A DNA stretch of 64,000 bases from Sulfuricystis thermophila (lineage in GTDB: Bacteria; Pseudomonadota; Gammaproteobacteria; Burkholderiales; Rhodocyclaceae): positions 2,294,001 to 2,358,000 of the forward strand of contig NZ_AP019373.1 in assembly GCF_004323595.1 (NCBI RefSeq). The letters run 5' to 3'. The translations under genes and the position numbers were made by a program. The notes under the pieces were generated by a model. The model did no database searches. It was not told the DNA's origin and saw only the letters and a program-made list of their open reading frames with translations. Shown here in pieces: positions 1 to 64,000 of this stretch (within the stretch, counting starts at the first letter, position 1; each line of letters opens with the position of its first letter).

Positions 1-336
1 ATGCGGCGTTACCGCAGCTTCGTCGCCCGGCCGGTGAGTCCACCGCCTGCAGAACCCGCCCCAGTTTCTGCCGCCGAGACAGCCGAAACCATTCCGCTGC
101 TGACGGAGGTCGTTTCCGATACCGCCACCGGCCCGCTGGATCCCGACGCCTTGTTGGCGCCCTTGCAAGGCGAACTGGAAACCGCGCTCGCCGCCTGGCT
201 CGACCAGGCCCTGCCCACGGCGCTCGCCGCAGCCACCCCGCAGCTCCTCGCCGCGCTGGAGGCCGACGCACGCCAGACCCTGTTGCCGAATTTGCTCGAA
301 ACACTGAAACATGGAATCACTCGCCAAAAGCTTTGA
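1..336 (+). CDS. Small helical hypothetical protein, start possibly upstream of window
   Basis: This 111-residue frame is open from the first base, so its true start may lie before the window. Residues 1-50 are Pro/Ala-rich and look disordered. Residues 55-108 are amphipathic helix with an acidic AWLDQALP-type stretch. Its end overlaps valS by 26 bp, so the two are probably co-transcribed. A short disordered protein with a helical C-terminus beside valS recalls the PopZ/DUF2497 arrangement of alphaproteobacteria, but this is only a pattern-level resemblance and no function is assigned. Confidence 0.6.
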
Positions 337-3106
337 ACCCGCCGGCATCGAACGCCGCTGGTATCCGCTCTGGGAGTCGCGCGGCTACTTCGCCGCCGGC
401 CTCGACACCACCAAGAAAGACAATTTCTGCATCCTGCTGCCGCCGCCCAATGTCACCGGCACGCTGCACATGGGACATGGCTTCAACCAGTCGATCATGG
501 ACTGTCTGGTGCGCTACCACCGCATGCGCGGCGCCAACACCCTCTGGCAGCCGGGCACCGACCATGCCGGCATCGCGACGCAAATCGTCGTCGAGCGGCA
601 ACTGGACGCACAGGGCATCTCGCGCCACGATCTGGGTCGCGAGAAGTTCCTCGAAAAGGTCTGGGAATGGAAAGCCTATTCGGGCGGCACGATCACGCAG
701 CAGATGCGGCGGCTCGGCGCTTCGTGCGACTGGGGCCGCGAGCGCTTCACGATGGACGCGGGGCTCTCCAAGATCGTCACCGAGACCTTCGTGCGCCTCT
801 ACCGCGAAGGACTGATCTACCGCGGCAAACGGCTGGTCAACTGGGACCCGAAGCTGCTCACCGCGGTCTCCGATCTCGAAGTCGTCAGCGAGGAAGAAGA
901 CGGCTTCATGTGGGAGATTCGTTATCCGTTCGTCGAGGGTGAAGGCGCGCTGGTCGTCGCCACGACGCGGCCGGAAACCCTGCTCGGCGACGTCGCCGTT
1001 GCCGTGCATCCCGAAGACGAACGTTACCGGCGCCTCATCGGCAAACAGGTGCATCTGCCGCTCACCGGCCGGACGATCCCGATCATCGCCGACGCCTACG
1101 TCGACCGCGAATTCGGCACCGGCTGTGTGAAGATCACCCCGGCGCACGACTTCAACGACTGGCAGGTCGGCCACCGGCACGGGCTCGTGCCGATCAACAT
1201 CTTCACGCTCGATGCGCGCATCAACGAGCACGGTCCAGAAAAGTATCGCGGCCTGGACCGTTACGCAGCCCGTCAGGCCATCGTCGCCGACCTCGAAACG
1301 GCAGGCCTGTTGGTCTCGGTGAAACCCCACAGGCTGATGGTGCCCAGAGGTGACCGCACCGGCGCGGTGATCGAGCCGATGCTCACCGACCAGTGGTTCG
1401 TCGCCATGACGAAGCCCACGGCGGATGGCAGGAGCATCGCGCAGAAGGCGCTCGACTGTGTCGCCAGCGGCGAGATCAAGTTCGTGCCCGAGAACTGGGT
1501 GAATACCTACAACCAGTGGCTGACCAACATCCAGGACTGGTGTATTTCAAGGCAGCTGTGGTGGGGCCATCAGATTCCCGCCTGGTATGGCGACGATGGC
1601 CGCATCTGGGTCGCGCATGACGAGGATGAAGCCTACCGGCTCGCCCGCGCCGAGGGTTACGACGGCGGACTGACGCGCGATCCCGACGTGCTCGATACCT
1701 GGTATTCATCGGCCTTGTGGCCGTTTTCGACGCTCGACTGGACGCCCGAGTATCCGGCCAAGTCGAATCCGGCGCTCGATCTGTATCTGCCCTCCTCGGT
1801 GCTGGTCACCGGCTTCGACATCATCTTCTTCTGGGTCGCGCGCATGGTGATGATGACCAAGCACATCACCGGCAAGATTCCCTTCAAGCACGTCTATGTG
1901 CATGGCCTGATCCGCGATGCCGAAGGCCAGAAGATGAGCAAGAGCAAAGGCAACGTGCTCGACCCGATCGACCTCGTCGACGGCATCGATCTGGAAACCC
2001 TGGTCAGGAAACGCACCACCGGGCTGATGAACCCGAAGCAGGCCGAAGCGATCGAAAAGCGCACGCGCAAGGAATACCCGAATGGGATTCCGGCTTTCGG
2101 CGCCGACGCACTGCGCTTCACCTTCCTTTCGCTCGCCAGTCCCGGCCGCGACATCAAGTTCGACATGCAGCGTTGCGAGGGCTACCGCAACTTCTGCAAC
2201 AAGCTGTGGAACGCGACGCGCTTCGTGCTGATGAACTGCACAGGCAAGGATGTCGGCCTCGATGAAGCGCTGCCGCTCGACTTCTCCCCTGCCGACCGCT
2301 GGATCGTCAGCCTGTTGCAGCGCGTGGAAGCCGAAGTCGCCAAACATTTCGCCGACTACCGCTTCGACCTGCTCGCCAAAGCGATCTACGAGTTCGTTTG
2401 GGACGAATACTGCGACTGGTATCTCGAACTCGCCAAGGTGCAGCTGGCCAATGGCACCGAGGCGCAGCAGCGCGCCACGCGCAGGACGCTGGTGCGCGTC
2501 TTGGAAACCGTGCTGCGCCTCGCCCACCCGCTCATCCCGTTCATCACCGAGGAACTTTGGCAGCACCTCGCCCCCCTGGCCGGAAAATCCGGCGAAACGA
2601 TCATGCTCGCGCCCTACCCGCAAGCCGACGAAAGCAAAATCGACACGGAGGCAGAGGAGTGGATGGCGACTCTGAAGGCCCTCGTTTCCTCGTGCCGTGC
2701 TCTGCGCGGCGAAATGAATCTCTCGCCGGCACAGAAAGTGCCCTTGATCGGCGCTGGCGACACGGCACGGCTGACCGCCTACGCCCCCTATCTCGCTCAG
2801 CTTGCCAAGCTCTCTGCGGTGAAGGCGGTCGAGACGCTGCCGGATTCCGAAGCCCCGGTGCAGATCGTCGGCGCTTTCCACCTGATGATCGAGATCGAGA
2901 TCGACGTCGCCGCCGAGAAGGCGCGCCTCGACAAGGAAATCTCCCGTCTCGAAGGCGAAATCGCCAAATGCGAGAAGAAGCTCGCCACGCCGAGCTTCGT
3001 CGAACGCGCGCCGGCCATGGTGGTGGCGCAGGAGCGTGAGCGGCTGGCGGGCTTTTTGGCCACGCTGGAGAAGGTGCGCAGCCAGCGCGCACGCCTGCCG
3101 GCATGA
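311..3106 (+). CDS. valS: Valyl-tRNA synthetase
   Basis: Class I aminoacyl-tRNA synthetase that charges tRNA-Val with valine in the cytoplasm and edits mischarged threonine. The 931 residues match full-length bacterial ValS. The HIGH-type motif [15 protein letters not shown] lies at about residues 44-58 and KMSKSK at about 540. The CP1 editing domain ([11 protein letters not shown]) is present, and residues 865-925 form the usual C-terminal tRNA-binding coiled coil. The ATG inside the end of the preceding gene gives the normal N-terminus. A stretch at 2748-2768 (residues 813-819, IGAGDTA) resembles the dispersed repeat described elsewhere in this annotation, but too weakly to call. Confidence 0.98.
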
Positions 3107-3134
3107 GGCCGGACGGCTAGCGGGCGCGGCAGCC

Positions 3135-3157
3135 GCGGGCAGGGTTTCACTGCCCGC
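3135..3157 (+). other. Hairpin after valS
   Basis: Perfect 8-bp inverted repeat GCGGGCAG/CTGCCCGC with a 7-base loop in the valS-glycosyltransferase gap. There is no T-tract, so it is not a typical intrinsic terminator. It may protect the valS mRNA 3' end or be a worn repeat. Confidence 0.4.
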
Positions 3158-3187
3158 AGGCGGCGCGCGCCGCAAGGCGCACGAGAC

Positions 3188-4780
3188 ATGCAGACAACGA
3201 CCAACACCCCTCCCTTCGAGCCCAGCGAGCACAAGAGCACCCACCGCGAGGGGGGCGAAGGGGGGCGGCCTTTCTTGCTGCTGTTGCTTTGCGCGGCAGG
3301 GTTGAGCTTTTTCGTCGGCCTGTCGGCCACGCCGTTGATCGACCTCGACGAGGGGGCGTTCACCGCGGCGACGCAGGAGATGTTCGCGCGCGGCGATTTC
3401 CTCGCCACCTATCTGAACGGTGAGCCGCGCTATGACAAGCCGATCCTGATCTACTGGCTGCAGGCCGCGGCGGTGGCGTTCTTGGGCTTTTCCGAATTCG
3501 CGCTGCGCCTGCCTTCTGCGCTGATGGGACTGACGTCGATGCTGTTCGCCTGGCATTTCGCGCGTCGGCTGTTTGATGCCGAAACCGCGGCCTTCGCCGC
3601 GCTGGTGACGGCCACCGCGATGGGCCCCGCACTGGTCGGCCGGCTGGCGATCGCCGATGCGCTGCTCGATGCCAGCCTTGCCGCTGCGGTGTTCTGGCAA
3701 TACCTGTGGCTGCGCGAGGGTCGCCCGCGTGACCTGTTCATCGCCTGGGCGGCGATGGGCTTCGGTTTCCTCGCCAAGGGGCCGGTCGCGGTCATCCTGC
3801 CGCTGGCCGCATTGTTCCTGCATTGCGCGGCGAGCCGGCGCTGGCGTGATTTCTTCGTCTTCGTCACGCGCTGGCGCGCCTGGCTCCTCTGGGCGGCCAT
3901 CGCCCTGCCGTGGTATGTCGCCGTCACCTGGGTGAAAGGGCCGGGCTTCGTCGAAAGCTTCTTCCTGCGCCACAACGTCGGCCGCTTTTCCGGCGCGATG
4001 GGCAGCCATCACGCCTACGGCCTGCTCTACTACCTTCCCGTCGCGCTGCTGGTCACCTTACCTTATACGGGCCTGCTGTTCTCCGTCGGCACCCGCCTGC
4101 GCGCCCTCTGGCGCGACGATTTCGCCCGTTACGCGCTGATCCTGTTCGCGCTGGTGTTCGTGCTGTTCTCGCTTTCCGTGAACAAGCTGCCGCATTACCT
4201 GCTCTATGGCACTGCCGCACTGTGGGTCCTGCTCGGCCGCGCGCTGCGCGCGGCGCGCTCACCCTGGCTGCTGCTGCCCGCGCTCGTGATGTTCGTCGGT
4301 GCGCTGTTCGTGCCCGATCTGCTCGAAGCGCTGCGTCCGCGCGCCAACCCCTATTACCAGACGATGTTCATTGACCTCGACGCGCACTTCGGCCTCGGCT
4401 ACCGCCTGCCGCTGCTGGCCGCCACGCTGCTGGTTGCCGTGATGATGATCGAGCGGCGTGTCACGGTTTCGGTCAAGCTCGCCGTCACGGGCGTCATCGC
4501 GGCCTATTGCCTGTCCTGGGTCTTTCTGTCGGCGCTGGGCGGCGTACTGCAGCAGCCGATCAAGCAGGCCGGACTGATCGCGCGCGAGATCGACGCGCCG
4601 CTGGTGATGAGCGGCCTCAACACGCCGAGCTTCGGCGTCTATGCCGGCCGCGTGGTCGAACGGCGCCTGCCGCGCGCCGGCGATGTGGTGCTGACGCGCG
4701 CCGATCAGCTCGCGGCCTTGCCGTCCCACGAACTGCTCTACCGTAGCAAGACCATCGCGCTGGTGAGAATCCTCCCATGA
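3188..4780 (+). CDS. PMT/ArnT-type polyprenyl-phosphate-dependent glycosyltransferase
   Basis: Integral membrane GT-C glycosyltransferase (530 residues, about 11-12 hydrophobic segments) predicted to move a sugar from a lipid-phosphate donor to an envelope acceptor on the periplasmic side. The first luminal loop has DLDEGAFTAATQEM and GEPRYDKPILIYWLQ, the hallmark PMT_2/ArnT region with the catalytic acidic residues. The next three genes (PAP2 phosphatase, GT2 donor synthase, flippase-like protein) make a coherent lipid-linked sugar set. The annotated ATG includes about 29 odd residues that translate a G-rich repeat (3219-3270). A TTG at 3275, immediately before the first membrane helix, may be the true start. 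The acceptor is unknown. Confidence 0.85.
   Translation: MQTTTNTPPFEPSEHKSTHREGGEGGRPFLLLLLCAAGLSFFVGLSATPLIDLDEGAFTAATQEMFARGDFLATYLNGEPRYDKPILIYWLQAAAVAFLGFSEFALRLPSALMGLTSMLFAWHFARRLFDAETAAFAALVTATAMGPALVGRLAIADALLDASLAAAVFWQYLWLREGRPRDLFIAWAAMGFGFLAKGPVAVILPLAALFLHCAASRRWRDFFVFVTRWRAWLLWAAIALPWYVAVTWVKGPGFVESFFLRHNVGRFSGAMGSHHAYGLLYYLPVALLVTLPYTGLLFSVGTRLRALWRDDFARYALILFALVFVLFSLSVNKLPHYLLYGTAALWVLLGRALRAARSPWLLLPALVMFVGALFVPDLLEALRPRANPYYQTMFIDLDAHFGLGYRLPLLAATLLVAVMMIERRVTVSVKLAVTGVIAAYCLSWVFLSALGGVLQQPIKQAGLIAREIDAPLVMSGLNTPSFGVYAGRVVERRLPRAGDVVLTRADQLAALPSHELLYRSKTIALVRILP
3219..3270 (+). repeat. G-rich direct repeat, copy 1
   Basis: Contains AGCGAGC followed about 20 bases later by GGGGGCGAAGGGGGGCGG. 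The same arrangement in the same orientation recurs at 7588-7644, on the far side of the four envelope genes. Here it covers the putative N-terminus of the glycosyltransferase, which argues against the upstream start. Confidence 0.6.
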
Positions 4781-5607
4781 GCGCCTGCCTCGATACAGCC
4801 ATCGTCGCGCTGCACCGCTGGCGTGAAATGCCCGCCGGCCCGCTCCCGGCCCGCCTGTTCGCCCCGCGCGTCTGGATGCTGCCGCTCCTGGCCCTTTTCG
4901 CGGCAGCGTGGCTTACGCTCACGGGCACGATCGTGCCCTCGTTTCTCGCCGTGAATGCCGCGACCCGTGTGCTGCCCGACGACTTCTGGGCGGGCATGAC
5001 TGCGCTGGGCGACACGCTGCCGGCCTGCGCGATTTTGCTGCCGCTCGTCGCGCGCCGTCCCGATGCGGCGGCGGCCGCTTTGATCACCGTGTTGGTCGCA
5101 TCGATCGCCAGCCATCTGCTCAAATATGGGCTGGCGATGCCGCGCCCGGCAGCCGTCCTCGACCCTGGTCTGTTCCACTTCGTCGGGCCGCGCTTGAGCG
5201 GCCGCGCGATGCCTTCCGGCCATTCCACCGCGGCCTTCGCGGTCGTCGCGCTCGTCGGCGGCCACACGCTGCGCTGGCGTGCCTGGCTGCCCATGATCGC
5301 GCTCGCCATGCTGATCGCCCTCTCCCGGCTCGCCGTCGGCGCGCACTGGCCGACCGATGTCTTGGTCGGCGCCGCGCTCGGCTGGCTGTCCGGCTTCGTG
5401 GGCTTGCATCTGGCCGCCTGCTGCCGGCGCTGCCGCACGCGTCTGCTCCACTGGCTGACGCTTGCGCTCTTCATCGGCGGCGCGCTCTGGTTGCTGACCG
5501 GCTTCGACAGCGGCTACGCCAGCGCGCGCTGGCTGGAACGCACCGTCGCCAGCGGCGCGTTGCTACTATTCGTCCTCTCGCTCTTCACCCAGCGTCGTCT
5601 GCCATGA
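4777..5607 (+). CDS. PAP2-family membrane phosphatase
   Basis: Type 2 phosphatidic acid phosphatase-like membrane enzyme (276 residues, about 6 helices). The three PAP2 signatures are present in order: KYGLAMPRP (K-x6-RP), PSGHST, and SRLAVGAHWPTD (SR-x5-H-x3-D). Likely substrates are undecaprenyl pyrophosphate or another lipid phosphate, with chemistry at the periplasmic face. It overlaps both neighbours by ATGA, so translation is coupled to the glycosyltransferase before it and the GT2 after it. A role in recycling the lipid carrier used by those enzymes is an inference from context. Confidence 0.9.
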   Translation: MSACLDTAIVALHRWREMPAGPLPARLFAPRVWMLPLLALFAAAWLTLTGTIVPSFLAVNAATRVLPDDFWAGMTALGDTLPACAILLPLVARRPDAAAAALITVLVASIASHLLKYGLAMPRPAAVLDPGLFHFVGPRLSGRAMPSGHSTAAFAVVALVGGHTLRWRAWLPMIALAMLIALSRLAVGAHWPTDVLVGAALGWLSGFVGLHLAACCRRCRTRLLHWLTLALFIGGALWLLTGFDSGYASARWLERTVASGALLLFVLSLFTQRRLP

Positions 5608-6557
5608 ACCCCGCCGTCTCCGTCGTCATTCCCATCTACAACGAAATCGAGAACCTCGACGAGCTCGTCGCCCGTCTCGAAACCGCGCTCGCCGGCCTGG
5701 ATTTCGAGGCGCTGCTCGTCGATGACGGCTCGAAGGACGGTACCGGCGTGCGGCTCGCCGAGCTCGCCGCGACGCGCCCCTGGCTCAAGCCGATCTATCT
5801 GGCGAAGAACTACGGCCAATCCACGGCGATGCAGGCGGGCTTCGACGCAGCACGCGGCGAAGTGATCGTCACCCTCGACGGCGACCTGCAGAACGATCCG
5901 GCCGACATTCCGCGCCTTTTGAAAATGCTCGAGGAAGATCCCGAGGTCGATATCCTCTCCGGCTGGCGTAAAGCGCGCCAGGATGCGGCGATCAAGCGCA
6001 AGCTGCCCTCGCGCATCGCCAACGGCCTGATCTCGAAAGTCACCGGCGTGCATCTGCACGACTATGGCTGTTCGCTGAAGGTCTATCGCCGCACGGCGCT
6101 GGCCAATGTGCGCCTCTATGGCGAGCTGCACCGCTTCGTGCCGGCGCTCGCCGCCCAGTTCGGCGCCCGCGTCAAGGAAGTCGTCGTCTCCCACCACCCG
6201 CGCACGCGCGGTACCTCGAAATACGGCATCGACCGCACCCTGCGCGTGATCCTCGACCTGCTGCTGGTGCAGTTCATGTCGCGCTATCTGCAACGACCGA
6301 TCCAGTTCTTCGGCGGCATCGGCATGGCCCTCGCCTTGCCCGGCGGCGCGATCCTCGCCTACCTCGCGGTGCTCAAGTTCATGGGTGAAAACATCGGCGG
6401 CCGTCCCCTGCTGCTGTTGGGCATCCTGCTCCTGTTGATGGGCGTGCAGCTCGTCGGCATGGGCCTGCTCGGCGAGATCATGGTGCGCATCTACCACGAG
6501 CCGGCCGGCCGGGCGCACTATCTGTTGCGCGAGGCGCCGCGTCCACCCACGAAGTGA
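5604..6557 (+). CDS. GT2 polyprenyl-phosphate glycosyltransferase (DPM1/ArnC/GtrB-like)
   Basis: Cytoplasmic GT-A domain (residues 1-225) beginning SVVIPIYNEIENLDELV, with DDGSKDGT and the metal-binding DGDLQNDP. Two C-terminal transmembrane helices lie at about 235-300. The layout matches enzymes that load a sugar from a nucleotide donor onto undecaprenyl or dolichyl phosphate. The start at 5604 is chosen because it gives the standard N-terminus and an ATGA overlap with the PAP2 gene. It would supply the lipid-linked donor for the PMT-type enzyme two genes upstream. The sugar is not predictable. Confidence 0.9.
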   Translation: MNPAVSVVIPIYNEIENLDELVARLETALAGLDFEALLVDDGSKDGTGVRLAELAATRPWLKPIYLAKNYGQSTAMQAGFDAARGEVIVTLDGDLQNDPADIPRLLKMLEEDPEVDILSGWRKARQDAAIKRKLPSRIANGLISKVTGVHLHDYGCSLKVYRRTALANVRLYGELHRFVPALAAQFGARVKEVVVSHHPRTRGTSKYGIDRTLRVILDLLLVQFMSRYLQRPIQFFGGIGMALALPGGAILAYLAVLKFMGENIGGRPLLLLGILLLLMGVQLVGMGLLGEIMVRIYHEPAGRAHYLLREAPRPPTK

Positions 6558-6564
6558 TCCGGGC

Positions 6565-7488
6565 GTGATCGACAAAGCAAAACGCCTCGGCAAGCTCCTG
6601 CTGCGCTCATCCGTCTCGGCCGCCCTGCTCGGCGCAATCCTCTGGGCGATCGATGGCAGCGGCTTGTGGAGCCGTCTCGCCAGCGCCGATTTTCGCTGGT
6701 TCCTGCTCGCCGTGCTGCTCGGCATCCTCGCCAATGTCGTATCGGCATGGCGCTGGTTCGTCATCGCCCGTCATCTCGGCCTCGCGGCCTCCGCAGGCGT
6801 ATTGCTGACCGCCTACGGCAAGGGGGTCACGCTCAACACGCTGCTGCCGGGCGCCACCCTCGGCGGCGATGCCTACCGTGCGATCGCCCTGCAGAAACTC
6901 GGCAACCCGATGTTGAAAGCCGCCGCCTCGGTCGCACTCGACCGCCTCTCGGGTCTGTGGGCGCTGTTCGTGCTCTCCTGGTGCGCCTGGCTCGCGCTCG
7001 TCATCCTGCCGGATGCCGAGGTCGGCCAAACGACGCGGCTGATGCACCTCGCGATTCTCCTCGCCGCGGTGCTCGTACCCTTCGCCGCCCGTGCGCTCGG
7101 GCGGGCGCTGCCGCTCGATCCGCACAAATTTCCGGCCCGTCTGCTGCGTCTGTTGGCGGAAACGGCGCGACTGGCGCAGCTTACCTTCGTTTCCTCGCTC
7201 ATCGTCCAGCTCGCCACCATCGCCGCGCTGTGGGCCGCGCTCACCGCCATCGCCGCCGAGGTGCCGCCGCTCTATCTGTGCGCAATCGCCGCCCCGGTGT
7301 TCTTCGCCACCGCGCTGCCGGTATCGATCGGCGGCTACGGCACGCGCGAAGCGGCCCTCGCCGCTTACTGGGCCGCGGCCGGCCTGCCGGTCGAAGCCGC
7401 CGTCGCCGGCGCCCTGCTGCACGGCCTCGCCGTCACGCTGCAGGGCGCCCTGTGGGCGCCGCTGTTCCTGTTCGACCGCGGCAAATAG
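6565..7488 (+). CDS. Flippase-like/lysylphosphatidylglycerol synthase transmembrane family protein
   Basis: Polytopic protein of 307 residues with about 8 hydrophobic segments, GTG start 7 bp after the GT2 gene. The N-terminal pattern (LWSRLASADFRWFLLAVLL...SAWRW) and the late SIGGYGTREAALAAYW motif are typical of the UPF0104/AglD2/YbhN flippase-like family, which is related to the membrane half of MprF. The lysyl-transferase domain is absent. Last gene of the envelope operon. Moving or modifying the lipid-linked sugar is a plausible role, not a demonstrated one. Confidence 0.8.
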   Translation: MIDKAKRLGKLLLRSSVSAALLGAILWAIDGSGLWSRLASADFRWFLLAVLLGILANVVSAWRWFVIARHLGLAASAGVLLTAYGKGVTLNTLLPGATLGGDAYRAIALQKLGNPMLKAAASVALDRLSGLWALFVLSWCAWLALVILPDAEVGQTTRLMHLAILLAAVLVPFAARALGRALPLDPHKFPARLLRLLAETARLAQLTFVSSLIVQLATIAALWAALTAIAAEVPPLYLCAIAAPVFFATALPVSIGGYGTREAALAAYWAAAGLPVEAAVAGALLHGLAVTLQGALWAPLFLFDRGK

Positions 7489-7587
7489 AAGCCCCTACGA
7501 AGACTTTGCGCAGGGCCGCCCCGAGCCAACGCGGCGCGTACCCATGGCACAACCCGCGATGGAGCCGGCTGATCAGACCCTCATGGT

Positions 7588-7644
7588 CGCGAGCGCAGCG
7601 AGCCTGTTTAGCCCCCCCGCGACGGGGGCGAAGGGGGGCGGGTT
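7588..7644 (+). repeat. G-rich direct repeat, copy 2, in the 7489-7643 gap
   Basis: GCGAGCGCAGCGAGC, then a C-run and GGGGGCGAAGGGGGGCGGG. It matches 3219-3270 in the same orientation and stops at the 3' end of the minus-strand gene that follows. Nothing else recognisable lies in this convergent gap. Confidence 0.6.
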
Positions 7645-8531
7645 TATTGCGTCTTGCCCTCGTAGGCGCCGCCCGCCACCTTGGCCATCATGCCCTGGTT
7701 GCTGTCCGGGTGTGAGCCGATCTTCATGAACTGGAACATGCCCAGATCCGGCCAGGCCAGCGCCGTGCGGTAACGCGCGAACAGCGCATACGCCTTGTTG
7801 TCGACGACGAAGATCTCCCACGGCAGCGCGGCGATGTGCTCGGCGCCGATCTTGTTCACCCACCAGCCTTCGCCGTCTTCGGGATCGTTGGTCGCCACGC
7901 CGAACACGGCGAGCTTTTTCTCCGGCATCACGATCTCATAGACCTTGGCGGTCTTGGCGACGCCCTTGCCAAGATTGTCGCGGATCGTCTTCACCGCCTC
8001 GTCGAAGCCGCCGGGATAGGTTTTGAGTTCGCTCTTGTCGTCGAAGCGCTCCATGCCGGCCATGTAGCGATAGCCCGGCAGGTCTTCCGCCTTCACCTCG
8101 CCGCCGAAGGGCTTGCCGCTGCCGAGTGCCTGCGCGAGCTTGCCCGCTGCCGCCTTCACCGCGCCTTCAGCCTTGCCGTAGTCGTTGCGCAGGAAGGCAC
8201 GCTGCCAGTATTCGAGATTCAGATACGACACGGTGCCATCGGCCTTGACGCCGACGCGGATCGGCACGCCGACGATCGCCTTGCCGCCGACCTGCGTCAA
8301 TGCCGACGTCAGGCCGGGTTCGGTGACGACGATCGAACCGTGCCCGGCAATGCCCGGCGGCGTATGCCGGCCGACGACCGTGAAGCCGGCCGCGGTGAGC
8401 TTCTGCTCGGCGGCCGCCATCGCGGTCTTGAGATCTCCGCCCGGCACCTTGTCGCCGTAGAAATAGGGCTGCAGCGCATGGGCGAGGAATGAAACGAACG
8501 CGAGCAGCGCGCCCAACAGGATTTTTTTCAT
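7644..8531 (-). CDS. Secreted protein of unknown function
   Basis: 295 residues with a clear Sec signal peptide (MKK, hydrophobic core, cut near AHA-LQ at about residue 19). The mature part is soluble, mixed alpha/beta, rich in Gly and Lys, with no motif I recognise. A GGAGGAGAC ribosome site precedes the ATG. It lies downstream of the FadL-type gene on the same strand but is separated from it by an intrinsic terminator, so it probably has its own promoter. The phrase GVKADGTVSYLNLEYWQRAFLRNDY and a TPPGIAGHGSIV segment could be used to seek homologues. Confidence 0.7.
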   Translation of the reverse strand: MKKILLGALLAFVSFLAHALQPYFYGDKVPGGDLKTAMAAAEQKLTAAGFTVVGRHTPPGIAGHGSIVVTEPGLTSALTQVGGKAIVGVPIRVGVKADGTVSYLNLEYWQRAFLRNDYGKAEGAVKAAAGKLAQALGSGKPFGGEVKAEDLPGYRYMAGMERFDDKSELKTYPGGFDEAVKTIRDNLGKGVAKTAKVYEIVMPEKKLAVFGVATNDPEDGEGWWVNKIGAEHIAALPWEIFVVDNKAYALFARYRTALAWPDLGMFQFMKIGSHPDSNQGMMAKVAGGAYEGKTQ

Positions 8532-8566
8532 GTCTCCTCCGTGAGTATGGATTTTTGTCGTGGTTG

Positions 8567-8595
8567 AAAAAAAGGCCGGCGAGGCCGGCCTTTTT
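8567..8595 (-). terminator. Intrinsic terminator, probably bidirectional, after fadL-like gene
   Basis: Ten-bp perfect stem AAAGGCCGGC/GCCGGCCTTT with a GAG loop. It is flanked by A7 on one side and T5 on the other, so it yields a U-tract in either direction. It sits 16 bp after the fadL-type stop on the minus strand. Confidence 0.85.
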
Positions 8596-8610
8596 CGCGT
8601 TGCAAACCAA

Positions 8611-9876
8611 TCAGAAGTTCATGCGCACCGAAACGGTGACCGCGGTCTGGGAGTGATCGGTTTTTTGGGTCGTGGCATTGACAGGCATGAGAGCAGGATT
8701 AGGAGTTGGCATCGTAGCCATCACGGATGTAATAGTGCCTGTATTGATGGTCTTCGAAACCTCACTGGCATACACCACGGCGAAATCAAGCGAGCTGTTC
8801 TTACCGATGTTCATGCCACCACCAAAGGTAAAGTGGTTCTCGACGATCGCCGGGAAGAACATGTTGTTGAACATGTTGATTGCCTGATTCGAATAGCCGG
8901 TCATGCTTTGTGCATCAGGCAATTTCTTGATCGGATCCTTGCCGTAGTTGTAGCCGGCGCCGAGCCACCAGCCATTGCCGCTGTATTTCACACCCAGGCC
9001 GAAGATGTCCTGATCATCCCAGTTGAAGGTCTTGTAGCCGTCGGCCTTGCTCCAATTGACCCGCTTGTAGTCGGCGGTCAGCAGCCAGGGGCCCGTCGTA
9101 TAGGCGACACCGAGCTTGATCTCTTCCGGCTGTGTCAGCTTGTTGGAGGTCACGGTACCCATACCGTTCGGACCAATGCCAAAGCCATCCGCCGCCGTCG
9201 TCAGCTGGTCCTTGTAAGTCATGGCGATTTCGGACTGATATGTGACACCGACGGTGAAATCCTTGGTGACGTCATAGTAAGCGCCGAGATTGACACCATA
9301 GCCAAAATCGGATGAATTACCGTTGCCGACGGTACCGCTAGGTGTCTTGTAGTTCAAATCGAGCGCGCCATATTGAATCGCCAAGGCAGCTCCCAAGCCG
9401 AAATTGCCGTTGTTGTAGGCGACGGACGGCACGAACTTCATCATCTGCAGGTTCGAGTAAGCGTGGAACAACCCGTCATTGCCACGGTAATCCACGCCCA
9501 TACCGGAAGTACCGTACATCCCTAGGCCGAACGTCCAGTTATTGTTCAGGCGATTGGCCAGCGACACTTCAGGAATCGCGAAAAAGTCGGCATCACTGGT
9601 CTTGCTGGCAACGGTCCCCGGCATCGCAATATCTGTCGAAGCCTTGACATCCGGCATGAAAGCGGTGCCGGCGATCGAGAATTCGGTTCCCTTCATCTTG
9701 CCGAGCAGCGCCGGGTTGGTCAGTGTGTTTTCGGCGCCGAAGAATGCTGCTGTTCCGGTGCCGCCGAGCGCGCGTGACATTGCGCCCAAGCCGATCAGAT
9801 TGTCTCCATTGGTCGCGAAAGCCGGTGCGGAAAGGCCGGCGATGGCGAGGAGTGCGGCGATTTTTTTGAGTTTCAT
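8611..9876 (-). CDS. FadL/TodX/OmpP1-type outer membrane channel
   Basis: 421-residue beta-barrel precursor with signal peptide MKLKKIAALLAIAGLSAPAFA. The mature N-terminus GDNLIGLGAMSRALGGTGTA...NTLTNPALLG is the FadL hatch region with an NPA-like turn. The C-terminus ends in alternating residues and a terminal Phe (SVRMNF), as expected for BAM-dependent barrels. The family carries hydrophobic substrates such as fatty acids or aromatic hydrocarbons across the outer membrane. Phenylacetate-CoA ligases elsewhere in the window make an aromatic or fatty acid substrate possible. The gene stands alone and is followed by a terminator. Confidence 0.88.
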   Translation of the reverse strand: MKLKKIAALLAIAGLSAPAFATNGDNLIGLGAMSRALGGTGTAAFFGAENTLTNPALLGKMKGTEFSIAGTAFMPDVKASTDIAMPGTVASKTSDADFFAIPEVSLANRLNNNWTFGLGMYGTSGMGVDYRGNDGLFHAYSNLQMMKFVPSVAYNNGNFGLGAALAIQYGALDLNYKTPSGTVGNGNSSDFGYGVNLGAYYDVTKDFTVGVTYQSEIAMTYKDQLTTAADGFGIGPNGMGTVTSNKLTQPEEIKLGVAYTTGPWLLTADYKRVNWSKADGYKTFNWDDQDIFGLGVKYSGNGWWLGAGYNYGKDPIKKLPDAQSMTGYSNQAINMFNNMFFPAIVENHFTFGGGMNIGKNSSLDFAVVYASEVSKTINTGTITSVMATMPTPNPALMPVNATTQKTDHSQTAVTVSVRMNF

Positions 9877-9959
9877 TGAGTCCCCCGATGGTTGGTCTGT
9901 TGTAAAAAACTAGCGTATCAATTCGGTTGCCGAAGGCAATTTATGACGTGCCGGACGGG

Positions 9960-9989
9960 GCTGGCAAGCCTCTTCCTTCCTGCCAGCCG
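9960..9989. other. Inverted repeat between dsrE2 and fadL-like gene
   Basis: Eight-bp arms GGCTGGCA/TGCCAGCC spaced by 14 bases, downstream of dsrE2 on the minus strand. No U-tract follows, so terminator function is doubtful. The rest of the 9877-10043 gap shows no confident promoter. Confidence 0.35.
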
Positions 9990-10043
9990 GATGGTCCGCT
10001 TTGTCGTTGCATCGACACGACAAATAAGTAGATGCTGATTTAC

Positions 10044-10649
10044 TCAAATGAACAGCGTCACATCCGCCTTCTGCGCGACCGGCAGGAAGGAGGCAGCGCC
10101 GACATAGTCCATGCCTTCGATGAAGTCGTCATGACTGAAGCCGAACAGCTCGACGGTCATCTGGCAGACGACGAACTTGACGCCGGCTTCCTGCGACAGC
10201 GCGCGCAGCTCCTCGATGCTGGCGACACCGTTGTTCTTGATGGTCTGCTGCATCAGGCTGGTGGCCAAGCTCTCGAAGCCCGGAATGTTGGCCTGGATGA
10301 TGTTCGGGATGTTCCAGTTGATGCTCTTGAACCAGTCCGGACCGAAGGGCATCTTCATCGGCATGCCCGGGTTGCCCAAGGGGCTCACCTTCAGATCGGA
10401 GACGTCCTTCTTGACGAGGTTCAGGCCATAGAAGGTGAAAAAGACGGTGACATCCCAGCCCAGCGCGGCAGCGGTGGAGGCCAGGATGAAGGGCGGATAG
10501 GCCCAGTCCAGCGTGCCCTTCGTGGCGATGATCGCCATCGACGGCGTTTTCGATTCTTCGCGTTCGGCGAGCAGCGCTTCCAGCTTCTGCGGCAGCAGCT
10601 CGTCGAGCTTTTGGTTGATCAGGGCTTCTATTTCGGCAGCATTGCTCAT
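10044..10649 (-). CDS. dsrE2: DsrE/DsrF/DsrH-like sulfur carrier (DsrE2 type)
   Basis: 201-residue protein. After a helical N-terminus (INQKLDELLPQKLEALLAER) comes a DsrE-fold domain: MAIIATKGTLDWAYPPFILA, then VTVFFTFYGLNLV, then FVVCQMTVELFGF with the conserved Cys at residue 162. The family passes persulfide sulfur between partners in sulfur oxidisers and is usually beside TusA or rhodanese genes, as here. The start at 10649 is chosen over an upstream ATG because AAGGAGGAAAGC lies directly before it and it gives the family N-terminus. The hydrophobic stretch in the middle is weak, so peripheral membrane contact is possible. Confidence 0.88.
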   Translation of the reverse strand: MSNAAEIEALINQKLDELLPQKLEALLAEREESKTPSMAIIATKGTLDWAYPPFILASTAAALGWDVTVFFTFYGLNLVKKDVSDLKVSPLGNPGMPMKMPFGPDWFKSINWNIPNIIQANIPGFESLATSLMQQTIKNNGVASIEELRALSQEAGVKFVVCQMTVELFGFSHDDFIEGMDYVGAASFLPVAQKADVTLFI

Positions 10650-10747
10650 GCTTTCCTCCTTGCGGCTTTGCGAGCGGGCGATGATGCACCACATCGCGGC
10701 GCAGCATCGAAACAAACTTGTTTATGTGGGCATTGAATAAATAAAGT

Positions 10748-10776
10748 CAGAGCGCCCTCGGGCGCTCTGCTTTTTT
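10748..10776. terminator. Intrinsic terminator between tusA and dsrE2
   Basis: Stem CAGAGCGCCC/GGGCGCTCTG with a 2-base loop and T6 on the plus-strand side. On the minus strand, where both neighbours lie, it is followed only by ACTTTATTTATT. It may attenuate tusA-dsrE2 read-through or act as a bidirectional terminator. Confidence 0.65.
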
Positions 10777-10781
10777 GCGAC

Positions 10782-10804
10782 GCCGTCCTGCCAGCGCCGA
10801 CTTT
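10782..10804 (-). repeat. REP-like half-site in tusA-dsrE2 gap
   Basis: GCCGTCCTGCCAGCGCCGAC followed by TTT: one copy of the dispersed half-site (consensus core CGTCCCGCCAGCGCCGACTT), here with C to T at one stem position. Confidence 0.8.
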
Positions 10805-10821
10805 CCGGCCGAGGCTGCGGC

Positions 10822-11049
10822 TTACTTGCGCTTGATGTAGAACTCGAATTCCTTGTTGTTCTCGGCGCTGGAGAGCAGCTCGTTGCCGGTCTGCTTGGCA
10901 AAGGCCGCGAAGTCCTTCACGGAGCCCGGATCGGTGGCGATGATGCGCAGCACCTGGCCGCTTTGCATTTCGCCCAGCGCCTTCTTGGCACGCAGAATCG
11001 GCAGCGGGCAGTTGAGGCCGCGGGCATCGAGTTCGCGATCGAAATTCAT
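10822..11049 (-). CDS. tusA: TusA-family sulfurtransferase
   Basis: Small sulfur carrier of 75 residues that accepts persulfide sulfur on Cys14 in the signature LNCPLPILRAKKAL. The remainder (IIATDPGSVKDFAAFAKQTGNELL) is the standard TusA beta-alpha fold. TusA in sulfur oxidisers hands sulfur to Dsr or sHdr systems, or takes it from rhodaneses and DsrE2. Here it lies between soeC and dsrE2 on the same strand, which supports a dissimilatory sulfur-trafficking role rather than only tRNA thiolation. Confidence 0.93.
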   Translation of the reverse strand: MNFDRELDARGLNCPLPILRAKKALGEMQSGQVLRIIATDPGSVKDFAAFAKQTGNELLSSAENNKEFEFYIKRK

Positions 11050-11153
11050 TGTCTATCCTCCGATGAGTTGTGGGTGGTTGGAATTACAGCGACTAATGAT
11101 ATAGCCCATTCGTCTTGGCGGCAATCGCAGAAACTTATCGAAATCGAGGCAGA

Positions 11154-12131
11154 TCAAGCGACGGACTGGTAATACAGATTTTGCGGATGGTTGGCCTGGG
11201 CAAAGAAGAACCAGCGCTCCGCCAGCAGGCCGAGATACTGGATGACGAAAGCAATCAGCAGCACACCGCCGGCCATCATCGACATTCCCATGCCAAGCAG
11301 GATGATGGGCGCGACGAAGGCCAGCAGCAGAAACAGCCATTTCACGGCACGCAATAGCGCAGGTTTCTGGCCATGGAAGAACTCGCGCGTGTTGAAGCTG
11401 CCGCCCATCAGGCCCATGCTCTTTTGCACGATCCGTGGATGCTTGATGCCGATCGCGGTTTGCAGGGTCGACTTGGGCTTCAGCCGCGCATTGCGGATCA
11501 GCGTCGCCGACCGGCCCACCAGGCCGAGGAAGGTGATGATCATCGCCCAGCCCGCCAGCAGGGGCATCACAGCGGGCGCCAGCATCGCAGCGAGCGCCGC
11601 ACCCAGGCTGAAACCCGACGCGCCGCCGAGCAGGATGTAATTGATCACGGTGAGCGGCGTATGCCATTCGCGCAGGAACTTCAGACAGGCATAGATCATG
11701 CCGGTGCAGATGTAGAGCGCGAAGGCCAGCAACCAGGCAATCGAGCCGAGCACCGCCGTGAGATTGACCGGCGCGCCGCTCGGCAGCGTCGCCAGCACCG
11801 GATTGAAGCCCGCCCAGTGGGCGGCGCCGTAGAGGAAGACGGTGCCCATGAAGGCTGGCAACACGATCACTTCGCGCGACAGCCACGAGGTGCGCCACTT
11901 CGCCGCCGCGCGCCAGGCGCGCTCGGGATGGCCGAGATGGAAGAACGACGCCACCAGCCCCAGCGCCAGCAGCACCAGCGCGACGAAACTGCCGAAAGCA
12001 TAGAACTCGTCGGACTGCGCCGGCAGCAGGCCGAAGGCCGCGTAGGACTCGACGGTGAACAGCGCCAGGAACAGCCCCTGACCGGCGCCGATCAGCGTGG
12101 TGAGAAAAATGACGGAAAACGCAGGATGCAT
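11154..12131 (-). CDS. soeC: Membrane anchor subunit of molybdoenzyme (SoeC/DmsC family)
   Basis: 325 residues with 8 or so hydrophobic helices. It begins MHPAFSVIFLTTLIGAGQGLFLALFTVE and carries FFHLGHPERAWRA, typical of the DmsC/PsrC-like quinone-reactive anchor family. It follows the iron-sulfur subunit by 14 bp on the same strand and would pass electrons from the cytoplasmic SoeAB to the quinone pool. The name rests on the Tat-less catalytic subunit and sulfur-gene neighbours. A DMSO- or polysulfide-reductase anchor is the alternative. Confidence 0.8.
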   Translation of the reverse strand: MHPAFSVIFLTTLIGAGQGLFLALFTVESYAAFGLLPAQSDEFYAFGSFVALVLLALGLVASFFHLGHPERAWRAAAKWRTSWLSREVIVLPAFMGTVFLYGAAHWAGFNPVLATLPSGAPVNLTAVLGSIAWLLAFALYICTGMIYACLKFLREWHTPLTVINYILLGGASGFSLGAALAAMLAPAVMPLLAGWAMIITFLGLVGRSATLIRNARLKPKSTLQTAIGIKHPRIVQKSMGLMGGSFNTREFFHGQKPALLRAVKWLFLLLAFVAPIILLGMGMSMMAGGVLLIAFVIQYLGLLAERWFFFAQANHPQNLYYQSVA

Positions 12132-12145
12132 CGGGATGTTTCTCC

Positions 12146-12877
12146 TTACCAGCTCGTGACGTCGTCGAGCGCGGGCTCGGCCTTCTCCGGCCTGGGCAGC
12201 TGACGGTCGATCTTGAGCGGATTGTCGGCGCGCTCGAGTTCATCCTCCCGGATCCTGAGCTTGGTCTTGCGCCGCGGCAGGTAGTGGTTGGCCGGCTGCG
12301 TGCCCCATTCGGGCATCAATTGATAGCCGCCGTTTTCGCGGATCGCGCGCGAGACCTCCGACTCGGGGTCGTGGATGTCGCCGAACAGGCGCGCGCCGGT
12401 CGGACAGGCGCGCACACAGGCGGGGCGCCGCTCTTCGGCCGTCATCGTCGTGTCATAGATGCGATCGACGCACAGCGTGCATTTCTTCATCACCTTCTGG
12501 TGCTCGTCGAGCTCGCGCGCGCCATAGGGGCAGGCCCACGAGCAATATTTGCAGCCGATGCACTTGTCGTAGTCGACGAGGACGATGCCGTCCTCCTTGC
12601 GTTTGTAGGAAGCGCCGGTCGGACAGACCGGCACGCAGGGCGGCTCCTCGCAGTGGAGACAGGATTTCGGGAAATGCACCGTCTCGGTGTGCGGAAATTC
12701 GCCGACCTCGAAGGTCTGCACGCGGTTGAAGAAGGTGCCGGTCGGATCCTTGCCATAGGGGTTCAAATCGACCAGCGGGCCGGCCGCGCCGGAAGTGTTC
12801 CACTCCTTGCAGTTGGTGACGCAGGCATGGCAGCCGACGCAGACATTGAGGTCGATCACGAGCGCGAGTTGAGTCAT
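12146..12877 (-). CDS. soeB: Iron-sulfur electron-transfer subunit (SoeB/DmsB-like)
   Basis: 243-residue ferredoxin-like subunit with four cysteine clusters: CVGCHACVTNC, CLHCEEPPCVPVCPTGA, CIGCKYCSWACPYGA, and CTLCVDR with ACVRACPTGA. These bind four [4Fe-4S] centres that wire the molybdenum subunit to the membrane anchor. There is no signal peptide, in line with a cytoplasmic complex. The gene overlaps the catalytic subunit gene by 4 bp, so expression is coupled. Confidence 0.88.
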   Translation of the reverse strand: MTQLALVIDLNVCVGCHACVTNCKEWNTSGAAGPLVDLNPYGKDPTGTFFNRVQTFEVGEFPHTETVHFPKSCLHCEEPPCVPVCPTGASYKRKEDGIVLVDYDKCIGCKYCSWACPYGARELDEHQKVMKKCTLCVDRIYDTTMTAEERRPACVRACPTGARLFGDIHDPESEVSRAIRENGGYQLMPEWGTQPANHYLPRRKTKLRIREDELERADNPLKIDRQLPRPEKAEPALDDVTSW

Positions 12878-15756
12878 GGGTTTTTCCCCGCAAAGTAGTT
12901 CCAGATCGACTTGCGCTCCGGCTGGCCGGGATAGGGTTTGAGCGGCGCGAACTGCGGCTCCGTCCGTGCCGTCTCGCCAGCGCCGACTTCCGCCTTGTAG
13001 ATTCTGACACGCACGTCATACCACGCCGCCTGGCCGGTGATCGGGTCGGAGTTGGAGACGCGCCGCGCATTTGCCTGGGAGCCGCGCTCGCAGGAAGGCA
13101 GCTCTTCCGAGATCAGGTGGTTGAGCAGGAAGCCGCGCTGCGATTCGTTGGCGTCCGGCGTCAGGCCCCAGGCGCCAGCCGCCTTGCCGATGGCGTTCCA
13201 GGTCCAGACCGTGCCCGGCTCGACCGCCTCGGAATGCTTGGCCATGCACTTGACCTTGCCCCACTGCGATTCCACCCAGATCCAGTCGCCGTCCTCGATG
13301 CCGTTCACGCGCGCCGTGTGCGCATTCACGTAGAGCAGGTTGTGGGCGTGGATCTGCCGCAGCCAGGCGTTCTGCGAATCCCAGGAGTGGTACATGGCCA
13401 TCGGCCGCTGCGTGATCGCCGCGAGCGGGTACTTGTGCTTGTCGGTGGCCTGCGCTTCGAGCGTGTCGTAATAGAAGGGTAGCGGATCGAAGAAGGTTTC
13501 GACGCGCTTCGCCAGATGCGCCGGCGGTTTCCGGGAAAAGCCCTTGCCCTGCGCGGCCTGGCGGAAGCGCATCAGCACCTCGGAGTAGATGTTGATCAGG
13601 ATCGGCTCGGCGTAGCGCGTGATGCGGTTGCGCTGGCTCCACTCCAGATAGCCCTGGTTCCAGTTCCTCATGTACTGGTAGCTCTTCGGCAGCTCGTAGT
13701 GGAAGACGCAGTTGTTCTTCGCATACATCTCCCACTGGTTCGGGTTCGGCTCGCCGCGCAGCGACTTCTCGCCGCCCTTGCCGCGCCAGCCGGCCAGAAA
13801 GCCGATGCCGGAGCCCGGCTCGGTCTCGAAATTGACGATGAAGTCCGGATAGTCGCGGTACTTGCGCTGGCCGTCCTTGGTGGTGAAGGCCGGCAGCTTC
13901 AGGCGCGAACCGAGCTCGATCAGCACTTCCTGGAAGGGCTTGCATTCGCCGGTCGGCGGCAGCACGGGGATGCGCACCGAATCGACCGGGCCGTCGAATT
14001 CCGAGATCGGCCGGTCGAGGATCGACATCACGTCGTGGCGCTCGAGATAGGTCGTGTCCGGCAGGATCAGGTCGGCGAAGGCCGTCATCTCGGACTGGAA
14101 GGCATCGGCCACGACGATGAACGGGATCTTGTAGTCGCCGTTCTCGTCCTTGTCGTTCAGCATTTTCCGCACCTCGACGGCGTTCATCGTCGAGTTCCAG
14201 GCCATGTTGGCCATGAAGATCAACAGCGTGTCGATCTTGTAGGGGTCGCCGCGCCAGGCGTTGGTGATGACGTTGTGCATCAGGCCATGCACCGACAGCG
14301 GATACTCCCAGGAAAAGCCCTTGTCGATGCGCACCGGGTTGCCTTCGTCATCGACGAACAGATCGTCGGGATCGGCCGGCCAGCCCAGCGCCATGCCATC
14401 GAGCGGCTTGTTGGGCTGCACGGCATTCGGGTGGTTCGGCGTGCGCGCGCACGGCGGGATCGGCCGCGGGAAGGGCACCTTGTGGCGGAAGCCGCCGGGA
14501 CGGTCGATGGTGCCCAACAACGACATCAGGATGCCCAGCGCGCGGATGGTCTGGAAGCCGTTCGAGTGCGCCGCCAGTCCGCGCATGGCGTGGAAGGCCA
14601 CCGGGTTGCCGGTGACGGTGTCGTGTTCCTTGCCCCAGGAATCGGTCCAGGCGATCGGCAGCTCGATGCGCTGGTCGCGGGCGGTCACGCCCATCTCGTA
14701 GGCGAGGCGGCGTATGGTGTCGGCCGGGATGCCGGTGACGCCTTCGGCCCACTCGGGCGTGTAGTCCTTGACGCGGTCCAGCAGCAACTGGAATGCGGGC
14801 TTGACCGGCGTGCCATTCAGATTGAACTCGCCGAGCAGGCAGGGATCGGCCCCTTCGGCATGGGTCACCACCGCCTTGTTGGTCTTGCGGTCCCACCACA
14901 GCTTGTCCTGCGGGTCGTAGCAGGCTTCTTCCTCGGGCACCTCGGTGCGCAGGAACATGCCGAACTCATCGTCGTTTTCGTCGCAATTGACGAGCTGGCC
15001 GGCATTCGTGTAGCGGACGATGAAGTCGCGGTCATAAAGCCCCTTCTCGATGATCTCGTGGATCACCGCGAGCAGGAAAGCGCCGTCGGTGCCCGGCCGG
15101 ATCGGCACCCACTCGTCGGCGATCGCCGAGTAACCGGTGCGCACCGGGTTGATCGAGACGAAACGGCCGCCATTGCGCTTGAACTGCGAGATCGCGATCT
15201 TGAGCGGATTCGAGTGGTGATCCTCGGCGGTGCCGATCATCACGAAGAGTTTCGCACGGTCGAGGTCCGGACCGCCGAACTCCCAGAACGAGCCGCCGAT
15301 CGTGTAGATCAGCCCTGCCGCCATATTGACCGAGCAGAAGCCGCCATGCGCCGCATAGTTCGGCGTACCGAACTGGCGCGCGAACAGGCCGGTCAGCGCC
15401 TGCATCTGGTCGCGGCCGGTAAACAGCGCGAACTTCTTCGGATCGGTCGCGCGGATCTTGCCGAGGCGCTCTTCGAGGATCGCGAAGGCCTCGTCCCACG
15501 AAATCGGCTCGAACTCGCCGGCGCCGCGCTCGGCTCCGGCCTTGCGTTTGAGCGGACGGGTGAGCCGCGCCGGCGAATACTGCTTCATGATGCCGGATGA
15601 GCCCTTGGCGCAGATCACCCCTTTGTTCAACGGGTGATTCGGGTTGCCGTCGATATAGCGCACCTCGCCATCCTTGAGGTGTACGCGGATACCGCAGCGG
15701 CAAGCGCACATGTAGCAGGTCGTGTTTTTGACTTCCTGCACGGAATTTTCTTTCAC
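12874..15756 (-). CDS. soeA: Molybdopterin oxidoreductase catalytic subunit, probable cytoplasmic sulfite dehydrogenase SoeA
   Basis: 960-residue molybdo-bis-MGD enzyme. An N-terminal [4Fe-4S] site is formed by C14-x2-C17-x3-C21-x27-C49. There is no Tat signal, unlike DmsA or PsrA, which favours the cytoplasmic SoeABC sulfite:quinone oxidoreductase described in Allochromatium. The reaction would be sulfite to sulfate with electrons to quinone. The start is GTG at 15756, preceded by AGGAG. The tusA/dsrE2 and qmo/hdr neighbours support a sulfur role. Residues 923-930 (EVGAGETA) translate an inserted dispersed repeat near the C-terminus. The alternative is another DMSO-reductase family enzyme such as a polysulfide or tetrathionate reductase. 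Confidence 0.82.
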   Translation of the reverse strand: MKENSVQEVKNTTCYMCACRCGIRVHLKDGEVRYIDGNPNHPLNKGVICAKGSSGIMKQYSPARLTRPLKRKAGAERGAGEFEPISWDEAFAILEERLGKIRATDPKKFALFTGRDQMQALTGLFARQFGTPNYAAHGGFCSVNMAAGLIYTIGGSFWEFGGPDLDRAKLFVMIGTAEDHHSNPLKIAISQFKRNGGRFVSINPVRTGYSAIADEWVPIRPGTDGAFLLAVIHEIIEKGLYDRDFIVRYTNAGQLVNCDENDDEFGMFLRTEVPEEEACYDPQDKLWWDRKTNKAVVTHAEGADPCLLGEFNLNGTPVKPAFQLLLDRVKDYTPEWAEGVTGIPADTIRRLAYEMGVTARDQRIELPIAWTDSWGKEHDTVTGNPVAFHAMRGLAAHSNGFQTIRALGILMSLLGTIDRPGGFRHKVPFPRPIPPCARTPNHPNAVQPNKPLDGMALGWPADPDDLFVDDEGNPVRIDKGFSWEYPLSVHGLMHNVITNAWRGDPYKIDTLLIFMANMAWNSTMNAVEVRKMLNDKDENGDYKIPFIVVADAFQSEMTAFADLILPDTTYLERHDVMSILDRPISEFDGPVDSVRIPVLPPTGECKPFQEVLIELGSRLKLPAFTTKDGQRKYRDYPDFIVNFETEPGSGIGFLAGWRGKGGEKSLRGEPNPNQWEMYAKNNCVFHYELPKSYQYMRNWNQGYLEWSQRNRITRYAEPILINIYSEVLMRFRQAAQGKGFSRKPPAHLAKRVETFFDPLPFYYDTLEAQATDKHKYPLAAITQRPMAMYHSWDSQNAWLRQIHAHNLLYVNAHTARVNGIEDGDWIWVESQWGKVKCMAKHSEAVEPGTVWTWNAIGKAAGAWGLTPDANESQRGFLLNHLISEELPSCERGSQANARRVSNSDPITGQAAWYDVRVRIYKAEVGAGETARTEPQFAPLKPYPGQPERKSIWNYFAGKNP
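12966..12989 (-). repeat. REP-like half-site inside soeA
   Basis: GTGCCGTCTCGCCAGCGCCG then ACTT, one mismatch from consensus in the core. It is read on the opposite strand as VGAGETA near the SoeA C-terminus, keeping the frame open. Confidence 0.8.
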
Positions 15757-15874
15757 TCTGTTGGGCTCCTGATTATTAGGGTTTGGTGATATTCTCGCAG
15801 CCTGCCAAGCTTGCTACAAGGTGGTAATTTTTATTGTTTGATAAGCAGATCGAGAATCATCCGGGAGAGATGCC

Positions 15875-16291
15875 ATGCCCCGCCCCATCAAGCCCTTCAG
15901 CGCCAGAGAAAAACACCTGATCAGTCAAACCCTGCTCGAACGCTTCGGGCATGCCGTGCCGCTGCAACCGGTCGATGCCGAATTGCAGCTCAACTTGCTC
16001 AAGGAAGAATTCGCCCTCTGCCCTTCGATCATGTGGAAGGAAAACGGCGCCAATTTCATCGTCTTCAAGACCGGCGACGAGCTTTTCCGCTGCCTGTTCT
16101 ACTACAACGAGGCGATGCTGTTCGGCACCGGTAAGGACGAATACGACAACCTCGGCGACTGTGTCGTGACGCTGCTGCAGGTGCACGCCGACCAGGAAGA
16201 GCAAAGCCGCAAGATTCGCAACGCACTCAACTCGATCGACTTCTCCAAGGCCAACGACGGCGAGGAGTATCATGGCCCGCTGATCGTCTGA
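15875..16291 (+). CDS. Hypothetical cytoplasmic protein
   Basis: 138 residues, no signal or membrane segment, acidic and aromatic in the middle (MWKENGANFIVFKTGDELFRCLFYYNEAMLFG). A GGGAGAG ribosome site precedes the ATG. It is divergent from soeA across a 118-bp AT-rich gap that should hold promoters for both. Its TGA stop sits in the 4-bp flank of a MITE-like element. I do not recognise the family. Linkage to the sulfite oxidase may or may not be meaningful. Confidence 0.75.
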   Translation: MPRPIKPFSAREKHLISQTLLERFGHAVPLQPVDAELQLNLLKEEFALCPSIMWKENGANFIVFKTGDELFRCLFYYNEAMLFGTGKDEYDNLGDCVVTLLQVHADQEEQSRKIRNALNSIDFSKANDGEEYHGPLIV

Positions 16292-16292
16292 T

Positions 16293-16435
16293 AGCTTGTG
16301 AAAAATTCTGCTGCGCTTGCCATCTTGGGGTCGGGCGGTGCTCGCCATCCTCATGTATTTCCATATACATTCCGGTGGCTGCGCTCCGGCCTCCCCCAAC
16401 CTGGCTGCGCTCGCGACGAATTTTTTCGCAAGCTT
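16293..16435 (+). mobile_element. MITE-like element, copy 1 (143 bp)
   Basis: Terminal inverted repeats AGCTTGTGAAAAATTC and its near-complement GAATTTTTTCGCAAGCTT flank a GC-rich centre with an ATGTATTTCCATATACAT core. The flanks are TGAT and TGAC, a nearly matching 4-bp duplication whose left copy includes the stop codon of the preceding gene. It has no transposase. Copies 2 and 3 lie at 49657-49799 (reverse orientation) and 51467-51608. An open frame runs out of the element into the antitoxin gene. Confidence 0.85.
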
Positions 16436-16454
16436 TGACGCGACATACTGCTCG

Positions 16455-16655
16455 ATGAAGATCGCCGATGAAGTTGCCCAGCTGACCGCCAGCCTACCCG
16501 AGCCTCTCGCCCGCGAGGTGCTCGATTTCGTCCGTTTTCTGCGTCTCAAGGAACGCAACGAATGGGGCGACTGGATGGACGCACAAAGCGCATCGCTGCG
16601 TCATGTCTGGGACAATCCGGAAGACGAGGCATGGAATGACTTACCGTTGCGGTGA
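16455..16655 (+). CDS. Antitoxin of a type II toxin-antitoxin pair (DUF2281-like)
   Basis: 66 residues starting MKIADEVAQL. The segment LPEPLAREVLDFVRFLRLKER is the common helix of small antitoxins of the DUF2281/VapB-like type, and the C-terminal half is acidic and Trp-rich, suited to wrap the toxin. A longer frame from 16317 would translate the MITE and is rejected in favour of the ATG at 16455. It overlaps the toxin gene by 20 bp, the usual antitoxin-first order. Confidence 0.75.
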   Translation: MKIADEVAQLTASLPEPLAREVLDFVRFLRLKERNEWGDWMDAQSASLRHVWDNPEDEAWNDLPLR

Positions 16656-16980
16656 CATCGTCGTCGTGCCTTTTCCTTTCACCGACCTCTCTGCATCCAA
16701 ACGGAGACCTGCCTTGCTGATCCAGCCGCTCGGTGAATATGGAGACTGGTTGTGCCTGCCGGTGACTTCGCAGGGCGCCCACCCGGCTTCTCTTCCCCTG
16801 CGCGAAACCGATTTCGTCGACGCACCCTTGCCTCGCCCGAGCTGGATCCGACTCAACCGCCCCACGATTCTGAACGATTCGCTGATGCTCGGCCGCGCCG
16901 CCACGCTGCGGACAGAAATCCTGACGGATATCTCCCGCGCCTTTTGTACGACGTTCGGCTGCAAGCAGTTATTGGTATGA
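16636..16980 (+). CDS. PemK/MazF-family toxin
   Basis: 114-residue endoribonuclease-type toxin. The N-terminus MTYRCGDIVVVPFPFTDLSASKRRPALLI is the hallmark PemK/MazF barrel entry, and LPVTSQG and SWIRLNRPTILNDSLM follow in family order. Likely cleaves mRNA when the antitoxin upstream is degraded. The start at 16636 overlaps the antitoxin end and gives the standard N-terminus. It in turn overlaps the phosphodiesterase gene by ATGA, an unusual coupling of a toxin to a housekeeping-type gene. Confidence 0.85.
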   Translation: MTYRCGDIVVVPFPFTDLSASKRRPALLIQPLGEYGDWLCLPVTSQGAHPASLPLRETDFVDAPLPRPSWIRLNRPTILNDSLMLGRAATLRTEILTDISRAFCTTFGCKQLLV

Positions 16981-17492
16981 AAATCTGCATCGTCTCCGAC
17001 AGCCACGACCGCGGCCCGCTGCTCGCCGAAGCAATCGCGCTGGCGAAGACCGAGGGCGCGGAAGCGGTGATCCATTGCGGCGACCTGATCGGCATCAATA
17101 CGCTGAAGGCTTCGCTCAAGCTCGGCCTGCCGATCCATGCCGTGCATGGCAACAACCTCGGCGACCCGGTGGCGATCGCCAAGCTGGCCTGCCGCTCCGA
17201 GGGCCTGCTGCATTATCACGGCAACGATGCCGCGATCGAGCTCGGCGGCCGCAAGATCTTCATCACCCACTACCCGCACATCGGGCGCGCCTTCGCCTGC
17301 ACCGGTGATTACGATCTCGTCTGCTGCGGCCACAGCCACGTGCCGGAAATCCGCCAGGAACCGAACGTCAAGGGCGGCAGCACCTGGCTCGTCAATCCCG
17401 GCACCGTCGCCGGCCTGGGCGCGCCGGAGGCCACCTGGGTCATGGGCGACCTGGCGACGCTGCAATTCGATCTTCGCGTCCTGCCGCGCTGA
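16977..17492 (+). CDS. YfcE/MJ0936-type metallophosphoesterase
   Basis: 171-residue calcineurin-like phosphodiesterase. Metal ligands are visible in order: SDSHDR, HCGDLIG, VHGNNLG, FITHYPH and CCGHSHVPEI. Length and motif spacing match the YfcE/YsnB family, which hydrolyses phosphodiesters such as bis-pNPP with Mn. The physiological substrate is unknown. The GNN in place of the common GNCD is a small departure. Start at 16977 by ATGA overlap with the toxin gene. Confidence 0.88.
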   Translation: MKICIVSDSHDRGPLLAEAIALAKTEGAEAVIHCGDLIGINTLKASLKLGLPIHAVHGNNLGDPVAIAKLACRSEGLLHYHGNDAAIELGGRKIFITHYPHIGRAFACTGDYDLVCCGHSHVPEIRQEPNVKGGSTWLVNPGTVAGLGAPEATWVMGDLATLQFDLRVLPR

Positions 17493-17800
17493 GCATAGGC
17501 GCTGGCGGAAATGAAGTCGCCCCGCCGGGCGCCTCCTTACCTCGGAAAGTCGGCGCTGGCGGGGCGGCACCCTTGCGGCGCTGCGGGTGCTGCAGCGCAA
17601 CAGCAACAAAAGCTTCTATCAATCCATAGGAAGATTCTCGCGCCGATTTGATCTGGCGCATGATCCGGCGCGGAATTAGACGGCTACAATCGGCAACCGA
17701 TTTTGGCGGCGCTCGACCCGTGGCGGTGTTTTCGGCCGAAGCCAACGAGCGAAGGCTGCCGAAGTTTCGTCCTGGCTGTACCCACTCAAACGGAGGCTTG
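17493..17800 (+). repeat. Intergenic region with paired REP-like elements and qmo leader
   Basis: At 17497-17573 two half-sites and one intervening complementary half form a hairpin pair: GGCGCTGGCGG, then GCCCCGCCGGGCGCC, then AAGTCGGCGCTGGCGGGGCG. The rest (17574-17800) is the leader of the qmo operon. A TACAAT at 17685-17690 could be a -10 element but its -35 is poor. AACGGAGGCTTG is the ribosome site for qmoA. Confidence 0.7.
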
Positions 17801-19084
17801 ATGACAGCTTCAATCGCAACCAACTCGACCATCCTGGTCGTCGGCGGCGGTATCGCTGGCATGACGGCGGCCCTCGAGGCGGCCGAATGTGGCAAGCAGG
17901 TGATACTGGCCGAAAAGACCCCTTCGCTGGGCGGCCGCACATCGATGCTCTACCGCTATTTCCCGAAGATGTGCCATCCGACCTGCGGTCTGGAAATCAA
18001 CCTCAAGCGCATCAAGGGCAACCCCAACGTGCGTGTGATGACGATGACCGAAGTGGCAGCCGTCTCGGGCTCCCGCGGCGACTATACCGTCACGCTGAAG
18101 GTGAAGCCGCGCTATGTGAATGAAAACTGCACCGCCTGCGGCGAGTGCGGCAAGGCGGTCACTGCCGAAGTGCCCAATGCCTTCAACTACGGCCTCGACA
18201 AGGTCAAGGCGGCCTACCTGCCGCATGCCATGGCCTATCCGTTGCGCTATGTGATCGATCCGTCGATCGTCGGCACGGCCGAAGGCGAAGCCGCCAAAGC
18301 CGCCTGCAAATACGGCGCGGTCGATCTGACCATGCAGGAACAGACCATCGAGCTCAAGGTCGGCAGCATCGTCTGGGCCACCGGCTGGCATCCCTATGAC
18401 GCCAACAAGATCCAGCCTTATGGTTACGACCGCTACGACAACGTGATCACCAGCCTCGAATTCGAGCGCCTGTGCGATCCGCGTGGCCCGACGGGCGGCA
18501 AGATCCTGCGACCCTCCGATGGCAAGGAAGCGAAGAACATCGCCTTCATCCAGTGCGCCGGTTCACGCGACGAGAACCATCTGCGTCACTGCTCGCGCAT
18601 CTGCTGCATGGCGACACTCAAGCAGACCATGTATGTGCGCGAGATCGACCCCGAGGCAAAGTCGACCGTCTATTACATCGACATCCGCGTCATCGACCGC
18701 CTCGAAGACTTCTATCAGGACGTGCAGAAGGATCCGAACGTCAGCTTCGTCAAATCGAAGGTGGCGCGCATCGCGGTGAACGAAGCCAACGGCAACCCGA
18801 TCCTGCATGGCGTCAACACCGAAGGCTATCACCGCTACGCCAACGAACACGACCTCGTCGTGCTGGCCGTCGGCATGGAGCCCGAAGTCGTCGGCGTCAA
18901 GCTGCCCGATGACATCATCCTCGACTCCTCGCAATTCATCGAAGGTTCGCAGAGCGGCGGCATGTTCGGCGCCGGGGCCGCAGCCAGCCCGCTGGACGTC
19001 AACCGCGCCGTGCAAAGCGCGACGGCGGCCGCCCTGCGCGCCGTCCAGGTCATCCACAAAACTGCTTCCACGGAGGCCGCGTAA
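17801..19084 (+). CDS. qmoA: QmoA, HdrA-like flavoprotein
   Basis: 427-residue FAD protein homologous to heterodisulfide reductase subunit A, part of the Qmo complex that exchanges electrons between APS reductase and quinone. The FAD-binding motif ILVVGGGIAGMTAALEAA is at residues 11-28, followed by EKTPSLGGR. The MCHPTCGLEIN and NCTACGECGKAV cysteines and IQCAGSRDENHLRHCSRICC are typical. First gene of a four-gene operon (2, 16 and 26 bp gaps). No aprBA genes are in the window. In a sulfur oxidiser the flow would be APS formation from sulfite with electrons to Qmo. Confidence 0.92.
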   Translation: MTASIATNSTILVVGGGIAGMTAALEAAECGKQVILAEKTPSLGGRTSMLYRYFPKMCHPTCGLEINLKRIKGNPNVRVMTMTEVAAVSGSRGDYTVTLKVKPRYVNENCTACGECGKAVTAEVPNAFNYGLDKVKAAYLPHAMAYPLRYVIDPSIVGTAEGEAAKAACKYGAVDLTMQEQTIELKVGSIVWATGWHPYDANKIQPYGYDRYDNVITSLEFERLCDPRGPTGGKILRPSDGKEAKNIAFIQCAGSRDENHLRHCSRICCMATLKQTMYVREIDPEAKSTVYYIDIRVIDRLEDFYQDVQKDPNVSFVKSKVARIAVNEANGNPILHGVNTEGYHRYANEHDLVVLAVGMEPEVVGVKLPDDIILDSSQFIEGSQSGGMFGAGAAASPLDVNRAVQSATAAALRAVQVIHKTASTEAA

Positions 19085-19086
19085 CC

Positions 19087-21342
19087 ATGGCCGATAACAA
19101 ATTCGCTGCTTACATCTGCTCCGGCTGCGGCATCGGCGACATCCTCGATGTCGCCAAGCTCGAAAGGGTTGCCAAAGTCGAAGGCAAGATGCAGATCATC
19201 AAGACCCATCCCTTCCTCTGCAACGAGGAAGGCGTGAAGATGATCCGCGACGACATCGCCAATGAAGGCGTCAGCCACGTCTGCATCGCCGCCTGCTCGC
19301 GGCGCGCCAAGACCGAGGCGTTCAATTTCACGAACGTCGCGCTCTCCCGCGCCAACCTGCGTGAAGGCGTGATCTGGGCGGTCGCGGAAGGTTCCGAGCA
19401 CGACGAAGTGCGTCAGGAAATGGCCGAGGACTACATCCGCATGAGCTGTGCCGAGGTCAAGAAGATGACCCTGCCTGCCGGCAACGTCAAGGAGTCTTCG
19501 AGCAAGAAGATCCTCGTCGTCGGTGGCGGCATGTCCGGCATGACGGCGGCCCAGGCCGCGGCCGATGCCGGCTACGAGGTGGTGCTGGTCGAGAAGACCG
19601 GCCAGCTCGGCGGCTTCGCCAACCAGATGTGGAAGCGCATGCCATTTTCCATGCCTTACGCCGAACCGCAGCCGACCGGCGCCGCGGAACTGGCCGCACA
19701 GATCACCAGCAACCCGCGCATCAAGGTCTATCTCAATGCGACGGTCGCCGAAACCGCCGGCGCCCCGGGCCGCTTCAAGGTCAAGATCGCCGCCCTCAAT
19801 GACCAAATGAGCGGCAACGTCAGCGAGGAGCTGTGCGGCGCGATCGTGCAGGCCTCCGGCTTCACGACCTACCCGATCGAGAAGCTGCCCGAGCTGGGCG
19901 GCGGTCAGCCGAACGTCGTCGACCAGGCCGGCCTCGAGGCCTTGGCGCGCGCCGCCAACGGCGGGCCGATCAAGCGTGCCGATGGCAAGGAGGTCAAGTC
20001 GGTCGTCTTCATCCAGTGCGCCGGCCAGCGTGACGATTCGGGCACCCACCTGCCCTACTGCTCCGGCCATTGCTGCGGCACCAGCATCAAGCAGGCGATC
20101 TACTTCAAGGACCAGAACCCGGACATCGACACCGTGGTTATGTATCAGGACCTGCGCGTGCCGGGCATGGGCGAGGACTTCTACCGCAGCGCGCAGAAGA
20201 AGGGCGTGATCTTCACCAAGGGCAAGGCCAGCAAGGTCACCGGCGGCGATACCTGTACGGTCGAATTCAAGGATCTGATCCTCGACGAGAACACCGCGAC
20301 CCAAGCCGATCTGGTGGTGCTCGCCACCGGCCAGGTGCCGAATGCCGGCGTCAACCTCGACGAATGGACGGCCACCGTGACTGCCGCCGAGTCCGGTGAC
20401 GAAGCGGCGAAGACCAAGAAGGCCGAGCTGCAGAAGATCTCCGTGCTCAACCTGAACTACCGCCAGGGCCCGGACATGCCGCAGCTCAAGTACGGCTTCG
20501 CGGATTCGCACTTCATCTGTTTCCCCTATGAGACCCGCCGCACCGGCATCTACGCCGCCGGCCCGATGCGCCGCCCGATGGACATGCATCAGGCCCAGGA
20601 AGACGCCACCGGCGCCGCGCTGAAGGCGATCCAGGCCGTCGAGAACGCCGCGCTAGGCCGCGCCGCGCATCCGCGCGCCTGGGACCTGTCATTTCCGAAG
20701 GCCCGTCTCGAAGGCTGCACGCAGTGCAAGCGCTGCACCGTCGAATGCCCGTTCGGCGCCATCGACGAGGACGAAAAGCGCTTCCCGGTGTTCAACGAGG
20801 AACGCTGCCGCCGCTGCGGCACCTGCATGGGCGCCTGCCCGGTGCGCGTGATCTCCTTCGAGAACTACTCCTGCGACACCGTCGGCATGCAGGTCAAGGC
20901 CGTCGAGGTACCGGACGAGGACGAAGAAAAGCCGCGTATCCTGATCCTCGCCTGCGAGAACGACGCCTACCCGGCGATCGACATGGCCGGCATGCAGCGC
21001 CATACCTATTCCGCCTTCGTGCGCGTCATCCCGGTGCGCTGCCTCGGCTCGGTCAATACCATCTGGATCACCGACGCGCTCAACTCCGGCTATGACGGCG
21101 TGATGATGATGGGCTGCCAGAAGGGCGAGAACTACCAGTGCCACTTCGTCAAGGGCTCGGAAATGGCCTATTACCGCCTCGGCAAGGTCGGCGACACGAT
21201 GAAGGGCATGGGTCTCGAACCCGAGCGCATGCAGACCTATGAAATCGCCATCACCGATGGCGCGCGCGTCGCCAAGCTGATCAACGACTACGTCGCGCAG
21301 CTCAACGAGCTCGGCCCGTCGCCCATGAAGGGCTTCGGCTGA
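19087..21342 (+). CDS. qmoB: QmoB, HdrA-MvhD-like flavoprotein/ferredoxin
   Basis: 751 residues. The N-terminal CSGCGIGDILD and HPFLCNEEG segments lead into an FAD domain (ILVVGGGMSGMTAAQAAA, about 140-157) and IQCAGQRDD...YCSGHCC. Two [4Fe-4S] motifs, CTQCKRCTVECPFGA and CRRCGTCMGACPV, lie at about 542-590. The C-terminal 120 residues are an MvhD-like domain (GCQKGENYQCHFVKG) that contacts hydrogenase or other donors in methanogens. This architecture is diagnostic of QmoB rather than plain HdrA. Confidence 0.93.
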   Translation: MADNKFAAYICSGCGIGDILDVAKLERVAKVEGKMQIIKTHPFLCNEEGVKMIRDDIANEGVSHVCIAACSRRAKTEAFNFTNVALSRANLREGVIWAVAEGSEHDEVRQEMAEDYIRMSCAEVKKMTLPAGNVKESSSKKILVVGGGMSGMTAAQAAADAGYEVVLVEKTGQLGGFANQMWKRMPFSMPYAEPQPTGAAELAAQITSNPRIKVYLNATVAETAGAPGRFKVKIAALNDQMSGNVSEELCGAIVQASGFTTYPIEKLPELGGGQPNVVDQAGLEALARAANGGPIKRADGKEVKSVVFIQCAGQRDDSGTHLPYCSGHCCGTSIKQAIYFKDQNPDIDTVVMYQDLRVPGMGEDFYRSAQKKGVIFTKGKASKVTGGDTCTVEFKDLILDENTATQADLVVLATGQVPNAGVNLDEWTATVTAAESGDEAAKTKKAELQKISVLNLNYRQGPDMPQLKYGFADSHFICFPYETRRTGIYAAGPMRRPMDMHQAQEDATGAALKAIQAVENAALGRAAHPRAWDLSFPKARLEGCTQCKRCTVECPFGAIDEDEKRFPVFNEERCRRCGTCMGACPVRVISFENYSCDTVGMQVKAVEVPDEDEEKPRILILACENDAYPAIDMAGMQRHTYSAFVRVIPVRCLGSVNTIWITDALNSGYDGVMMMGCQKGENYQCHFVKGSEMAYYRLGKVGDTMKGMGLEPERMQTYEIAITDGARVAKLINDYVAQLNELGPSPMKGFG

Positions 21343-21358
21343 TCCAAGGAGAGAGACC

Positions 21359-21979
21359 ATGAGCGAAGCAAATACTCAAGCCATCGCCCGCTACAAGAAC
21401 AACTTCCTCAAGGAAGTCGAGGAGCGCGTCGAAGACGGCCAGTGGGTCAAGATGTGCATGCAGTGCGGCGTCTGCGCGGGCTCCTGCCCGTTCGGCCCGC
21501 ACTGGGAACACTCGCCGCAGAAGATCTTCATGATGATCCGTGCCGGCAAGCGCGAGGAAGTGCTCACCTCCGATTCGATGTGGATGTGCACCTCCTGCTA
21601 CAACTGCATCGTGCGCTGTCCGCGCAAGCTGCCGATCACCCACATCATGCACGGCCTGGCCAACTATGCCCATCGCCTCGGCCTGGTGCCGAAAGGCCAG
21701 CCGACGCGCGACATCGCCGTGCTGTTCTGGAAGAACGTCGTCAAGAACGGCCGCGTCAATGAGATGACCTTCTCGCTGGCGATGTACTTCCGCGATGGCT
21801 TCGGCCAGGGCATCAAGAACGCGATGGCGATGAAGGACATCGGTCTGGGGATGATGAAGGCCAAGCGTCTCAACCCGATGGAGATCTTCGGTGGCCACAC
21901 CTGCAAGGACAAGAGCGGCATCCAGCGCATGATCGCCAAGGCGCGCGAAATCGAAGACAAGCGCAGAGGGTTGGCCTAG
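21359..21979 (+). CDS. hdrC: HdrC-like ferredoxin subunit
   Basis: 206-residue soluble iron-sulfur protein with two complete [4Fe-4S] motifs, CMQCGVCAGSCPFG and CTSCYNCIVRCPR. It matches the hydrophilic half of QmoC but lacks its C-terminal cytochrome b-like membrane helices. With hdrB next it forms the QmoAB-HdrCB arrangement described for some Gram-positive sulfate reducers and betaproteobacterial sulfur oxidisers. A GGAGAG site precedes the ATG. Confidence 0.9.
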   Translation: MSEANTQAIARYKNNFLKEVEERVEDGQWVKMCMQCGVCAGSCPFGPHWEHSPQKIFMMIRAGKREEVLTSDSMWMCTSCYNCIVRCPRKLPITHIMHGLANYAHRLGLVPKGQPTRDIAVLFWKNVVKNGRVNEMTFSLAMYFRDGFGQGIKNAMAMKDIGLGMMKAKRLNPMEIFGGHTCKDKSGIQRMIAKAREIEDKRRGLA

Positions 21980-22005
21980 CCTCGCCTGACAGGAGACAAG
22001 CAAAC

Positions 22006-22899
22006 ATGGCAAAGAAAAAATATGCGTTCTATCCGGGCTGCTCCTCGCAAAAGGGCGCCTCGGCCTCGAACTATCTCAACTCCTTCGGCTACATGTGCGA
22101 AAAGCTGGAGATCGAGCTCAACGAAGTGCCGGACTGGAACTGCTGCGGCGCCTCGATCGCCTATGCCGAAGGTGGCGAGCTGCCGCGCCTGGTGCTCAAC
22201 GCGCGCAACATGGCGATCGTCGAGCAGGAGATGCCCGGTTACGACATGGTCACCGGCTGCCCGGCCTGCTGGCTGGCGTTGCGCGATGCCAAGGGCCGCT
22301 TCGAGGAACATGGCAGTATGAAGGCCGATGCCAACGAAGCCCTCAAGGAAGTCAATCTCGCCTATCAGGGCAACGTCAAGCCGCGGCACATGGTCGAAGT
22401 GCTGATCGAGGACATCGGCTATGAGCAGATGAAAGCCAAGGTCGTGCGGCCGCTCGACGGCGTCAAGATCGCCGGCTATGTCGGCTGCCAGACCAACCGG
22501 CCCTTCGGCATCGCCGGCGAATCCTTCGAAAACCCGCAGTATCTCGACAAGATGATCGAAACCGTCGGCGCCGAGCCGGTGCCCTATGATCAGAAAGTCA
22601 CCTGCTGCGGCGGCGCGCTGGCCTTCTCCGAACCCGACAAGGCCTTCAAGCAGATCCGCGACATCGTCGAATCCGCCTACGATCACGGCGCGCAGGTCAT
22701 CGCCACGCCCTGCCAGCTCTGCCAGGCCAACGTCGAGCTGTATCAAGCCGAGATCAACAAGAAGCACGGCACCAAGTTCAACATGCCGGTCGTGTTCTAT
22801 TCGCAGCTGCTCGGCCTCGCCTATGGCGGCGATGTGAAGCAGACCGGGCTCGACGGCCAGGTGATCCGCGCCGAAGTGCTGGAGAAGTTCGCCAAATAA
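22006..22899 (+). CDS. hdrB: HdrB-like catalytic subunit
   Basis: 297 residues with two complete CCG-domain cysteine sets: GCSS...NCCG...CPAC and GCQT...TCCG...CQLC. In HdrB these bind noncubane [4Fe-4S] clusters that reduce a disulfide. In this operon it would replace the membrane part of QmoC, so the final acceptor could be a thiol/disulfide or a soluble partner instead of quinone. No membrane segment. A terminator follows 23 bp after the stop, closing the operon. Confidence 0.92.
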   Translation: MAKKKYAFYPGCSSQKGASASNYLNSFGYMCEKLEIELNEVPDWNCCGASIAYAEGGELPRLVLNARNMAIVEQEMPGYDMVTGCPACWLALRDAKGRFEEHGSMKADANEALKEVNLAYQGNVKPRHMVEVLIEDIGYEQMKAKVVRPLDGVKIAGYVGCQTNRPFGIAGESFENPQYLDKMIETVGAEPVPYDQKVTCCGGALAFSEPDKAFKQIRDIVESAYDHGAQVIATPCQLCQANVELYQAEINKKHGTKFNMPVVFYSQLLGLAYGGDVKQTGLDGQVIRAEVLEKFAK

Positions 22900-22921
22900 G
22901 AACGCTGCAAAGGGGAAAGAA

Positions 22922-22957
22922 ACGGCCGGTGCAGAGTTCACCTCACCGGCCGTTTTT
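22922..22957 (+). terminator. Intrinsic terminator of qmoAB-hdrCB
   Basis: Ten-bp perfect stem ACGGCCGGTG/CACCGGCCGT with a 12-base loop and a T-run. The T-run ends only a few bases before the -10 element of the tRNA promoter, so the stem occupies that promoter's -35 region. Confidence 0.85.
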
Positions 22958-22962
22958 ACCGC

Positions 22963-22968
22963 TATAAT
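22963..22968 (+). promoter_or_regulatory. Promoter -10 element for the tRNA cluster
   Basis: A consensus TATAAT, then GCGCGGC (a GC-rich discriminator as in stable-RNA promoters) and tRNA-Ala starting 12 bases later. No good -35 is seen at 17 bp; TTCACC at 22937 is at 20 bp. Confidence 0.65.
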
Positions 22969-22980
22969 GCGCGGCTTCTT

Positions 22981-23056
<76 letters not shown>

Positions 23057-23064
23057 GATTCAGC

Positions 23065-23140
23065 GGGCTGTTAGCTCAGTTGGTAGAGCAGCGGACTCTT
23101 AATCCGTAGGTCGAAGGTTCGAATCCTTCACAGCCCACCA
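23065..23140 (+). tRNA. tRNA-Lys (anticodon CTT)
   Basis: 76 nt with encoded CCA. Acceptor GGGCTGT/ACAGCCC, anticodon loop CTCTTAA. Eight bases after tRNA-Ala, so probably the same transcript. Confidence 0.95.
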
Positions 23141-23170
23141 GCAACAAGATCGTCGCTCTCCGACGATCAT

Positions 23171-23246
23171 GGGTGGTTAGCTCAGTCGGTAGAGCAGCTG
23201 GCTTTTAACCAGTTGGTCACAGGTTCGAATCCTGTACCACCCACCA
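23171..23246 (+). tRNA. tRNA-Lys (anticodon TTT)
   Basis: 76 nt with encoded CCA. Acceptor GGGTGGT/ACCACCC, anticodon loop CTTTTAA. Third gene of the tRNA cluster, 30 bases after tRNA-Lys(CTT). A lone Lys(TTT) gene would read both AAA and AAG, so the CTT partner is a high-GC luxury. Confidence 0.95.
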
Positions 23247-23276
23247 TCTCACCGTTTCCATCCGCAGGAGCCGGCC

Positions 23277-23756
23277 ATGAAACACGCAACCCGTCCCCTC
23301 ACTGCGATCCGCCTTGCCGCACTGTTTGCCGCCGGCTTCCTGGGTGTTGGCATCGTCCATGCCGACAAGCCGGGCTGGGCGGGCGAAAAGCACGGCAAGA
23401 AAGACAAGCACGAACGGCATGAGCGCGACCGCGACGAGCGCCCCGCCTACTTCTTCGACGACGGTTCGCGCCGCGTGGTCATCGAATACTATGGTGCCCA
23501 GGTGCGCGCCGGCCACTGCCCGCCGGGGCTGGCCAAGAAACACAATGGCTGCCTGCCGCCCGGCCACGCGAAGAAATGGGTCAAGGGCCGCCCCCTGCCA
23601 GCGGACGTGCGTTACTACGAGTTGCCCTACGAACTCGTCGTGCGTCTGCCGCCACCGCCACCGCGCCACCGCTACGTCCAGGTCGCCGGCGACATCCTCC
23701 TGATCGCCGTCGGTACCAGCATGGTCGTCGACGCGATCGAAGACATCGTGCGCTGA
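23277..23756 (+). CDS. RcnB/CigR-like secreted small protein
   Basis: 159 residues with signal peptide (cut near VHA-DK, residue 29). The mature part begins with a very charged Lys/His/Glu/Asp stretch, then CPPGLAKKHNGCLPPGHAKKW, LPADVRYYELP and a hydrophobic end GDILLIAVGTSMVVDAIEDI. This order matches the CigR/RcnB-like inner-membrane or periplasmic family, whose roles (metal homeostasis, virulence restraint) vary. AGGAGCCGGCC precedes the ATG. It is 30 bp after the tRNAs, with no obvious promoter of its own. Confidence 0.75.
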   Translation: MKHATRPLTAIRLAALFAAGFLGVGIVHADKPGWAGEKHGKKDKHERHERDRDERPAYFFDDGSRRVVIEYYGAQVRAGHCPPGLAKKHNGCLPPGHAKKWVKGRPLPADVRYYELPYELVVRLPPPPPRHRYVQVAGDILLIAVGTSMVVDAIEDIVR

Positions 23757-23764
23757 TCAGGCGA

Positions 23765-23844
23765 GAAAGTCGGCGCTGGAGGAAATGAAAGCGTCCCGCC
23801 GGGCGCCGACTCCTATCGCATAGTCGGTGCTGGCAGGACGGCAC
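23765..23844. repeat. Paired REP-like element (hairpin) after CigR-like gene
   Basis: AAAGTCGGCGCTGG, then GCGTCCCGCCGGGCGCCGAC, then GTCGGTGCTGGCAGGACGGC: alternating half-sites able to form two competing hairpins. It lies directly before the pilA terminator, between convergent genes. Confidence 0.8.
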
Positions 23845-23845
23845 A

Positions 23846-23870
23846 AAAAACCCCGCCGCGGCGGGGTTTG
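23846..23870 (-). terminator. Intrinsic terminator of pilA
   Basis: Stem AACCCCGCCGC/GCGGCGGGGTT, with a T6 run in the minus-strand transcript, 18 bp after the pilA stop. Confidence 0.85.
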
Positions 23871-23888
23871 ATTTGTGGATTCGATTGA

Positions 23889-24365
23889 TTACTTGCAGGA
23901 ACCCGGCAGATATTTCGTGGGCACAGTAGTACCTGTGTCTCCACACTTCCAAGCAGCGATTTGCTGACCCATGTTTGATGCGACTGTCATAGCAGTAGTC
24001 GCAGCCGTATCGGCATATGGAGTCAGAACGAGTAGTTTGCCATCGATTGCAGAGTCATTGAAATTTTGTGTTGTTACAGTAATTTTGCCGTTTTGATCTG
24101 TTTCGATTTTGGCAACATACTTCGTTGTCGCAGTAGAAGACTCGCAACCCCAGTTGTTCGCACCCGGACCAGTAGTTCCAGAACCAGATTGATATGCTTC
24201 GGTGATGGCTGTACGGCAACCGCTGGCTGCGAGCACTACTTCTGACATCTTTGCTTTAACGGTGTAATCCTTATACGCCGGCAAGGCGACGGCAGCCAGA
24301 ATGCCGATGATCGCCACGACGATCATCAGTTCGATGAGGGTAAAGCCTTGTTGAACGCGTTTCAT
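23889..24365 (-). CDS. pilA: Type IV pilin (PilA)
   Basis: 158-residue type IVa major pilin. Leader MKRVQQG is cut before [27 protein letters not shown], with the conserved Glu5 of the mature pilin. The variable part is Thr/Ala/Gly rich and lower in GC than its neighbours. A C-terminal Cys pair (WKCGDTG...PGSCK) closes the D-region. AAGGAGAGATCT lies before the ATG at 24365; an earlier in-frame ATG would lengthen the leader and is less likely. A sigma54 promoter lies 48 bp upstream. Last gene of the minus-strand cluster. Confidence 0.93.
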
Positions 24366-24412
24366 AGATCTCTCCTTTGGTTGAAGCACTCGAATCGTGC
24401 TGCCGGAGATTA

Positions 24413-24428
24413 TGCAACCGCCGTGCCA
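24413..24428 (-). promoter_or_regulatory. Sigma54 promoter of pilA
   Basis: TGGCACGGCGGTTGCA on the minus strand matches the -24/-12 consensus TGGCAC-N5-TTGCA exactly and lies 48 bp before the pilA ATG. Pilin genes under PilSR in other proteobacteria use this promoter class. Confidence 0.88.
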
Positions 24429-24519
24429 GGTAGGTAAAGCTGATTTCGTGCCGGAAAAGCCCCGATTTCACTGCGCCGGCTTTCGTGCGGCGTCAGAATG
24501 TGACGATTTTCGTCACCCT

Positions 24520-24543
24520 GCCGTTCCGCCAGCGCCGAGTTTC
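24520..24543 (-). repeat. REP-like half-site at the HD-GYP stop codon
   Basis: GCCGTTCCGCCAGCGCCGAG then TTT, two mismatches from consensus. It abuts and slightly overlaps the stop codon of the minus-strand HD-GYP gene. Confidence 0.75.
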
Positions 24544-26143
24544 AGAGGTCGATCTGTTCCGGGTCGAGGAAAGCCTGGGCATAACGCAGCCAGACCTTCT
24601 CGCGCAGGAAGACCTCGAACAGGTCCGGGTCGATGTGGCCGTTGGCGGCGAATTTCTTCATGATGCCCAGCGCCTGCGAGAGCTTCATCGCCGGCTTGTA
24701 GGGGCGATCCCTGGCGGTGAGCGCCTCGAAGATGTCGGCGATGCCCATCATGCGCGCCTGCACGGACATTTGCTCGCGGGTCAGGCCCTTCGGATAGCCG
24801 CGGCCGTCCATGCGCTCGTGATGCCCGCCGGCGTATTCGGGCACATGCTTCAGGTGCTTCGGCCAGGGCAGCGCTTCGAGCATCTCGATCGTCGTAACGA
24901 TGTGGTGGTTGATGATCTCGCGTTCGCGCGCGGTCAGGGTGCCGGAGCGGATCGTCAGATTGTCGATTTCGTCGCTATCGAGGAAGTCGGTTTCGACGCC
25001 TTCCGGGCTACGCCACTGCCGTTGCGTGCCGATCTCGCGCACGCGCTGTCGGTCGGCTTCCGGCATCGCCTCGCTGCCGCGGTTGGCTGTGCGCAGAAAT
25101 TCACGCTCGGCATCCAGCTGCGCGAGCTCATGCTTTAGCGATTCCCAGCAGGCGGCTTCGGCCGCGGCATCCTGCGGCACGCGCAGATCGAGTAGGCGCC
25201 GCAGGGTAGCGATCTGCGCATCGCGCTTCAAAACCTCGAAGCGGGTGTCGATGAGTTCGATGCGGTCGAACAGGGTCTGCAGCTTGGTGGCTTTGTCGAC
25301 GACATGCACCGGCGTGGTGATCTTGCCGCAGTCGTGCAGCAGGGCGGCGATCTTCAGCTCGTGCAGATCGGCGGGCTGCAGCGTAAAGTCGGCCAGCGGG
25401 CCGGTCTGCGTCCTATTGACTGCCTCGGCGAGCATCATCGTGAGCTCGGGCACGCGCTGGCAATGGCCGCCGGTGTAGGGTGATTTTTCGTCGATCGCCA
25501 GGTTGATGAGCCGGATGAAGGATTCGAACAGTGTTTCGAGCTGGTCGATCAGCTGGCGGTTGGAAAGCGCGATGGCGGCCTGCGAGGCGAGCGATTCGGC
25601 CAGACGCTGGTCGGCCAGCGTGAAGGCGCGAATCTCGCGCGTCGTCGGGTCGAGGGCATTGATCAGTTGCAGCACGCCGATGATTTCGTTTTCGTGGTTC
25701 TTCATCGGCACGGTGAGAAAAGAGTGAGAGCGGTAGCCGGTGCGCGCATCGAACAGGCGGGTACCTGAAAAATCGAAACCGGCGGCGATGTAGGCATCCG
25801 GAATATTCACCGTCTCGCCGCTCAGCGCCGCATGGGTAGCGACGAGCGCATGGTTGGGCTGCCCTTGCGCATCGTACAGTGGCAGATCGGGAAATTCGAC
25901 CGGCTGGCCGGAGGCACCGCCGAGCGCGAGACCGAGCGCATCGTTCAGGGCGATGGCGAATGAGAGCGCCTGGCCGTCTTCGGTGATGCGATAGAGCGTG
26001 CCGGCCTCGGCGCCGGTGATGGTCTTGGCGGCGACGAGGATGCGTTCGAGCAGGCGGCCGAGATCGCGTTCGCTGGAGAGTGCCGCACCGATCTCGTTGA
26101 GCCGATCGAGTCGCGCGAAAAGATCGTTGGCGGTATCGCTCAC
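24542..26143 (-). CDS. GAF and HD-GYP domain protein, probable c-di-GMP phosphodiesterase
   Basis: 533 residues, GTG start overlapping the preceding stop as GTGA. Residues 10-200 are a GAF sensor. The HD part has LLHDCGK (H270, D271) and the GYP part HHERMDGRGYPKG (from H441). About 115 residues (285-400), partly charged helix, separate the two halves, more than in typical HD-GYP domains. Expected activity is hydrolysis of c-di-GMP to pGpG or GMP. Coupled to the GAF-GspE ATPase gene and one gene upstream of pilA, so control of pilus activity by c-di-GMP is an inference. A longer upstream frame is an overlap artefact. Confidence 0.88.
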   Translation of the reverse strand: MSDTANDLFARLDRLNEIGAALSSERDLGRLLERILVAAKTITGAEAGTLYRITEDGQALSFAIALNDALGLALGGASGQPVEFPDLPLYDAQGQPNHALVATHAALSGETVNIPDAYIAAGFDFSGTRLFDARTGYRSHSFLTVPMKNHENEIIGVLQLINALDPTTREIRAFTLADQRLAESLASQAAIALSNRQLIDQLETLFESFIRLINLAIDEKSPYTGGHCQRVPELTMMLAEAVNRTQTGPLADFTLQPADLHELKIAALLHDCGKITTPVHVVDKATKLQTLFDRIELIDTRFEVLKRDAQIATLRRLLDLRVPQDAAAEAACWESLKHELAQLDAEREFLRTANRGSEAMPEADRQRVREIGTQRQWRSPEGVETDFLDSDEIDNLTIRSGTLTAREREIINHHIVTTIEMLEALPWPKHLKHVPEYAGGHHERMDGRGYPKGLTREQMSVQARMMGIADIFEALTARDRPYKPAMKLSQALGIMKKFAANGHIDPDLFEVFLREKVWLRYAQAFLDPEQIDL

Positions 26144-28536
26144 TTGATGCAGACCGCACGCACCTGCTTCATGTCGGTATGGCCTTGCAACACCTTTTCC
26201 ATGCCGTCCTGCTTCAGGGTACGCATGCCGTCTTCGAGCGCCTGGGCGAGCAATTGCGCCACGCGCGCATGCTCCTGGATGAGTTTCTTGACCGCATCGG
26301 TACCGACCATCAGCTCGTGCAGACCGATGCGGCCCTTGTAGCCGGTGCCGCCGCAGACTTCGCAATCGCCGCCTTCGCGGGCGCGATAGAGGGTGAATTG
26401 GCCTTTTTCGTTGGCATACTTTTTCACCCAGTCTTTGTAGATGGCTTCCATCGCCGCCTTGGAGTCGCGCTTGAAGCTTTCCAGCGCCTGCAGCTCCTCG
26501 CAGTATTCGGTGAGGAAATGCTTGATCTCGACGGCTCCCGGCACATAGGGCTGACGGCATTTGACGCACAGACGCTTGGCAAGACGCTGCGCGAGGATGC
26601 CAAGCAGCGCATCGGCGAAGTTGAACGGGTCCATGCCCATGTCGAGGAGCCGCACGATCGATTCCGGCGCGCTGTTGGTGTGCAGCGTGGCGAATACCAG
26701 GTGGCCGGTGAGCGAGGCTTCCAGGCCGATGCGCGTGGTTTCGGCATCGCGCATTTCGCCGACCATGATGATGTCCGGGTCGGCACGCAGGAAGGCGCGC
26801 ATGATGGTGGCGAAATCGAGCCCGGCCTTCTTGTTGACCTGCACCTGCCGCAGCCCCTTCTGGGTGATTTCCACCGGGTCTTCGGCGGTCCAGATCTTGG
26901 TGTCCGGGGTGTTGAGCATCTTCAGCACCGAGTGCAGCGTGGTGGTCTTGCCGGAGCCAGTGGGGCCGCAGACGAAGAAGATGCCATAGGGTTTGGAAAC
27001 GGTTTCCTTGAGGCGCGTCTCGTTGTGCGGCAACAGGCCGAGCTGTTCGATCGGCATCGGCTCGCCGCCGGCGAGAATCCGCATCACCACATCCTCGACA
27101 CCGCCCGCAGTCGGCAGGGTGGCGACGCGCAGCTCGATGTCCAGCGGGCCGAATTTCTTGAACTTGATCTTGCCGTCCTGCGGTTTGCGCTTTTCCGAGA
27201 TATCGAGGTCGCACATGATCTTGATGCGCGCGACGATCGCACTGCGATAGCTGTGCGGGATCTCGATGTACTTTTGCAGCGAGCCGTCCTTGCGGAAACG
27301 GATGATCACGCGTTCCTTGCCGATACCCGGCTCGATGTGGATGTCCGAGGCACCCTGCTGGTAGGCATCGATGATGATCTTGTTGACCAGCTTGACGAGC
27401 TCGTTGTCGGCGGCGGCAGAGATCTCGTCGCCGGTCTCGGCCTCGCCTTCCCCTTCATCCATCGACGACAGCAGGTCGCCGACATCGCTGTCGTCGCTGA
27501 AGCCGCCGCCGTAGAACTGCTCGACCGTTTGCCGGAATTCGCGGTTCGTCGTGACGCGATAGGCGATCTTGTTGCGCGGAAAGATGTTGTTGACGACCCG
27601 CGAGCTCCTGAGCTGCTCGGGATCGAGGGTCATGATGACGATACCTTCCTTGCCGTCCTCGATCGGCAGCCACTGGTTCTGCTCGACGTATTCGCGGCGC
27701 AGGTTTTTCATCAAGTCCATCGGCTTGATACGGTCCGGCCGGAAGGGCTCGTAAGGCACCCCGAAGAATTTCGCCAGCGCGATACCGATCGCCGGCAGCT
27801 TGACCTGGAACTCGCTGATCAACTCCTCTTCGATGTCGATGTTCTTTTGACGCGCCGCCTTGCTGGCCAGCTCGAGTTCTTCGGCGGTGATCACGGCATC
27901 GAGCACGAGATGGTCGTATTTCGTCTTGACGACGTGCTCGGGCCGGTTGCGCTGGGTAAAGGCGATCGCCAGTGTCTCGCACAAGCCCTTGATGCCTTCT
28001 TCCTGGAAGCCGGCGAACGGCGTGCCGGCCTTGTTGTTGATGATCTGCACGACGCCGAGCAATTCGTCGCTATGCGTATCGACGATCGCGCCGACCAGCA
28101 TCTGCCGGGTGCGGTAACCGGTACGGCGGTCGACTTCCTTGAGGAAGCGCAGGTGCGGATTGATCGCTTTCAGCTCGGCTTCGTCATACACATCGCTGAT
28201 GTTCAACACCTGCCGCTGCAAGGCGACGTAACCGGCGATGCTTTGATCGGAGATCGGCAGCCGCAGATCGCGGAACGAGTTGAGCCCTGTCTTCACTTTC
28301 GAGACGATCGCGCTGCGATCGTCGCTGACGGTGTAGATCGTCAGCCGGTCGGCATTGAACAGTGCGCAGATGTCCTGCGAGAGCTCGAGCATGATCTCTT
28401 CGATGTTCGAGGTCGCATGGATCTTGTTGGTGACGGCCTGGAGATTCTTGAAGAATGCCAGCCGGCTGCCGAGCTCGCTCGGGCTCAAGGCTTCGCTGCC
28501 GGTGCCGGTGGTCAGCGGACTGAGGATTGCACTCAC
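26140..28536 (-). CDS. GspE/PilB-type traffic ATPase with N-terminal GAF domain
   Basis: 798 residues, GTG start. A GAF-like domain (about 25-195, ending LAIAFTQRN) precedes a T2SSE_N/MshEN-like region (about 200-345), then the ATPase: Walker A GPTGSGKT at about 520, Asp box, Walker B, and a zinc site CVKCRQPY...CEVCGGTGYKG. Usual PilB/GspE is 500-600 residues, and the extra length is the GAF sensor. The MshEN motifs look degenerate, so c-di-GMP binding is uncertain. No secretin or inner-membrane platform gene is adjacent. The family powers pilus extension or type II secretion. Confidence 0.88.
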   Translation of the reverse strand: MSAILSPLTTGTGSEALSPSELGSRLAFFKNLQAVTNKIHATSNIEEIMLELSQDICALFNADRLTIYTVSDDRSAIVSKVKTGLNSFRDLRLPISDQSIAGYVALQRQVLNISDVYDEAELKAINPHLRFLKEVDRRTGYRTRQMLVGAIVDTHSDELLGVVQIINNKAGTPFAGFQEEGIKGLCETLAIAFTQRNRPEHVVKTKYDHLVLDAVITAEELELASKAARQKNIDIEEELISEFQVKLPAIGIALAKFFGVPYEPFRPDRIKPMDLMKNLRREYVEQNQWLPIEDGKEGIVIMTLDPEQLRSSRVVNNIFPRNKIAYRVTTNREFRQTVEQFYGGGFSDDSDVGDLLSSMDEGEGEAETGDEISAAADNELVKLVNKIIIDAYQQGASDIHIEPGIGKERVIIRFRKDGSLQKYIEIPHSYRSAIVARIKIMCDLDISEKRKPQDGKIKFKKFGPLDIELRVATLPTAGGVEDVVMRILAGGEPMPIEQLGLLPHNETRLKETVSKPYGIFFVCGPTGSGKTTTLHSVLKMLNTPDTKIWTAEDPVEITQKGLRQVQVNKKAGLDFATIMRAFLRADPDIIMVGEMRDAETTRIGLEASLTGHLVFATLHTNSAPESIVRLLDMGMDPFNFADALLGILAQRLAKRLCVKCRQPYVPGAVEIKHFLTEYCEELQALESFKRDSKAAMEAIYKDWVKKYANEKGQFTLYRAREGGDCEVCGGTGYKGRIGLHELMVGTDAVKKLIQEHARVAQLLAQALEDGMRTLKQDGMEKVLQGHTDMKQVRAVCIK

Positions 28537-28563
28537 GGGTTCAGACGCTGCGTTGACGCGACA

Positions 28564-29364
28564 TCAATCCTTGAGGAAGAACTCCATTTTCACGCCGGCC
28601 AGCTCGATGATGTCGTGATCCTTGAGCGGGTGAGCCTGGACGCTGATGGGTGTGCCGTTGACCTGCGGGTGACGGGGGCCTTCGACATGGGTCAGAAAGT
28701 AACCATGCGGCCGGCGTGCGATCACCGCCACCTGCACCCCGGGTTTACCCAGCGTGGTCAGCGACTTCACCAGATCGAGCGTCTTGCCGGCGTTGCTGCC
28801 GGTGAGCACCTGGATCGCGCCGAGCGGTAGCGGTGCCGCCTGGGCAGCCGCTGGCTCTGCCGGCGTCGCAACGGATTCACGCTGGGGTGAGGCGGCCATC
28901 GCCGGTGCGGTCGGCGTCGGTGTCGGAGACGTCGCAGGGCGTGGCGGCACGAACGAGGATGAGGAGACCGGTGCGGCTGGCTGGCCCGCTGTGGCGGGCT
29001 GCACCGCCTTGCGCAACATTTCGGGCCGCAGCACCATGGTCTTTTCGAAATCTTCCTGCACGGCAGCGTACGGGCTCGCTTCCTTGACATACTTGAGCCG
29101 GTATTTGCCGAGCTCGATCACATCGCCATCCTGCAGGAAGTGCTTGTGGATCTGTCGGCCATTGACGAAGGTGCCGTTGGTGCTGTTGAGGTCTTCGAGG
29201 AAGGCATCATTGAGGATCGTCACGATCACGGCATGATTGCCCGAGATCGCCAGATTGTCGATCTGGATGTCGTTACTCGGCTTGCGGCCGATGGTGACCC
29301 GCTCCTTGTCGATCGGAATCTCTTTGAGCACCAGGTTGTCCATGCTGAGTATGAGCTTAGCCAT
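28564..29364 (-). CDS. Double FHA-domain protein
   Basis: 266 residues, cytoplasmic. FHA 1 (about 10-95): VTIGRKPSNDIQIDNLAISGNHAVI with NSTNGTFVNG, intact phosphothreonine-binding residues. A Pro/Ala/Thr-rich linker (115-185) follows, then FHA 2 (about 190-262: LTTLGKPG...HPQVNGTPI), which lacks the canonical Arg and Ser/His set and may not bind phosphopeptide. It sits between a PP2C phosphatase and the GAF-ATPase in the same orientation. A Ser/Thr phospho-signalling branch is suggested, but no Ser/Thr kinase gene is present here. Confidence 0.85.
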   Translation of the reverse strand: MAKLILSMDNLVLKEIPIDKERVTIGRKPSNDIQIDNLAISGNHAVIVTILNDAFLEDLNSTNGTFVNGRQIHKHFLQDGDVIELGKYRLKYVKEASPYAAVQEDFEKTMVLRPEMLRKAVQPATAGQPAAPVSSSSFVPPRPATSPTPTPTAPAMAASPQRESVATPAEPAAAQAAPLPLGAIQVLTGSNAGKTLDLVKSLTTLGKPGVQVAVIARRPHGYFLTHVEGPRHPQVNGTPISVQAHPLKDHDIIELAGVKMEFFLKD

Positions 29365-29426
29365 CTTGAGCTTCCTTCTGGACGTGGATCATGAGCGGCT
29401 ACCTATGGTTTTCCTGCCTTCCCCAT

Positions 29427-30227
29427 TCAGGCAGATGCCCGGAAAGACCGTTTGATTTTCGCAAGGATAACCGAGATATTGTCGCGCCCGCCATGCCGAT
29501 TCGCAATCTGGATCAGTTGCGCGCTGCAAAGTTGCAGATTTGCCGAGAATTCGTTCAGCGCCCTGGCGATTTCTTCGTCATCCACCATGTCGTTCAAGCC
29601 ATCGGAACACAGCAAATACACATCGTCGGGCAGGACGGCATGCTCGGCGACATCCACCACCACGTCCGCCTCCACGCCGAGCGCACGGGTAACGAGATTG
29701 CGATTCGGCGCATGGCGGGCCTGTTCAGGCGAAATCATGCCCTTGTCAATCTGTTCCTGCAAGGGGGAATGGTCGCGCGTGAGAAGCGCCAGTTCGCCAG
29801 CACGCCAGCGATAGAGCCGCGAGTCGCCGAGATGGGCGACGGCGAGCCGGTCGTCGAAGAACTGCACCACGACCAGCGTCGCCCCCATCCCGGCATAGCG
29901 GCGGTTCTGTTGTGCCGCCTGATGTATCGCCGCGTTGGTGCGCCGGATGACGTCGGCGAGTGCTTCGCAGGCATGGGATGTCCCCGCGGCCGACAGACGC
30001 TCGGGCGGGATCGTCTCGAATGCATGCGCCAGCTCGCTGCCGATGGCCGTGACCGCCATGCTGCTCGCCACCTCGCCGGCGTTGTGCCCGCCCATGCCGT
30101 CGGCCAGCACGGCCAAGCCCAGTCGCGCATCGGCGAAGACCGCGTCTTCGTTGTTGCGCCGCATACGCCCGGGATCGCTCAAGGCGACCATCTCGATGGC
30201 CGAGGAGAAATCTGGATGCATCTGCAT
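29427..30227 (-). CDS. PP2C-type Ser/Thr protein phosphatase
   Basis: 266 residues with PP2C motifs in order: DPGRMRRNNEDAVF, LAVLADGMGGHNAGEVAS, GATLVVVQF, AHLGDSRLYR, SDGLNDMVDD and GRDNISVIL. Mn/Mg-dependent removal of phosphate from Ser/Thr, the counterpart of an Hanks-type kinase. Start at 30227 gives MQMHPDF; 30221 is also possible. Precedes the FHA gene by about 60 bp on the same strand. Confidence 0.9.
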   Translation of the reverse strand: MQMHPDFSSAIEMVALSDPGRMRRNNEDAVFADARLGLAVLADGMGGHNAGEVASSMAVTAIGSELAHAFETIPPERLSAAGTSHACEALADVIRRTNAAIHQAAQQNRRYAGMGATLVVVQFFDDRLAVAHLGDSRLYRWRAGELALLTRDHSPLQEQIDKGMISPEQARHAPNRNLVTRALGVEADVVVDVAEHAVLPDDVYLLCSDGLNDMVDDEEIARALNEFSANLQLCSAQLIQIANRHGGRDNISVILAKIKRSFRASA

Positions 30228-30243
30228 GACCAAACAATAGGAT

Positions 30244-30263
30244 GGGTTGCATTCTTGCAACCC
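30244..30263. other. Hairpin between cyclodeaminase-like and PP2C genes
   Basis: GGGTTGC/GCAACCC with a 6-base loop. A short T-rich run follows on the plus strand only. Possible weak terminator or processing site in the 49-bp gap. Confidence 0.4.
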
Positions 30264-30276
30264 TTTCTCAATTATG

Positions 30277-31227
30277 TCAAGGGCAACTGCGGCCCAATCC
30301 TTGCGTGCGAGCGAGCTCGAACAGGCGCCGCGCCACGGCGAGATCCTGGATCGCCATGCCCTGCGATTCGAACAGGGTGATGGCTTGGGGGTCGGTGCGG
30401 CCCGACCGGATGCCGGCAACGATTTCGCCCAGTTCGATCAGCTGACCGGCGCAGAGGCGCCCCTTTTCGAGCGCCGGCAGCAGGTCGCCGGCCTCGCGCA
30501 GTGCCGTTTCCCGGCTATCCACGCAGACCAGGCTCGCACGGCCGACCGCTTTTTCGTCCAGTTCGCGGCGGATCAAGGCGTTGGAGCCGGCGGCATTGAG
30601 GTGCATACCGGGCGCAAGCCACTCGCCTTGCACGACCGGCGTGGCCGAGGTGGTGATGGTGACGACGATGTCACTCCCGCGTACCGCCGCTTCGGCATTG
30701 TCGACCGCCGTGACTTCGACGCCGAAGCGCTGCGCAAAGTCGGCGCTGGCGAGACGGCACTTGTCCGGGTTGCGCGAGTAGAGCTTGACCTGCCGGACGG
30801 GCCGCACCTTGCACAAGGCTTCGAGCTGTCCCTGCGCCTGCCAACCGGCACCGATCATGCCGACGACGGCAGCATCCGGACGCGCCAGATGCTTCGCCGC
30901 GATACCGCCGGCTGCGCCGGTGCGCATCATGCCGAGGAAGTCGGCCTCGATCACCGCCAGCGGCCGACCGTCGGCGGCATCGAACAGATGCACGAGGAAG
31001 CGTGCGCCGGCCTTGCTCGCCGTGTAGGCCTTGTAGCCCATCACGCCCTCGTCGAGCAGCGCCCCCTGCAGGATGTGCAGCGAGGCGGTCGGCACGCGCG
31101 TTCTCTGCCGCGGGATATCGATGGCCCGGCCAAGCGCATGGGCGCGGTGGGCGGCCTCGACCGCCTCCAGCGCCAGATCCATCGTCAACAGCTGGCGAAC
31201 GTCGGCTTCGGAGAGAAACCAGGCCAT
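30277..31227 (-). CDS. Ornithine cyclodeaminase/mu-crystallin family protein
   Basis: 316-residue NAD(P)-binding protein. LSEADVRQLLTMDLALEAVEAA starts the family fold, MMRTGAAGGIAAKHLARPDA leads into the dinucleotide loop VGMIGAGWQAQGQLEAL, and SDIVVTITTSATPV follows. Members include ornithine cyclodeaminase, alanine dehydrogenase and ketimine reductase; the substrate cannot be assigned. Residues 156-163 (CRLASADF) come from an inserted REP-like repeat just after the Rossmann beta2 strand, where the family often tolerates length change. The neighbours sucD/sucC are on the same strand. Confidence 0.85.
   Translation of the reverse strand: MAWFLSEADVRQLLTMDLALEAVEAAHRAHALGRAIDIPRQRTRVPTASLHILQGALLDEGVMGYKAYTASKAGARFLVHLFDAADGRPLAVIEADFLGMMRTGAAGGIAAKHLARPDAAVVGMIGAGWQAQGQLEALCKVRPVRQVKLYSRNPDKCRLASADFAQRFGVEVTAVDNAEAAVRGSDIVVTITTSATPVVQGEWLAPGMHLNAAGSNALIRRELDEKAVGRASLVCVDSRETALREAGDLLPALEKGRLCAGQLIELGEIVAGIRSGRTDPQAITLFESQGMAIQDLAVARRLFELARTQGLGRSCP
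30736..30760 (+). repeat. REP-like half-site inside the cyclodeaminase-like gene
   Basis: AAAGTCGGCGCTGGCGAGAC then GGCAC: one mismatch from consensus. Translated as CRLASADF in the host gene, without a stop or frame change. Confidence 0.8.
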
Positions 31228-31228
31228 C

Positions 31229-31254
31229 GTGCCGTCCTGCCAGCGCCGACTTTT
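31229..31254 (-). repeat. REP-like half-site filling the cyclodeaminase-sucD gap
   Basis: GTGCCGTCCTGCCAGCGCCG then ACTTTT. It occupies the whole 25-bp gap and touches the sucD stop codon. Confidence 0.85.
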
Positions 31255-32146
31255 ACAACAGCGATTTGAGCAGCTTACCCATCACCGACGGATCGCGCGT
31301 GATCTTGAAGCCGCATTCTTCCATGATCGCCAGCTTCGCCTCCGCCGTATCGGCGCCGCCGGAGATCAAGGCGCCGGCATGCCCCATGCGCTTGCCGGGC
31401 GGCGCGGTGACGCCGGCGATGAAGCCGACGATCGGCTTTTTCATGTGGTCCTTGCACCAGCGTGCGGCGTCGGCTTCGTCCGGACCGCCGATTTCGCCGA
31501 TCATGATCACCGCGTCGGTGTCCGGGTCGTCGTTGAACATCTTCATCACGTCGATGTGCTTGAGGCCGTTGATCGGGTCGCCGCCGATGCCGACCGCCGA
31601 GGACTGGCCCAGCCCCAGCTCGGTGAGCTGCGCGACCGCTTCATAGGTGAGCGTGCCGGAGCGCGAGACGACGCCGACGCGGCCTTTTTTGTGGATGTGG
31701 CCGGGCATGATGCCGATCTTGATCTCGTCCGGGGTGATGAGGCCGGGACAGTTGGGGCCCAGCAGCAGGGTTTCCTTGCCGCCCTGGGCGACTTTGCGCT
31801 TCATCTTGTTGCGGACGATCAGCATGTCGCGCACCGGAATGCCTTCGGTGATGCAGATGACCAGATCGAGGTCGGCCTCGACCGCTTCCCAGATCGCCTC
31901 GGCGGCGCCCGCCGGCGGCACGTAGATCACGGAGACGGTGGCACCGGTGGCCTCTTTCGCCTCCTTGACCGAAGCGTAGATCGGGATGTCGAAGATCTTC
32001 TCGCCGGCCTTCTTGGGATTGACGCCGGCGACGAAGCAGTGCTTGCCGTTGGCGTACTCGATGCACTTTTCGGTGTGGAACTGGCCGGTCTTGCCGGTGA
32101 TGCCCTGGGTGATGACCTTGGTGTCCTTGTTGATGAGGATCGACAT
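31253..32146 (-). CDS. sucD: Succinyl-CoA ligase alpha subunit
   Basis: 297 residues. TCA-cycle enzyme interconverting succinyl-CoA and succinate with ATP or GTP formation. N-terminal CoA-binding fold ([13 protein letters not shown]), GPNCPG, and the phospho-His loop [14 protein letters not shown] near residue 247 are present. Directly follows sucC (11 bp) on the same strand. It supplies or drains succinyl-CoA made by aromatic-acid degradation. Confidence 0.97.
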
Positions 32147-32157
32147 GGGGGATTCCT

Positions 32158-33318
32158 TTATTTCACGGCGGCGACGATCTTGGTCGCGGCATCCGCCATC
32201 GTGTCGGCGGCGATGATCTGCAAGCCCGATTCGGCGAGGATCTTTTTACCAATCTCTTCGTTGGTGCCCTTCATGCGCACCACCAGCGGCACCGTGAGGT
32301 GCACCTCCTTCGCCGCGGTGACGATGCCGGTGGCGATCGTATCGCAGCGCATGATGCCACCGAAGATATTGACCAGAATGCCCTTGACCTTGGGATTCTT
32401 CAGCATGATCTTGAAGGCCGCAGTGACTTTCTCGACCGTGGCGCCGCCGCCGACGTCGAGGAAGTTGGCCGGTTCGGCGCCGAAGAGCTTGATGGTATCC
32501 ATCGTCGCCATCGCCAGCCCGGCGCCATTGACGAGGCAGCCGATGTTACCGTCGAGGCTGATGTAGGCAAGATCGTATTTGGACGCCTCGATCTCGTCCG
32601 GGTCCTCTTCGTCGAGGTCACGGTAGGCGACGATCTCGGGGTGACGAAACAGCGCGTTGTCGTCGAAGTTGAATTTGGCGTCGAGCGCCTTGATGCTGCC
32701 GTCGCCCTCGAGGATCAGCGGGTTGATCTCGGCCAGGGAGGCGTCGGTCTCCATGTAGCAGGTGTAGAGATTCTTGAAGATCGCGACGGCCTGCGGAAGC
32801 GAGCCCGCCGGCACGCCGATGCCAACGGCGAGCTGCCGGGCCTGTTCATCGCTGATGCCGTCGAGCGGATCGATGAACACCTTGATGATCTTCTCCGGCG
32901 TTTTGGCCGCGACCTCTTCGATGTCCATGCCGCCCTCGGAGGAAGCCATCATCGCCACCTTTTGCGTCGCCCGGTCGGTCAGACAGGCGACGTAATATTC
33001 CTTCTTGATGTCCGAACCTTCCTCGACCAGGAGGCGCTTGACGATGCGGCCTTCCGGGCCGGTCTGGTGTGTGACGAGGCGCATGCCGAGGATGCTCGCT
33101 GCATGTTGCCGCACCTCGTCGAGCGATTTGGCGAGTTTGACACCGCCGCCCTTGCCACGCCCGCCGGCGTGAATCTGAGCTTTCACCACCCACAGCTTGC
33201 CACCCAGCTGCTCGGCGGCCTTGACAGCCTCATCGACGGAAAAACAGGGAATGCCGCGCGGGGTCGCCACACCGAACTTGCGCAGGATTTCCTTGCCCTG
33301 ATATTCGTGAATCTTCAT
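32158..33318 (-). CDS. sucC: Succinyl-CoA ligase beta subunit
   Basis: 386 residues with the ATP-grasp nucleotide-binding half ([37 protein letters not shown]) and the C-terminal CoA-ligase half ([17 protein letters not shown]). First gene of sucCD. It is divergent from paaK; the 207-bp gap upstream is AT-rich for this genome and should carry promoters in both directions, though none matches consensus well. Confidence 0.97.
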
Positions 33319-33525
33319 GAAAAATCATCCCCGGAGATTGGATTGGACATGGCGCATGCTGCAAAGCACAAATAATAGCATTTAATTCTTCACTCGAATT
33401 TTCTTATCAATATCTGGCGGTATCGCGTCTCGTCTGGATGCGAAAAATTCTAGCGCCGCCGCCCATGATAAAGTTCCGCAACTTGCCGCCCAAAGCGGTC
33501 GGGCACTCAGGGAGAAAGAAAGAGG

Positions 33526-34818
33526 ATGAAAGCTTTCGATGCCATCGAAACCGCGAGCCGCGACGAGATCGTCGCCTTGCAGACCGAACGTCTGCGTTGG
33601 ACGCTGCACCACGCCTATACCAACGTAGCCCACATCCGCGCCAAGTTCGATGCCGCGGGCGTGCATCCGGACGATTTTCGCGAACTCGCCGATCTGGCGA
33701 AATTCCCCTTCACCACCAAGCAGGACCTGCGCGACACCTATCCTTTCGGCATGTTCGCGGTGCCGGAAAACAAGGTCGTGCGCATCCACGCCTCGTCGGG
33801 CACCACCGGCAAGCCGACCGTGGTCGGCTACACGCAGAAGGACATCGACACCTGGGCGCATCTGATGGCGCGCTCGATCTATGCCGCCGGCGGCCGGCCC
33901 GGCGACCGCGTGCATGTCTCCTATGGCTACGGGCTGTTCACCGGGGGTTTGGGCGCCCACTACGGTGCCGAGCGGCTGGGTTGCCAGGTGATCCCCTTTG
34001 GCGGCGGCCAGACCGAGCGGCAGGTGCAGCTGATCCAGGACTTCAAGCCGAAAATCATCATGGTGACCCCCTCCTACATGCTGGCGATCGCTGACGAGTT
34101 CGATCGCCAGGGTTTGAATCCCGCCGATTGTGCATTGAAGATCGGTATCCACGGCGCAGAACCCTGGACGCAAGAGATGCGCGAGGAAATCGAAAAGCGC
34201 TTCGCCATCGATGCGATCGACATCTATGGCCTCTCCGAAGTGATGGGTCCGGGCGTGGCACAGGAATGCATCGAAAGCAAGGACGGCCCGGTGATCTGGG
34301 AAGACCATTTCTACCCGGAGATCATCGATCCGAACACCGGCGCAGTGCTGCCCGACGGCGAGCTCGGCGAGCTGGTATTCACCTCGCTGACCAAGGAAGC
34401 GCTGCCGATCATCCGCTACCGCACGCGCGACCTCACCCGCCTGCTGCCGCCGACCTCGCGTTCGATGCGGCGCATCGCCAAGATCACCGGCCGCTCCGAC
34501 GACATGCTGATCATCCGCGGCGTCAATGTCTTCCCGAGCCAGATCGAGGAACTGATCCTCAAGCAGCCCAAGCTCTCGCCGCACTACCAGCTCGAAGTCA
34601 GCCGGGAAGGCCATCTGGATGCGATGACGGTGAATGTCGAGATCAAGCCCGAATTCGCCACGCTGACCGCGCCCGAAAAGGAATTCATCGCCCACGACCT
34701 GCAGCACCACATCAAGTCCTATGTCGGCATCTCGACGAAGGTCGAGATCAAGGCAGTGGGCGCGATCGAGCGCTCGATCGGCAAGGCCAAACGCGTCATC
34801 GACACGCGGCCGAAATGA
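33526..34818 (+). CDS. paaK: Phenylacetate-CoA ligase, copy 1
   Basis: 430-residue acyl-adenylate enzyme activating phenylacetate, or a related aryl acid, with CoA and ATP. AMP-binding motif SSGTTGKPTVVGYTQKDIDTW, then YGYGLFTGGLGAHYGAERLG, YGLSEVMGPGVAQEC, and the C-terminal KITGRSDDMLIIRGVNVFPSQIEE are all PaaK signatures. GGGAGAAAGAAAGAGG precedes the ATG. Copy 2 follows with ATGA overlap. No paa ring-oxidation genes are in the window, so the ligases may feed an anaerobic phenylacetate/phenylglyoxylate or 2-aminobenzoate-type route. Confidence 0.93.
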   Translation: MKAFDAIETASRDEIVALQTERLRWTLHHAYTNVAHIRAKFDAAGVHPDDFRELADLAKFPFTTKQDLRDTYPFGMFAVPENKVVRIHASSGTTGKPTVVGYTQKDIDTWAHLMARSIYAAGGRPGDRVHVSYGYGLFTGGLGAHYGAERLGCQVIPFGGGQTERQVQLIQDFKPKIIMVTPSYMLAIADEFDRQGLNPADCALKIGIHGAEPWTQEMREEIEKRFAIDAIDIYGLSEVMGPGVAQECIESKDGPVIWEDHFYPEIIDPNTGAVLPDGELGELVFTSLTKEALPIIRYRTRDLTRLLPPTSRSMRRIAKITGRSDDMLIIRGVNVFPSQIEELILKQPKLSPHYQLEVSREGHLDAMTVNVEIKPEFATLTAPEKEFIAHDLQHHIKSYVGISTKVEIKAVGAIERSIGKAKRVIDTRPK

Positions 34819-36098
34819 GCAACGACATCACCCGCGCCAGCCGCGACGAGATTGCCGCACTACAGCTTTCGCGCCTCAAGACCACCGTGCGCAGGGTCTA
34901 TGAGCGCGTGCCACACTACCGCGCCAAGTTCGACGCCGCCGGCGTGCATCCGGACGACCTGAAGTCGCTCGACGACCTGGCGAAGTTTCCCTTCACGACG
35001 AAGGAGGACCTGCGCCAGACCTACCCTTATGGCATGTTCGCCGAGCCGTTGGAGAACATCGTGCGTCTGCACGCCTCCTCTGGCACCACCGGCAAGCCGA
35101 CGGTCGTCGCCTATACGCAGAAGGACATCGACACCTGGGCCGACATCATGGCGCGCTCGATTCAAGCCGCTGGCGGCACGCGGCGTGACATCATCCACAT
35201 CACCCACGGTTACGGGCTTTTCACCGGCGGCCTCGGCGTGCATTACGGCGCGGAGCGGCTCGGCTGCACCGTGGTGCCGATCTCCGGCGGGCAAACCGAA
35301 CGGCAGGTGCAGTTGATCCGCGACTTCGGCGCGACGATGATCGTCGGCACGCCGTCCTATGTGCTCAACATCGTCGATGAATTCGAGCGCCAGGGGCTCG
35401 ATCCGCGCGCCTCGACCCTGCAGCGCGGCATCTTCGGCGCCGAGCCGTGGGGCGAGGAGATGCGCAGGGAGCTGGAATCGCGCCTCGGCATCGTCGCGAT
35501 GGACCTGTATGGTCTCTCCGAACTGATCGGCCCGGGTGTGGCGGTCGAATGCATCGAATCGCGCGACGGCCCGACGATCTGGGAAGACCACTTCTACCCG
35601 GAGATCATCGACCCGGAAACCGGCAAGGTGCTGCCCGACGGCCAGCCTGGCGAGCTGGTGTTCACTTCGCTGACCAAGGAGGCGCTGCCGGTGGTGCGTT
35701 ACCGCACGCGGGATCTGACGCGCCTGTTGCCGCCGACGGCCAGGAGCTTCCGCCGCATCGACAAGATCACCGGCCGGTCGGATGACATGCTGATCATCCG
35801 CGGCGTGAATGTCTTCCCCAGCCAGATCGAGGAACTGATCCTCAAGACGCCCCGGCTCGCGCCGCATTATCAGCTCGTGGTCTCGCGCCAAGGGCATCTC
35901 GACGACCTCACCGTGCGCGTCGAGGCGAAACCGGAGTGCGCTGCCGATCCGGCGCAGCGTGCCGCGGCGGGTGCCGAACTGCGCCACCACATCAAGTCGC
36001 TGATCGGCATCAACACCAAGATCGAGGTCATGGATGCCGGCAGTCTTGCCCGCTCGGAAGGGAAAGCGAAGCGCATCCTTGATCTGAGGAAGGCATGA
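34815..36098 (+). CDS. paaK: Phenylacetate-CoA ligase, copy 2
   Basis: 427 residues, clearly paralogous to copy 1 with the same motifs (SSGTTGKPTVVAYTQKDIDTW, YGLSELIGPGVAVEC). Divergence is spread along the length, which implies an old duplication or different substrate choice. Start at 34815 by ATGA overlap; a much longer upstream frame is only an overlap of copy 1. The acyl-pocket residues differ (for example SNVPHY- and GGTRRDIIHITHG-type segments), so a distinct aryl acid is plausible. Confidence 0.93.
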   Translation: MSNDITRASRDEIAALQLSRLKTTVRRVYERVPHYRAKFDAAGVHPDDLKSLDDLAKFPFTTKEDLRQTYPYGMFAEPLENIVRLHASSGTTGKPTVVAYTQKDIDTWADIMARSIQAAGGTRRDIIHITHGYGLFTGGLGVHYGAERLGCTVVPISGGQTERQVQLIRDFGATMIVGTPSYVLNIVDEFERQGLDPRASTLQRGIFGAEPWGEEMRRELESRLGIVAMDLYGLSELIGPGVAVECIESRDGPTIWEDHFYPEIIDPETGKVLPDGQPGELVFTSLTKEALPVVRYRTRDLTRLLPPTARSFRRIDKITGRSDDMLIIRGVNVFPSQIEELILKTPRLAPHYQLVVSRQGHLDDLTVRVEAKPECAADPAQRAAAGAELRHHIKSLIGINTKIEVMDAGSLARSEGKAKRILDLRKA

Positions 36099-36319
36099 AG
36101 CCGCATCATTGGCCATGGACCACGCTGTTTTTCCTGGCGCTCGGTGCCATCTGCGCACTGGCCGGCATTGCCGTCTTCGCCGGCTGGCTCAAGGAGGTCC
36201 ATCCGCTGCTCGCCGACGAGATGGCGGGCTGGGGGCTGATCGTTTCCGCGATCGCGTGTTTCCTCACGGGCGCCTTCCCACTCGTGCTGCGGCGGCTGGC
36301 CGAACGCGAAGGGGCATGA
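36095..36319 (+). CDS. Small two-helix membrane protein
   Basis: 74 residues, ATGA overlap with paaK copy 2. Two hydrophobic helices (TLFFLALGAICALAGIAVFAG and MAGWGLIVSAIACFLTGAFPLVL) flank a short loop KEVHPLLADE, and the C-terminus is basic. No family recognised. Translation coupling suggests it belongs to the ligase transcript, perhaps as part of an uptake or membrane-association function. Confidence 0.65.
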   Translation: MKPHHWPWTTLFFLALGAICALAGIAVFAGWLKEVHPLLADEMAGWGLIVSAIACFLTGAFPLVLRRLAEREGA

Positions 36320-36375
36320 TCCAGACGGGTGCGCCTGCCAAAAGCGTCGTTTGACGCCGCAATGCCCCTGTAATC

Positions 36376-37530
36376 ATGCTTTCGCCATGGTCGCGCAACG
36401 GCACAATCGCGTCATCCTCATTCATCGAGCGACCCGCGACCTTGAGCCGCCCAGCATCCACTCTGCGAACGAAGCTTCTCACCGGCCTGATCCTCGTTTG
36501 GCCGTGGGGAGCCGAGGCCCAACCGCCTGCCGCACTGCCCACGCCGGCGCCTGCCGTACGCACCATTTCCGATGAGGCGTTCCAGCGCTGGCTCAAGGAG
36601 GACACGCAAGTCATCAATGGCATCCTGGCGAGCCTGACGCACATCGACGCCCTGCTCGCCGACATCGAGCGGGTGGTGCGGCAATTGCCCGATATAGGCG
36701 CGGCACCGAAACCAGCACCGCCGCCTGTCGTAGTCGAGAAAACCGTCGTCGAGGAGGTGGAAGTCCCCGGCCCCCTCGGCGGCTGGATGCCCACACTTTC
36801 GGGGGCCGCCCTGCTGGCACTTCTGGCGTTCTGGCTGGGCAGGAAACAGGGCGCGAAGCAAGCGCCGACGACGGCAAGGGCGAAGCTTGCCGAGCCAGCG
36901 GCAGCCTCTGCGGCGGAAAAGCGCAGCATTCCACCAGCTCCACCACCAGCCCTCCCCAAGGAATCCCCGGCCCAGCCCGCGGCAGTCACTGCGACGCCGA
37001 CAACACCCGCGCCGGCTGCTCCCGCACCGTCGTTGGTCCAGCCGCTTCCGACACCGGTCGAGCCCGAGCCGTCATCGATCGAAGCCCCCGCGTCCGAAGA
37101 GACCGATCAGGCCATCGAGCTCGCCGAGGTCATGCTGTCGATGGGCCTGGGCCATGGCGCGGTGCAAGCACTGACCGAAAAGATCCGCAGCGAACCGAAA
37201 CAGGCGCTGCGGCACTGGCTCAAGCTGCTCGAGATCTATCGCAGGAACGGCCAGCAGGCGGAGTTCGAGCGCTCGGCGGAGGAGCTGCGTCTGCATTTCA
37301 ACGTTCGCCCAGAAGACTGGCACCCGCAACCGGGTGGGCAGCAGACGCTCGAAAATTTCCCGCACATCACCAAACGTCTCACCGAGCTATGGGGCACCGC
37401 AGATTGTCTCCTGTATATGCAGAACCTGCTCGCCGACAACCGCGGCGGCGCACGGTCGGGCTTTCCGCAACCGGTCGCCGAGGAGTTGCTGCTCCTGATT
37501 TCGCTGATGCGCGCGGCTCACTTCAACTAG
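36376..37530 (+). CDS. FimV C-terminal-like membrane protein
   Basis: 384 residues. A signal-like hydrophobic stretch ends near WGAEA (residue 49 of the long frame; the true start may be later). There is a predicted coiled segment (70-100), a transmembrane helix at about 140-158 ([15 protein letters not shown]), a long Pro/Ala-rich cytoplasmic linker, and a TPR-like end ([42 protein letters not shown]) as in FimV C-terminal domains. No LysM domain was seen. FimV proteins support type IV pilus assembly and polar organisation. Stop codons overlap convergently with the Nif3 gene. Confidence 0.65.
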
Positions 37531-38273
37531 ACAGGATTGTCGATCTCGACGAACTCGCACTCGAGACCGAAGCGCTCGGCCAGATGCCGGCCCAACGCCA
37601 TCACGCCATAACGCTCCGTCGCATGATGGCCGGCCGCCAGATAGATTACGCCAGTTTCGCGCGCCAGATGCACGGTGTGTTCGGAAATCTCGCCTGACAG
37701 GAACAGGTCGGCGCCGGCGGCGATGGCCGCTTCGAACCAGTCCTGCGCACCGCCGCTGCACCAGGCGACGGTGCGTATCAACCGCGCCGAGTCACCGATC
37801 ATGAGCGGCGGGCGCTCCAGCACACGCGCCGCCTGTTCGGCGATGTCTCCTGCAAAACTCGGCGCTGGCAACACGGCACGACAGCCCAGTTCGTGCTCGC
37901 CGAAATGGCCGTCGATCGTCCAACCGAAGCGCAGGGCGAGCTGCGCGTTGTTGCCGACCTCGGGATGGGCATCGAGCGGCAGGTGATAGGCGATCAGGTT
38001 GATGTCGTGCGCGAGCAGGCGCTGCAGGCGCTGCTTGCGAAAGCCGGTGATGCGGCCGTCCTCGCCCTTCCAGAACCAGCCGTGATGCACGAGCAGCGCA
38101 TCGGCGCCGCGTTCGATCGCCGCTTCGATCAGCGCCAGGTTCGCGGTGACGCCGCAGACGATGCGGCGAATCTCGTCGCGTCCTTCCACTTGCAAGCCGT
38201 TTGGGCAATAATCGCGAAAGCGCTCAGGCGCCAGCATGCCATTCAGATAAGCCGTCAATTCCTCGCGTCGCAC
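37527..38273 (-). CDS. Nif3-like dinuclear metal-centre protein (DUF34)
   Basis: 248 residues. The metal-ligand clusters [49 protein letters not shown] and the cap region match the Nif3/YbgI family, hexameric proteins binding two metals, with GTP-cyclohydrolase-like or unknown function. The segment AVLPAPSFA at residues 131-139 comes from an inserted REP-like repeat. Divergent from the protease gene that follows, 14 bp apart, sharing a compact control region. Confidence 0.88.
37854..37881 (+). repeat. REP-like half-site inside the Nif3 gene
   Basis: AAACTCGGCGCTGGCAACAC then GGCAC, three mismatches or so from consensus. Translated in frame in the minus-strand gene as AVLPAPSFA. Confidence 0.7.
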
Positions 38274-38287
38274 TTTTTCCAGCCTCC

Positions 38288-39445
<1,158 letters not shown>

Positions 39446-39450
39446 CCCGG

Positions 39451-40281
39451 CTATGGACGTTCGCGGTTCGCGGCGGATTCCGCCTCCGCCTTGTCGAGTT
39501 CGGCATTCATCGCCGCCTCGTCGAGAGGCCGCAGGGCGTTGGCATCCGTTTGGGTTTCCGCTTCCGCCGGCTTGCCGATGAAGCGCGCGAAGATGATGCC
39601 GAGCTCATAGAGCAGCCACATCGGCACGGCGAGCATGAATTGCGAGAGCACGTCCGGCGGCGTGAAGATCGCGCCGACGACGAAGCAGCCGACGATCACA
39701 TAGGGGCGGATTTCTTTCAGCTTCTCGATGCTCACCAAACCGACGCGCACCAGCACGATCACCACCACCGGTACTTCGAAGGTCACGCCGAAGGCGAGGA
39801 AGGTCGTCAGCACGAACGAAAGATATTTGTCGATGTCGGTCATCACCGCGACGCCTTCCGGCGCGAACTTGTTGATAAAGCCGAACACGGTCGGGAAGAC
39901 GATGAAATAGGCGAAGCTCATGCCGATGAAAAACAGCACGACGCTGGCCAGCAGCAACGGCAGCGCGAGTTTCTTCTCATGCTGGTAGAGCCCTGGCGCG
40001 ACGAAGGCCCAGGCCTGGTAGAGCACATAGGGCAGCGCGATCAGGAAGGCGACCATCAGCGTCACCTTCATCGGCACGAAAAATGCGCCGGCGACATCGG
40101 TGGCGATCATGTGGCCGCCTTCCGGTAAAGCCGCCAACATCGGCGCGGCCAGCACCGTGTAGATGTCACGCGCCCAATTGACGAGGGCGAGGAAGACGAT
40201 GCCCACCGCGATCAGGGCGCGGATCAGCCGGTCGCGCAGCTCGACCAGATGGGATATGAAGGTTTCCTGGCTGTCTTCCAT
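39451..40281 (-). CDS. tatC: Twin-arginine translocase subunit TatC
   Basis: 276 residues, six helices. N-terminal MEDSQETFISHLVELRDRLIRA contains the conserved Glu and Arg of the Tat signal-recognition site, and the FVVGAIFTPPDVLSQFMLAVPMWLLYELG region is standard. The C-terminal tail (about 235-276) is charged. TatC stop is 5 bp from the end of the protease gene. Acts with TatA/B in the inner membrane to export folded cofactor proteins. Confidence 0.97.
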   Translation of the reverse strand: MEDSQETFISHLVELRDRLIRALIAVGIVFLALVNWARDIYTVLAAPMLAALPEGGHMIATDVAGAFFVPMKVTLMVAFLIALPYVLYQAWAFVAPGLYQHEKKLALPLLLASVVLFFIGMSFAYFIVFPTVFGFINKFAPEGVAVMTDIDKYLSFVLTTFLAFGVTFEVPVVVIVLVRVGLVSIEKLKEIRPYVIVGCFVVGAIFTPPDVLSQFMLAVPMWLLYELGIIFARFIGKPAEAETQTDANALRPLDEAAMNAELDKAEAESAANRERP

Positions 40282-40688
40282 CAGGCGGCCGGGGGTGGTT
40301 TCGGCGTATCGCTCGCTGTCGTCGGGGTAGACGATTCGGCGGGCAAGGGCGGTGTGAAGGGTTTCGCCGCTTCGACCGATTCATCCACCGCGTTCTTGGC
40401 GGCCGAATCGAGAATCGACTGGTTGAGCTCGGTCTCGACGGTCTTCAGCTGCTCATTGACCTGCCGTTCGAGCGAACGCGCCTGTTCCGCCACCTGGGCC
40501 TGCAGGCGCTTCAGGTCTTCGAGCTGCATCTCGCGGCTGATGTCGCTTTTCACATCGCTGACATAGCGCTGCAGGCGACCGAGCAGATGGCCGACGGTGC
40601 GCGCCACGCGCGGCAGGCGCTCCGGCCCGATGACGATCAGTCCCACCAGGGCGATCACCATCAGCTCGGAAAAACCGATATCGAACAC
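40281..40688 (-). CDS. tatB: Sec-independent translocase subunit TatB
   Basis: 135 residues: MFDIGFSELMVIALVGLIVIGPERLPRVARTV is the TatB membrane helix and hinge, followed by an amphipathic helix and a long acidic, Pro-rich tail. Start and stop share one base with tatC (40281). Part of the tatABC minus-strand operon. Confidence 0.95.
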   Translation of the reverse strand: MFDIGFSELMVIALVGLIVIGPERLPRVARTVGHLLGRLQRYVSDVKSDISREMQLEDLKRLQAQVAEQARSLERQVNEQLKTVETELNQSILDSAAKNAVDESVEAAKPFTPPLPAESSTPTTASDTPKPPPAA

Positions 40689-40700
40689 GGCGACAAGTTA

Positions 40701-40744
40701 GAAAATCGGCGCTGGCGGAACGGCACGCGCAGCAGAATTTTCAC
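40701..40744 (+). repeat. Chimeric repeat: REP-like half-site joined to a MITE end
   Basis: AAATCGGCGCTGGCGGAACG then GCAC (a half-site with two changes) is followed at once by CGCGCAGCAGAATTTTCAC, which equals one end of the 143-bp MITE. It occupies the tatB-tatA gap. Confidence 0.75.
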
Positions 40745-40750
40745 GGCCAC

Positions 40751-40978
40751 TCAGGATTTGGTCTGTTCCTTGCGTGCCTCACCCTCGATCGTCGCGCCGG
40801 CTTGCTGTTCGACCTGCTTGGGCGCATCCGCAGAGGTGCCTTCCTTCATGCCCTCCTTGAAGCCCTTGACCGCGCCACCGAGATCCTGGCCGATGTTGCG
40901 CAGCTTCTTGGTGCCGAAAACCAGCATCACGATGACCAAAACGATCAGCCAGTGCCAAATACTCCAGGTTCCCATCAC
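40751..40978 (-). CDS. tatA: Sec-independent translocase subunit TatA
   Basis: 75 residues: [42 protein letters not shown] is the classical TatA helix with FGxKK hinge and amphipathic helix. It forms the translocation pore. The gap to tatB holds the chimeric repeat, and SD-like GAGAGA lies before the ATG. Confidence 0.96.
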
Positions 40979-40990
40979 TCTCTCCTTCGA

Positions 40991-41344
40991 TTATTTGCGC
41001 GGCAGCATCGGCCCCAGAGGTTCGGGGCCCCCCACGACATGGACGTGAAGATGATACACCTCCTGTCGACCAATCCTGCCGGTGTTCACGAGGGTGCGAA
41101 AGCCGTCCGTCAACCCCTGGCTTCTCGCCAGTTCCCCGAGCTTGGCGAACAGCTTGCCCAGCAGCGGCGCATCCTCTGGCGTGGCATCGGCGAGCGAGGC
41201 GATGTGCCGCTTCGGGATCACCATGAAATGCACCGGTGCCTGCGGGTGGATGTCGTGGAAGGCTAGGAGATCCTCGTCCTCATAGACCTTCTTGCAGGGA
41301 ATCTCACCCCGCACGATCTTGCAGAAGATGCAGTCGTCGCTCAT
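40991..41344 (-). CDS. hinT: HIT-family purine nucleoside phosphoramidase
   Basis: 117 residues with CIFCKIVRGEIPCKKVYEDEDLLAFHDIHPQAPVHFMVIPKRHIASL and the HIT catalytic motif HLHVHVVGG near the C-terminus. Hydrolyses AMP-lysine and similar phosphoramidates. The CIFC start with zinc-type Cys is the HinT form. Overlaps in neighbourhood with hisE (start 1 bp after the hisE end). Confidence 0.94.
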   Translation of the reverse strand: MSDDCIFCKIVRGEIPCKKVYEDEDLLAFHDIHPQAPVHFMVIPKRHIASLADATPEDAPLLGKLFAKLGELARSQGLTDGFRTLVNTGRIGRQEVYHLHVHVVGGPEPLGPMLPRK

Positions 41345-41345
41345 T

Positions 41346-41669
41346 TCATTTCTCCCGGCTGGCTTTCTCGTCGATCCCGGAAATGCCCTCGCGGCGGCGG
41401 AATTCGGCCATCACGTCATCGACCGACAGGCCGAAATGCGCGAGCAGCACCAGGCTGTGGAACCACAGATCGCAGGTTTCGCGCACCAGATGCAGATGAT
41501 CGCCGTCCTTGGCCGCCATGATGGTTTCGGCAGCTTCTTCGGCAACCTTCTTGCAGATCGCGTCGGTGCCCTTGGCATACAGGCTGGCGACATAGGAGGT
41601 GTCCGGCGCTGCACCCTTGCGCGCCTCCAGGGTTTGCTGCACACGATGGATGACTTCGAGATCGATCAC
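41346..41669 (-). CDS. hisE: Phosphoribosyl-ATP pyrophosphatase
   Basis: 107 residues; removes pyrophosphate from PR-ATP, step 2 of histidine synthesis. [43 protein letters not shown] and [20 protein letters not shown] with the EExxE metal region are standard. GTG start at 41669 overlaps the hisI stop as GTGA; a longer frame upstream is the hisI shadow. Confidence 0.95.
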
Positions 41670-42067
41670 TTGTAAATCTCCTTGGGGTCTTTCAGCACTG
41701 GATCGACCGGCGTCCAGCAACCGTCTTCGAGCCGCTGGAAGAAACAGCTCTTGCGCCCGGTATGGCAGGCAATGCCGCCGACCTGCTCGACTTTCAACAG
41801 CACCACGTCGTTGTCGCAGTCGGTGCGAATCTCGACCACTTTCTGGAAATGGCCGGATTCTTCGCCCTTGTGCCAGAGCTTGCGGCGCGAGCGCGACCAA
41901 TAGATGGCCTGCCCCGTCGCGGCGGTCTTCTCCAACGCCTCGCGGTTCATCCAGGCGAACATCAGCACCTCGCCGCTTTCGGCGTCCTGAGCGATCACCG
42001 GCACGAGGCCCTGATCGTCCCATTTGATTTCGTTCAACCACTTGCAGGTCACCGTCTCACCTCGCAA
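41666..42067 (-). CDS. hisI: Phosphoribosyl-AMP cyclohydrolase
   Basis: 133 residues; opens the adenine ring of PR-AMP. Zinc-site motif [28 protein letters not shown] holds the catalytic cysteines. Start taken as ATG at 42067, with GTG at 42052 ([12 protein letters not shown]) as an alternative. The 32-bp gap after hisF has a direct repeat CGGCCTACAGCCGCA. Confidence 0.94.
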
Positions 42068-42099
42068 TGCGGCCTACAGCCGCATCTCCACATTACGGC

Positions 42100-42858
42100 C
42101 TACAGCCGCACCTCGATTCCCTGGGCGCGCATGAATTCCTTGGCCTGCCGCACGGTGTATTCGCCGTAATGGAAAATGCTCGCCGCCAGCACCGCATCGG
42201 CACGGCCCTGTGTCACGCCGTCGGCGAGATGCTGCAGGTTGCCCACACCGCCGCTGGCGATCACCGGAATCGGCACCGCATCGGCCACCGCGCGCGTGAG
42301 CGCCAGATCGAAGCCGTTTTTCGTGCCATCGCGGTCCATGCTGGTGAGCAGAATCTCGCCGGCGCCCAAGTCCGCCACCCGTCTCGCCCATTCGATCGCA
42401 TCGAGATGCGTGTTGTTGCGCCCGCCGTGCGTGAACACCTCCCACTTGCCGGGCGCGGTCTGTTTGGCGTCGATCGCGACGACGATGCATTGGCTGCCGA
42501 CCTTCGCGGCGGCATCATTGATGAGCTGCGGATTTTGCACCGCGGCGGTATTGATGCTCACCTTGTCGGCGCCGGCGTTCAACAGCCGCCGCACGTCCTC
42601 GACCTTGCGCACGCCGCCACCGACGGTGAGCGGAATGAACACCTGCTCCGCGCAGGCCTCGACGATGTGCAGGATGATGTCGCGCTGATCGGAACTCGCG
42701 GTGATGTCGAGAAAGGTGATCTCATCCGCCCCTTGCTCGTCATAGCGGCGCGCGATCTCGACCGGATCACCGGCGTCGCGCAAGGCGACGAAGTTGACGC
42801 CCTTGACGACACGGCCGGCATTGACGTCGAGGCAGGGAATGATGCGCTTGGCGAGCAT
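42100..42858 (-). CDS. hisF: Imidazole glycerol phosphate synthase cyclase subunit
   Basis: 252-residue TIM barrel, [20 protein letters not shown] to [10 protein letters not shown], with catalytic Asp residues in IPCLDV and VASGGVG. Works with HisH to make IGP and AICAR. Start at 42858 is the family N-terminus; upstream is a repeat. Confidence 0.97.
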
Positions 42859-42861
42859 GGG

Positions 42862-42886
42862 TAGAGTCGGCGCTGGCGGGACGGCA
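42862..42886 (+). repeat. REP-like half-site filling the hisF-hisA gap
   Basis: AGTCGGCGCTGGCGGGACGG then CAC, near-perfect match to consensus. It is essentially the whole 28-bp gap between hisA stop and hisF start. Confidence 0.88.
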
Positions 42887-43630
42887 CTATCGAGAAGCGC
42901 ACTTGTCCGCCTCGGCCTGCGCCTTGCGGAAATCGAGTTTGCCTTCGTAGATCGCGCGCCCGGTGATCGCGCCCATGATGCCCTCGTCGGCCACCGCGCA
43001 CAGCGCCTTGATGTCATGCAGGCTGGAAATGCCGCCGCTGGCGATGACCGGGATCTTCAGCGCCCGGGCGAGCTTGACGGTCGCATCGATGTTCGGCCCG
43101 GTGAGCATGCCATCGCGGCCGATGTCGGTGTAGATCACCGCTTCGACGCCATAGTCCTCGAATTTCCGCGCCAGATCGATCACATCGTGCCCGGTCATCT
43201 TCGACCAGCCGTCGACGGCCACCTTGCCGTCCTTGGCGTCCAGCCCGACGATGATGTGACCGGGAAAAGCCACGCAGGCGTCGTGCAGGAAGCCGGGGTT
43301 CTTCACCGCGGCCGTGCCGATGATGATGTAGCTGATGCCGTCGTCGAGACAGCGCTCGATGGTGTCGAGATCACGGATGCCACCGCCCAACTGCACCGGT
43401 ATCTCATCGCCCACCTCCTTGAGGATCGCCTTGATCGCCGGTTCGTTTTTCGGCTTGCCGGCAAAGGCGCCATTGAGATCCACGAGATGGAGACGACGCG
43501 CGCCTTCGTCGATCCAGTGGCGCGCCATCGCGGCCGGATCTTCGGAAAACACCGTGGCATCGTCCATGACGCCCTGCTTGAGGCGCACGCAATGTCCGTC
43601 CTTCAGATCGATCGCGGGTATCAGCAACAT
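42887..43630 (-). CDS. hisA: Phosphoribosylformimino-AICAR ribotide isomerase
   Basis: 247-residue TIM barrel ([20 protein letters not shown]...[10 protein letters not shown]...[16 protein letters not shown]) with the two phosphate-binding repeats. Isomerises ProFAR to PRFAR. Member of the minus-strand his operon between hisH and hisF. Confidence 0.97.
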
Positions 43631-43650
43631 GATGGAAACTCGATGGGAAA

Positions 43651-44295
43651 TCAGGGATTCCAGGACATGAAATTTTCGAGGAGCTGCAAGCCGGCAGTCG
43701 CGCTCTTTTCCGGGTGGAACTGCACGGCAAAAATGTTAGCGCGCGCGCAGGCGCTGGTAAATGTGATGCCGTAGTGCGTCGCGCCGGCGATCAATTCGGG
43801 GGTTGCCGGCTCAACGTAGTAACTATGCACGAAATAAAAGCGCGTGTCGTCGTCAATGCCGCTCCAGAGCGGATGCGGCACCGTCTGATGCACCTGGTTC
43901 CAGCCCATGTGTGGCACCTTGAGGCGCGCGCCCGCCGCATCGTGCATCGCGGCCTCGGGAAAGCGGCGCACCTGGCCGGGAAAAATTCCCAGACCGGCGA
44001 CATCACCCTCCTCGCTGTGTTCGAACAACATCTGCAGGCCGATGCAGATGCCGAGAAAAGGCTTTTCCGCGGCGGCCTCGACGACGGCCTCGGCGAGCCC
44101 ACGCGCTTTCAATTCACGCATGCAGTCTGGCATCGCGCCCTGACCGGGCACGATGATGCGGCCAGCCGTCTTCACCACCGCCGGGTCGGCGGTGACGACG
44201 ACGGACGCATCGGGTGCGACATGCTCGACCGCCTTGGCGACCGAACGCAGGTTACCCATGCCGTAATCGACGATTGCGACGGTTTTCATCGGCAT
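43651..44295 (-). CDS. hisH: Imidazole glycerol phosphate synthase glutaminase subunit
   Basis: 214 residues, class I amidotransferase: [30 protein letters not shown] holds the nucleophile Cys, and [10 protein letters not shown] the His-Glu pair. Delivers ammonia to HisF. ATG at 44295 or at 44289 ([13 protein letters not shown]). Confidence 0.96.
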
Positions 44296-44312
44296 GACAC
44301 AAAAAAACAGGC

Positions 44313-44900
44313 TTAGAGACTTCCCTTGGTCGAAGGAACGTGGCCCGCCGCGCGCGGGTCTTGGCTCACGGCCATGCGCAGGGCGCGCGCGAAGGCCTTG
44401 AAGACCGCTTCGGCCTGGTGGTGCGCATTCACGCCGCGCAAGACATCGATGTGCACGGTGATGCCGGCATGATTGACGAGCGCCTGGAAGAATTCGCGCA
44501 TCAGATCGACATCGAACTCGCCGATGCGGGCGCGCGTGAAATCGACATTGAACACGAGTCCCGGCCGTCCTGAGAGATCGACGACGACACGCGCGAGCGC
44601 CTCATCGAGCGGCACATAGGCATGGCCGTAACGGGTCAGCCCTTTCTTGTCGCCGAGCGCCTGCGCCAGCGCCTGGCCGAGCGTGATGCCGACGTCCTCG
44701 ACGGTGTGATGGGCATCGATGTGCAAATCGCCCTGCGCTTCGACCGTCAGATCGATCAGGCCATGGCGGGCGATCTGGTCGAGCATGTGGTCGAAAAAGC
44801 CGACGCCGGTCGAAAGCGTCGATCGCCCGCTACCGTCCAGATCGAGCTGGACGCGGACGCGGGTTTCCAGCGTGTCGCGGGAGATTTCGGCAGAGCGCAT
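44313..44900 (-). CDS. hisB: Imidazole glycerol-phosphate dehydratase
   Basis: 195-residue monofunctional HisB (no phosphatase domain, as usual outside enterics). Metal motifs [24 protein letters not shown] and [17 protein letters not shown]. Start at 44900 is chosen for the family N-terminus; the long upstream frame is hisC promoter DNA. Confidence 0.96.
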
Positions 44901-44974
44901 TGCGTGTCGGCAATCGGATCGAGTGCAAGGCATAATACCATTCCGCCGCATATTCCGACGCTTTCCGCCCCATC

Positions 44975-46051
44975 ATGAGCCGATTCTGGAGCCCGACCGT
45001 CCGCGCCTTGCAACCTTACGTGCCGGGCGAACAGCCCAAGCTTGCCAACCTCGTCAAGCTCAACACCAACGAAAACCCTTACGGACCGAGTCCCAAGGCG
45101 CTGGCCGCGATGCAGGCCGAGATCAATGATTCCTTGCGACTCTACCCTGACCCCGAGGGCGTGCGGCTACGCGAGGCGATCGCGCAATTCTTCGGCGATC
45201 TCTCGATCCAGCAGGTGTTCGTCGGCAACGGTTCGGACGAGGTGCTGGCGCTCATCTTCCTCGCGCTGCTGAAGCACGATCGGCCGATCCTGTTTCCCGA
45301 CATCACCTACAGCTTCTACCCGGTCTATTGCGGCCTTTACGGCATCGACTACCGTACCGTGCCGCTCGACGAGCACTTCGCACTCCATGTCGCCGACTAC
45401 CGCCAGCCCAACGGCGGCATCATCTTCCCCAACCCGAATGCGCCGACTGGCCGCGTCCTGCCACGCAGCGAGATCGCCACACTCGCCGAAGCGAACCCGG
45501 ATGCCGTGATCGTCATCGATGAAGCCTATATCGATTTCGGCGGCGAGTCGGCAGTTCCGCTCGTCAAGCACCACAACAACCTGCTGGTGGTGCAGACGCT
45601 CTCCAAGTCCCGGTCGCTCGCGGGCTTACGCGTCGGCTTCGCGATCGGCCAGCCCGAACTGATCGAGGCCTTGAACCGTGTGAAGAACAGTTTCAATTCC
45701 TATCCGCTCGACCGTATTGCGCTCGCCGGCGCGACCGCAGCGATCGAGGACCGGGTATGGTTCGATCAGACCCGCCAGGCGGTGATGCGCACCCGCGCAT
45801 TCCTCACCGCGGAACTGGAAACGCTCGGCTTCGAGGTGCTGCCATCGATGGCGAATTTCGTTTTCACTCGCCACCCGCGCCACGACGCGGAACGGCTGGC
45901 GCAGGCGCTGCGCGAGCGCAGCATCATCGTGCGCCACTTCCGCCAGCCGCGCATCGATCAGTTTCTGCGCATCACGGTCGGTACCGACGAACAATGCGCG
46001 ACGCTGATCGCGGCGCTCAAGGAAATCGTCAGCGAAACCGTCAGCGTTTGA
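44975..46051 (+). CDS. hisC: Histidinol-phosphate aminotransferase
   Basis: 358-residue PLP enzyme. Family features: [44 protein letters not shown], and the PLP-Lys region [18 protein letters not shown]. Converts imidazole acetol phosphate to histidinol phosphate. It lies opposite to the other his genes: divergent from hisB (74 bp) and overlapping the hisD 3' end by 11 bp. It thus needs its own promoter in the hisB-hisC gap. Confidence 0.96.
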
Positions 46052-47345
46052 TGCGCAATTCCGCTGCGCGGGCGTGCGCTGTCAGCCCCTCGCCGTGCGC
46101 CAGCGTCGCGGCAATGGGACCGAGCGTCTGCGCGCCGGCTTGTGACACCTCGATGATGCTGGAACGCTTTTGGAAGTCGTAGACGCCCAGCGGCGAGGAA
46201 AAGCGCGCACTGCGCGAGGTCGGCAGCACGTGGTTCGGCCCGGCGCAATAGTCGCCGAGCGATTCCGAGCAGTAGTGGCCAAGGAAGATCGCGCCGGCGT
46301 GACGGATCTTCGGCAACAACGCCCGCGGGTCTTCGACGGCGAGCTCCAGATGCTCTGGCGCGATGCGGTTGGCGATGACGCAGGCTTCGTCGAGATCGGT
46401 CACCTCGATCAGCGCACCACGCCCTTGGAGCGAAGCGGCAATCGTCTCCTTCCGCGGCATCGTTGGCAACAGCCGCTCGATCGCCGCGGCCACCCGATCG
46501 AGATAAGCGGCGTCCGGACAGAGCAGGATCGACTGGGCGAGCTCGTCGTGCTCGGCCTGGGCGAAGAGATCGATCGCCGTCCACTCCGGATCACCTGAAC
46601 CGTCGCTGATCACCAGCACCTCGGAAGGGCCGGCGACCATGTCGATGCCCACCGTGCCGAAAACGCGGCGCTTGGCGCTGGCGACATAGGCGTTGCCGGG
46701 GCCGACGATCTTGTCGACCTGCGGAATCGTCTGCGTGCCGTAGGCCAGCGCCGCGACGGCCTGCGCGCCGCCGATCGTAAACACGCGATCCACCCCTGCC
46801 AGATACGCAGCGGCGAGCACGAGCGGATTTTTCTGGCCGCCCGGGGTCGGCACCACCATGATCAGTTCCTTGACGCCGGCGACCTTGGCGGGGATCGCAT
46901 TCATCAGCACCGAGCTGGGATACGCCGCCTTGCCGCCCGGCACATAGAGACCAACACGGTCGAGCGGCGTCACCTGCTGGCCAAGCCGCGTGCCGTCGGC
47001 TTCGGTGTATTCCCAGGAATCGATCTTCTGCCGCTCGTGATAGCTGCGGATGCGGCTTGCCGCCCGACTGAGCGCCTCGCGCTGATCGGCCGGCAGCGCG
47101 TTGTGAGCAGCGGCAAGTTCGCCCAGGGGCAGCTCCAGCTCGGTCATGGTCTTTGCATCGAGACGATCGAAGCGGCGCGTGTAGTCGAGCACCGCGGCAT
47201 CGCCAACGGTGCGCACATTGGCGAGCACCTCGGCGACGGTGCGCTCGATCGCTTCATCGGTGGAGTTGTCGAAGGCGAGCAGCGCGTCGAGCGTCGACAG
47301 AAACTCGGGATCACGGCTGGAAAGACGACGAACGGTCTGGCTCAT
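46041..47345 (-). CDS. hisD: Histidinol dehydrogenase
   Basis: 434 residues. [33 protein letters not shown], and the metal/catalytic region [16 protein letters not shown] with [23 protein letters not shown]. Zinc enzyme making histidine from histidinol in two oxidations. Start at 47345 overlaps the hisG stop by 4 bp. Confidence 0.97.
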
Positions 47346-47977
47346 GGGATGGCCCTCTCGAAGGCGTCGATGACGGGGGTGAGCAGGCCGCGTTTCATTT
47401 TCAGGCTGGCCTGATTGACGATGAGGCGCGAAGAAATCGGCATGATCTCTTCGACCTCGACCAGATCGTTGGCCTTGAGCGTGCCGCCGGAAGAGACGAG
47501 GTCGACGATCGCGTCGGCGAGGCCCGCCAGCGGGGCGAGTTCCATCGAGCCGTAGAGCTTGATCAGATCGACATGCACGCCCTTCGCGGCGAAGTGCTCG
47601 CGCGCGGTGTTGAGGTATTTGGTCGCCACCTTGAGACGCGCGCCGCGACGCACCGCGGATGCATAATCGAAGCCGGCCGGCACGGCCACACACATGCGGC
47701 ATTTGGCGATCTTCAGATCGAGTGGCTGGTAAAGCCCCGCGCCACCATGTTCGAGCAGCACGTCCTTGCCGGCGATGCCGAGATCGGCCGCGCCATACTG
47801 CACATAGGTCGGCACGTCGGAGGCGCGCACGATGACGACGCGCACATCGGCGCGCGAGGTGGCAATGATGAGCTTGCGCGAGTGTTCCGGATTTTCTTCC
47901 GGCACGATGCCGGCAGCGGCGAGCAGCGGCAAGGTCTCGTCGAAGATGCGACCTTTGGAAAGGGCGATGGTGATCAT
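47342..47977 (-). CDS. hisG: ATP phosphoribosyltransferase, short form
   Basis: 211 residues, the short HisG type that needs the regulatory subunit HisZ (not in the window) for activity. [35 protein letters not shown], and [16 protein letters not shown] are standard. First step of histidine synthesis. Heads the run hisG-hisD. Confidence 0.96.
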
Positions 47978-47999
47978 GGGCCGATTCTACCCGCTGCAA

Positions 48000-49623
<1,624 letters not shown>

Positions 49624-49656
49624 GGCTTCGAATCAAAAAGTGTAGGAGAGGACTCA

Positions 49657-49799
49657 GAGCTTGTGAAAAAATTCGTCGCGAGCGCAGCCAGGTTGGGGGA
49701 GGCCGGCGCGCAGCCACCGGAATGTATATGGACATACATGAGGTTGGCGAGCACCGCCCGACCCCAAGATGGCAAGCGCAGCAGAATTTTTCACAAGCT
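49657..49799 (-). mobile_element. MITE-like element, copy 2 (143 bp, reversed)
   Basis: Same 143-bp element as at 16293 in opposite orientation. It is flanked by perfect 4-bp duplications CTCA (49653-49656 and 49800-49803), which on the minus strand read TGAG; the right one contains the stop codon of mlaB. Terminal repeats GAGCTTGTGAAAAA and TTTTTCACAAGCT. Confidence 0.92.
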
Positions 49800-49800
49800 C

Positions 49801-50091
49801 TCAAGAAAGCGGCAGCAGATCAACGACGCCATAGACCTCGGCGAGGCTGCGCAAACTGGGTGGCGGATGGGCGATCGTCACCTTTCGTCCCTCCGCCTGG
49901 GCGGTACGCAGCCAACCGAACAGCACCGCCAGACCGGAAGAGTCGATCGCCCCGACGCCGGAAAGATCGAAATGCGTCGTCCCCTGCTTCACAGCGCCGA
50001 CACCTGCAGCGAACAAGGCGGTGGCGTTCTCCAGCGTCATGTCGCCATGGATGATGGCGCCCGCGTCCGTGCGTTCGATGCGTGCGTTCAT
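49801..50091 (-). CDS. mlaB: STAS-domain protein MlaB
   Basis: 96 residues. STAS fold with TTHFDLSGVGAIDSSGLAVLFGWLRTAQ, whose Ser is the typical phospho-site position. Cytoplasmic partner of the MlaFE ABC transporter. It overlaps mlaC by 4 bp; its stop lies in the duplicated flank of the MITE. Confidence 0.88.
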   Translation of the reverse strand: MNARIERTDAGAIIHGDMTLENATALFAAGVGAVKQGTTHFDLSGVGAIDSSGLAVLFGWLRTAQAEGRKVTIAHPPPSLRSLAEVYGVVDLLPLS

Positions 50092-50708
50092 TTGGTTTTG
50101 GCGGCGACGGCTTCGCCCGTCTTGTTCTTCTCCTGCAGACTCTTGATCAGGCCATCGACCCCGCCCTTCTGGATTTCTTGGGCGAACGTCGAACGGTAGT
50201 TCGTCACCAGGCTGGCGCCGGCAACCTCGATGTCATAGACCTTCCAGCCGTTGCTGCCCTTTTCGAGGTAGTAGTCGATCGTCACCGGCTTGCCGCCGGA
50301 TTGCTTGACCTCGGTGCGCACACGCACGTCGGTATCGGTCGGTGCCATCTTGAAAGGCTTGAAGACGATCTCCTGATCGCGGTACTCGGTGAGCGCCTTG
50401 GAATAGGTACGCACCAGCAGGGTGCGGAACTCATCGACCAGCACCTTCATCTGCTCGGCAGTCGCCTGACGGCCTTCGCGCCCGAGCGCCAGCTGCGTCA
50501 TGCGATAGAAATTGAAATGCGGCAGGATCTTCGTCTCGACCAGCTCGAGGACCTTTTTCGAATTGCCGTTGCGAATCTCCTTGTCCTGGCGCACGGTTTC
50601 CAGAACCTCGTTGGTCACCGTCTTGACGAGCACGTCCGGTGCCATTTCGGCGGCAGCCACAGGGAAGGAAAAGAGGAAGGCGGTCAATAGACCCAACAGG
50701 TATTTCAT
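50088..50708 (-). CDS. mlaC: Phospholipid-binding periplasmic protein MlaC
   Basis: 206 residues, signal peptide (KYLLGLLTAFLFSFPVAAA), then MAPDVLVKTVTNEVLETVRQDKE and FRTLLVRTYSKALTEYRDQEIVFKP typical of the Tol-Tol-Ttg2D/MlaC family. Shuttles phospholipids between MlaA at the outer membrane and MlaFEDB. AAGGA before the second ATG (50708) is why that start was chosen. Confidence 0.92.
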   Translation of the reverse strand: MKYLLGLLTAFLFSFPVAAAEMAPDVLVKTVTNEVLETVRQDKEIRNGNSKKVLELVETKILPHFNFYRMTQLALGREGRQATAEQMKVLVDEFRTLLVRTYSKALTEYRDQEIVFKPFKMAPTDTDVRVRTEVKQSGGKPVTIDYYLEKGSNGWKVYDIEVAGASLVTNYRSTFAQEIQKGGVDGLIKSLQEKNKTGEAVAAKTK

Positions 50709-50732
50709 CGTCATTCCTTGCTGAAACGAGTC

Positions 50733-51449
50733 TTAGTTTTCGAGATCGCGCGGCGGATTGCCGTCATGGATCAGGTTGCGGCGACGCTGCAGGTAGCCAT
50801 CGCGGATATAACTGTATTTGTCGAGCGCGGCTTCCTCGATCACCTTGTCGGCCGGCAAGAGATCGGCGCGGTTGTCGATCACCCGCAGGGCCAGCAAGGA
50901 ATTGCGCGTTGCGACATCGCTCAGGTTGGCGACTGGATCGGCCTTGACGTCGAGCACCAAGCCGACGGTATCGCGCACCGTGCGCGGACCGAAGAACGGG
51001 ATCACGACGTAGGCGCCATCGCCCACGCCCCAGCGGCCGAAGGTCTGACCGAAATCCTCTTCGTGCTTCTCCAGACCGGCCTCGGTCGCCACGTCGAACA
51101 GACCGAGGATACCGATCGTGCTGTTGATCACGACCCGCCCGAAGTCGGAGAGCGCCTGATCCGGCTTGCCCTGGAGGAGATTGTTGACGCCGATGAACAG
51201 GTCGGCGATGTTGCCGAAGAAATTCGTCACGCCGGTGCGTACCGGTGCCGGCAGCACGGCATCATAGCCTTTGGCGACCGGCTTGATCAGCACGGTATCG
51301 AGGCCATCGTTGAAGGCGAACATCGCCCGGTTGAAGCCCTCGATCGGATCCTTCGGATTGCCCGAAGTGGCGCAACCGGTCAGCAACCCGGCTACGACGG
51401 CCACGCCAAGCAGCTTTCTGAAACGGGTAAGGTTTGTTGTTGGCATCAT
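50733..51449 (-). CDS. mlaA: Outer membrane lipoprotein MlaA (VacJ)
   Basis: 238 residues with lipobox LLTGCATSG. DPIEGFNRAMFAFNDGLDTVLIKPVAKGYD and FGRWGVGDGAYVVIPFFGPRTVRDTVG are the MlaA signatures. Removes phospholipids from the outer leaflet. Start at 51449 follows GAGAGGG; a longer frame reads into MITE copy 3 and is rejected. In betaproteobacteria mlaA usually sits within the mla operon, as here. Confidence 0.92.
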   Translation of the reverse strand: MMPTTNLTRFRKLLGVAVVAGLLTGCATSGNPKDPIEGFNRAMFAFNDGLDTVLIKPVAKGYDAVLPAPVRTGVTNFFGNIADLFIGVNNLLQGKPDQALSDFGRVVINSTIGILGLFDVATEAGLEKHEEDFGQTFGRWGVGDGAYVVIPFFGPRTVRDTVGLVLDVKADPVANLSDVATRNSLLALRVIDNRADLLPADKVIEEAALDKYSYIRDGYLQRRRNLIHDGNPPRDLEN

Positions 51450-51466
51450 GCATCCCTCTCGGTGAG

Positions 51467-51608
51467 AGCTTGTGAAAATTCTGCTGCGCTTGCCATCTTG
51501 GGGTCGGGCGGTGCTCGCCATCCTCATGTATTTCCTTATACATTCCGGTGGCTGCGCTCCGGCCTCCCCCAACCTGGCTGCGCTCGCGACGAATTTTTTC
51601 ACAAGCTC
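51467..51608 (+). mobile_element. MITE-like element, copy 3 (142 bp)
   Basis: AGCTTGTGAAAATTCTG to CACAAGCTC, same orientation as copy 1, with one fewer A in the left terminal repeat. Exact TGAG flanks (51463-51466, 51609-51612). It inserts between mlaD and mlaA inside the operon, beside the mlaD stop, and its hairpin may reduce downstream transcription. Confidence 0.92.
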
Positions 51609-51612
51609 TGAG

Positions 51613-52083
51613 TCATTTCTTGCCTTCGTCTTCCGCCGCCTTGTTGAACATGAACTGGCTGATCAGCTTTTCCAGCACCATCGCCGACTGCGTTTTCTTC
51701 ACCATCTCGCCCGGCTTGAGCATCTCGCTGTCGCCGCCGGGCTCGAAACCGACATACTGCTCGCCCAAGAGCCCCGAGGTGTTGATGGTCGCGAACGTAT
51801 CGCGTGGAAACTGGTAGCGCTTGTCGATGTTCAAGCCGACCAGTGCCGTGTAGGTTTCGGTATCGAAACGAATCTCGCCGACACGCCCGACCACCACGCC
51901 GGCGCTCTTCACCGGCGCGCGCACCTTGAGCCCCCCGATGTTATCAAAGCGCGCCTGCAAGGCGTAGGTCTCACCGACGTCCGTGGCGGTCAGGTTGCCG
52001 GCTTTGAGGGCCAAAAACAACAGGGCGCCGAGGCCCAATGCAACGAAAATCCCCACCCAGAGATCGATCGTGGCTCGATTCAT
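51613..52083 (-). CDS. mlaD: MCE-domain protein MlaD
   Basis: 156 residues: N-terminal membrane helix (TIDLWVGIFVALGLGALLFLAL) and one MCE domain (YALQARFDNIGGLKVRAPVKSAGVVVGRV). Hexameric MlaD forms the periplasmic lipid channel. Start at 52083 chosen after AGAGGTGAG. Confidence 0.93.
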   Translation of the reverse strand: MNRATIDLWVGIFVALGLGALLFLALKAGNLTATDVGETYALQARFDNIGGLKVRAPVKSAGVVVGRVGEIRFDTETYTALVGLNIDKRYQFPRDTFATINTSGLLGEQYVGFEPGGDSEMLKPGEMVKKTQSAMVLEKLISQFMFNKAAEDEGKK

Positions 52084-52871
52084 CACTCACCTCTGAACAT
52101 GAAAGCAGTCAAAACGAAATCGGCGGCCAGGATGGCCAGCGAGGAGGTCACCACGGTGCGCGTGGTCGCCCCGGAAACCCCTTCGGCGGTCGGTTCGCAG
52201 TCATAACCCTCGAATACGGCGATCCAGGAAATGATCGCCCCGAACACGGCGCTCTTGATGACACCGTTCATGATGTCCTGTCGAAAATCGACGGCGGCCT
52301 GCATCTGTGACCAGAACGAGCCCGCATCGACGCCGATCAACTGCACGCCCACCAGATAGCCGCCGAAGATACCCATTGCGGAAAACAGCGCGGCAAGGAG
52401 CGGCATCGACACCACGCCGGCCCAGAAGCGCGGCGCGACGACGCGCGCGATCGGGTTGACGGCCATCATCTCCATCGCCGAGAGCTGCTCGGTCGCCTTC
52501 ATCAGGCCGATCTCGGCGGTGATCGCACTCCCGGCGCGGCTGGCGAACAGCAGGGCGGCGACCACGGGCCCCAGTTCGCGTACCAGCGAAAGCGCGACGA
52601 GCACACCCAGCGCCTCGCTCGACCCGTAGCGCTGTAAAGTGTCGTAGCCTTGCAGGCCGAGCACCATGCCGACGAACAGGCCCGAGACGAGGATGATGAT
52701 CAGAGAGAGCACCCCGGTGAAATAGATCTCGCGGATCGTCAGGTGCAGACGCCTCATCGCCGTGCCGGAATAGAGCACGGTCATCAACAGGAAACGGCTG
52801 GCGAAACCCAGCCGCCAGAGGCGGTCGGTGACGAAATGGCCGAGGCGGCGCAAAAACTCGAACGGCTTCAT
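52083..52871 (-). CDS. mlaE: Phospholipid ABC transporter permease MlaE
   Basis: 262 residues, five to six helices; MRRLHLTIREIYFTGVLSLIIILVSGLFVGMVLGLQGYDTLQRYGS and EIGLMKATEQLSAMEMMAVNPIARVVAPRFWAG (the MlaE interface helix) are typical. Start at 52871 by ATGA overlap with mlaF; one GTG further upstream (52880) is possible. Confidence 0.94.
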   Translation of the reverse strand: MKPFEFLRRLGHFVTDRLWRLGFASRFLLMTVLYSGTAMRRLHLTIREIYFTGVLSLIIILVSGLFVGMVLGLQGYDTLQRYGSSEALGVLVALSLVRELGPVVAALLFASRAGSAITAEIGLMKATEQLSAMEMMAVNPIARVVAPRFWAGVVSMPLLAALFSAMGIFGGYLVGVQLIGVDAGSFWSQMQAAVDFRQDIMNGVIKSAVFGAIISWIAVFEGYDCEPTAEGVSGATTRTVVTSSLAILAADFVLTAFMFRGE

Positions 52872-53695
52872 GTCCACCACGGCCTCGGTCGGTTCGGTTG
52901 CTCCATCAATTCTTCCCCATAAGGTCGAGCAGGATAGTGGAAATTGACAGGCCCGTCCGGCTCGCCCCAGATGAACTGATGCACGAACGGCTCCTTGGAA
53001 TTGCGGATGTCTTCGGCAGTACCCTCGGCGACCACCTTGCCATCCGCCATGAAGTAGACGTAATCGACGATTTTCAGCGATTCCTGGATGTCGTGCGTGA
53101 CGACGATCGAACTGATGCCAAGCGCATCGTTGAGCTTGCGGATCAGCTCGCCGATGATCGACAGCGAGATCGGGTCGAGGCCGGCAAACGGCTCGTCGTA
53201 CATGATCAAGAGCGGGTCGAGCGCGATCGCCCGCGCCAGCGCCACCCGCCGCGCCATACCGCCCGAGAGCTCGGCGGGCATCAGGTGATGGGCTCCGCGC
53301 AAGCCCACGGCGTTGAGCTTCATCAGCACCAGATCGTGGATCAGGTCTTCGGGCAGGTCGGTGTGCTCACGCAGCTGGAAGGCCACGTTGTCGTAAACCG
53401 ACAGATCGGTAAACAGTGCGCCGAACTGGAACAACATGCCCATGCGACGGCGCAGACGGTAAAGACCGTCATCGTCGAGCTCATGGACCACCTGGCCGGC
53501 GACGCGCACCTCGCCGGAGGTGGGTTTGAGCTGGCCACCGATCAGCCGCAAAGTGGTCGTCTTGCCACAACCCGACAAGCCCATGATGGCCACCACCGCC
53601 CCGCGCGGGATCGTCATGTTGATCCCGGTCAGGACCGGACGGCGGTCATAGGCGAAATTGAGATCGCGAATCAGAACGGGGGGATCTGCGGTCAC
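52868..53695 (-). CDS. mlaF: Phospholipid ABC transporter ATP-binding protein MlaF
   Basis: 275 residues with Walker A GLSGCGKTTTLRLIGG, signature LSGGMARRVALARAIAL, Walker B LLIMYDEPFAGLDP and switch THDIQ. GTG start at 53695 gives the usual N-terminus; the C-terminal extension (FHYPARPYGEELMEQP) is typical. First gene of mlaFEDACB, promoter in the 53696-53846 gap where a TATATA occurs. Confidence 0.95.
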   Translation of the reverse strand: MTADPPVLIRDLNFAYDRRPVLTGINMTIPRGAVVAIMGLSGCGKTTTLRLIGGQLKPTSGEVRVAGQVVHELDDDGLYRLRRRMGMLFQFGALFTDLSVYDNVAFQLREHTDLPEDLIHDLVLMKLNAVGLRGAHHLMPAELSGGMARRVALARAIALDPLLIMYDEPFAGLDPISLSIIGELIRKLNDALGISSIVVTHDIQESLKIVDYVYFMADGKVVAEGTAEDIRNSKEPFVHQFIWGEPDGPVNFHYPARPYGEELMEQPNRPRPWWT

Positions 53696-53846
53696 GGGCA
53701 ATCGATGCGAAAAAATTAGCCGTGGATTATATACGTGCGTCCTGTATGCTGACGTTGGCAGGCTTCGGCAACCAGATCGGCCGTCATGGCCGTCATGAAA
53801 CAGGTTTTTCATCAATAGCCGAACGATGAGGGTAAGATTGCTTGTT

Positions 53847-55280
53847 ATGAGCCACTCGAACGGCAGCCATCCCTCCCTGCTGATCGTCGATGACGATCCG
53901 TTGATTGCCGAAACCTTGGGGTTTTATCTGGAGCAGGACTTCCGGGTCACGGTGGTGGGAGATCGCGGCCAGGCGATGCAATGGGTGAAAGCACAGACGC
54001 AGCCACCGGAACTGGCGCTCGTCGACCTCGGCCTACCACCAGCTCCGCATCGACCGGAGGAAGGTTTCGCGCTGATCAGCGAATTGGTCGCCAGCGCACC
54101 GCGCATCCGCATCGTCGTCCTCTCCGGCCAGAATGACAGCGCCAATGCCCGCCACGCCCGCGCGCTGGGGGCCCTGGAATTCGTCGCCAAGCCCATCGCC
54201 CCCGACCGCTTGCGCACCATGCTGTTACGGCTCGTCGAAATCCCCGCGGATTCCCTGGCCGGCAGTGAAGTGCCGCTGCTCGGCGACAGCCCGCCGATGC
54301 AGAAATTACGCCTGCAATTGCGACAATATGCCGATGCGCCTTATCCGGTGCTGATCGAAGGCGAGTCCGGCAGCGGCAAGGAGCTGGCTGCTGCCGCCTT
54401 GCACAATCTGTCGGCGCGCAAATCTCAACCCTATGTGACCGTCAATTGCGCGGCGATCGCGCCGACGCTCGTCGAGGCGGCGCTGTTCGGCCATGCCAAG
54501 GGTGCATTCACGGGCTCGGCCGGCGCCCGCAGCGGCTTTTTCGAGGACGCCGGCAGCGGCACATTGCTGCTCGACGAAGTGGGTGAGCTGCCCCTCGAAC
54601 TGCAACCGAAGCTGCTGCGCGTGCTCGAAAACGGCGAGTATCAGCGCGTCGGCGAAACCCAGGCGCGCCGTTCGCTGGCGCGGGTGATCGCTGCCACCAA
54701 CCGCGATCTGAAAAACGAGGTCCGTCAAGGTCGCTTCCGCGCCGACCTCTACCATCGTTTGTCCGTGTTCACCATCTCACTGCCACCGCTCCGGGAGCTG
54801 GGCCACGACAGACTGATCCTGCTCGATCACTTCCGCTGCCAGATCGCGGCACAGCTCGACCAGCCACCCTTTACGCTGAATGCCGAGGCCGAACGACTCT
54901 GGCTTGGCTACGATTTCCCCGGCAACGTGCGCGAACTGCGCAATATCGTCATCCGTCTCGCTGCCCGCCACCCCGGCCAAACCATTGACGCCGCCACGCT
55001 CGCCGAGGAATTCGATCCGCACCAGCTCGCTCCCCCCTCGGCCGACCGGGAAGCGATGATCGAGAGCGCTTGCCGCACCCTGATGGAACAGTCGGGCAGG
55101 TTCAGTCTCGATGCCCTGCTGCTGGGCTGGGAGGATGCCTATATCGAGGCCGCTCGCCGGCTGGCGAACGGCAACATCAGCCAGGCCGCGCGGCTGCTCG
55201 GCATCAACCGTACCACGCTGTACAACCGCATCGACACGCTTGCCCGCGAACGGTCCAACGATCCATCGCCTCACCGCTGA
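53847..55280 (+). CDS. NtrC-type sigma54-dependent response regulator
   Basis: 477 residues (start at 53847; ATG at 53826 also possible). Receiver domain with acidic pair D15/D16 and phospho-Asp60 (LALVDLGLP), AAA+ domain with Walker A GESGSGKE near 177, and Fis-type HTH (NISQAARLLGINRTTLYNRI) at the end. The sigma54 loop reads GAFTGS rather than GAFTGA. No sensor kinase lies next to it; the mshM to G genes follow in the same direction with 8-bp spacing, so it likely regulates this locus. The receiver plus sigma54 domain suits a two-component activator. Confidence 0.92.
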   Translation: MSHSNGSHPSLLIVDDDPLIAETLGFYLEQDFRVTVVGDRGQAMQWVKAQTQPPELALVDLGLPPAPHRPEEGFALISELVASAPRIRIVVLSGQNDSANARHARALGALEFVAKPIAPDRLRTMLLRLVEIPADSLAGSEVPLLGDSPPMQKLRLQLRQYADAPYPVLIEGESGSGKELAAAALHNLSARKSQPYVTVNCAAIAPTLVEAALFGHAKGAFTGSAGARSGFFEDAGSGTLLLDEVGELPLELQPKLLRVLENGEYQRVGETQARRSLARVIAATNRDLKNEVRQGRFRADLYHRLSVFTISLPPLRELGHDRLILLDHFRCQIAAQLDQPPFTLNAEAERLWLGYDFPGNVRELRNIVIRLAARHPGQTIDAATLAEEFDPHQLAPPSADREAMIESACRTLMEQSGRFSLDALLLGWEDAYIEAARRLANGNISQAARLLGINRTTLYNRIDTLARERSNDPSPHR

Positions 55281-55288
55281 TCCGCGCA

Positions 55289-56650
55289 ATGTATCTCGAA
55301 CACTATGGCCTGAACGAACCACCTTTCCGCATCACGCCGCACACCGATTTCTTCTTTTCCGGCGCCAACCGCGGCGCGACGCTGGAAGCGCTGCTGTATG
55401 CGATCACCCACGACGAGGGCATCGTCAAGATCAGCGGCGAGGTGGGCAGCGGCAAGACGATGCTCTGCCGCGTGCTGATGGAGCGCCTGCCGGCCAGCGT
55501 CGTCGTCATCTATCTCGCCAACCCCTCCCTCTCGCGCGAGGACATTCTCTATGCGTTGGCCGACGAACTCGGCATTCCGCCTCTCGACAACAGCCGACCC
55601 GCGACGGTGATGCGCGCCCTGCAGGAAAAACTGGTCGAGCTCTATGCCGAGGGCAAGCAGGTCGTCGTGCTGATCGACGAGGCGCATGCAATGCCCGTCG
55701 ACACGCTGGAGGAGATTCGCCTGCTGTCGAACCTCGAATCGAACCGTCACAAGCTGCTGCAACTGGTGCTGTTCGGCCAGCCCGAGCTCGATGTCACACT
55801 GGCACGGCCAGACATGCGCCAGCTGCGCGAACGGATCACGCACAATTTCCGCCTCGAACCCCTCGTCCAGGCCGACATCGCGGAATATCTCGATTTCCGC
55901 ATGCGTGCCGCCGGCTACCGCGGCCCGAGCGTCTTCACACCGGAAGCGGTCAGGCATATCGCCAAGGCCTCCGCCGGGCTGACGCGACGCATCAACATTC
56001 TCGCCGACAAGGCGCTGCTGGCCTCCTTTGCCAATGGCAGCCATCAAGTGGACGGCCAGGAAATCGAAGCCGCCATCCGTGATGCCGAGTTCTCCGAACT
56101 GCCCAAGCCGGTGCGCCGTTCCAGTACTCCTGGCGCACTGCTCTGGGCAGCCGGCGGAGCGGTCACGATGCTCACCCTGGTTGGCATTTGGCTATTCGCC
56201 ACCCGCCCCAGCGAACCGGCTGCACCGCCCAGCCCCCCGCAAGCCGTCGAACCGCCCCCGCCACCCGAGGCTCCCGCAGTACCCGAAAACGCCAGCGCAA
56301 CGCCCTTGCTCGACAAGCTGCTGGAAGAGAGCCGTCCCTGGCTCGAGACGGTGGCCGACAATCGCTGGTTCATCCAATTGTTCACGGCCATCGACGCCAA
56401 CGATCCTGCTCAGGTGGAATCCTTTCTGGCAAACATCCGCAATGCCGGTCTGGAGATGGGGCAGGTGCGGGTTTATCGTTTGACCAGCGGCGACAAACCA
56501 CGTTATGGCATCCTGTATGGAGATTATGTTTCGCGCCAGGAAGCCGTCAATGTTCTGAATGCACTGCCACCCGAGGCGAAGCGTTATCACCCCTACCCTC
56601 GTCAGGCACTCCGGCTGAAATTGCCAGGCAAGACCATGAACAAAGACTGA
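55289..56650 (+). CDS. mshM: MshM/ExeA-like AAA ATPase with SPOR-like C-terminus
   Basis: 453 residues. YLEHYGLNEPPFRITPHTDFFFSGANRGATLEALLYAI is the ExeA/MshM N-terminus; Walker A GEVGSGKT (about 50) and Walker B VVLIDEAHAM follow. A transmembrane helix lies at about 283-306 (LWAAGGAVTMLTLVGIWLF), a Pro-rich linker, and a C-terminal SPOR-like peptidoglycan-binding module (VRVYRLTSGDKPRYGILYGDYVSRQEAVNVLNAL). It probably opens the peptidoglycan for the MshL secretin. Longer upstream frame is a shadow. Confidence 0.9.
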   Translation: MYLEHYGLNEPPFRITPHTDFFFSGANRGATLEALLYAITHDEGIVKISGEVGSGKTMLCRVLMERLPASVVVIYLANPSLSREDILYALADELGIPPLDNSRPATVMRALQEKLVELYAEGKQVVVLIDEAHAMPVDTLEEIRLLSNLESNRHKLLQLVLFGQPELDVTLARPDMRQLRERITHNFRLEPLVQADIAEYLDFRMRAAGYRGPSVFTPEAVRHIAKASAGLTRRINILADKALLASFANGSHQVDGQEIEAAIRDAEFSELPKPVRRSSTPGALLWAAGGAVTMLTLVGIWLFATRPSEPAAPPSPPQAVEPPPPPEAPAVPENASATPLLDKLLEESRPWLETVADNRWFIQLFTAIDANDPAQVESFLANIRNAGLEMGQVRVYRLTSGDKPRYGILYGDYVSRQEAVNVLNALPPEAKRYHPYPRQALRLKLPGKTMNKD

Positions 56651-56732
56651 TCTCTGAGGATATTCAGATGCTTGCCCATCCCCCTGCCGATGCTAGGATC
56701 ATTGGAATCCTCCATTCCCGCTCGCACCGGCC

Positions 56733-58523
56733 ATGAAAAAACCCTTTTCGATCGCCCTGCTCGCACTGTCGCTCGCGGCCTGCAGCAACGCCCCGATCCA
56801 GCCACCGGGAGAAAGTCATCTGCGCGCGGAGAAAGTCGGCGCTGGCGGGACGGCACAGATTCCCCCGCCCGTGAGGCAGACCCTCGCCCTGCCGAAGCCG
56901 AAACCCACCGCCAAGACTGAAACCTACAGCGTGGTCGTCAACAACGTGCGGGTGCAGGAGCTCCTGTTCGCCCTGGCGCGCGATGCGAAACTCAATGTTG
57001 ACATCCATCCCGGCATCGAGGGCACGGTGACGCTGAATGCGATCGACCAGACGCTGCAACAGCTCCTCAACCGCATCGCGAAACAAGTCGACATCCGCTG
57101 GGAGCTCGACGGCCCGAATCTGGTGGTCATGCCTGACACCCCTTTCCTGCGCACCTACAAGGTCGACTACGTGAACATGCAGCGGGATACCAACAGCACG
57201 GTCATCGTCAATTCGCAAATCGGCGCAGCGGCAACCGGGACAGCCACGGCGACGACCATCAGCCAGGGCAATAACTCCCAGACCAAGATCGAAAACAAGA
57301 CCCAAAACCGCTTCTGGGAAACCCTGGAGGCCAACATCAAGGACATCCTGCGCGAGACCGACAAGATCTTGCCAGCCGGATCGAGCGAGACGGTCATCGA
57401 GCGCCTCGATGAGCAAACGACGACGGGCACTGGGGCGCCTCCACCGCCCACCCGCGGCAACGCCGCGCCAAATCTGGCCATCAGTCCCAATCCGGCATCG
57501 TTGCAGCAAAGCGGGGTGACCGTCACGCGCCGCAGCACCTTCCGCGAAGCGGCCTCCGTGATCACCAACCCCGAAACCGGCATCATCACCGTTCGCGCCA
57601 CCAGCCGTCAGCATGAAAAAGTGCGGGAATTCCTCGATCAGGTGATGAGCGCCGCCCAACGCCAAGTGCTCATCGAAGCGACCGTCGCCGAAGTCGAGCT
57701 CTCCGACAATTACCAGCAGGGCATCGACTGGCGGCTGCTCAGTCGCAGCCTGGCGGCAGCTGGTGCGATCGATGGCAATATGGTTGCCCAGGCCGCCACT
57801 GGCTTGATCACCCTGCAGAGCACTCGCCGCAGCGGCACGTTCCAGGCGACAATCAAGTTGCTCGAAGACTATGGCAACGTCAAAATACTCTCCAGCCCTA
57901 AACTTTCCGTGCTGAACAACCAGACCGCGCTGCTGCGTGTGGTGACCAACAACGTGTATTTCACCGTCAAGTCGGATGTCGCGGCCGGCGTCAGCGGTTC
58001 GGCGCCAGTCAAGGCGATCACGACGACGCCGCAAACCGTTGCCGTCGGTTTCGTGATGGCCGTCACGCCGCAGATCAGCGACGGCAATACCATCACACTG
58101 AATGTCCGCCCCTCGATCACCAGCATCGTCGATGCCGTGAAAGATCCCAACCCGGACCTGAACATCGACAGTCTGATCCCGGTGATCCGCACGCGCGAGA
58201 TGGAGTCCGTACTGCGCATCGAGAGCGGCAACATCGCCGTGATGGGCGGCCTGATGGAAGACAAGCTCGATTACAAGAACCAGGGGCTGCCTGCACTCTC
58301 CGGCCTGCCCCTGTTCGGGCCGCTGTTCCAGCAACGGAACGATACGCGCAAGAAAACCGAGCTGGTGGTCTTCTTACGTCCTGTCATCATCAAGGATGCC
58401 AGCTTGCAGGGAGATTATGGCGATTATCGCCACCTGCTCCCGGCCAAGGACTTTTTCGAGAAGGGCAACCTCGGCCCCCCTCAACCGCAGCTGCCCACGA
58501 GCACATGGGGTGACCGTCAGTGA
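56733..58523 (+). CDS. mshL: MSHA-type pilus secretin MshL
   Basis: 596-residue outer membrane lipoprotein secretin. Lipobox LSLAACSNA (residue 17), STN-like domain (VVVNNVRVQELLFALARDAKLNVDIHPG), N-domain, then the C-terminal secretin core (VLIEATVAEVELSDNYQQGIDWRLL, KILSSPKLSVLNNQTALLRVV, MGGLMEDKLDYKNQGLPALSGLPLFGPLF). The ring through which the pilus exits. A REP-like repeat (VGAGGTA, residues 35-41) sits in the Pro-rich linker just behind the lipid anchor. Confidence 0.93.
   Translation: MKKPFSIALLALSLAACSNAPIQPPGESHLRAEKVGAGGTAQIPPPVRQTLALPKPKPTAKTETYSVVVNNVRVQELLFALARDAKLNVDIHPGIEGTVTLNAIDQTLQQLLNRIAKQVDIRWELDGPNLVVMPDTPFLRTYKVDYVNMQRDTNSTVIVNSQIGAAATGTATATTISQGNNSQTKIENKTQNRFWETLEANIKDILRETDKILPAGSSETVIERLDEQTTTGTGAPPPPTRGNAAPNLAISPNPASLQQSGVTVTRRSTFREAASVITNPETGIITVRATSRQHEKVREFLDQVMSAAQRQVLIEATVAEVELSDNYQQGIDWRLLSRSLAAAGAIDGNMVAQAATGLITLQSTRRSGTFQATIKLLEDYGNVKILSSPKLSVLNNQTALLRVVTNNVYFTVKSDVAAGVSGSAPVKAITTTPQTVAVGFVMAVTPQISDGNTITLNVRPSITSIVDAVKDPNPDLNIDSLIPVIRTREMESVLRIESGNIAVMGGLMEDKLDYKNQGLPALSGLPLFGPLFQQRNDTRKKTELVVFLRPVIIKDASLQGDYGDYRHLLPAKDFFEKGNLGPPQPQLPTSTWGDRQ
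56831..56856 (+). repeat. REP-like half-site inside mshL
   Basis: GAAAGTCGGCGCTGGCGGGA then CGGCAC, a perfect consensus match in coding sequence, read as KVGAGGTA in the flexible lipoprotein linker. Confidence 0.88.
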
Positions 58524-59377
58524 GTTTGTTGATGGATGCGCTCCGCAAGGCGGAGCAGCAAAAACAGCAGGCCGAAGCAGGCGGCCGAATACCAGCCGAC
58601 CAGCAACATGATGGGCTGGCGCTCGAACCTTTGCCGGACGAGCCGAAGATGACGGGCGCTGCCAGCCAGCACGCCAACGATGGTGGCAGGCTGCCGGAAT
58701 TGCCCAAACGGATGGAAGAGCTGGATGAACAGTTTTTCAGCGCCCCTCCCCCCTCTGCAAAAGCCACGGCGGCACGCGGCTCGGCCCCGCGACCATCTCC
58801 CGCGAGCAGCAAAGCTATGACGGATGCCGACCGATCGAGAGCGCAGAACCTGTTCGCCGCCAAACAGACGAATTCTCCCGTGGGCCGCGGTTTTGCCATC
58901 AGTGTCGGCATCGGCACCCTGCTTGCAACCGTGGCAATCGGTGCCTATTTCTATTGGCAGCTGCAACCCAAAGGCGGTTTGTCAGTAAGCCCAGCCCTAA
59001 CGGCTACCCCTCATCTGCAACAGCGCGGCAGACTCCCGACAGCCTTGCCGCGTCGGCGCCTCCTGCCGCTCAGAAAGAACCACTGCAAACCGCATCACCG
59101 ACTCCTCCCCGACCAAGCGACAGTGCAACAACTCCGCCGGCAACCGCCCCATCGTCACCATCGACTGCGCCGCAATCCAGCGTCATTCCAGGCACAACCC
59201 ATGCATCCAAGACGCCCGAGCGTCCTCGTCAGCCAGATACCTCCTCGGTCGCAACCGCGATGCCGAATACCCCGGTGCGGCTCAGCAAACAACCCGCCAG
59301 GATCGATGACCCACAGGAAGCCGCCTACGCTGCCTTCAGCCGCGGTGAAAACGAGCTCGCCCGCACGCTTTGGCTGA
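58520..59377 (+). CDS. mshN: MshN N-terminal part (frameshifted gene)
   Basis: ATGA-type overlap with mshL. Residues 1-160 (SLLMDALRKAEQQKQQAEAG...RAQNLFAAK...a membrane helix at about 130-150, TLLATVAIGAYFYW) match the N-terminal half of MshN, an inner-membrane protein with a TPR C-terminus. After residue about 160 the frame continues to a nonsense-like Arg/His/Pro stretch to 59377. The TPR half lies in another frame (58954-59877). A one-base loss between about 58970 and 59020, or a sequencing error, best explains this. Confidence 0.75.
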   Translation: MSLLMDALRKAEQQKQQAEAGGRIPADQQHDGLALEPLPDEPKMTGAASQHANDGGRLPELPKRMEELDEQFFSAPPPSAKATAARGSAPRPSPASSKAMTDADRSRAQNLFAAKQTNSPVGRGFAISVGIGTLLATVAIGAYFYWQLQPKGGLSVSPALTATPHLQQRGRLPTALPRRRLLPLRKNHCKPHHRLLPDQATVQQLRRQPPHRHHRLRRNPASFQAQPMHPRRPSVLVSQIPPRSQPRCRIPRCGSANNPPGSMTHRKPPTLPSAAVKTSSPARFG

Positions 59378-59877
59378 AGGTGCTGCAAAGCGACGCCCGC
59401 AACCTCGATGCCCTGCTCGGCTTGGCCGGGCTCGCGCAACAGGAGGGGAAGCCGGATCTGGCTGAAAAGCTGTATCGACAAGCGATCGATGTCGATCCGA
59501 AAAACCCGGTCGCCAACGCCGGGCTGCTCGCGCTCAATCCGCCCATCGATCCCCGGCTAGCGGAAAGCCGTTTGAAGGGTCTGCTGGCCGAACAGCCCGA
59601 TTCGCCGCATCTGCATTTCGCACTCGGTAACCTGTATCTTGCCGAATCGCGCTGGGCGGATGCCCAGCAGGCATTTTTCAAGGCTCACGTCGCCGATCCC
59701 GGCAATGCCGACTATCTCTACAACCTGGCAGTCAGTCTCGATCACCTGCACCAGGATCGTCTGGCCGCCCAGTATTACGCACGCGCGCTGGCGGCTGCCC
59801 GTTCGGGATTCGCCACTTTCGATCCCGCCCAGGCTGAGATACGCTTGCAGGCGCTCCAGGCAGCCCAGGGCCGCTGA
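58954..59877 (+). CDS. mshN: MshN C-terminal TPR part (frameshifted gene)
   Basis: Frame with a Pro/Ser/Thr-rich linker (about 20-110) and a TPR domain (AAYAAFSRGENELARTLWLKVLQSDARNLDALLGLAGLAQQEGKPDLAEKLYRQAIDVDPKNPVA...). The listed TTG start is probably not used; it is the -1 frame continuation of the 58520 gene. Interacts with other pilus proteins in MSHA systems. If a real frameshift, the TPR half would be made only by frameshifting or re-initiation. Confidence 0.75.
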   Translation: MAAATQRRFVSKPSPNGYPSSATARQTPDSLAASAPPAAQKEPLQTASPTPPRPSDSATTPPATAPSSPSTAPQSSVIPGTTHASKTPERPRQPDTSSVATAMPNTPVRLSKQPARIDDPQEAAYAAFSRGENELARTLWLKVLQSDARNLDALLGLAGLAQQEGKPDLAEKLYRQAIDVDPKNPVANAGLLALNPPIDPRLAESRLKGLLAEQPDSPHLHFALGNLYLAESRWADAQQAFFKAHVADPGNADYLYNLAVSLDHLHQDRLAAQYYARALAAARSGFATFDPAQAEIRLQALQAAQGR

Positions 59878-59888
59878 ACCGGGAGCAT

Positions 59889-61613
59889 ATGGATACAGGT
59901 CAATCGGCCATGAACACCACGGCTCAGCGCCAGCCCATCGGCCAGGTGCTGATCGCCCGCGGCGTCATCAGCGAAGACCAGCTGCGCATCGCGCTGCTGG
60001 AGCAGATGAAATCCAACCTGCCGGTCGGCAAGCTGCTGGTCAACCTGGGCTTCGTCTCGGAAGCGACGTTGCGCGACGCCCTTGGCGAGTCGCTGGGGCA
60101 GAAATCGATCGACCTGTCACGCGCCACGGTGGACCCGGCGGCGCTACAGCTCGTCCCCAAGGAAGTCGCCCGTCGGCACCGCCTGTTGCCCCTCGATTAT
60201 GTCGCGGAGCTGCACAAACTGACCGTGGCGATCGCCGATCACAACGATCTCGTCGCGCTCGACAAATTGCGTGCGCTGATTTCACCGGACCTGGTCATCG
60301 ACACGGTGCTGGCCGGAGAATCCGAAATTGCACGTGCCATCGATCAACACTACGGCTACGAACTCTCGATCGATGGCATCCTCCACGAGATCGAAACGGG
60401 GGAAATCGATTTCCGCAGCCTGGCTACCGCGTCGGACGAATACAGTCAGCCGGTCGTACGCCTGATCGATGCGCTGCTCACCGATGCCGTCAAACGCGAA
60501 GCCTCCGATATCCATTTCGAGCCGGAGGGGAGCTTCCTGCGCATCCGCTATCGCATCGATGGCATCCTGCGCCAGATACGCGCCCTGCACAAATCCTACT
60601 GGCCGGCGATGGCAGTGCGCCTCAAGGTGATGAGCGGGATGAACATCGCCGAAATGCGCGCGCCTCAGGATGGCCGCATCACGATGACGATCGGCGGACG
60701 CGACATCGATTTTCGCTGCTCGGCCCAGCCGACCATTCACGGCGAAAACATGGTGTTACGCATCCTCGACCGCCAAAAGGGGATCGTGCCGCTCGACCGC
60801 CTCGGTCTCGACACCTGGCAGCTCGAACTATTACGGCGCATGCTGGCGCGCCCCGAAGGGATCATCCTCGTCACCGGCCCCACCGGTAGCGGCAAGACGA
60901 CCACGCTCTACTCGATGCTCAACCACATCAATGCCGAGAGCATCAACATCATGACGTTGGAGGATCCGGTCGAATACCCGATGGCGATGATCCGCCAGAC
61001 TTCGGTGGCCGAAGCCGCCAAACTCGACTTCGCCAACGGTATCCGCTCGATGATGCGCCAGGATCCCGACGTGATCCTGGTTGGCGAAATCCGCGATGCG
61101 GATACTGCCGCCATGGCCTTTCGTGCGGCGATGACCGGCCATCAGGTGTTCTCGACCCTGCACACCAACTCGTCGCTCGGTGCCATACCGCGCCTCTTGG
61201 ACATCGGCGTGCTGCCCGACATCATGGCTGGGAACATCATCGGTGTGATCGCTCAGCGGTTGGTGCGCAAACTCTGTCCTCACTGCCGCAAACCCTACAC
61301 ACCCGGCAACGAAGAGCTGCGCCTGCTGGGTATCGAAGATGTGCGGCCGTTGCCGGTGCTCTATCATCCGGGAGGCTGCGAGCGCTGTGAATTCCAGGGC
61401 TACCGTGGACGCATCGCGATCATGGAGATCCTGCGCATGGACGACGATCTCGACGATCTGATCCTGCGGCGCGCCACGCATCGTGAGATCCGCCTGGCCG
61501 CCGAGGCAAAGGGCTTCCGCACGCTCGCCGACGACGGCCAACGGCGCGTCGTCGAAGGCATCACCTCGCTCGAGGAAATCTTGCGGGTGATCGATCTGAC
61601 CGAGCGCATGTAA
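59889..61613 (+). CDS. mshE: MSHA pilus extension ATPase MshE
   Basis: 574 residues. Two MshEN repeats, IGQVLIARGVISEDQLRIALLEQ and VGKLLVNLGFVSEATLRDAL, match the c-di-GMP-binding consensus, except that the first Arg-Leu-Gly is Pro-Ile-Gly. ATPase: Walker A GPTGSGKT at about 330, Asp box, Walker B, and zinc cysteines CPHCRKPY and CERCEFQGYRG. Powers pilus polymerisation in a c-di-GMP-dependent way in Vibrio. 12 bp after mshN; one of two GspE-type ATPases in the window. Confidence 0.93.
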   Translation: MDTGQSAMNTTAQRQPIGQVLIARGVISEDQLRIALLEQMKSNLPVGKLLVNLGFVSEATLRDALGESLGQKSIDLSRATVDPAALQLVPKEVARRHRLLPLDYVAELHKLTVAIADHNDLVALDKLRALISPDLVIDTVLAGESEIARAIDQHYGYELSIDGILHEIETGEIDFRSLATASDEYSQPVVRLIDALLTDAVKREASDIHFEPEGSFLRIRYRIDGILRQIRALHKSYWPAMAVRLKVMSGMNIAEMRAPQDGRITMTIGGRDIDFRCSAQPTIHGENMVLRILDRQKGIVPLDRLGLDTWQLELLRRMLARPEGIILVTGPTGSGKTTTLYSMLNHINAESINIMTLEDPVEYPMAMIRQTSVAEAAKLDFANGIRSMMRQDPDVILVGEIRDADTAAMAFRAAMTGHQVFSTLHTNSSLGAIPRLLDIGVLPDIMAGNIIGVIAQRLVRKLCPHCRKPYTPGNEELRLLGIEDVRPLPVLYHPGGCERCEFQGYRGRIAIMEILRMDDDLDDLILRRATHREIRLAAEAKGFRTLADDGQRRVVEGITSLEEILRVIDLTERM

Positions 61614-62813
61614 ATGCCGCTGCACGCCTACAAAGCGATGGACCAGACCGGCAAGGTCGTGCAGGGCAGCATCGATGCCCTGAACCTCGTCGATCTGGAA
61701 ATGCGCCTCAAGCGCATGGGCCTCGACTTGATCGATGGCTCACCGGTCAGACGCGGGAATTTTGGCGGCAATCGGATCGGCCGACGTGAGCTGATCGCTT
61801 TCTGTCTGCATCTCGACCAGCTGATGCGCGCGGGCGTGACGATCATCGACAGCCTGACCGACCTGCGCGACAGCATCGACAACCCGCGTTTCCGTGAGGT
61901 ATTGGCCGACCTGATCGAAAGCGTCGAGGGCGGCAAGACGCTGTCGCAGGCGCTGGCCGCGCACCCACGCATTTTCGATGGTGTATTCGTCAGTTTGATC
62001 CGGGCCGGCGAAGAAACCGGCAAGCTGCCGCAGGTGCTGCACAATCTCACCGAATCCCTCAAGTGGCAAGACGAGCTCGCGGCGCAGACGAAAAAGCTCG
62101 TCACCTATCCCGTGTTCCTTCTCGTCGTCGCGGTGTTGGTCACCCTGTTCATGATGCTCTACCTGGTACCCAAGATGGTGGTCTTTCTCAGGAACATAGG
62201 GCAAGAGCTGCCGTTGCACACACAGCTTTTGATCGCCACATCCAATTTCTTCGTCAATTACTGGTATGTGTTGCTGACTCTGCCGATCGTTGTCGGGATA
62301 ACGCTCGCCGCGGCGGCGCGCACCAATCCGCAGGTCCGGCTGCGCCTGGATGCCCTGCAATTGTCGCTTCCCTGGCTCGGCGAGATTTTCAAGAAGATCA
62401 TCCTGGCGCGCTTCGCCAGCGTATTCGCCTTGATGTATGCCTCCGGCATTTCCGTGCTCGACTCGCTCCGCACCACACAGGATGTGGTCGGCAATACCGT
62501 CATTCGCCAAGGCTTGCAGCGCGTCGAAGCCATGATCGGCGAAGGACAGGGAATCACCATCGCTTTTCAAAATGTCGGTCTGTTCCCGCCGCTGGTGATC
62601 CGCATGTTGCGTATCGGCGAGAACACCGGTTCGCTCGACACGGCGCTGACGAACGTCAGCTATTTCTACACACGCGATGTGCGCGAATCGATCGCCCGCG
62701 TCCAGTCATTGATCGAACCGGCTCTGACGATCATCGTCGGCGCCGTCCTCGGCTGGGTGATGCTGGCCGTGCTCGGGCCGATCTATGATGCGATTGCCAA
62801 GCTGAAAATCTGA
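61614..62813 (+). CDS. mshG: MSHA pilus inner-membrane platform MshG
   Basis: 399 residues, PilC/GspF family: two GspF repeats each with a membrane-helix set. ELIAFCLHLDQLMRAGVTIIDSLTDLRDSIDNPRFREVLADLIESVEGGKTLSQAL and the parallel second half (ILARFASVFALMYASGISVLDSL) are typical. Start directly after the mshE stop. Couples MshE to pilus assembly. Confidence 0.93.
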   Translation: MPLHAYKAMDQTGKVVQGSIDALNLVDLEMRLKRMGLDLIDGSPVRRGNFGGNRIGRRELIAFCLHLDQLMRAGVTIIDSLTDLRDSIDNPRFREVLADLIESVEGGKTLSQALAAHPRIFDGVFVSLIRAGEETGKLPQVLHNLTESLKWQDELAAQTKKLVTYPVFLLVVAVLVTLFMMLYLVPKMVVFLRNIGQELPLHTQLLIATSNFFVNYWYVLLTLPIVVGITLAAAARTNPQVRLRLDALQLSLPWLGEIFKKIILARFASVFALMYASGISVLDSLRTTQDVVGNTVIRQGLQRVEAMIGEGQGITIAFQNVGLFPPLVIRMLRIGENTGSLDTALTNVSYFYTRDVRESIARVQSLIEPALTIIVGAVLGWVMLAVLGPIYDAIAKLKI

Positions 62814-62815
62814 AC

Positions 62816-64000
62816 ATGCCGCAGCGCCGCGTCCTATTTTTCGATAACTCGCGTCTGGCCGCCTACCGGGTGCAACGGGGTGAAGTGCTGCACGAGGCGA
62901 GTTTCGCCGGCGATGAAGCCGGCCTGGCGGCATTCGGCAGTTATCTTGCGGAGCACCGCCACAGTCTGTTCATGCTCCTCGCCGACACCACCGAGGAAAG
63001 CTACCAGACCGAGGACATCCCCTACACGACGGGGAGGGATCGGCAGGCCATCATCCGCCGCAAGTTGGCCCAGCATTTTTACGGTACGCCTTACGCCGTC
63101 GCCCAGTCACAGGGACGACTGAAAACCGGACGACGTGACGAGCGCCTGCTGTTGATGGCACTGACCCAACCGCAACATCTCGAGCCGTGGCTTGCCGAAT
63201 TCCGGCGCAGCCAGGCGATTCTCGCCGGCATCTATGCGCTCTCCCAAACCGTCGGCGGCCTGCTGCCCGCGAAGTCGCCTGCACAATTGATGCTGCTCAC
63301 GCTGACCCATGCGGGTTTGCGGCAGACATTTTTCGACGGCGGTCGGATGCGCTTCTCGCGTCTGACCCCGCTGATCCACGATGCCACCGACGCCCTGGCC
63401 GCCGCGGCAGCGGGCGAAGCCGTCAAAATGCATCAATATTTGACCAGCCAGCGCCTGATCGAGCGTGACCAGCCGCTCACGACGCTGATCCTGGCCCATC
63501 CTCTGGATACCCCGGCAATCCGCGCGCATTGCCAGAGCAACGCCAGCCTGCACTTCGAGATTCTCGACCTATCGGAAAACGCACGACGCACCGGCCTGCG
63601 CACGCCGCTCGCCAACTCGCAGGCGGAAGTGCTGTTCTGTCACTTGCTGGAAAAACAACCGCCGCGCGAACAGTTTGCGCCGGCAGAAGCGCTCGGTTTT
63701 TATCGCCTCTGGCAAGCCCGGTTCGGACTGAGAATCGCCGGCGCCTTGATTCTCGCCGGTGGCATCCTGTTTGCCGCCAACCGTGGCCTCGACATTCTGA
63801 AGCTCCGCGACGACATCGAACAGATCGGCTTCCAAGCACGGCTCAATCAGGAACGCTATGCGACGATGCTGCAGGCTTTGCCCAGCATTCCGATCAGCCC
63901 GGACGATCTGCGTCTGCTCATCGACCGCTACGACCAGATCGTGCTGCGCGCCCAAGGCCCCGCACCGTTGCTGGTACAGATCAGCCACTCGCTCGATGTC
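62816..64000 (+). CDS. Pilus-assembly bitopic protein (MshI/GspL-like), 3' end beyond the window
   Basis: Open for 395 codons from ATG 62816 to the last base, so the 3' end is missing. Residues 1-230 look like a cytoplasmic domain beginning MPQRRVLFFDNSRLAAYRVQRGEVLHEA, followed by a single membrane helix at about 310-328 (LRIAGALILAGGILFAANRG) and a periplasmic start LDILKLRDDIEQIGFQARLNQERY. That layout matches MshI/PilM-PilN or GspL-type proteins, which tie the ATPase to the periplasmic alignment complex. Position after mshG supports this. Homology itself was not tested. Confidence 0.7.
   Translation, partial: MPQRRVLFFDNSRLAAYRVQRGEVLHEASFAGDEAGLAAFGSYLAEHRHSLFMLLADTTEESYQTEDIPYTTGRDRQAIIRRKLAQHFYGTPYAVAQSQGRLKTGRRDERLLLMALTQPQHLEPWLAEFRRSQAILAGIYALSQTVGGLLPAKSPAQLMLLTLTHAGLRQTFFDGGRMRFSRLTPLIHDATDALAAAAAGEAVKMHQYLTSQRLIERDQPLTTLILAHPLDTPAIRAHCQSNASLHFEILDLSENARRTGLRTPLANSQAEVLFCHLLEKQPPREQFAPAEALGFYRLWQARFGLRIAGALILAGGILFAANRGLDILKLRDDIEQIGFQARLNQERYATMLQALPSIPISPDDLRLLIDRYDQIVLRAQGPAPLLVQISHSLDV

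Follow-up and report, generated by a model that had tools for sequence, protein, structure and literature searches.

The analysed stretch of DNA, hereafter the window, comprises 64,000 nt of Sulfuricystis thermophila (Rhodocyclaceae; GCF_004323595.1, NZ_AP019373.1, positions 2,294,001-2,358,000 of the forward strand). The S. thermophila genome is labelled G000 and the relatives compared with it G0xx; genes were called with a purpose-built hexamer gene finder instead of a standard annotator. Thirteen places in the window carry a 25-bp motif, GTGCCGTCYCGCCAGCGCCGACTTT. An earlier note on this DNA had listed a dozen places for a REP-like half-site; the motif was found at all of them, each within a few bases of where the note had placed it, and a further copy at 6669-6693 (+) was absent from that list.

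6669-6693, plus strand: 25-bp motif in predicted gene 6565-7488 (+) (PF03706), 3 mismatches
10780-10804, plus strand: 25-bp motif, intergenic
12966-12990, plus strand: 25-bp motif, antisense to molybdopterin oxidoreductase gene 12874-15756 (-) and inside it, peptide EVGAGETA
17492-17570, minus strand: motif (17546-17570) with one palindromic 54-bp unit, intergenic, common to G002
23766-23844, minus strand: motif (23820-23844) with one palindromic 54-bp unit, intergenic, common to G002
24518-24542, plus strand: 25-bp motif, touches predicted gene 24542-26143 (-) at its 3' edge
30736-30760, minus strand: 25-bp motif within gene 30277-31227 (-) of the ornithine cyclodeaminase family, sense, peptide CRLASADF
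31229-31253, plus strand: 25-bp motif between genes 30277-31227 (-) and 31253-32146 (-)
37855-37879, minus strand: 25-bp motif, sense in NIF3 gene 37527-38273 (-), reads RAVLPAPSF
40702-40726, minus strand: 25-bp motif, intergenic
42863-42887, minus strand: 25-bp motif between genes 42100-42858 (-) and 42887-43630 (-)
49049-49181, plus strand: motif (49049-49073), then two palindromic 54-bp units in tandem, inside murA 48000-49382 (-) and in frame with it
56832-56856, minus strand: 25-bp motif matching the consensus exactly, close to the start of secretin gene 56733-58523 (+) and antisense to it, peptide KVGAGGTA

Mismatches numbered 4-5 in the additional tandem halves and in copy 37855. Five conserved genes had been named as hosts, and the Pfam families agree: molybdopterin oxidoreductase, OCD/mu-crystallin, NIF3, EPSP-synthase family and secretin. 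The EPSP-synthase-family gene is MurA according to the best solved structures; the gene names soeA and mshL are the note's own.

The motif is non-palindromic with sharp edges, and the logo of the G000 copies revealed no conserved flanks. Two constrained blocks, TGCCG and GCGCCGA, flank a tolerant middle. The motif is commoner than chance predicts: the window holds 13 matches to a 20-mer (≤3 mismatches), whereas 100 shuffled sequences averaged 0.06. The G000 genome contains 427 copies at ≤3 mismatches, 215 and 212 on the two strands, thus a density of 1 per 6.4 kb, and 192 forward and 198 reverse copies at ≤2 mismatches; the reversed-pattern control yielded 0 matches across the genome in both cases. 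The information content is 36.0 bits per site, while 13.6 bits would suffice to mark 427 places, a surplus that suggests drive rather than mere recognition. Copy statistics were obtained from 464 kb of the 2.74-Mb genome (20 chosen stretches and the window) with 89 copies at ≤5 mismatches. The bare 25-bp half-site accounted for 79 of these 89 copies, and 45 of the 79 non-hairpin copies were located inside predicted coding sequences. A 25-mer by itself forms no hairpin (-0.5 kcal/mol, z +1.07).

Sequence constraint was analysed by comparison with G002. After omission of 10 hairpin copies, 31 of the remaining 79 could not be aligned to the G002 DNA examined, leaving 48 copies, of which 39 were common to both genomes. 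Strong and weak motif positions had been set from the G000 logo ahead of this comparison. Divergence amounted to 7.8 % at strong positions (n=952), 25.4 % at weak positions (n=236) and 14.8 % in the flanks (n=5347), the difference between strong and weak positions being highly significant (p=3e-12). At third codon positions, 18 of 215 strong, 16 of 49 weak and 290 of 1185 flanking sites had diverged; codon positions 1 and 2 alone were not significantly more conserved at strong positions than in the flanks (p 0.28 and 0.07). The constraint acts on the motif as DNA, conserving third codon positions beyond the need of the protein.

Copies are evenly spaced along the chromosome: the coefficient of variation was 0.58 for 64 gaps versus 0.96 for random placement, with none of 2000 trials equally even, where copies less than 100 bp apart were merged in the observed set only and the random set was left unmerged. 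One region of 80 kb, four 20-kb stretches with phage, transposase and metal-efflux genes and called foreign by this gene content, had 0 copies; 60 kb of it were taken to extend an already empty 20 kb and also held none, versus 12.0 expected. On the other hand, the exact motif occurs in viral contigs, in at least 120 stretches, and this agrees poorly with the idea that foreign DNA strictly lacks it. A replication-polar signal was rejected on the balanced genome-wide strand counts and on the sample, in which 34/23 copies (+/-) in the first half and 15/7 in the second revealed no polarity (p=0.61). The G000 genome starts at a DnaA-like gene.

Alignments to relatives and to solved structures addressed the mode by which genes had acquired the motif. 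In a helicase, the motif site was ungapped in all six motif-free orthologues. The NIF3 site was ungapped against both motif-free orthologues (G006 and G007) and, across the motif residues, also against E. coli YbgI (1nmo), and the cyclodeaminase site (30736-30760) against the solved homologue 6t3e. Judged from these alignments, the motif residues in rigid protein regions replace others without a gap and are not insertions. Substitution in place is the outcome that the earlier note had itself named as speaking against its proposal of an inserted, tolerated coding repeat, so at rigid sites this proposal fails for the 25-mer. Gaps were present elsewhere. At a loop site (L036:8674) 12 and 10 residues are missing in the motif-free G021 and G006, about 4 residues are missing in motif-free relatives at a ParC-like C-terminal site (L044:13345), IspH has 3 extra residues compared to solved IspH, and opposite copy 42863 the sequences of G012 and G001 have gaps of 20-24 bp.

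The hairpins are a second phenomenon, a 54-bp unit added beside motif copies in S. thermophila and G002. This unit is a stable, imperfect palindrome nested on the motif and sometimes in tandem; motif and arm together (53 nt) fold stably (z -5.87). The hairpins proposed in the earlier note were present at three of the 13 places, intergenic at 17492-17570 and 23766-23844 and inside murA at 49049-49181, and do not extend to the single 25-mer. In murA, 108 extra bases (2 x 54) were observed compared to the genus-mate G004, whose copy at this position is a bare 25-mer, and compared with a solved MurA the protein has about 38 additional residues here. By comparison of the sequences, the unit in murA is an in-frame insertion. 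The parallel drawn to the Rickettsia palindromic elements holds for the 54-bp unit at this one locus and not for the 25-mer at rigid sites. Of 29 motif-linked hairpin arms examined, 19 were within predicted coding sequences; a 30th arm had no adjacent motif. The unit was seen solely in G000 and G002. A search of about 0.56 Mb (overlaps counted) from the other 16 genus genomes, G006 left out, gave matches at 3-4 mismatches, none with an adjacent motif in the contexts listed. A role as terminator, as in Neisseria, was considered: an exact inverted match of at least 10 bases up to 45 bases downstream of the motif was present for 1 of 77 G000 copies and for none in the other genomes examined, in a strict test that misses the bulged 54-bp hairpins. 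Because of this low number and the frequent location of hairpin arms in predicted coding sequences, the terminator role was set aside.

Within the genus, 18 of 19 genomes have the 25-mer. It is missing in G006 (87 % complete), and the idea that G006 bears a different dialect was dropped, as no candidate appeared among the most frequent 12-mers of about 0.2 Mb. The trait is patchy across the family, with carriers counted by eye. Related genera carry dialects of the motif (G017, G026, G086, G079); the consensus of 9 sites in G017, of 11 in G086 and of 22 in G026 differed at fixed positions, all sites having been collected with a G000-like pattern. ComEC was detected in all 35 genomes tested and DprA above the cut-off in 34 of 35, motif-free relatives included. 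A ComP-like receptor that follows the motif was not found: matches to ComP_DUS (PF16732) occurred in 34 of 35 genomes, with the carrier G086 lacking them, and did not distinguish genomes with the motif from those lacking it, hence they identify no receptor. G000 has a FimT/PilV/PilE-like cluster of minor pilin genes at about 1.710-1.713 Mb.

We consider it probable that the 25-bp motif serves as a DNA uptake sequence, marking DNA as self for a DNA receptor of the type IV pilus competence machinery; competence, sequence-specific uptake and the receptor itself are inferred. A receptor on this machinery would recognise the motif, and cells would favour DNA from their own kind for import and recombination. 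Copied by homologous recombination after such biased uptake, the motif would spread to permissive places of the core genome, a molecular drive, and consequently into genes in any frame that the protein tolerates. In S. thermophila and G002, the palindromic 54-bp unit would additionally have been placed beside motif copies. With somewhat less confidence, we favour the view that some Rhodocyclaceae have evolved a self-recognition system of their own for natural transformation, independent of those in Neisseriaceae and Pasteurellaceae, with a long bipartite 25-bp motif that has diverged into dialects of genera and species and that, in one lineage, became the seed of a palindromic 54-bp element expanding in frame within essential genes.

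The same even spacing and the constraint at third codon positions would also be expected of a binding site for a chromosome-organising or segregation protein, kept by selection on the bound DNA, and the bipartite motif and its late appearance in new DNA fit such a site as well. The excess of information over the need for recognition suggests drive instead, no replication polarity was seen, and a patchy trait, with no copy in G006, would be odd for an essential chromosome function, so that we regard this explanation as rather unlikely. A Chi-type recombination or repair signal, read within the cell, would account for an over-represented, often genic motif that is missing from one island. Signals of the Chi type are short and show a strand bias tied to replication, whereas the motif has 25 bp and no visible strand bias, which makes this the least probable of the readings.

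Almost as improbable is a short element with present or former mobility, be it a REP half-site, a MITE or of the Rickettsia type, that was inserted into genes and tolerated there. The high copy number would agree with it, as would the motif-based unit inserted in murA, the many hairpin arms in coding sequences and the gaps at several loop and intergenic sites. Against it stand the 25-mer without self-palindrome, the ungapped orthologues at rigid sites, the position-specific constraint, the dialects, and a 54-bp unit seen in two genomes only while the 25-mer is nearly universal in the genus. The RAYT transposase (PF01797) had 0 matches in G000 and none in 13 of 18 genus-mates, being found in 5 of the 19 genus genomes. 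The REP/RAYT reading of the 25-mer was rejected on this missing family together with the genic copies, the ungapped orthologues and the lack of a stable fold.

Uptake sequences are a textbook case of recognition of self and non-self DNA. If the uptake reading is true, they reach a further bacterial family, the Rhodocyclaceae. Carriers, dialects and motif-free relatives occur side by side in it, one of these relatives being congeneric, so that the origin of such systems becomes testable. The motif would then also allow recombination barriers, and the transfer of genes from these bacteria to others, to be read from genomes. How a recognition site may turn into a repeat that spreads within proteins is suggested by the nested 54-bp unit.

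The DUS of Neisseriaceae, with the minor pilin ComP as receptor, is similar in its many genic and intergenic copies, its clade dialects and its absence from recently acquired genes. Only TGCCGTC is common to the motif and the DUS GCCGTCTGAA (ATGCCGTCTGAA), which may be chance, and the differences are distinct: 25 bp in two blocks here versus 10-12 nt, a lower density and no ComP partner tracking the motif. The CTG core required there (PMC3630211) is absent from the 25-mer. Searches of an open-access library turned up no report of the 25-bp motif. In a 2025 paper (PMC12616744), Neisseriaceae and Pasteurellaceae are the only families credited with DNA uptake sequences, DUS and USS having 9-12 nt; longer, extended USS are mentioned there and in PMC7811141. 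DUS are described as conserved, organised in dialects and rare in newly acquired DNA (PMC3630211, PMC2397512, PMC12616744). The USS of Pasteurellaceae, another family, likewise have a relatively even distribution, an under-representation in new DNA and a molecular drive model according to PMC7811141, which also gives a density of roughly 1 per kb for H. influenzae, well above the 1 per 6.4 kb observed here; their GCGG core (PMC12616744) is absent from the motif.

REP/BIME elements resemble the palindromic, sometimes tandem 54-bp unit and differ from the 25-mer, which is non-palindromic, often genic and without a RAYT-family match in G000. Rickettsia palindromic elements are palindromic in-frame insertions in conserved proteins, as is the 54-bp unit in MurA; the unit differs in its length of 54 bp, in growing beside an uptake-like motif and in having been seen in two relatives only. 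The BRE, a repeat of about 90 bp in Bordetella and other Betaproteobacteria, has 75-91 bp instead of 54 bp and up to 29 copies per genome; compared by description rather than by sequence, and according to PMC3110155, it shares with the 54-bp unit tandem runs, a possible past mobility and, although mostly intergenic, some copies within coding sequences.

At up to three mismatches, CGTCCCGCCAGCGCCGACTT occurs at 13 places in the window versus 0.06 expected, thus the dispersed half-site of the earlier note was confirmed to lie far above chance. The genome-wide search bore this out. The window occupies positions 2,294,001-2,358,000 of the complete S. thermophila genome (G000, 2,737,315 bases), in which a search allowing two mismatches gave 192 hits on the forward and 198 on the reverse strand; the reversed pattern gave no hits. 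The full 25-mer matched 427 times at up to three mismatches. A logo of 88 copies (up to five mismatches, 464 kb) delimited a sharp unit, GTGCCGTCYCGCCAGCGCCGACTTT, beyond whose ends no base is clearly conserved, hence the half-site itself is the element. Each site carries 36.0 bits of information; 13.6 bits are enough to mark 427 places. The copies are evenly spaced, with a coefficient of variation of 0.58 over 64 gaps versus 0.96 for random placement and none of 2000 trials as even; copies less than 100 bp apart had been merged for the observed set but not for the random sets. No copy was present in L047, a sampled stretch that looks prophage-like by its genes. Three neighbouring stretches (60 kb), fetched after L047 proved empty, also had none versus 12.0 expected and contain, by look, phage, transposase and metal-efflux genes; copies reappear at 1,948,677 near core-looking genes, e.g., a GroEL-like gene. 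Judged from gene content, this motif-free region is recently acquired DNA:

G000:C1:1860001-1948600 at least (L537, L538, L047, L539, start of L540), without motif copies, containing a prophage, several transposases and metal-efflux-like genes

The exact motif was also present in at least 120 IMG/VR viral contig stretches (L417 onward); one of them, L441, had five copies among the matches listed, four spaced 316 bp.

Gene context was determined for 89 copies in 464 kb, comprising 20 chosen stretches and the window. Ten were part of hairpins and 79 stood alone: 45 within predicted genes, 22 intergenic and 12 at a gene edge. With predicted genes covering 92 % of the sampled bases, the motif is under-represented in genes, yet common there. 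The consensus, read off the sequence, is open in all six frames. The VGAGGTA-like peptides described earlier are accounted for by the preference of genic copies for antisense KVGAGGTA (23 of 45); the other readings were sense AVPPAPTF (11), antisense KSALAGRH (6), sense CRLASADF (4) and one other.

Comparison with the sampled DNA of the genus-mate G002 was possible for 48 of the 79 solitary copies. Both genomes had 39 of these in common (up to five mismatches), six had 6-8 mismatches and three at least nine. Differences amounted to 7.8 % at the strong positions of the logo (n = 952), 25.4 % at the weak positions (n = 236) and 14.8 % in the flanks (n = 5347). Third codon positions had diverged in 18/215 (strong), 16/49 (weak) and 290/1185 (flank) cases; at codon positions 1 and 2, strong positions and flanks were not significantly different (p = 0.28 and 0.07). 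Two blocks were nearly frozen, motif positions 1-5 (3 of 240 changed) and 15-20 (8 of 288), and the middle between them, with 78 of 383 changed, varied no less than the flanks. The motif looks like a putative bipartite binding site, maintained by selection or drive.

Host proteins were aligned with orthologues of relatives and with solved structures. The copy was ungapped against all six motif-free orthologues in an HrpA-like helicase (L036) and against both in NIF3 (G006, G007). In NIF3 the motif residues also aligned ungapped with E. coli YbgI, a two-residue gap following immediately; the cyclodeaminase copy had no gap against 6t3e and, against 1omo, a one-residue gap shortly before it. For an alanine racemase (L044:4814), three of ten motif-free orthologues were ungapped, the rest had short gaps or insertions, and none had a clean motif-sized gap. 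Other sites varied in length. At L036:8674, motif-free G021 and G006 had 12 and 10 residues fewer, but G012 and G026 contained the motif (3 and 4 mismatches) despite an equally short loop. About four residues were missing from motif-free relatives at a ParC-like site (L044:13345), IspH was three residues longer at the copy than solved IspH, and gaps of 20-24 bases stood opposite copy 42863 in G012 and G001. Published passages on DNA uptake sequences (DUS) describe gaps often opposite them in other genomes. The earlier proposal of a coding insertion therefore failed at the rigid protein sites (helicase, NIF3, cyclodeaminase versus 6t3e), where the alignments argue against insertion of the 25-mer, and held for the hairpin units of murA.

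These palindromic units contain an arm, AGTCGGCGCCCGGCGGGACG; allowing three mismatches, it matched 34 + 34 times in G000 and the reversed control 3 times. Of the 30 best arms examined, 29 lay 33 bases downstream of the start of a motif or half motif, and a 17-base half motif came next, 29 bases further on (in two cases 30); the remaining one (L116) was unrelated to the motif. Neighbouring units in tandem runs are spaced by 54 bp. Predicted genes contained 19 of the 29 motif-linked arms. The reported hairpins hold for motif plus arm, which folds stably (-24.4 kcal/mol, z -5.87), and not for the bare motif, for which computation gave no stable fold. Among the genomes scanned (sampled DNA), the arm accompanied the motif only in G000 and G002. 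Both have two units in murA versus a bare motif in G004, and at this site MurA exceeds 6wfm by about 38 residues, hence the 54-bp unit was added in frame beside a pre-existing motif.

Among 395 Rhodocyclaceae genomes, 54 were carriers (at least 250 matches at up to two mismatches, counted by eye): 18 of 19 in this genus, 21 of 22 in g2, 9 of 9 in g88, 4 of 4 in g70, plus G026 and G079. Three others had 40-77 matches and the remaining 338 at most 19. The genus-mate G006 (87 % complete, the DNA examined containing runs of N) lacked the motif entirely, despite having ComEC and DprA. Across the order, a search allowing one mismatch hit 27 of 399 genomes; outside the family no genome had more than five matches, thus only traces occur there. 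Copies in other families were grouped by two or three within a few kb (G428:C3:26361-30943, G475:C34:277116-285480, G590:C24:161-7176, G047:C29:70402-74367), as expected of carrier-derived transfer or contaminating contigs. The consensus differs between genomes at fixed positions, based on small site numbers collected with a G000-like pattern:

G026, CGCCGTCcCGCCAGCRCCGACTTTT, 22 sites
G086, cGCCGTnnCnCCAGCGTCGACTTTT, 11 sites
G017, CGCCGCCcCGCCRGCGCCGAGTTTY, 9 sites

Other abundant words were GTGTCGTTGCCG in G087 (L401-L404), 19 times in 80 kb, and the palindrome CTTCTATAGAAG in G064 (L413-L416), with eight counts over both strands, i.e., four places, in 80 kb.

Of the 35 genomes tested, carriers and non-carriers alike, all possessed ComEC and 34 had DprA above the cut-off, carrier G019 having a weak match only. 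PF16732 (ComP_DUS) was present in 34 of 35 and does not track the motif; its match in G000 is a PilE-like pilin within a cluster whose genes are candidates for the DNA receptor:

G000:C1:1710354-1712931 (L046:10354-12931), adjoining PilE-like (PF16732), FimT-like and PilV-like genes, by look

The RAYT-type transposase sought for a REP-like element was absent, PF01797 having no match in G000; 5 of 19 genus genomes contained it.

The serious rival is that the motif is the site of a chromosome protein. The sequence of G000 starts at a DnaA-like gene, and the strands (+/-) of the sampled copies were 34/23 in the first and 15/7 in the second half of the genome, without difference (p = 0.61). From the combined features we infer a function as uptake sequence: biased uptake and subsequent recombination would spread the motif. 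Uptake sequences are described, in passages of PMC12616744, PMC2397512, PMC3630211 and PMC7811141, as rare in new DNA, relatively even, conserved and known from two families. The consensus shifts of G026, G086 and G017 resemble the dialects that PMC3630211 describes for the DUS of Neisseriaceae, and the features of the 25-bp motif, taken together, match those of the DUS and of the USS of Pasteurellaceae.
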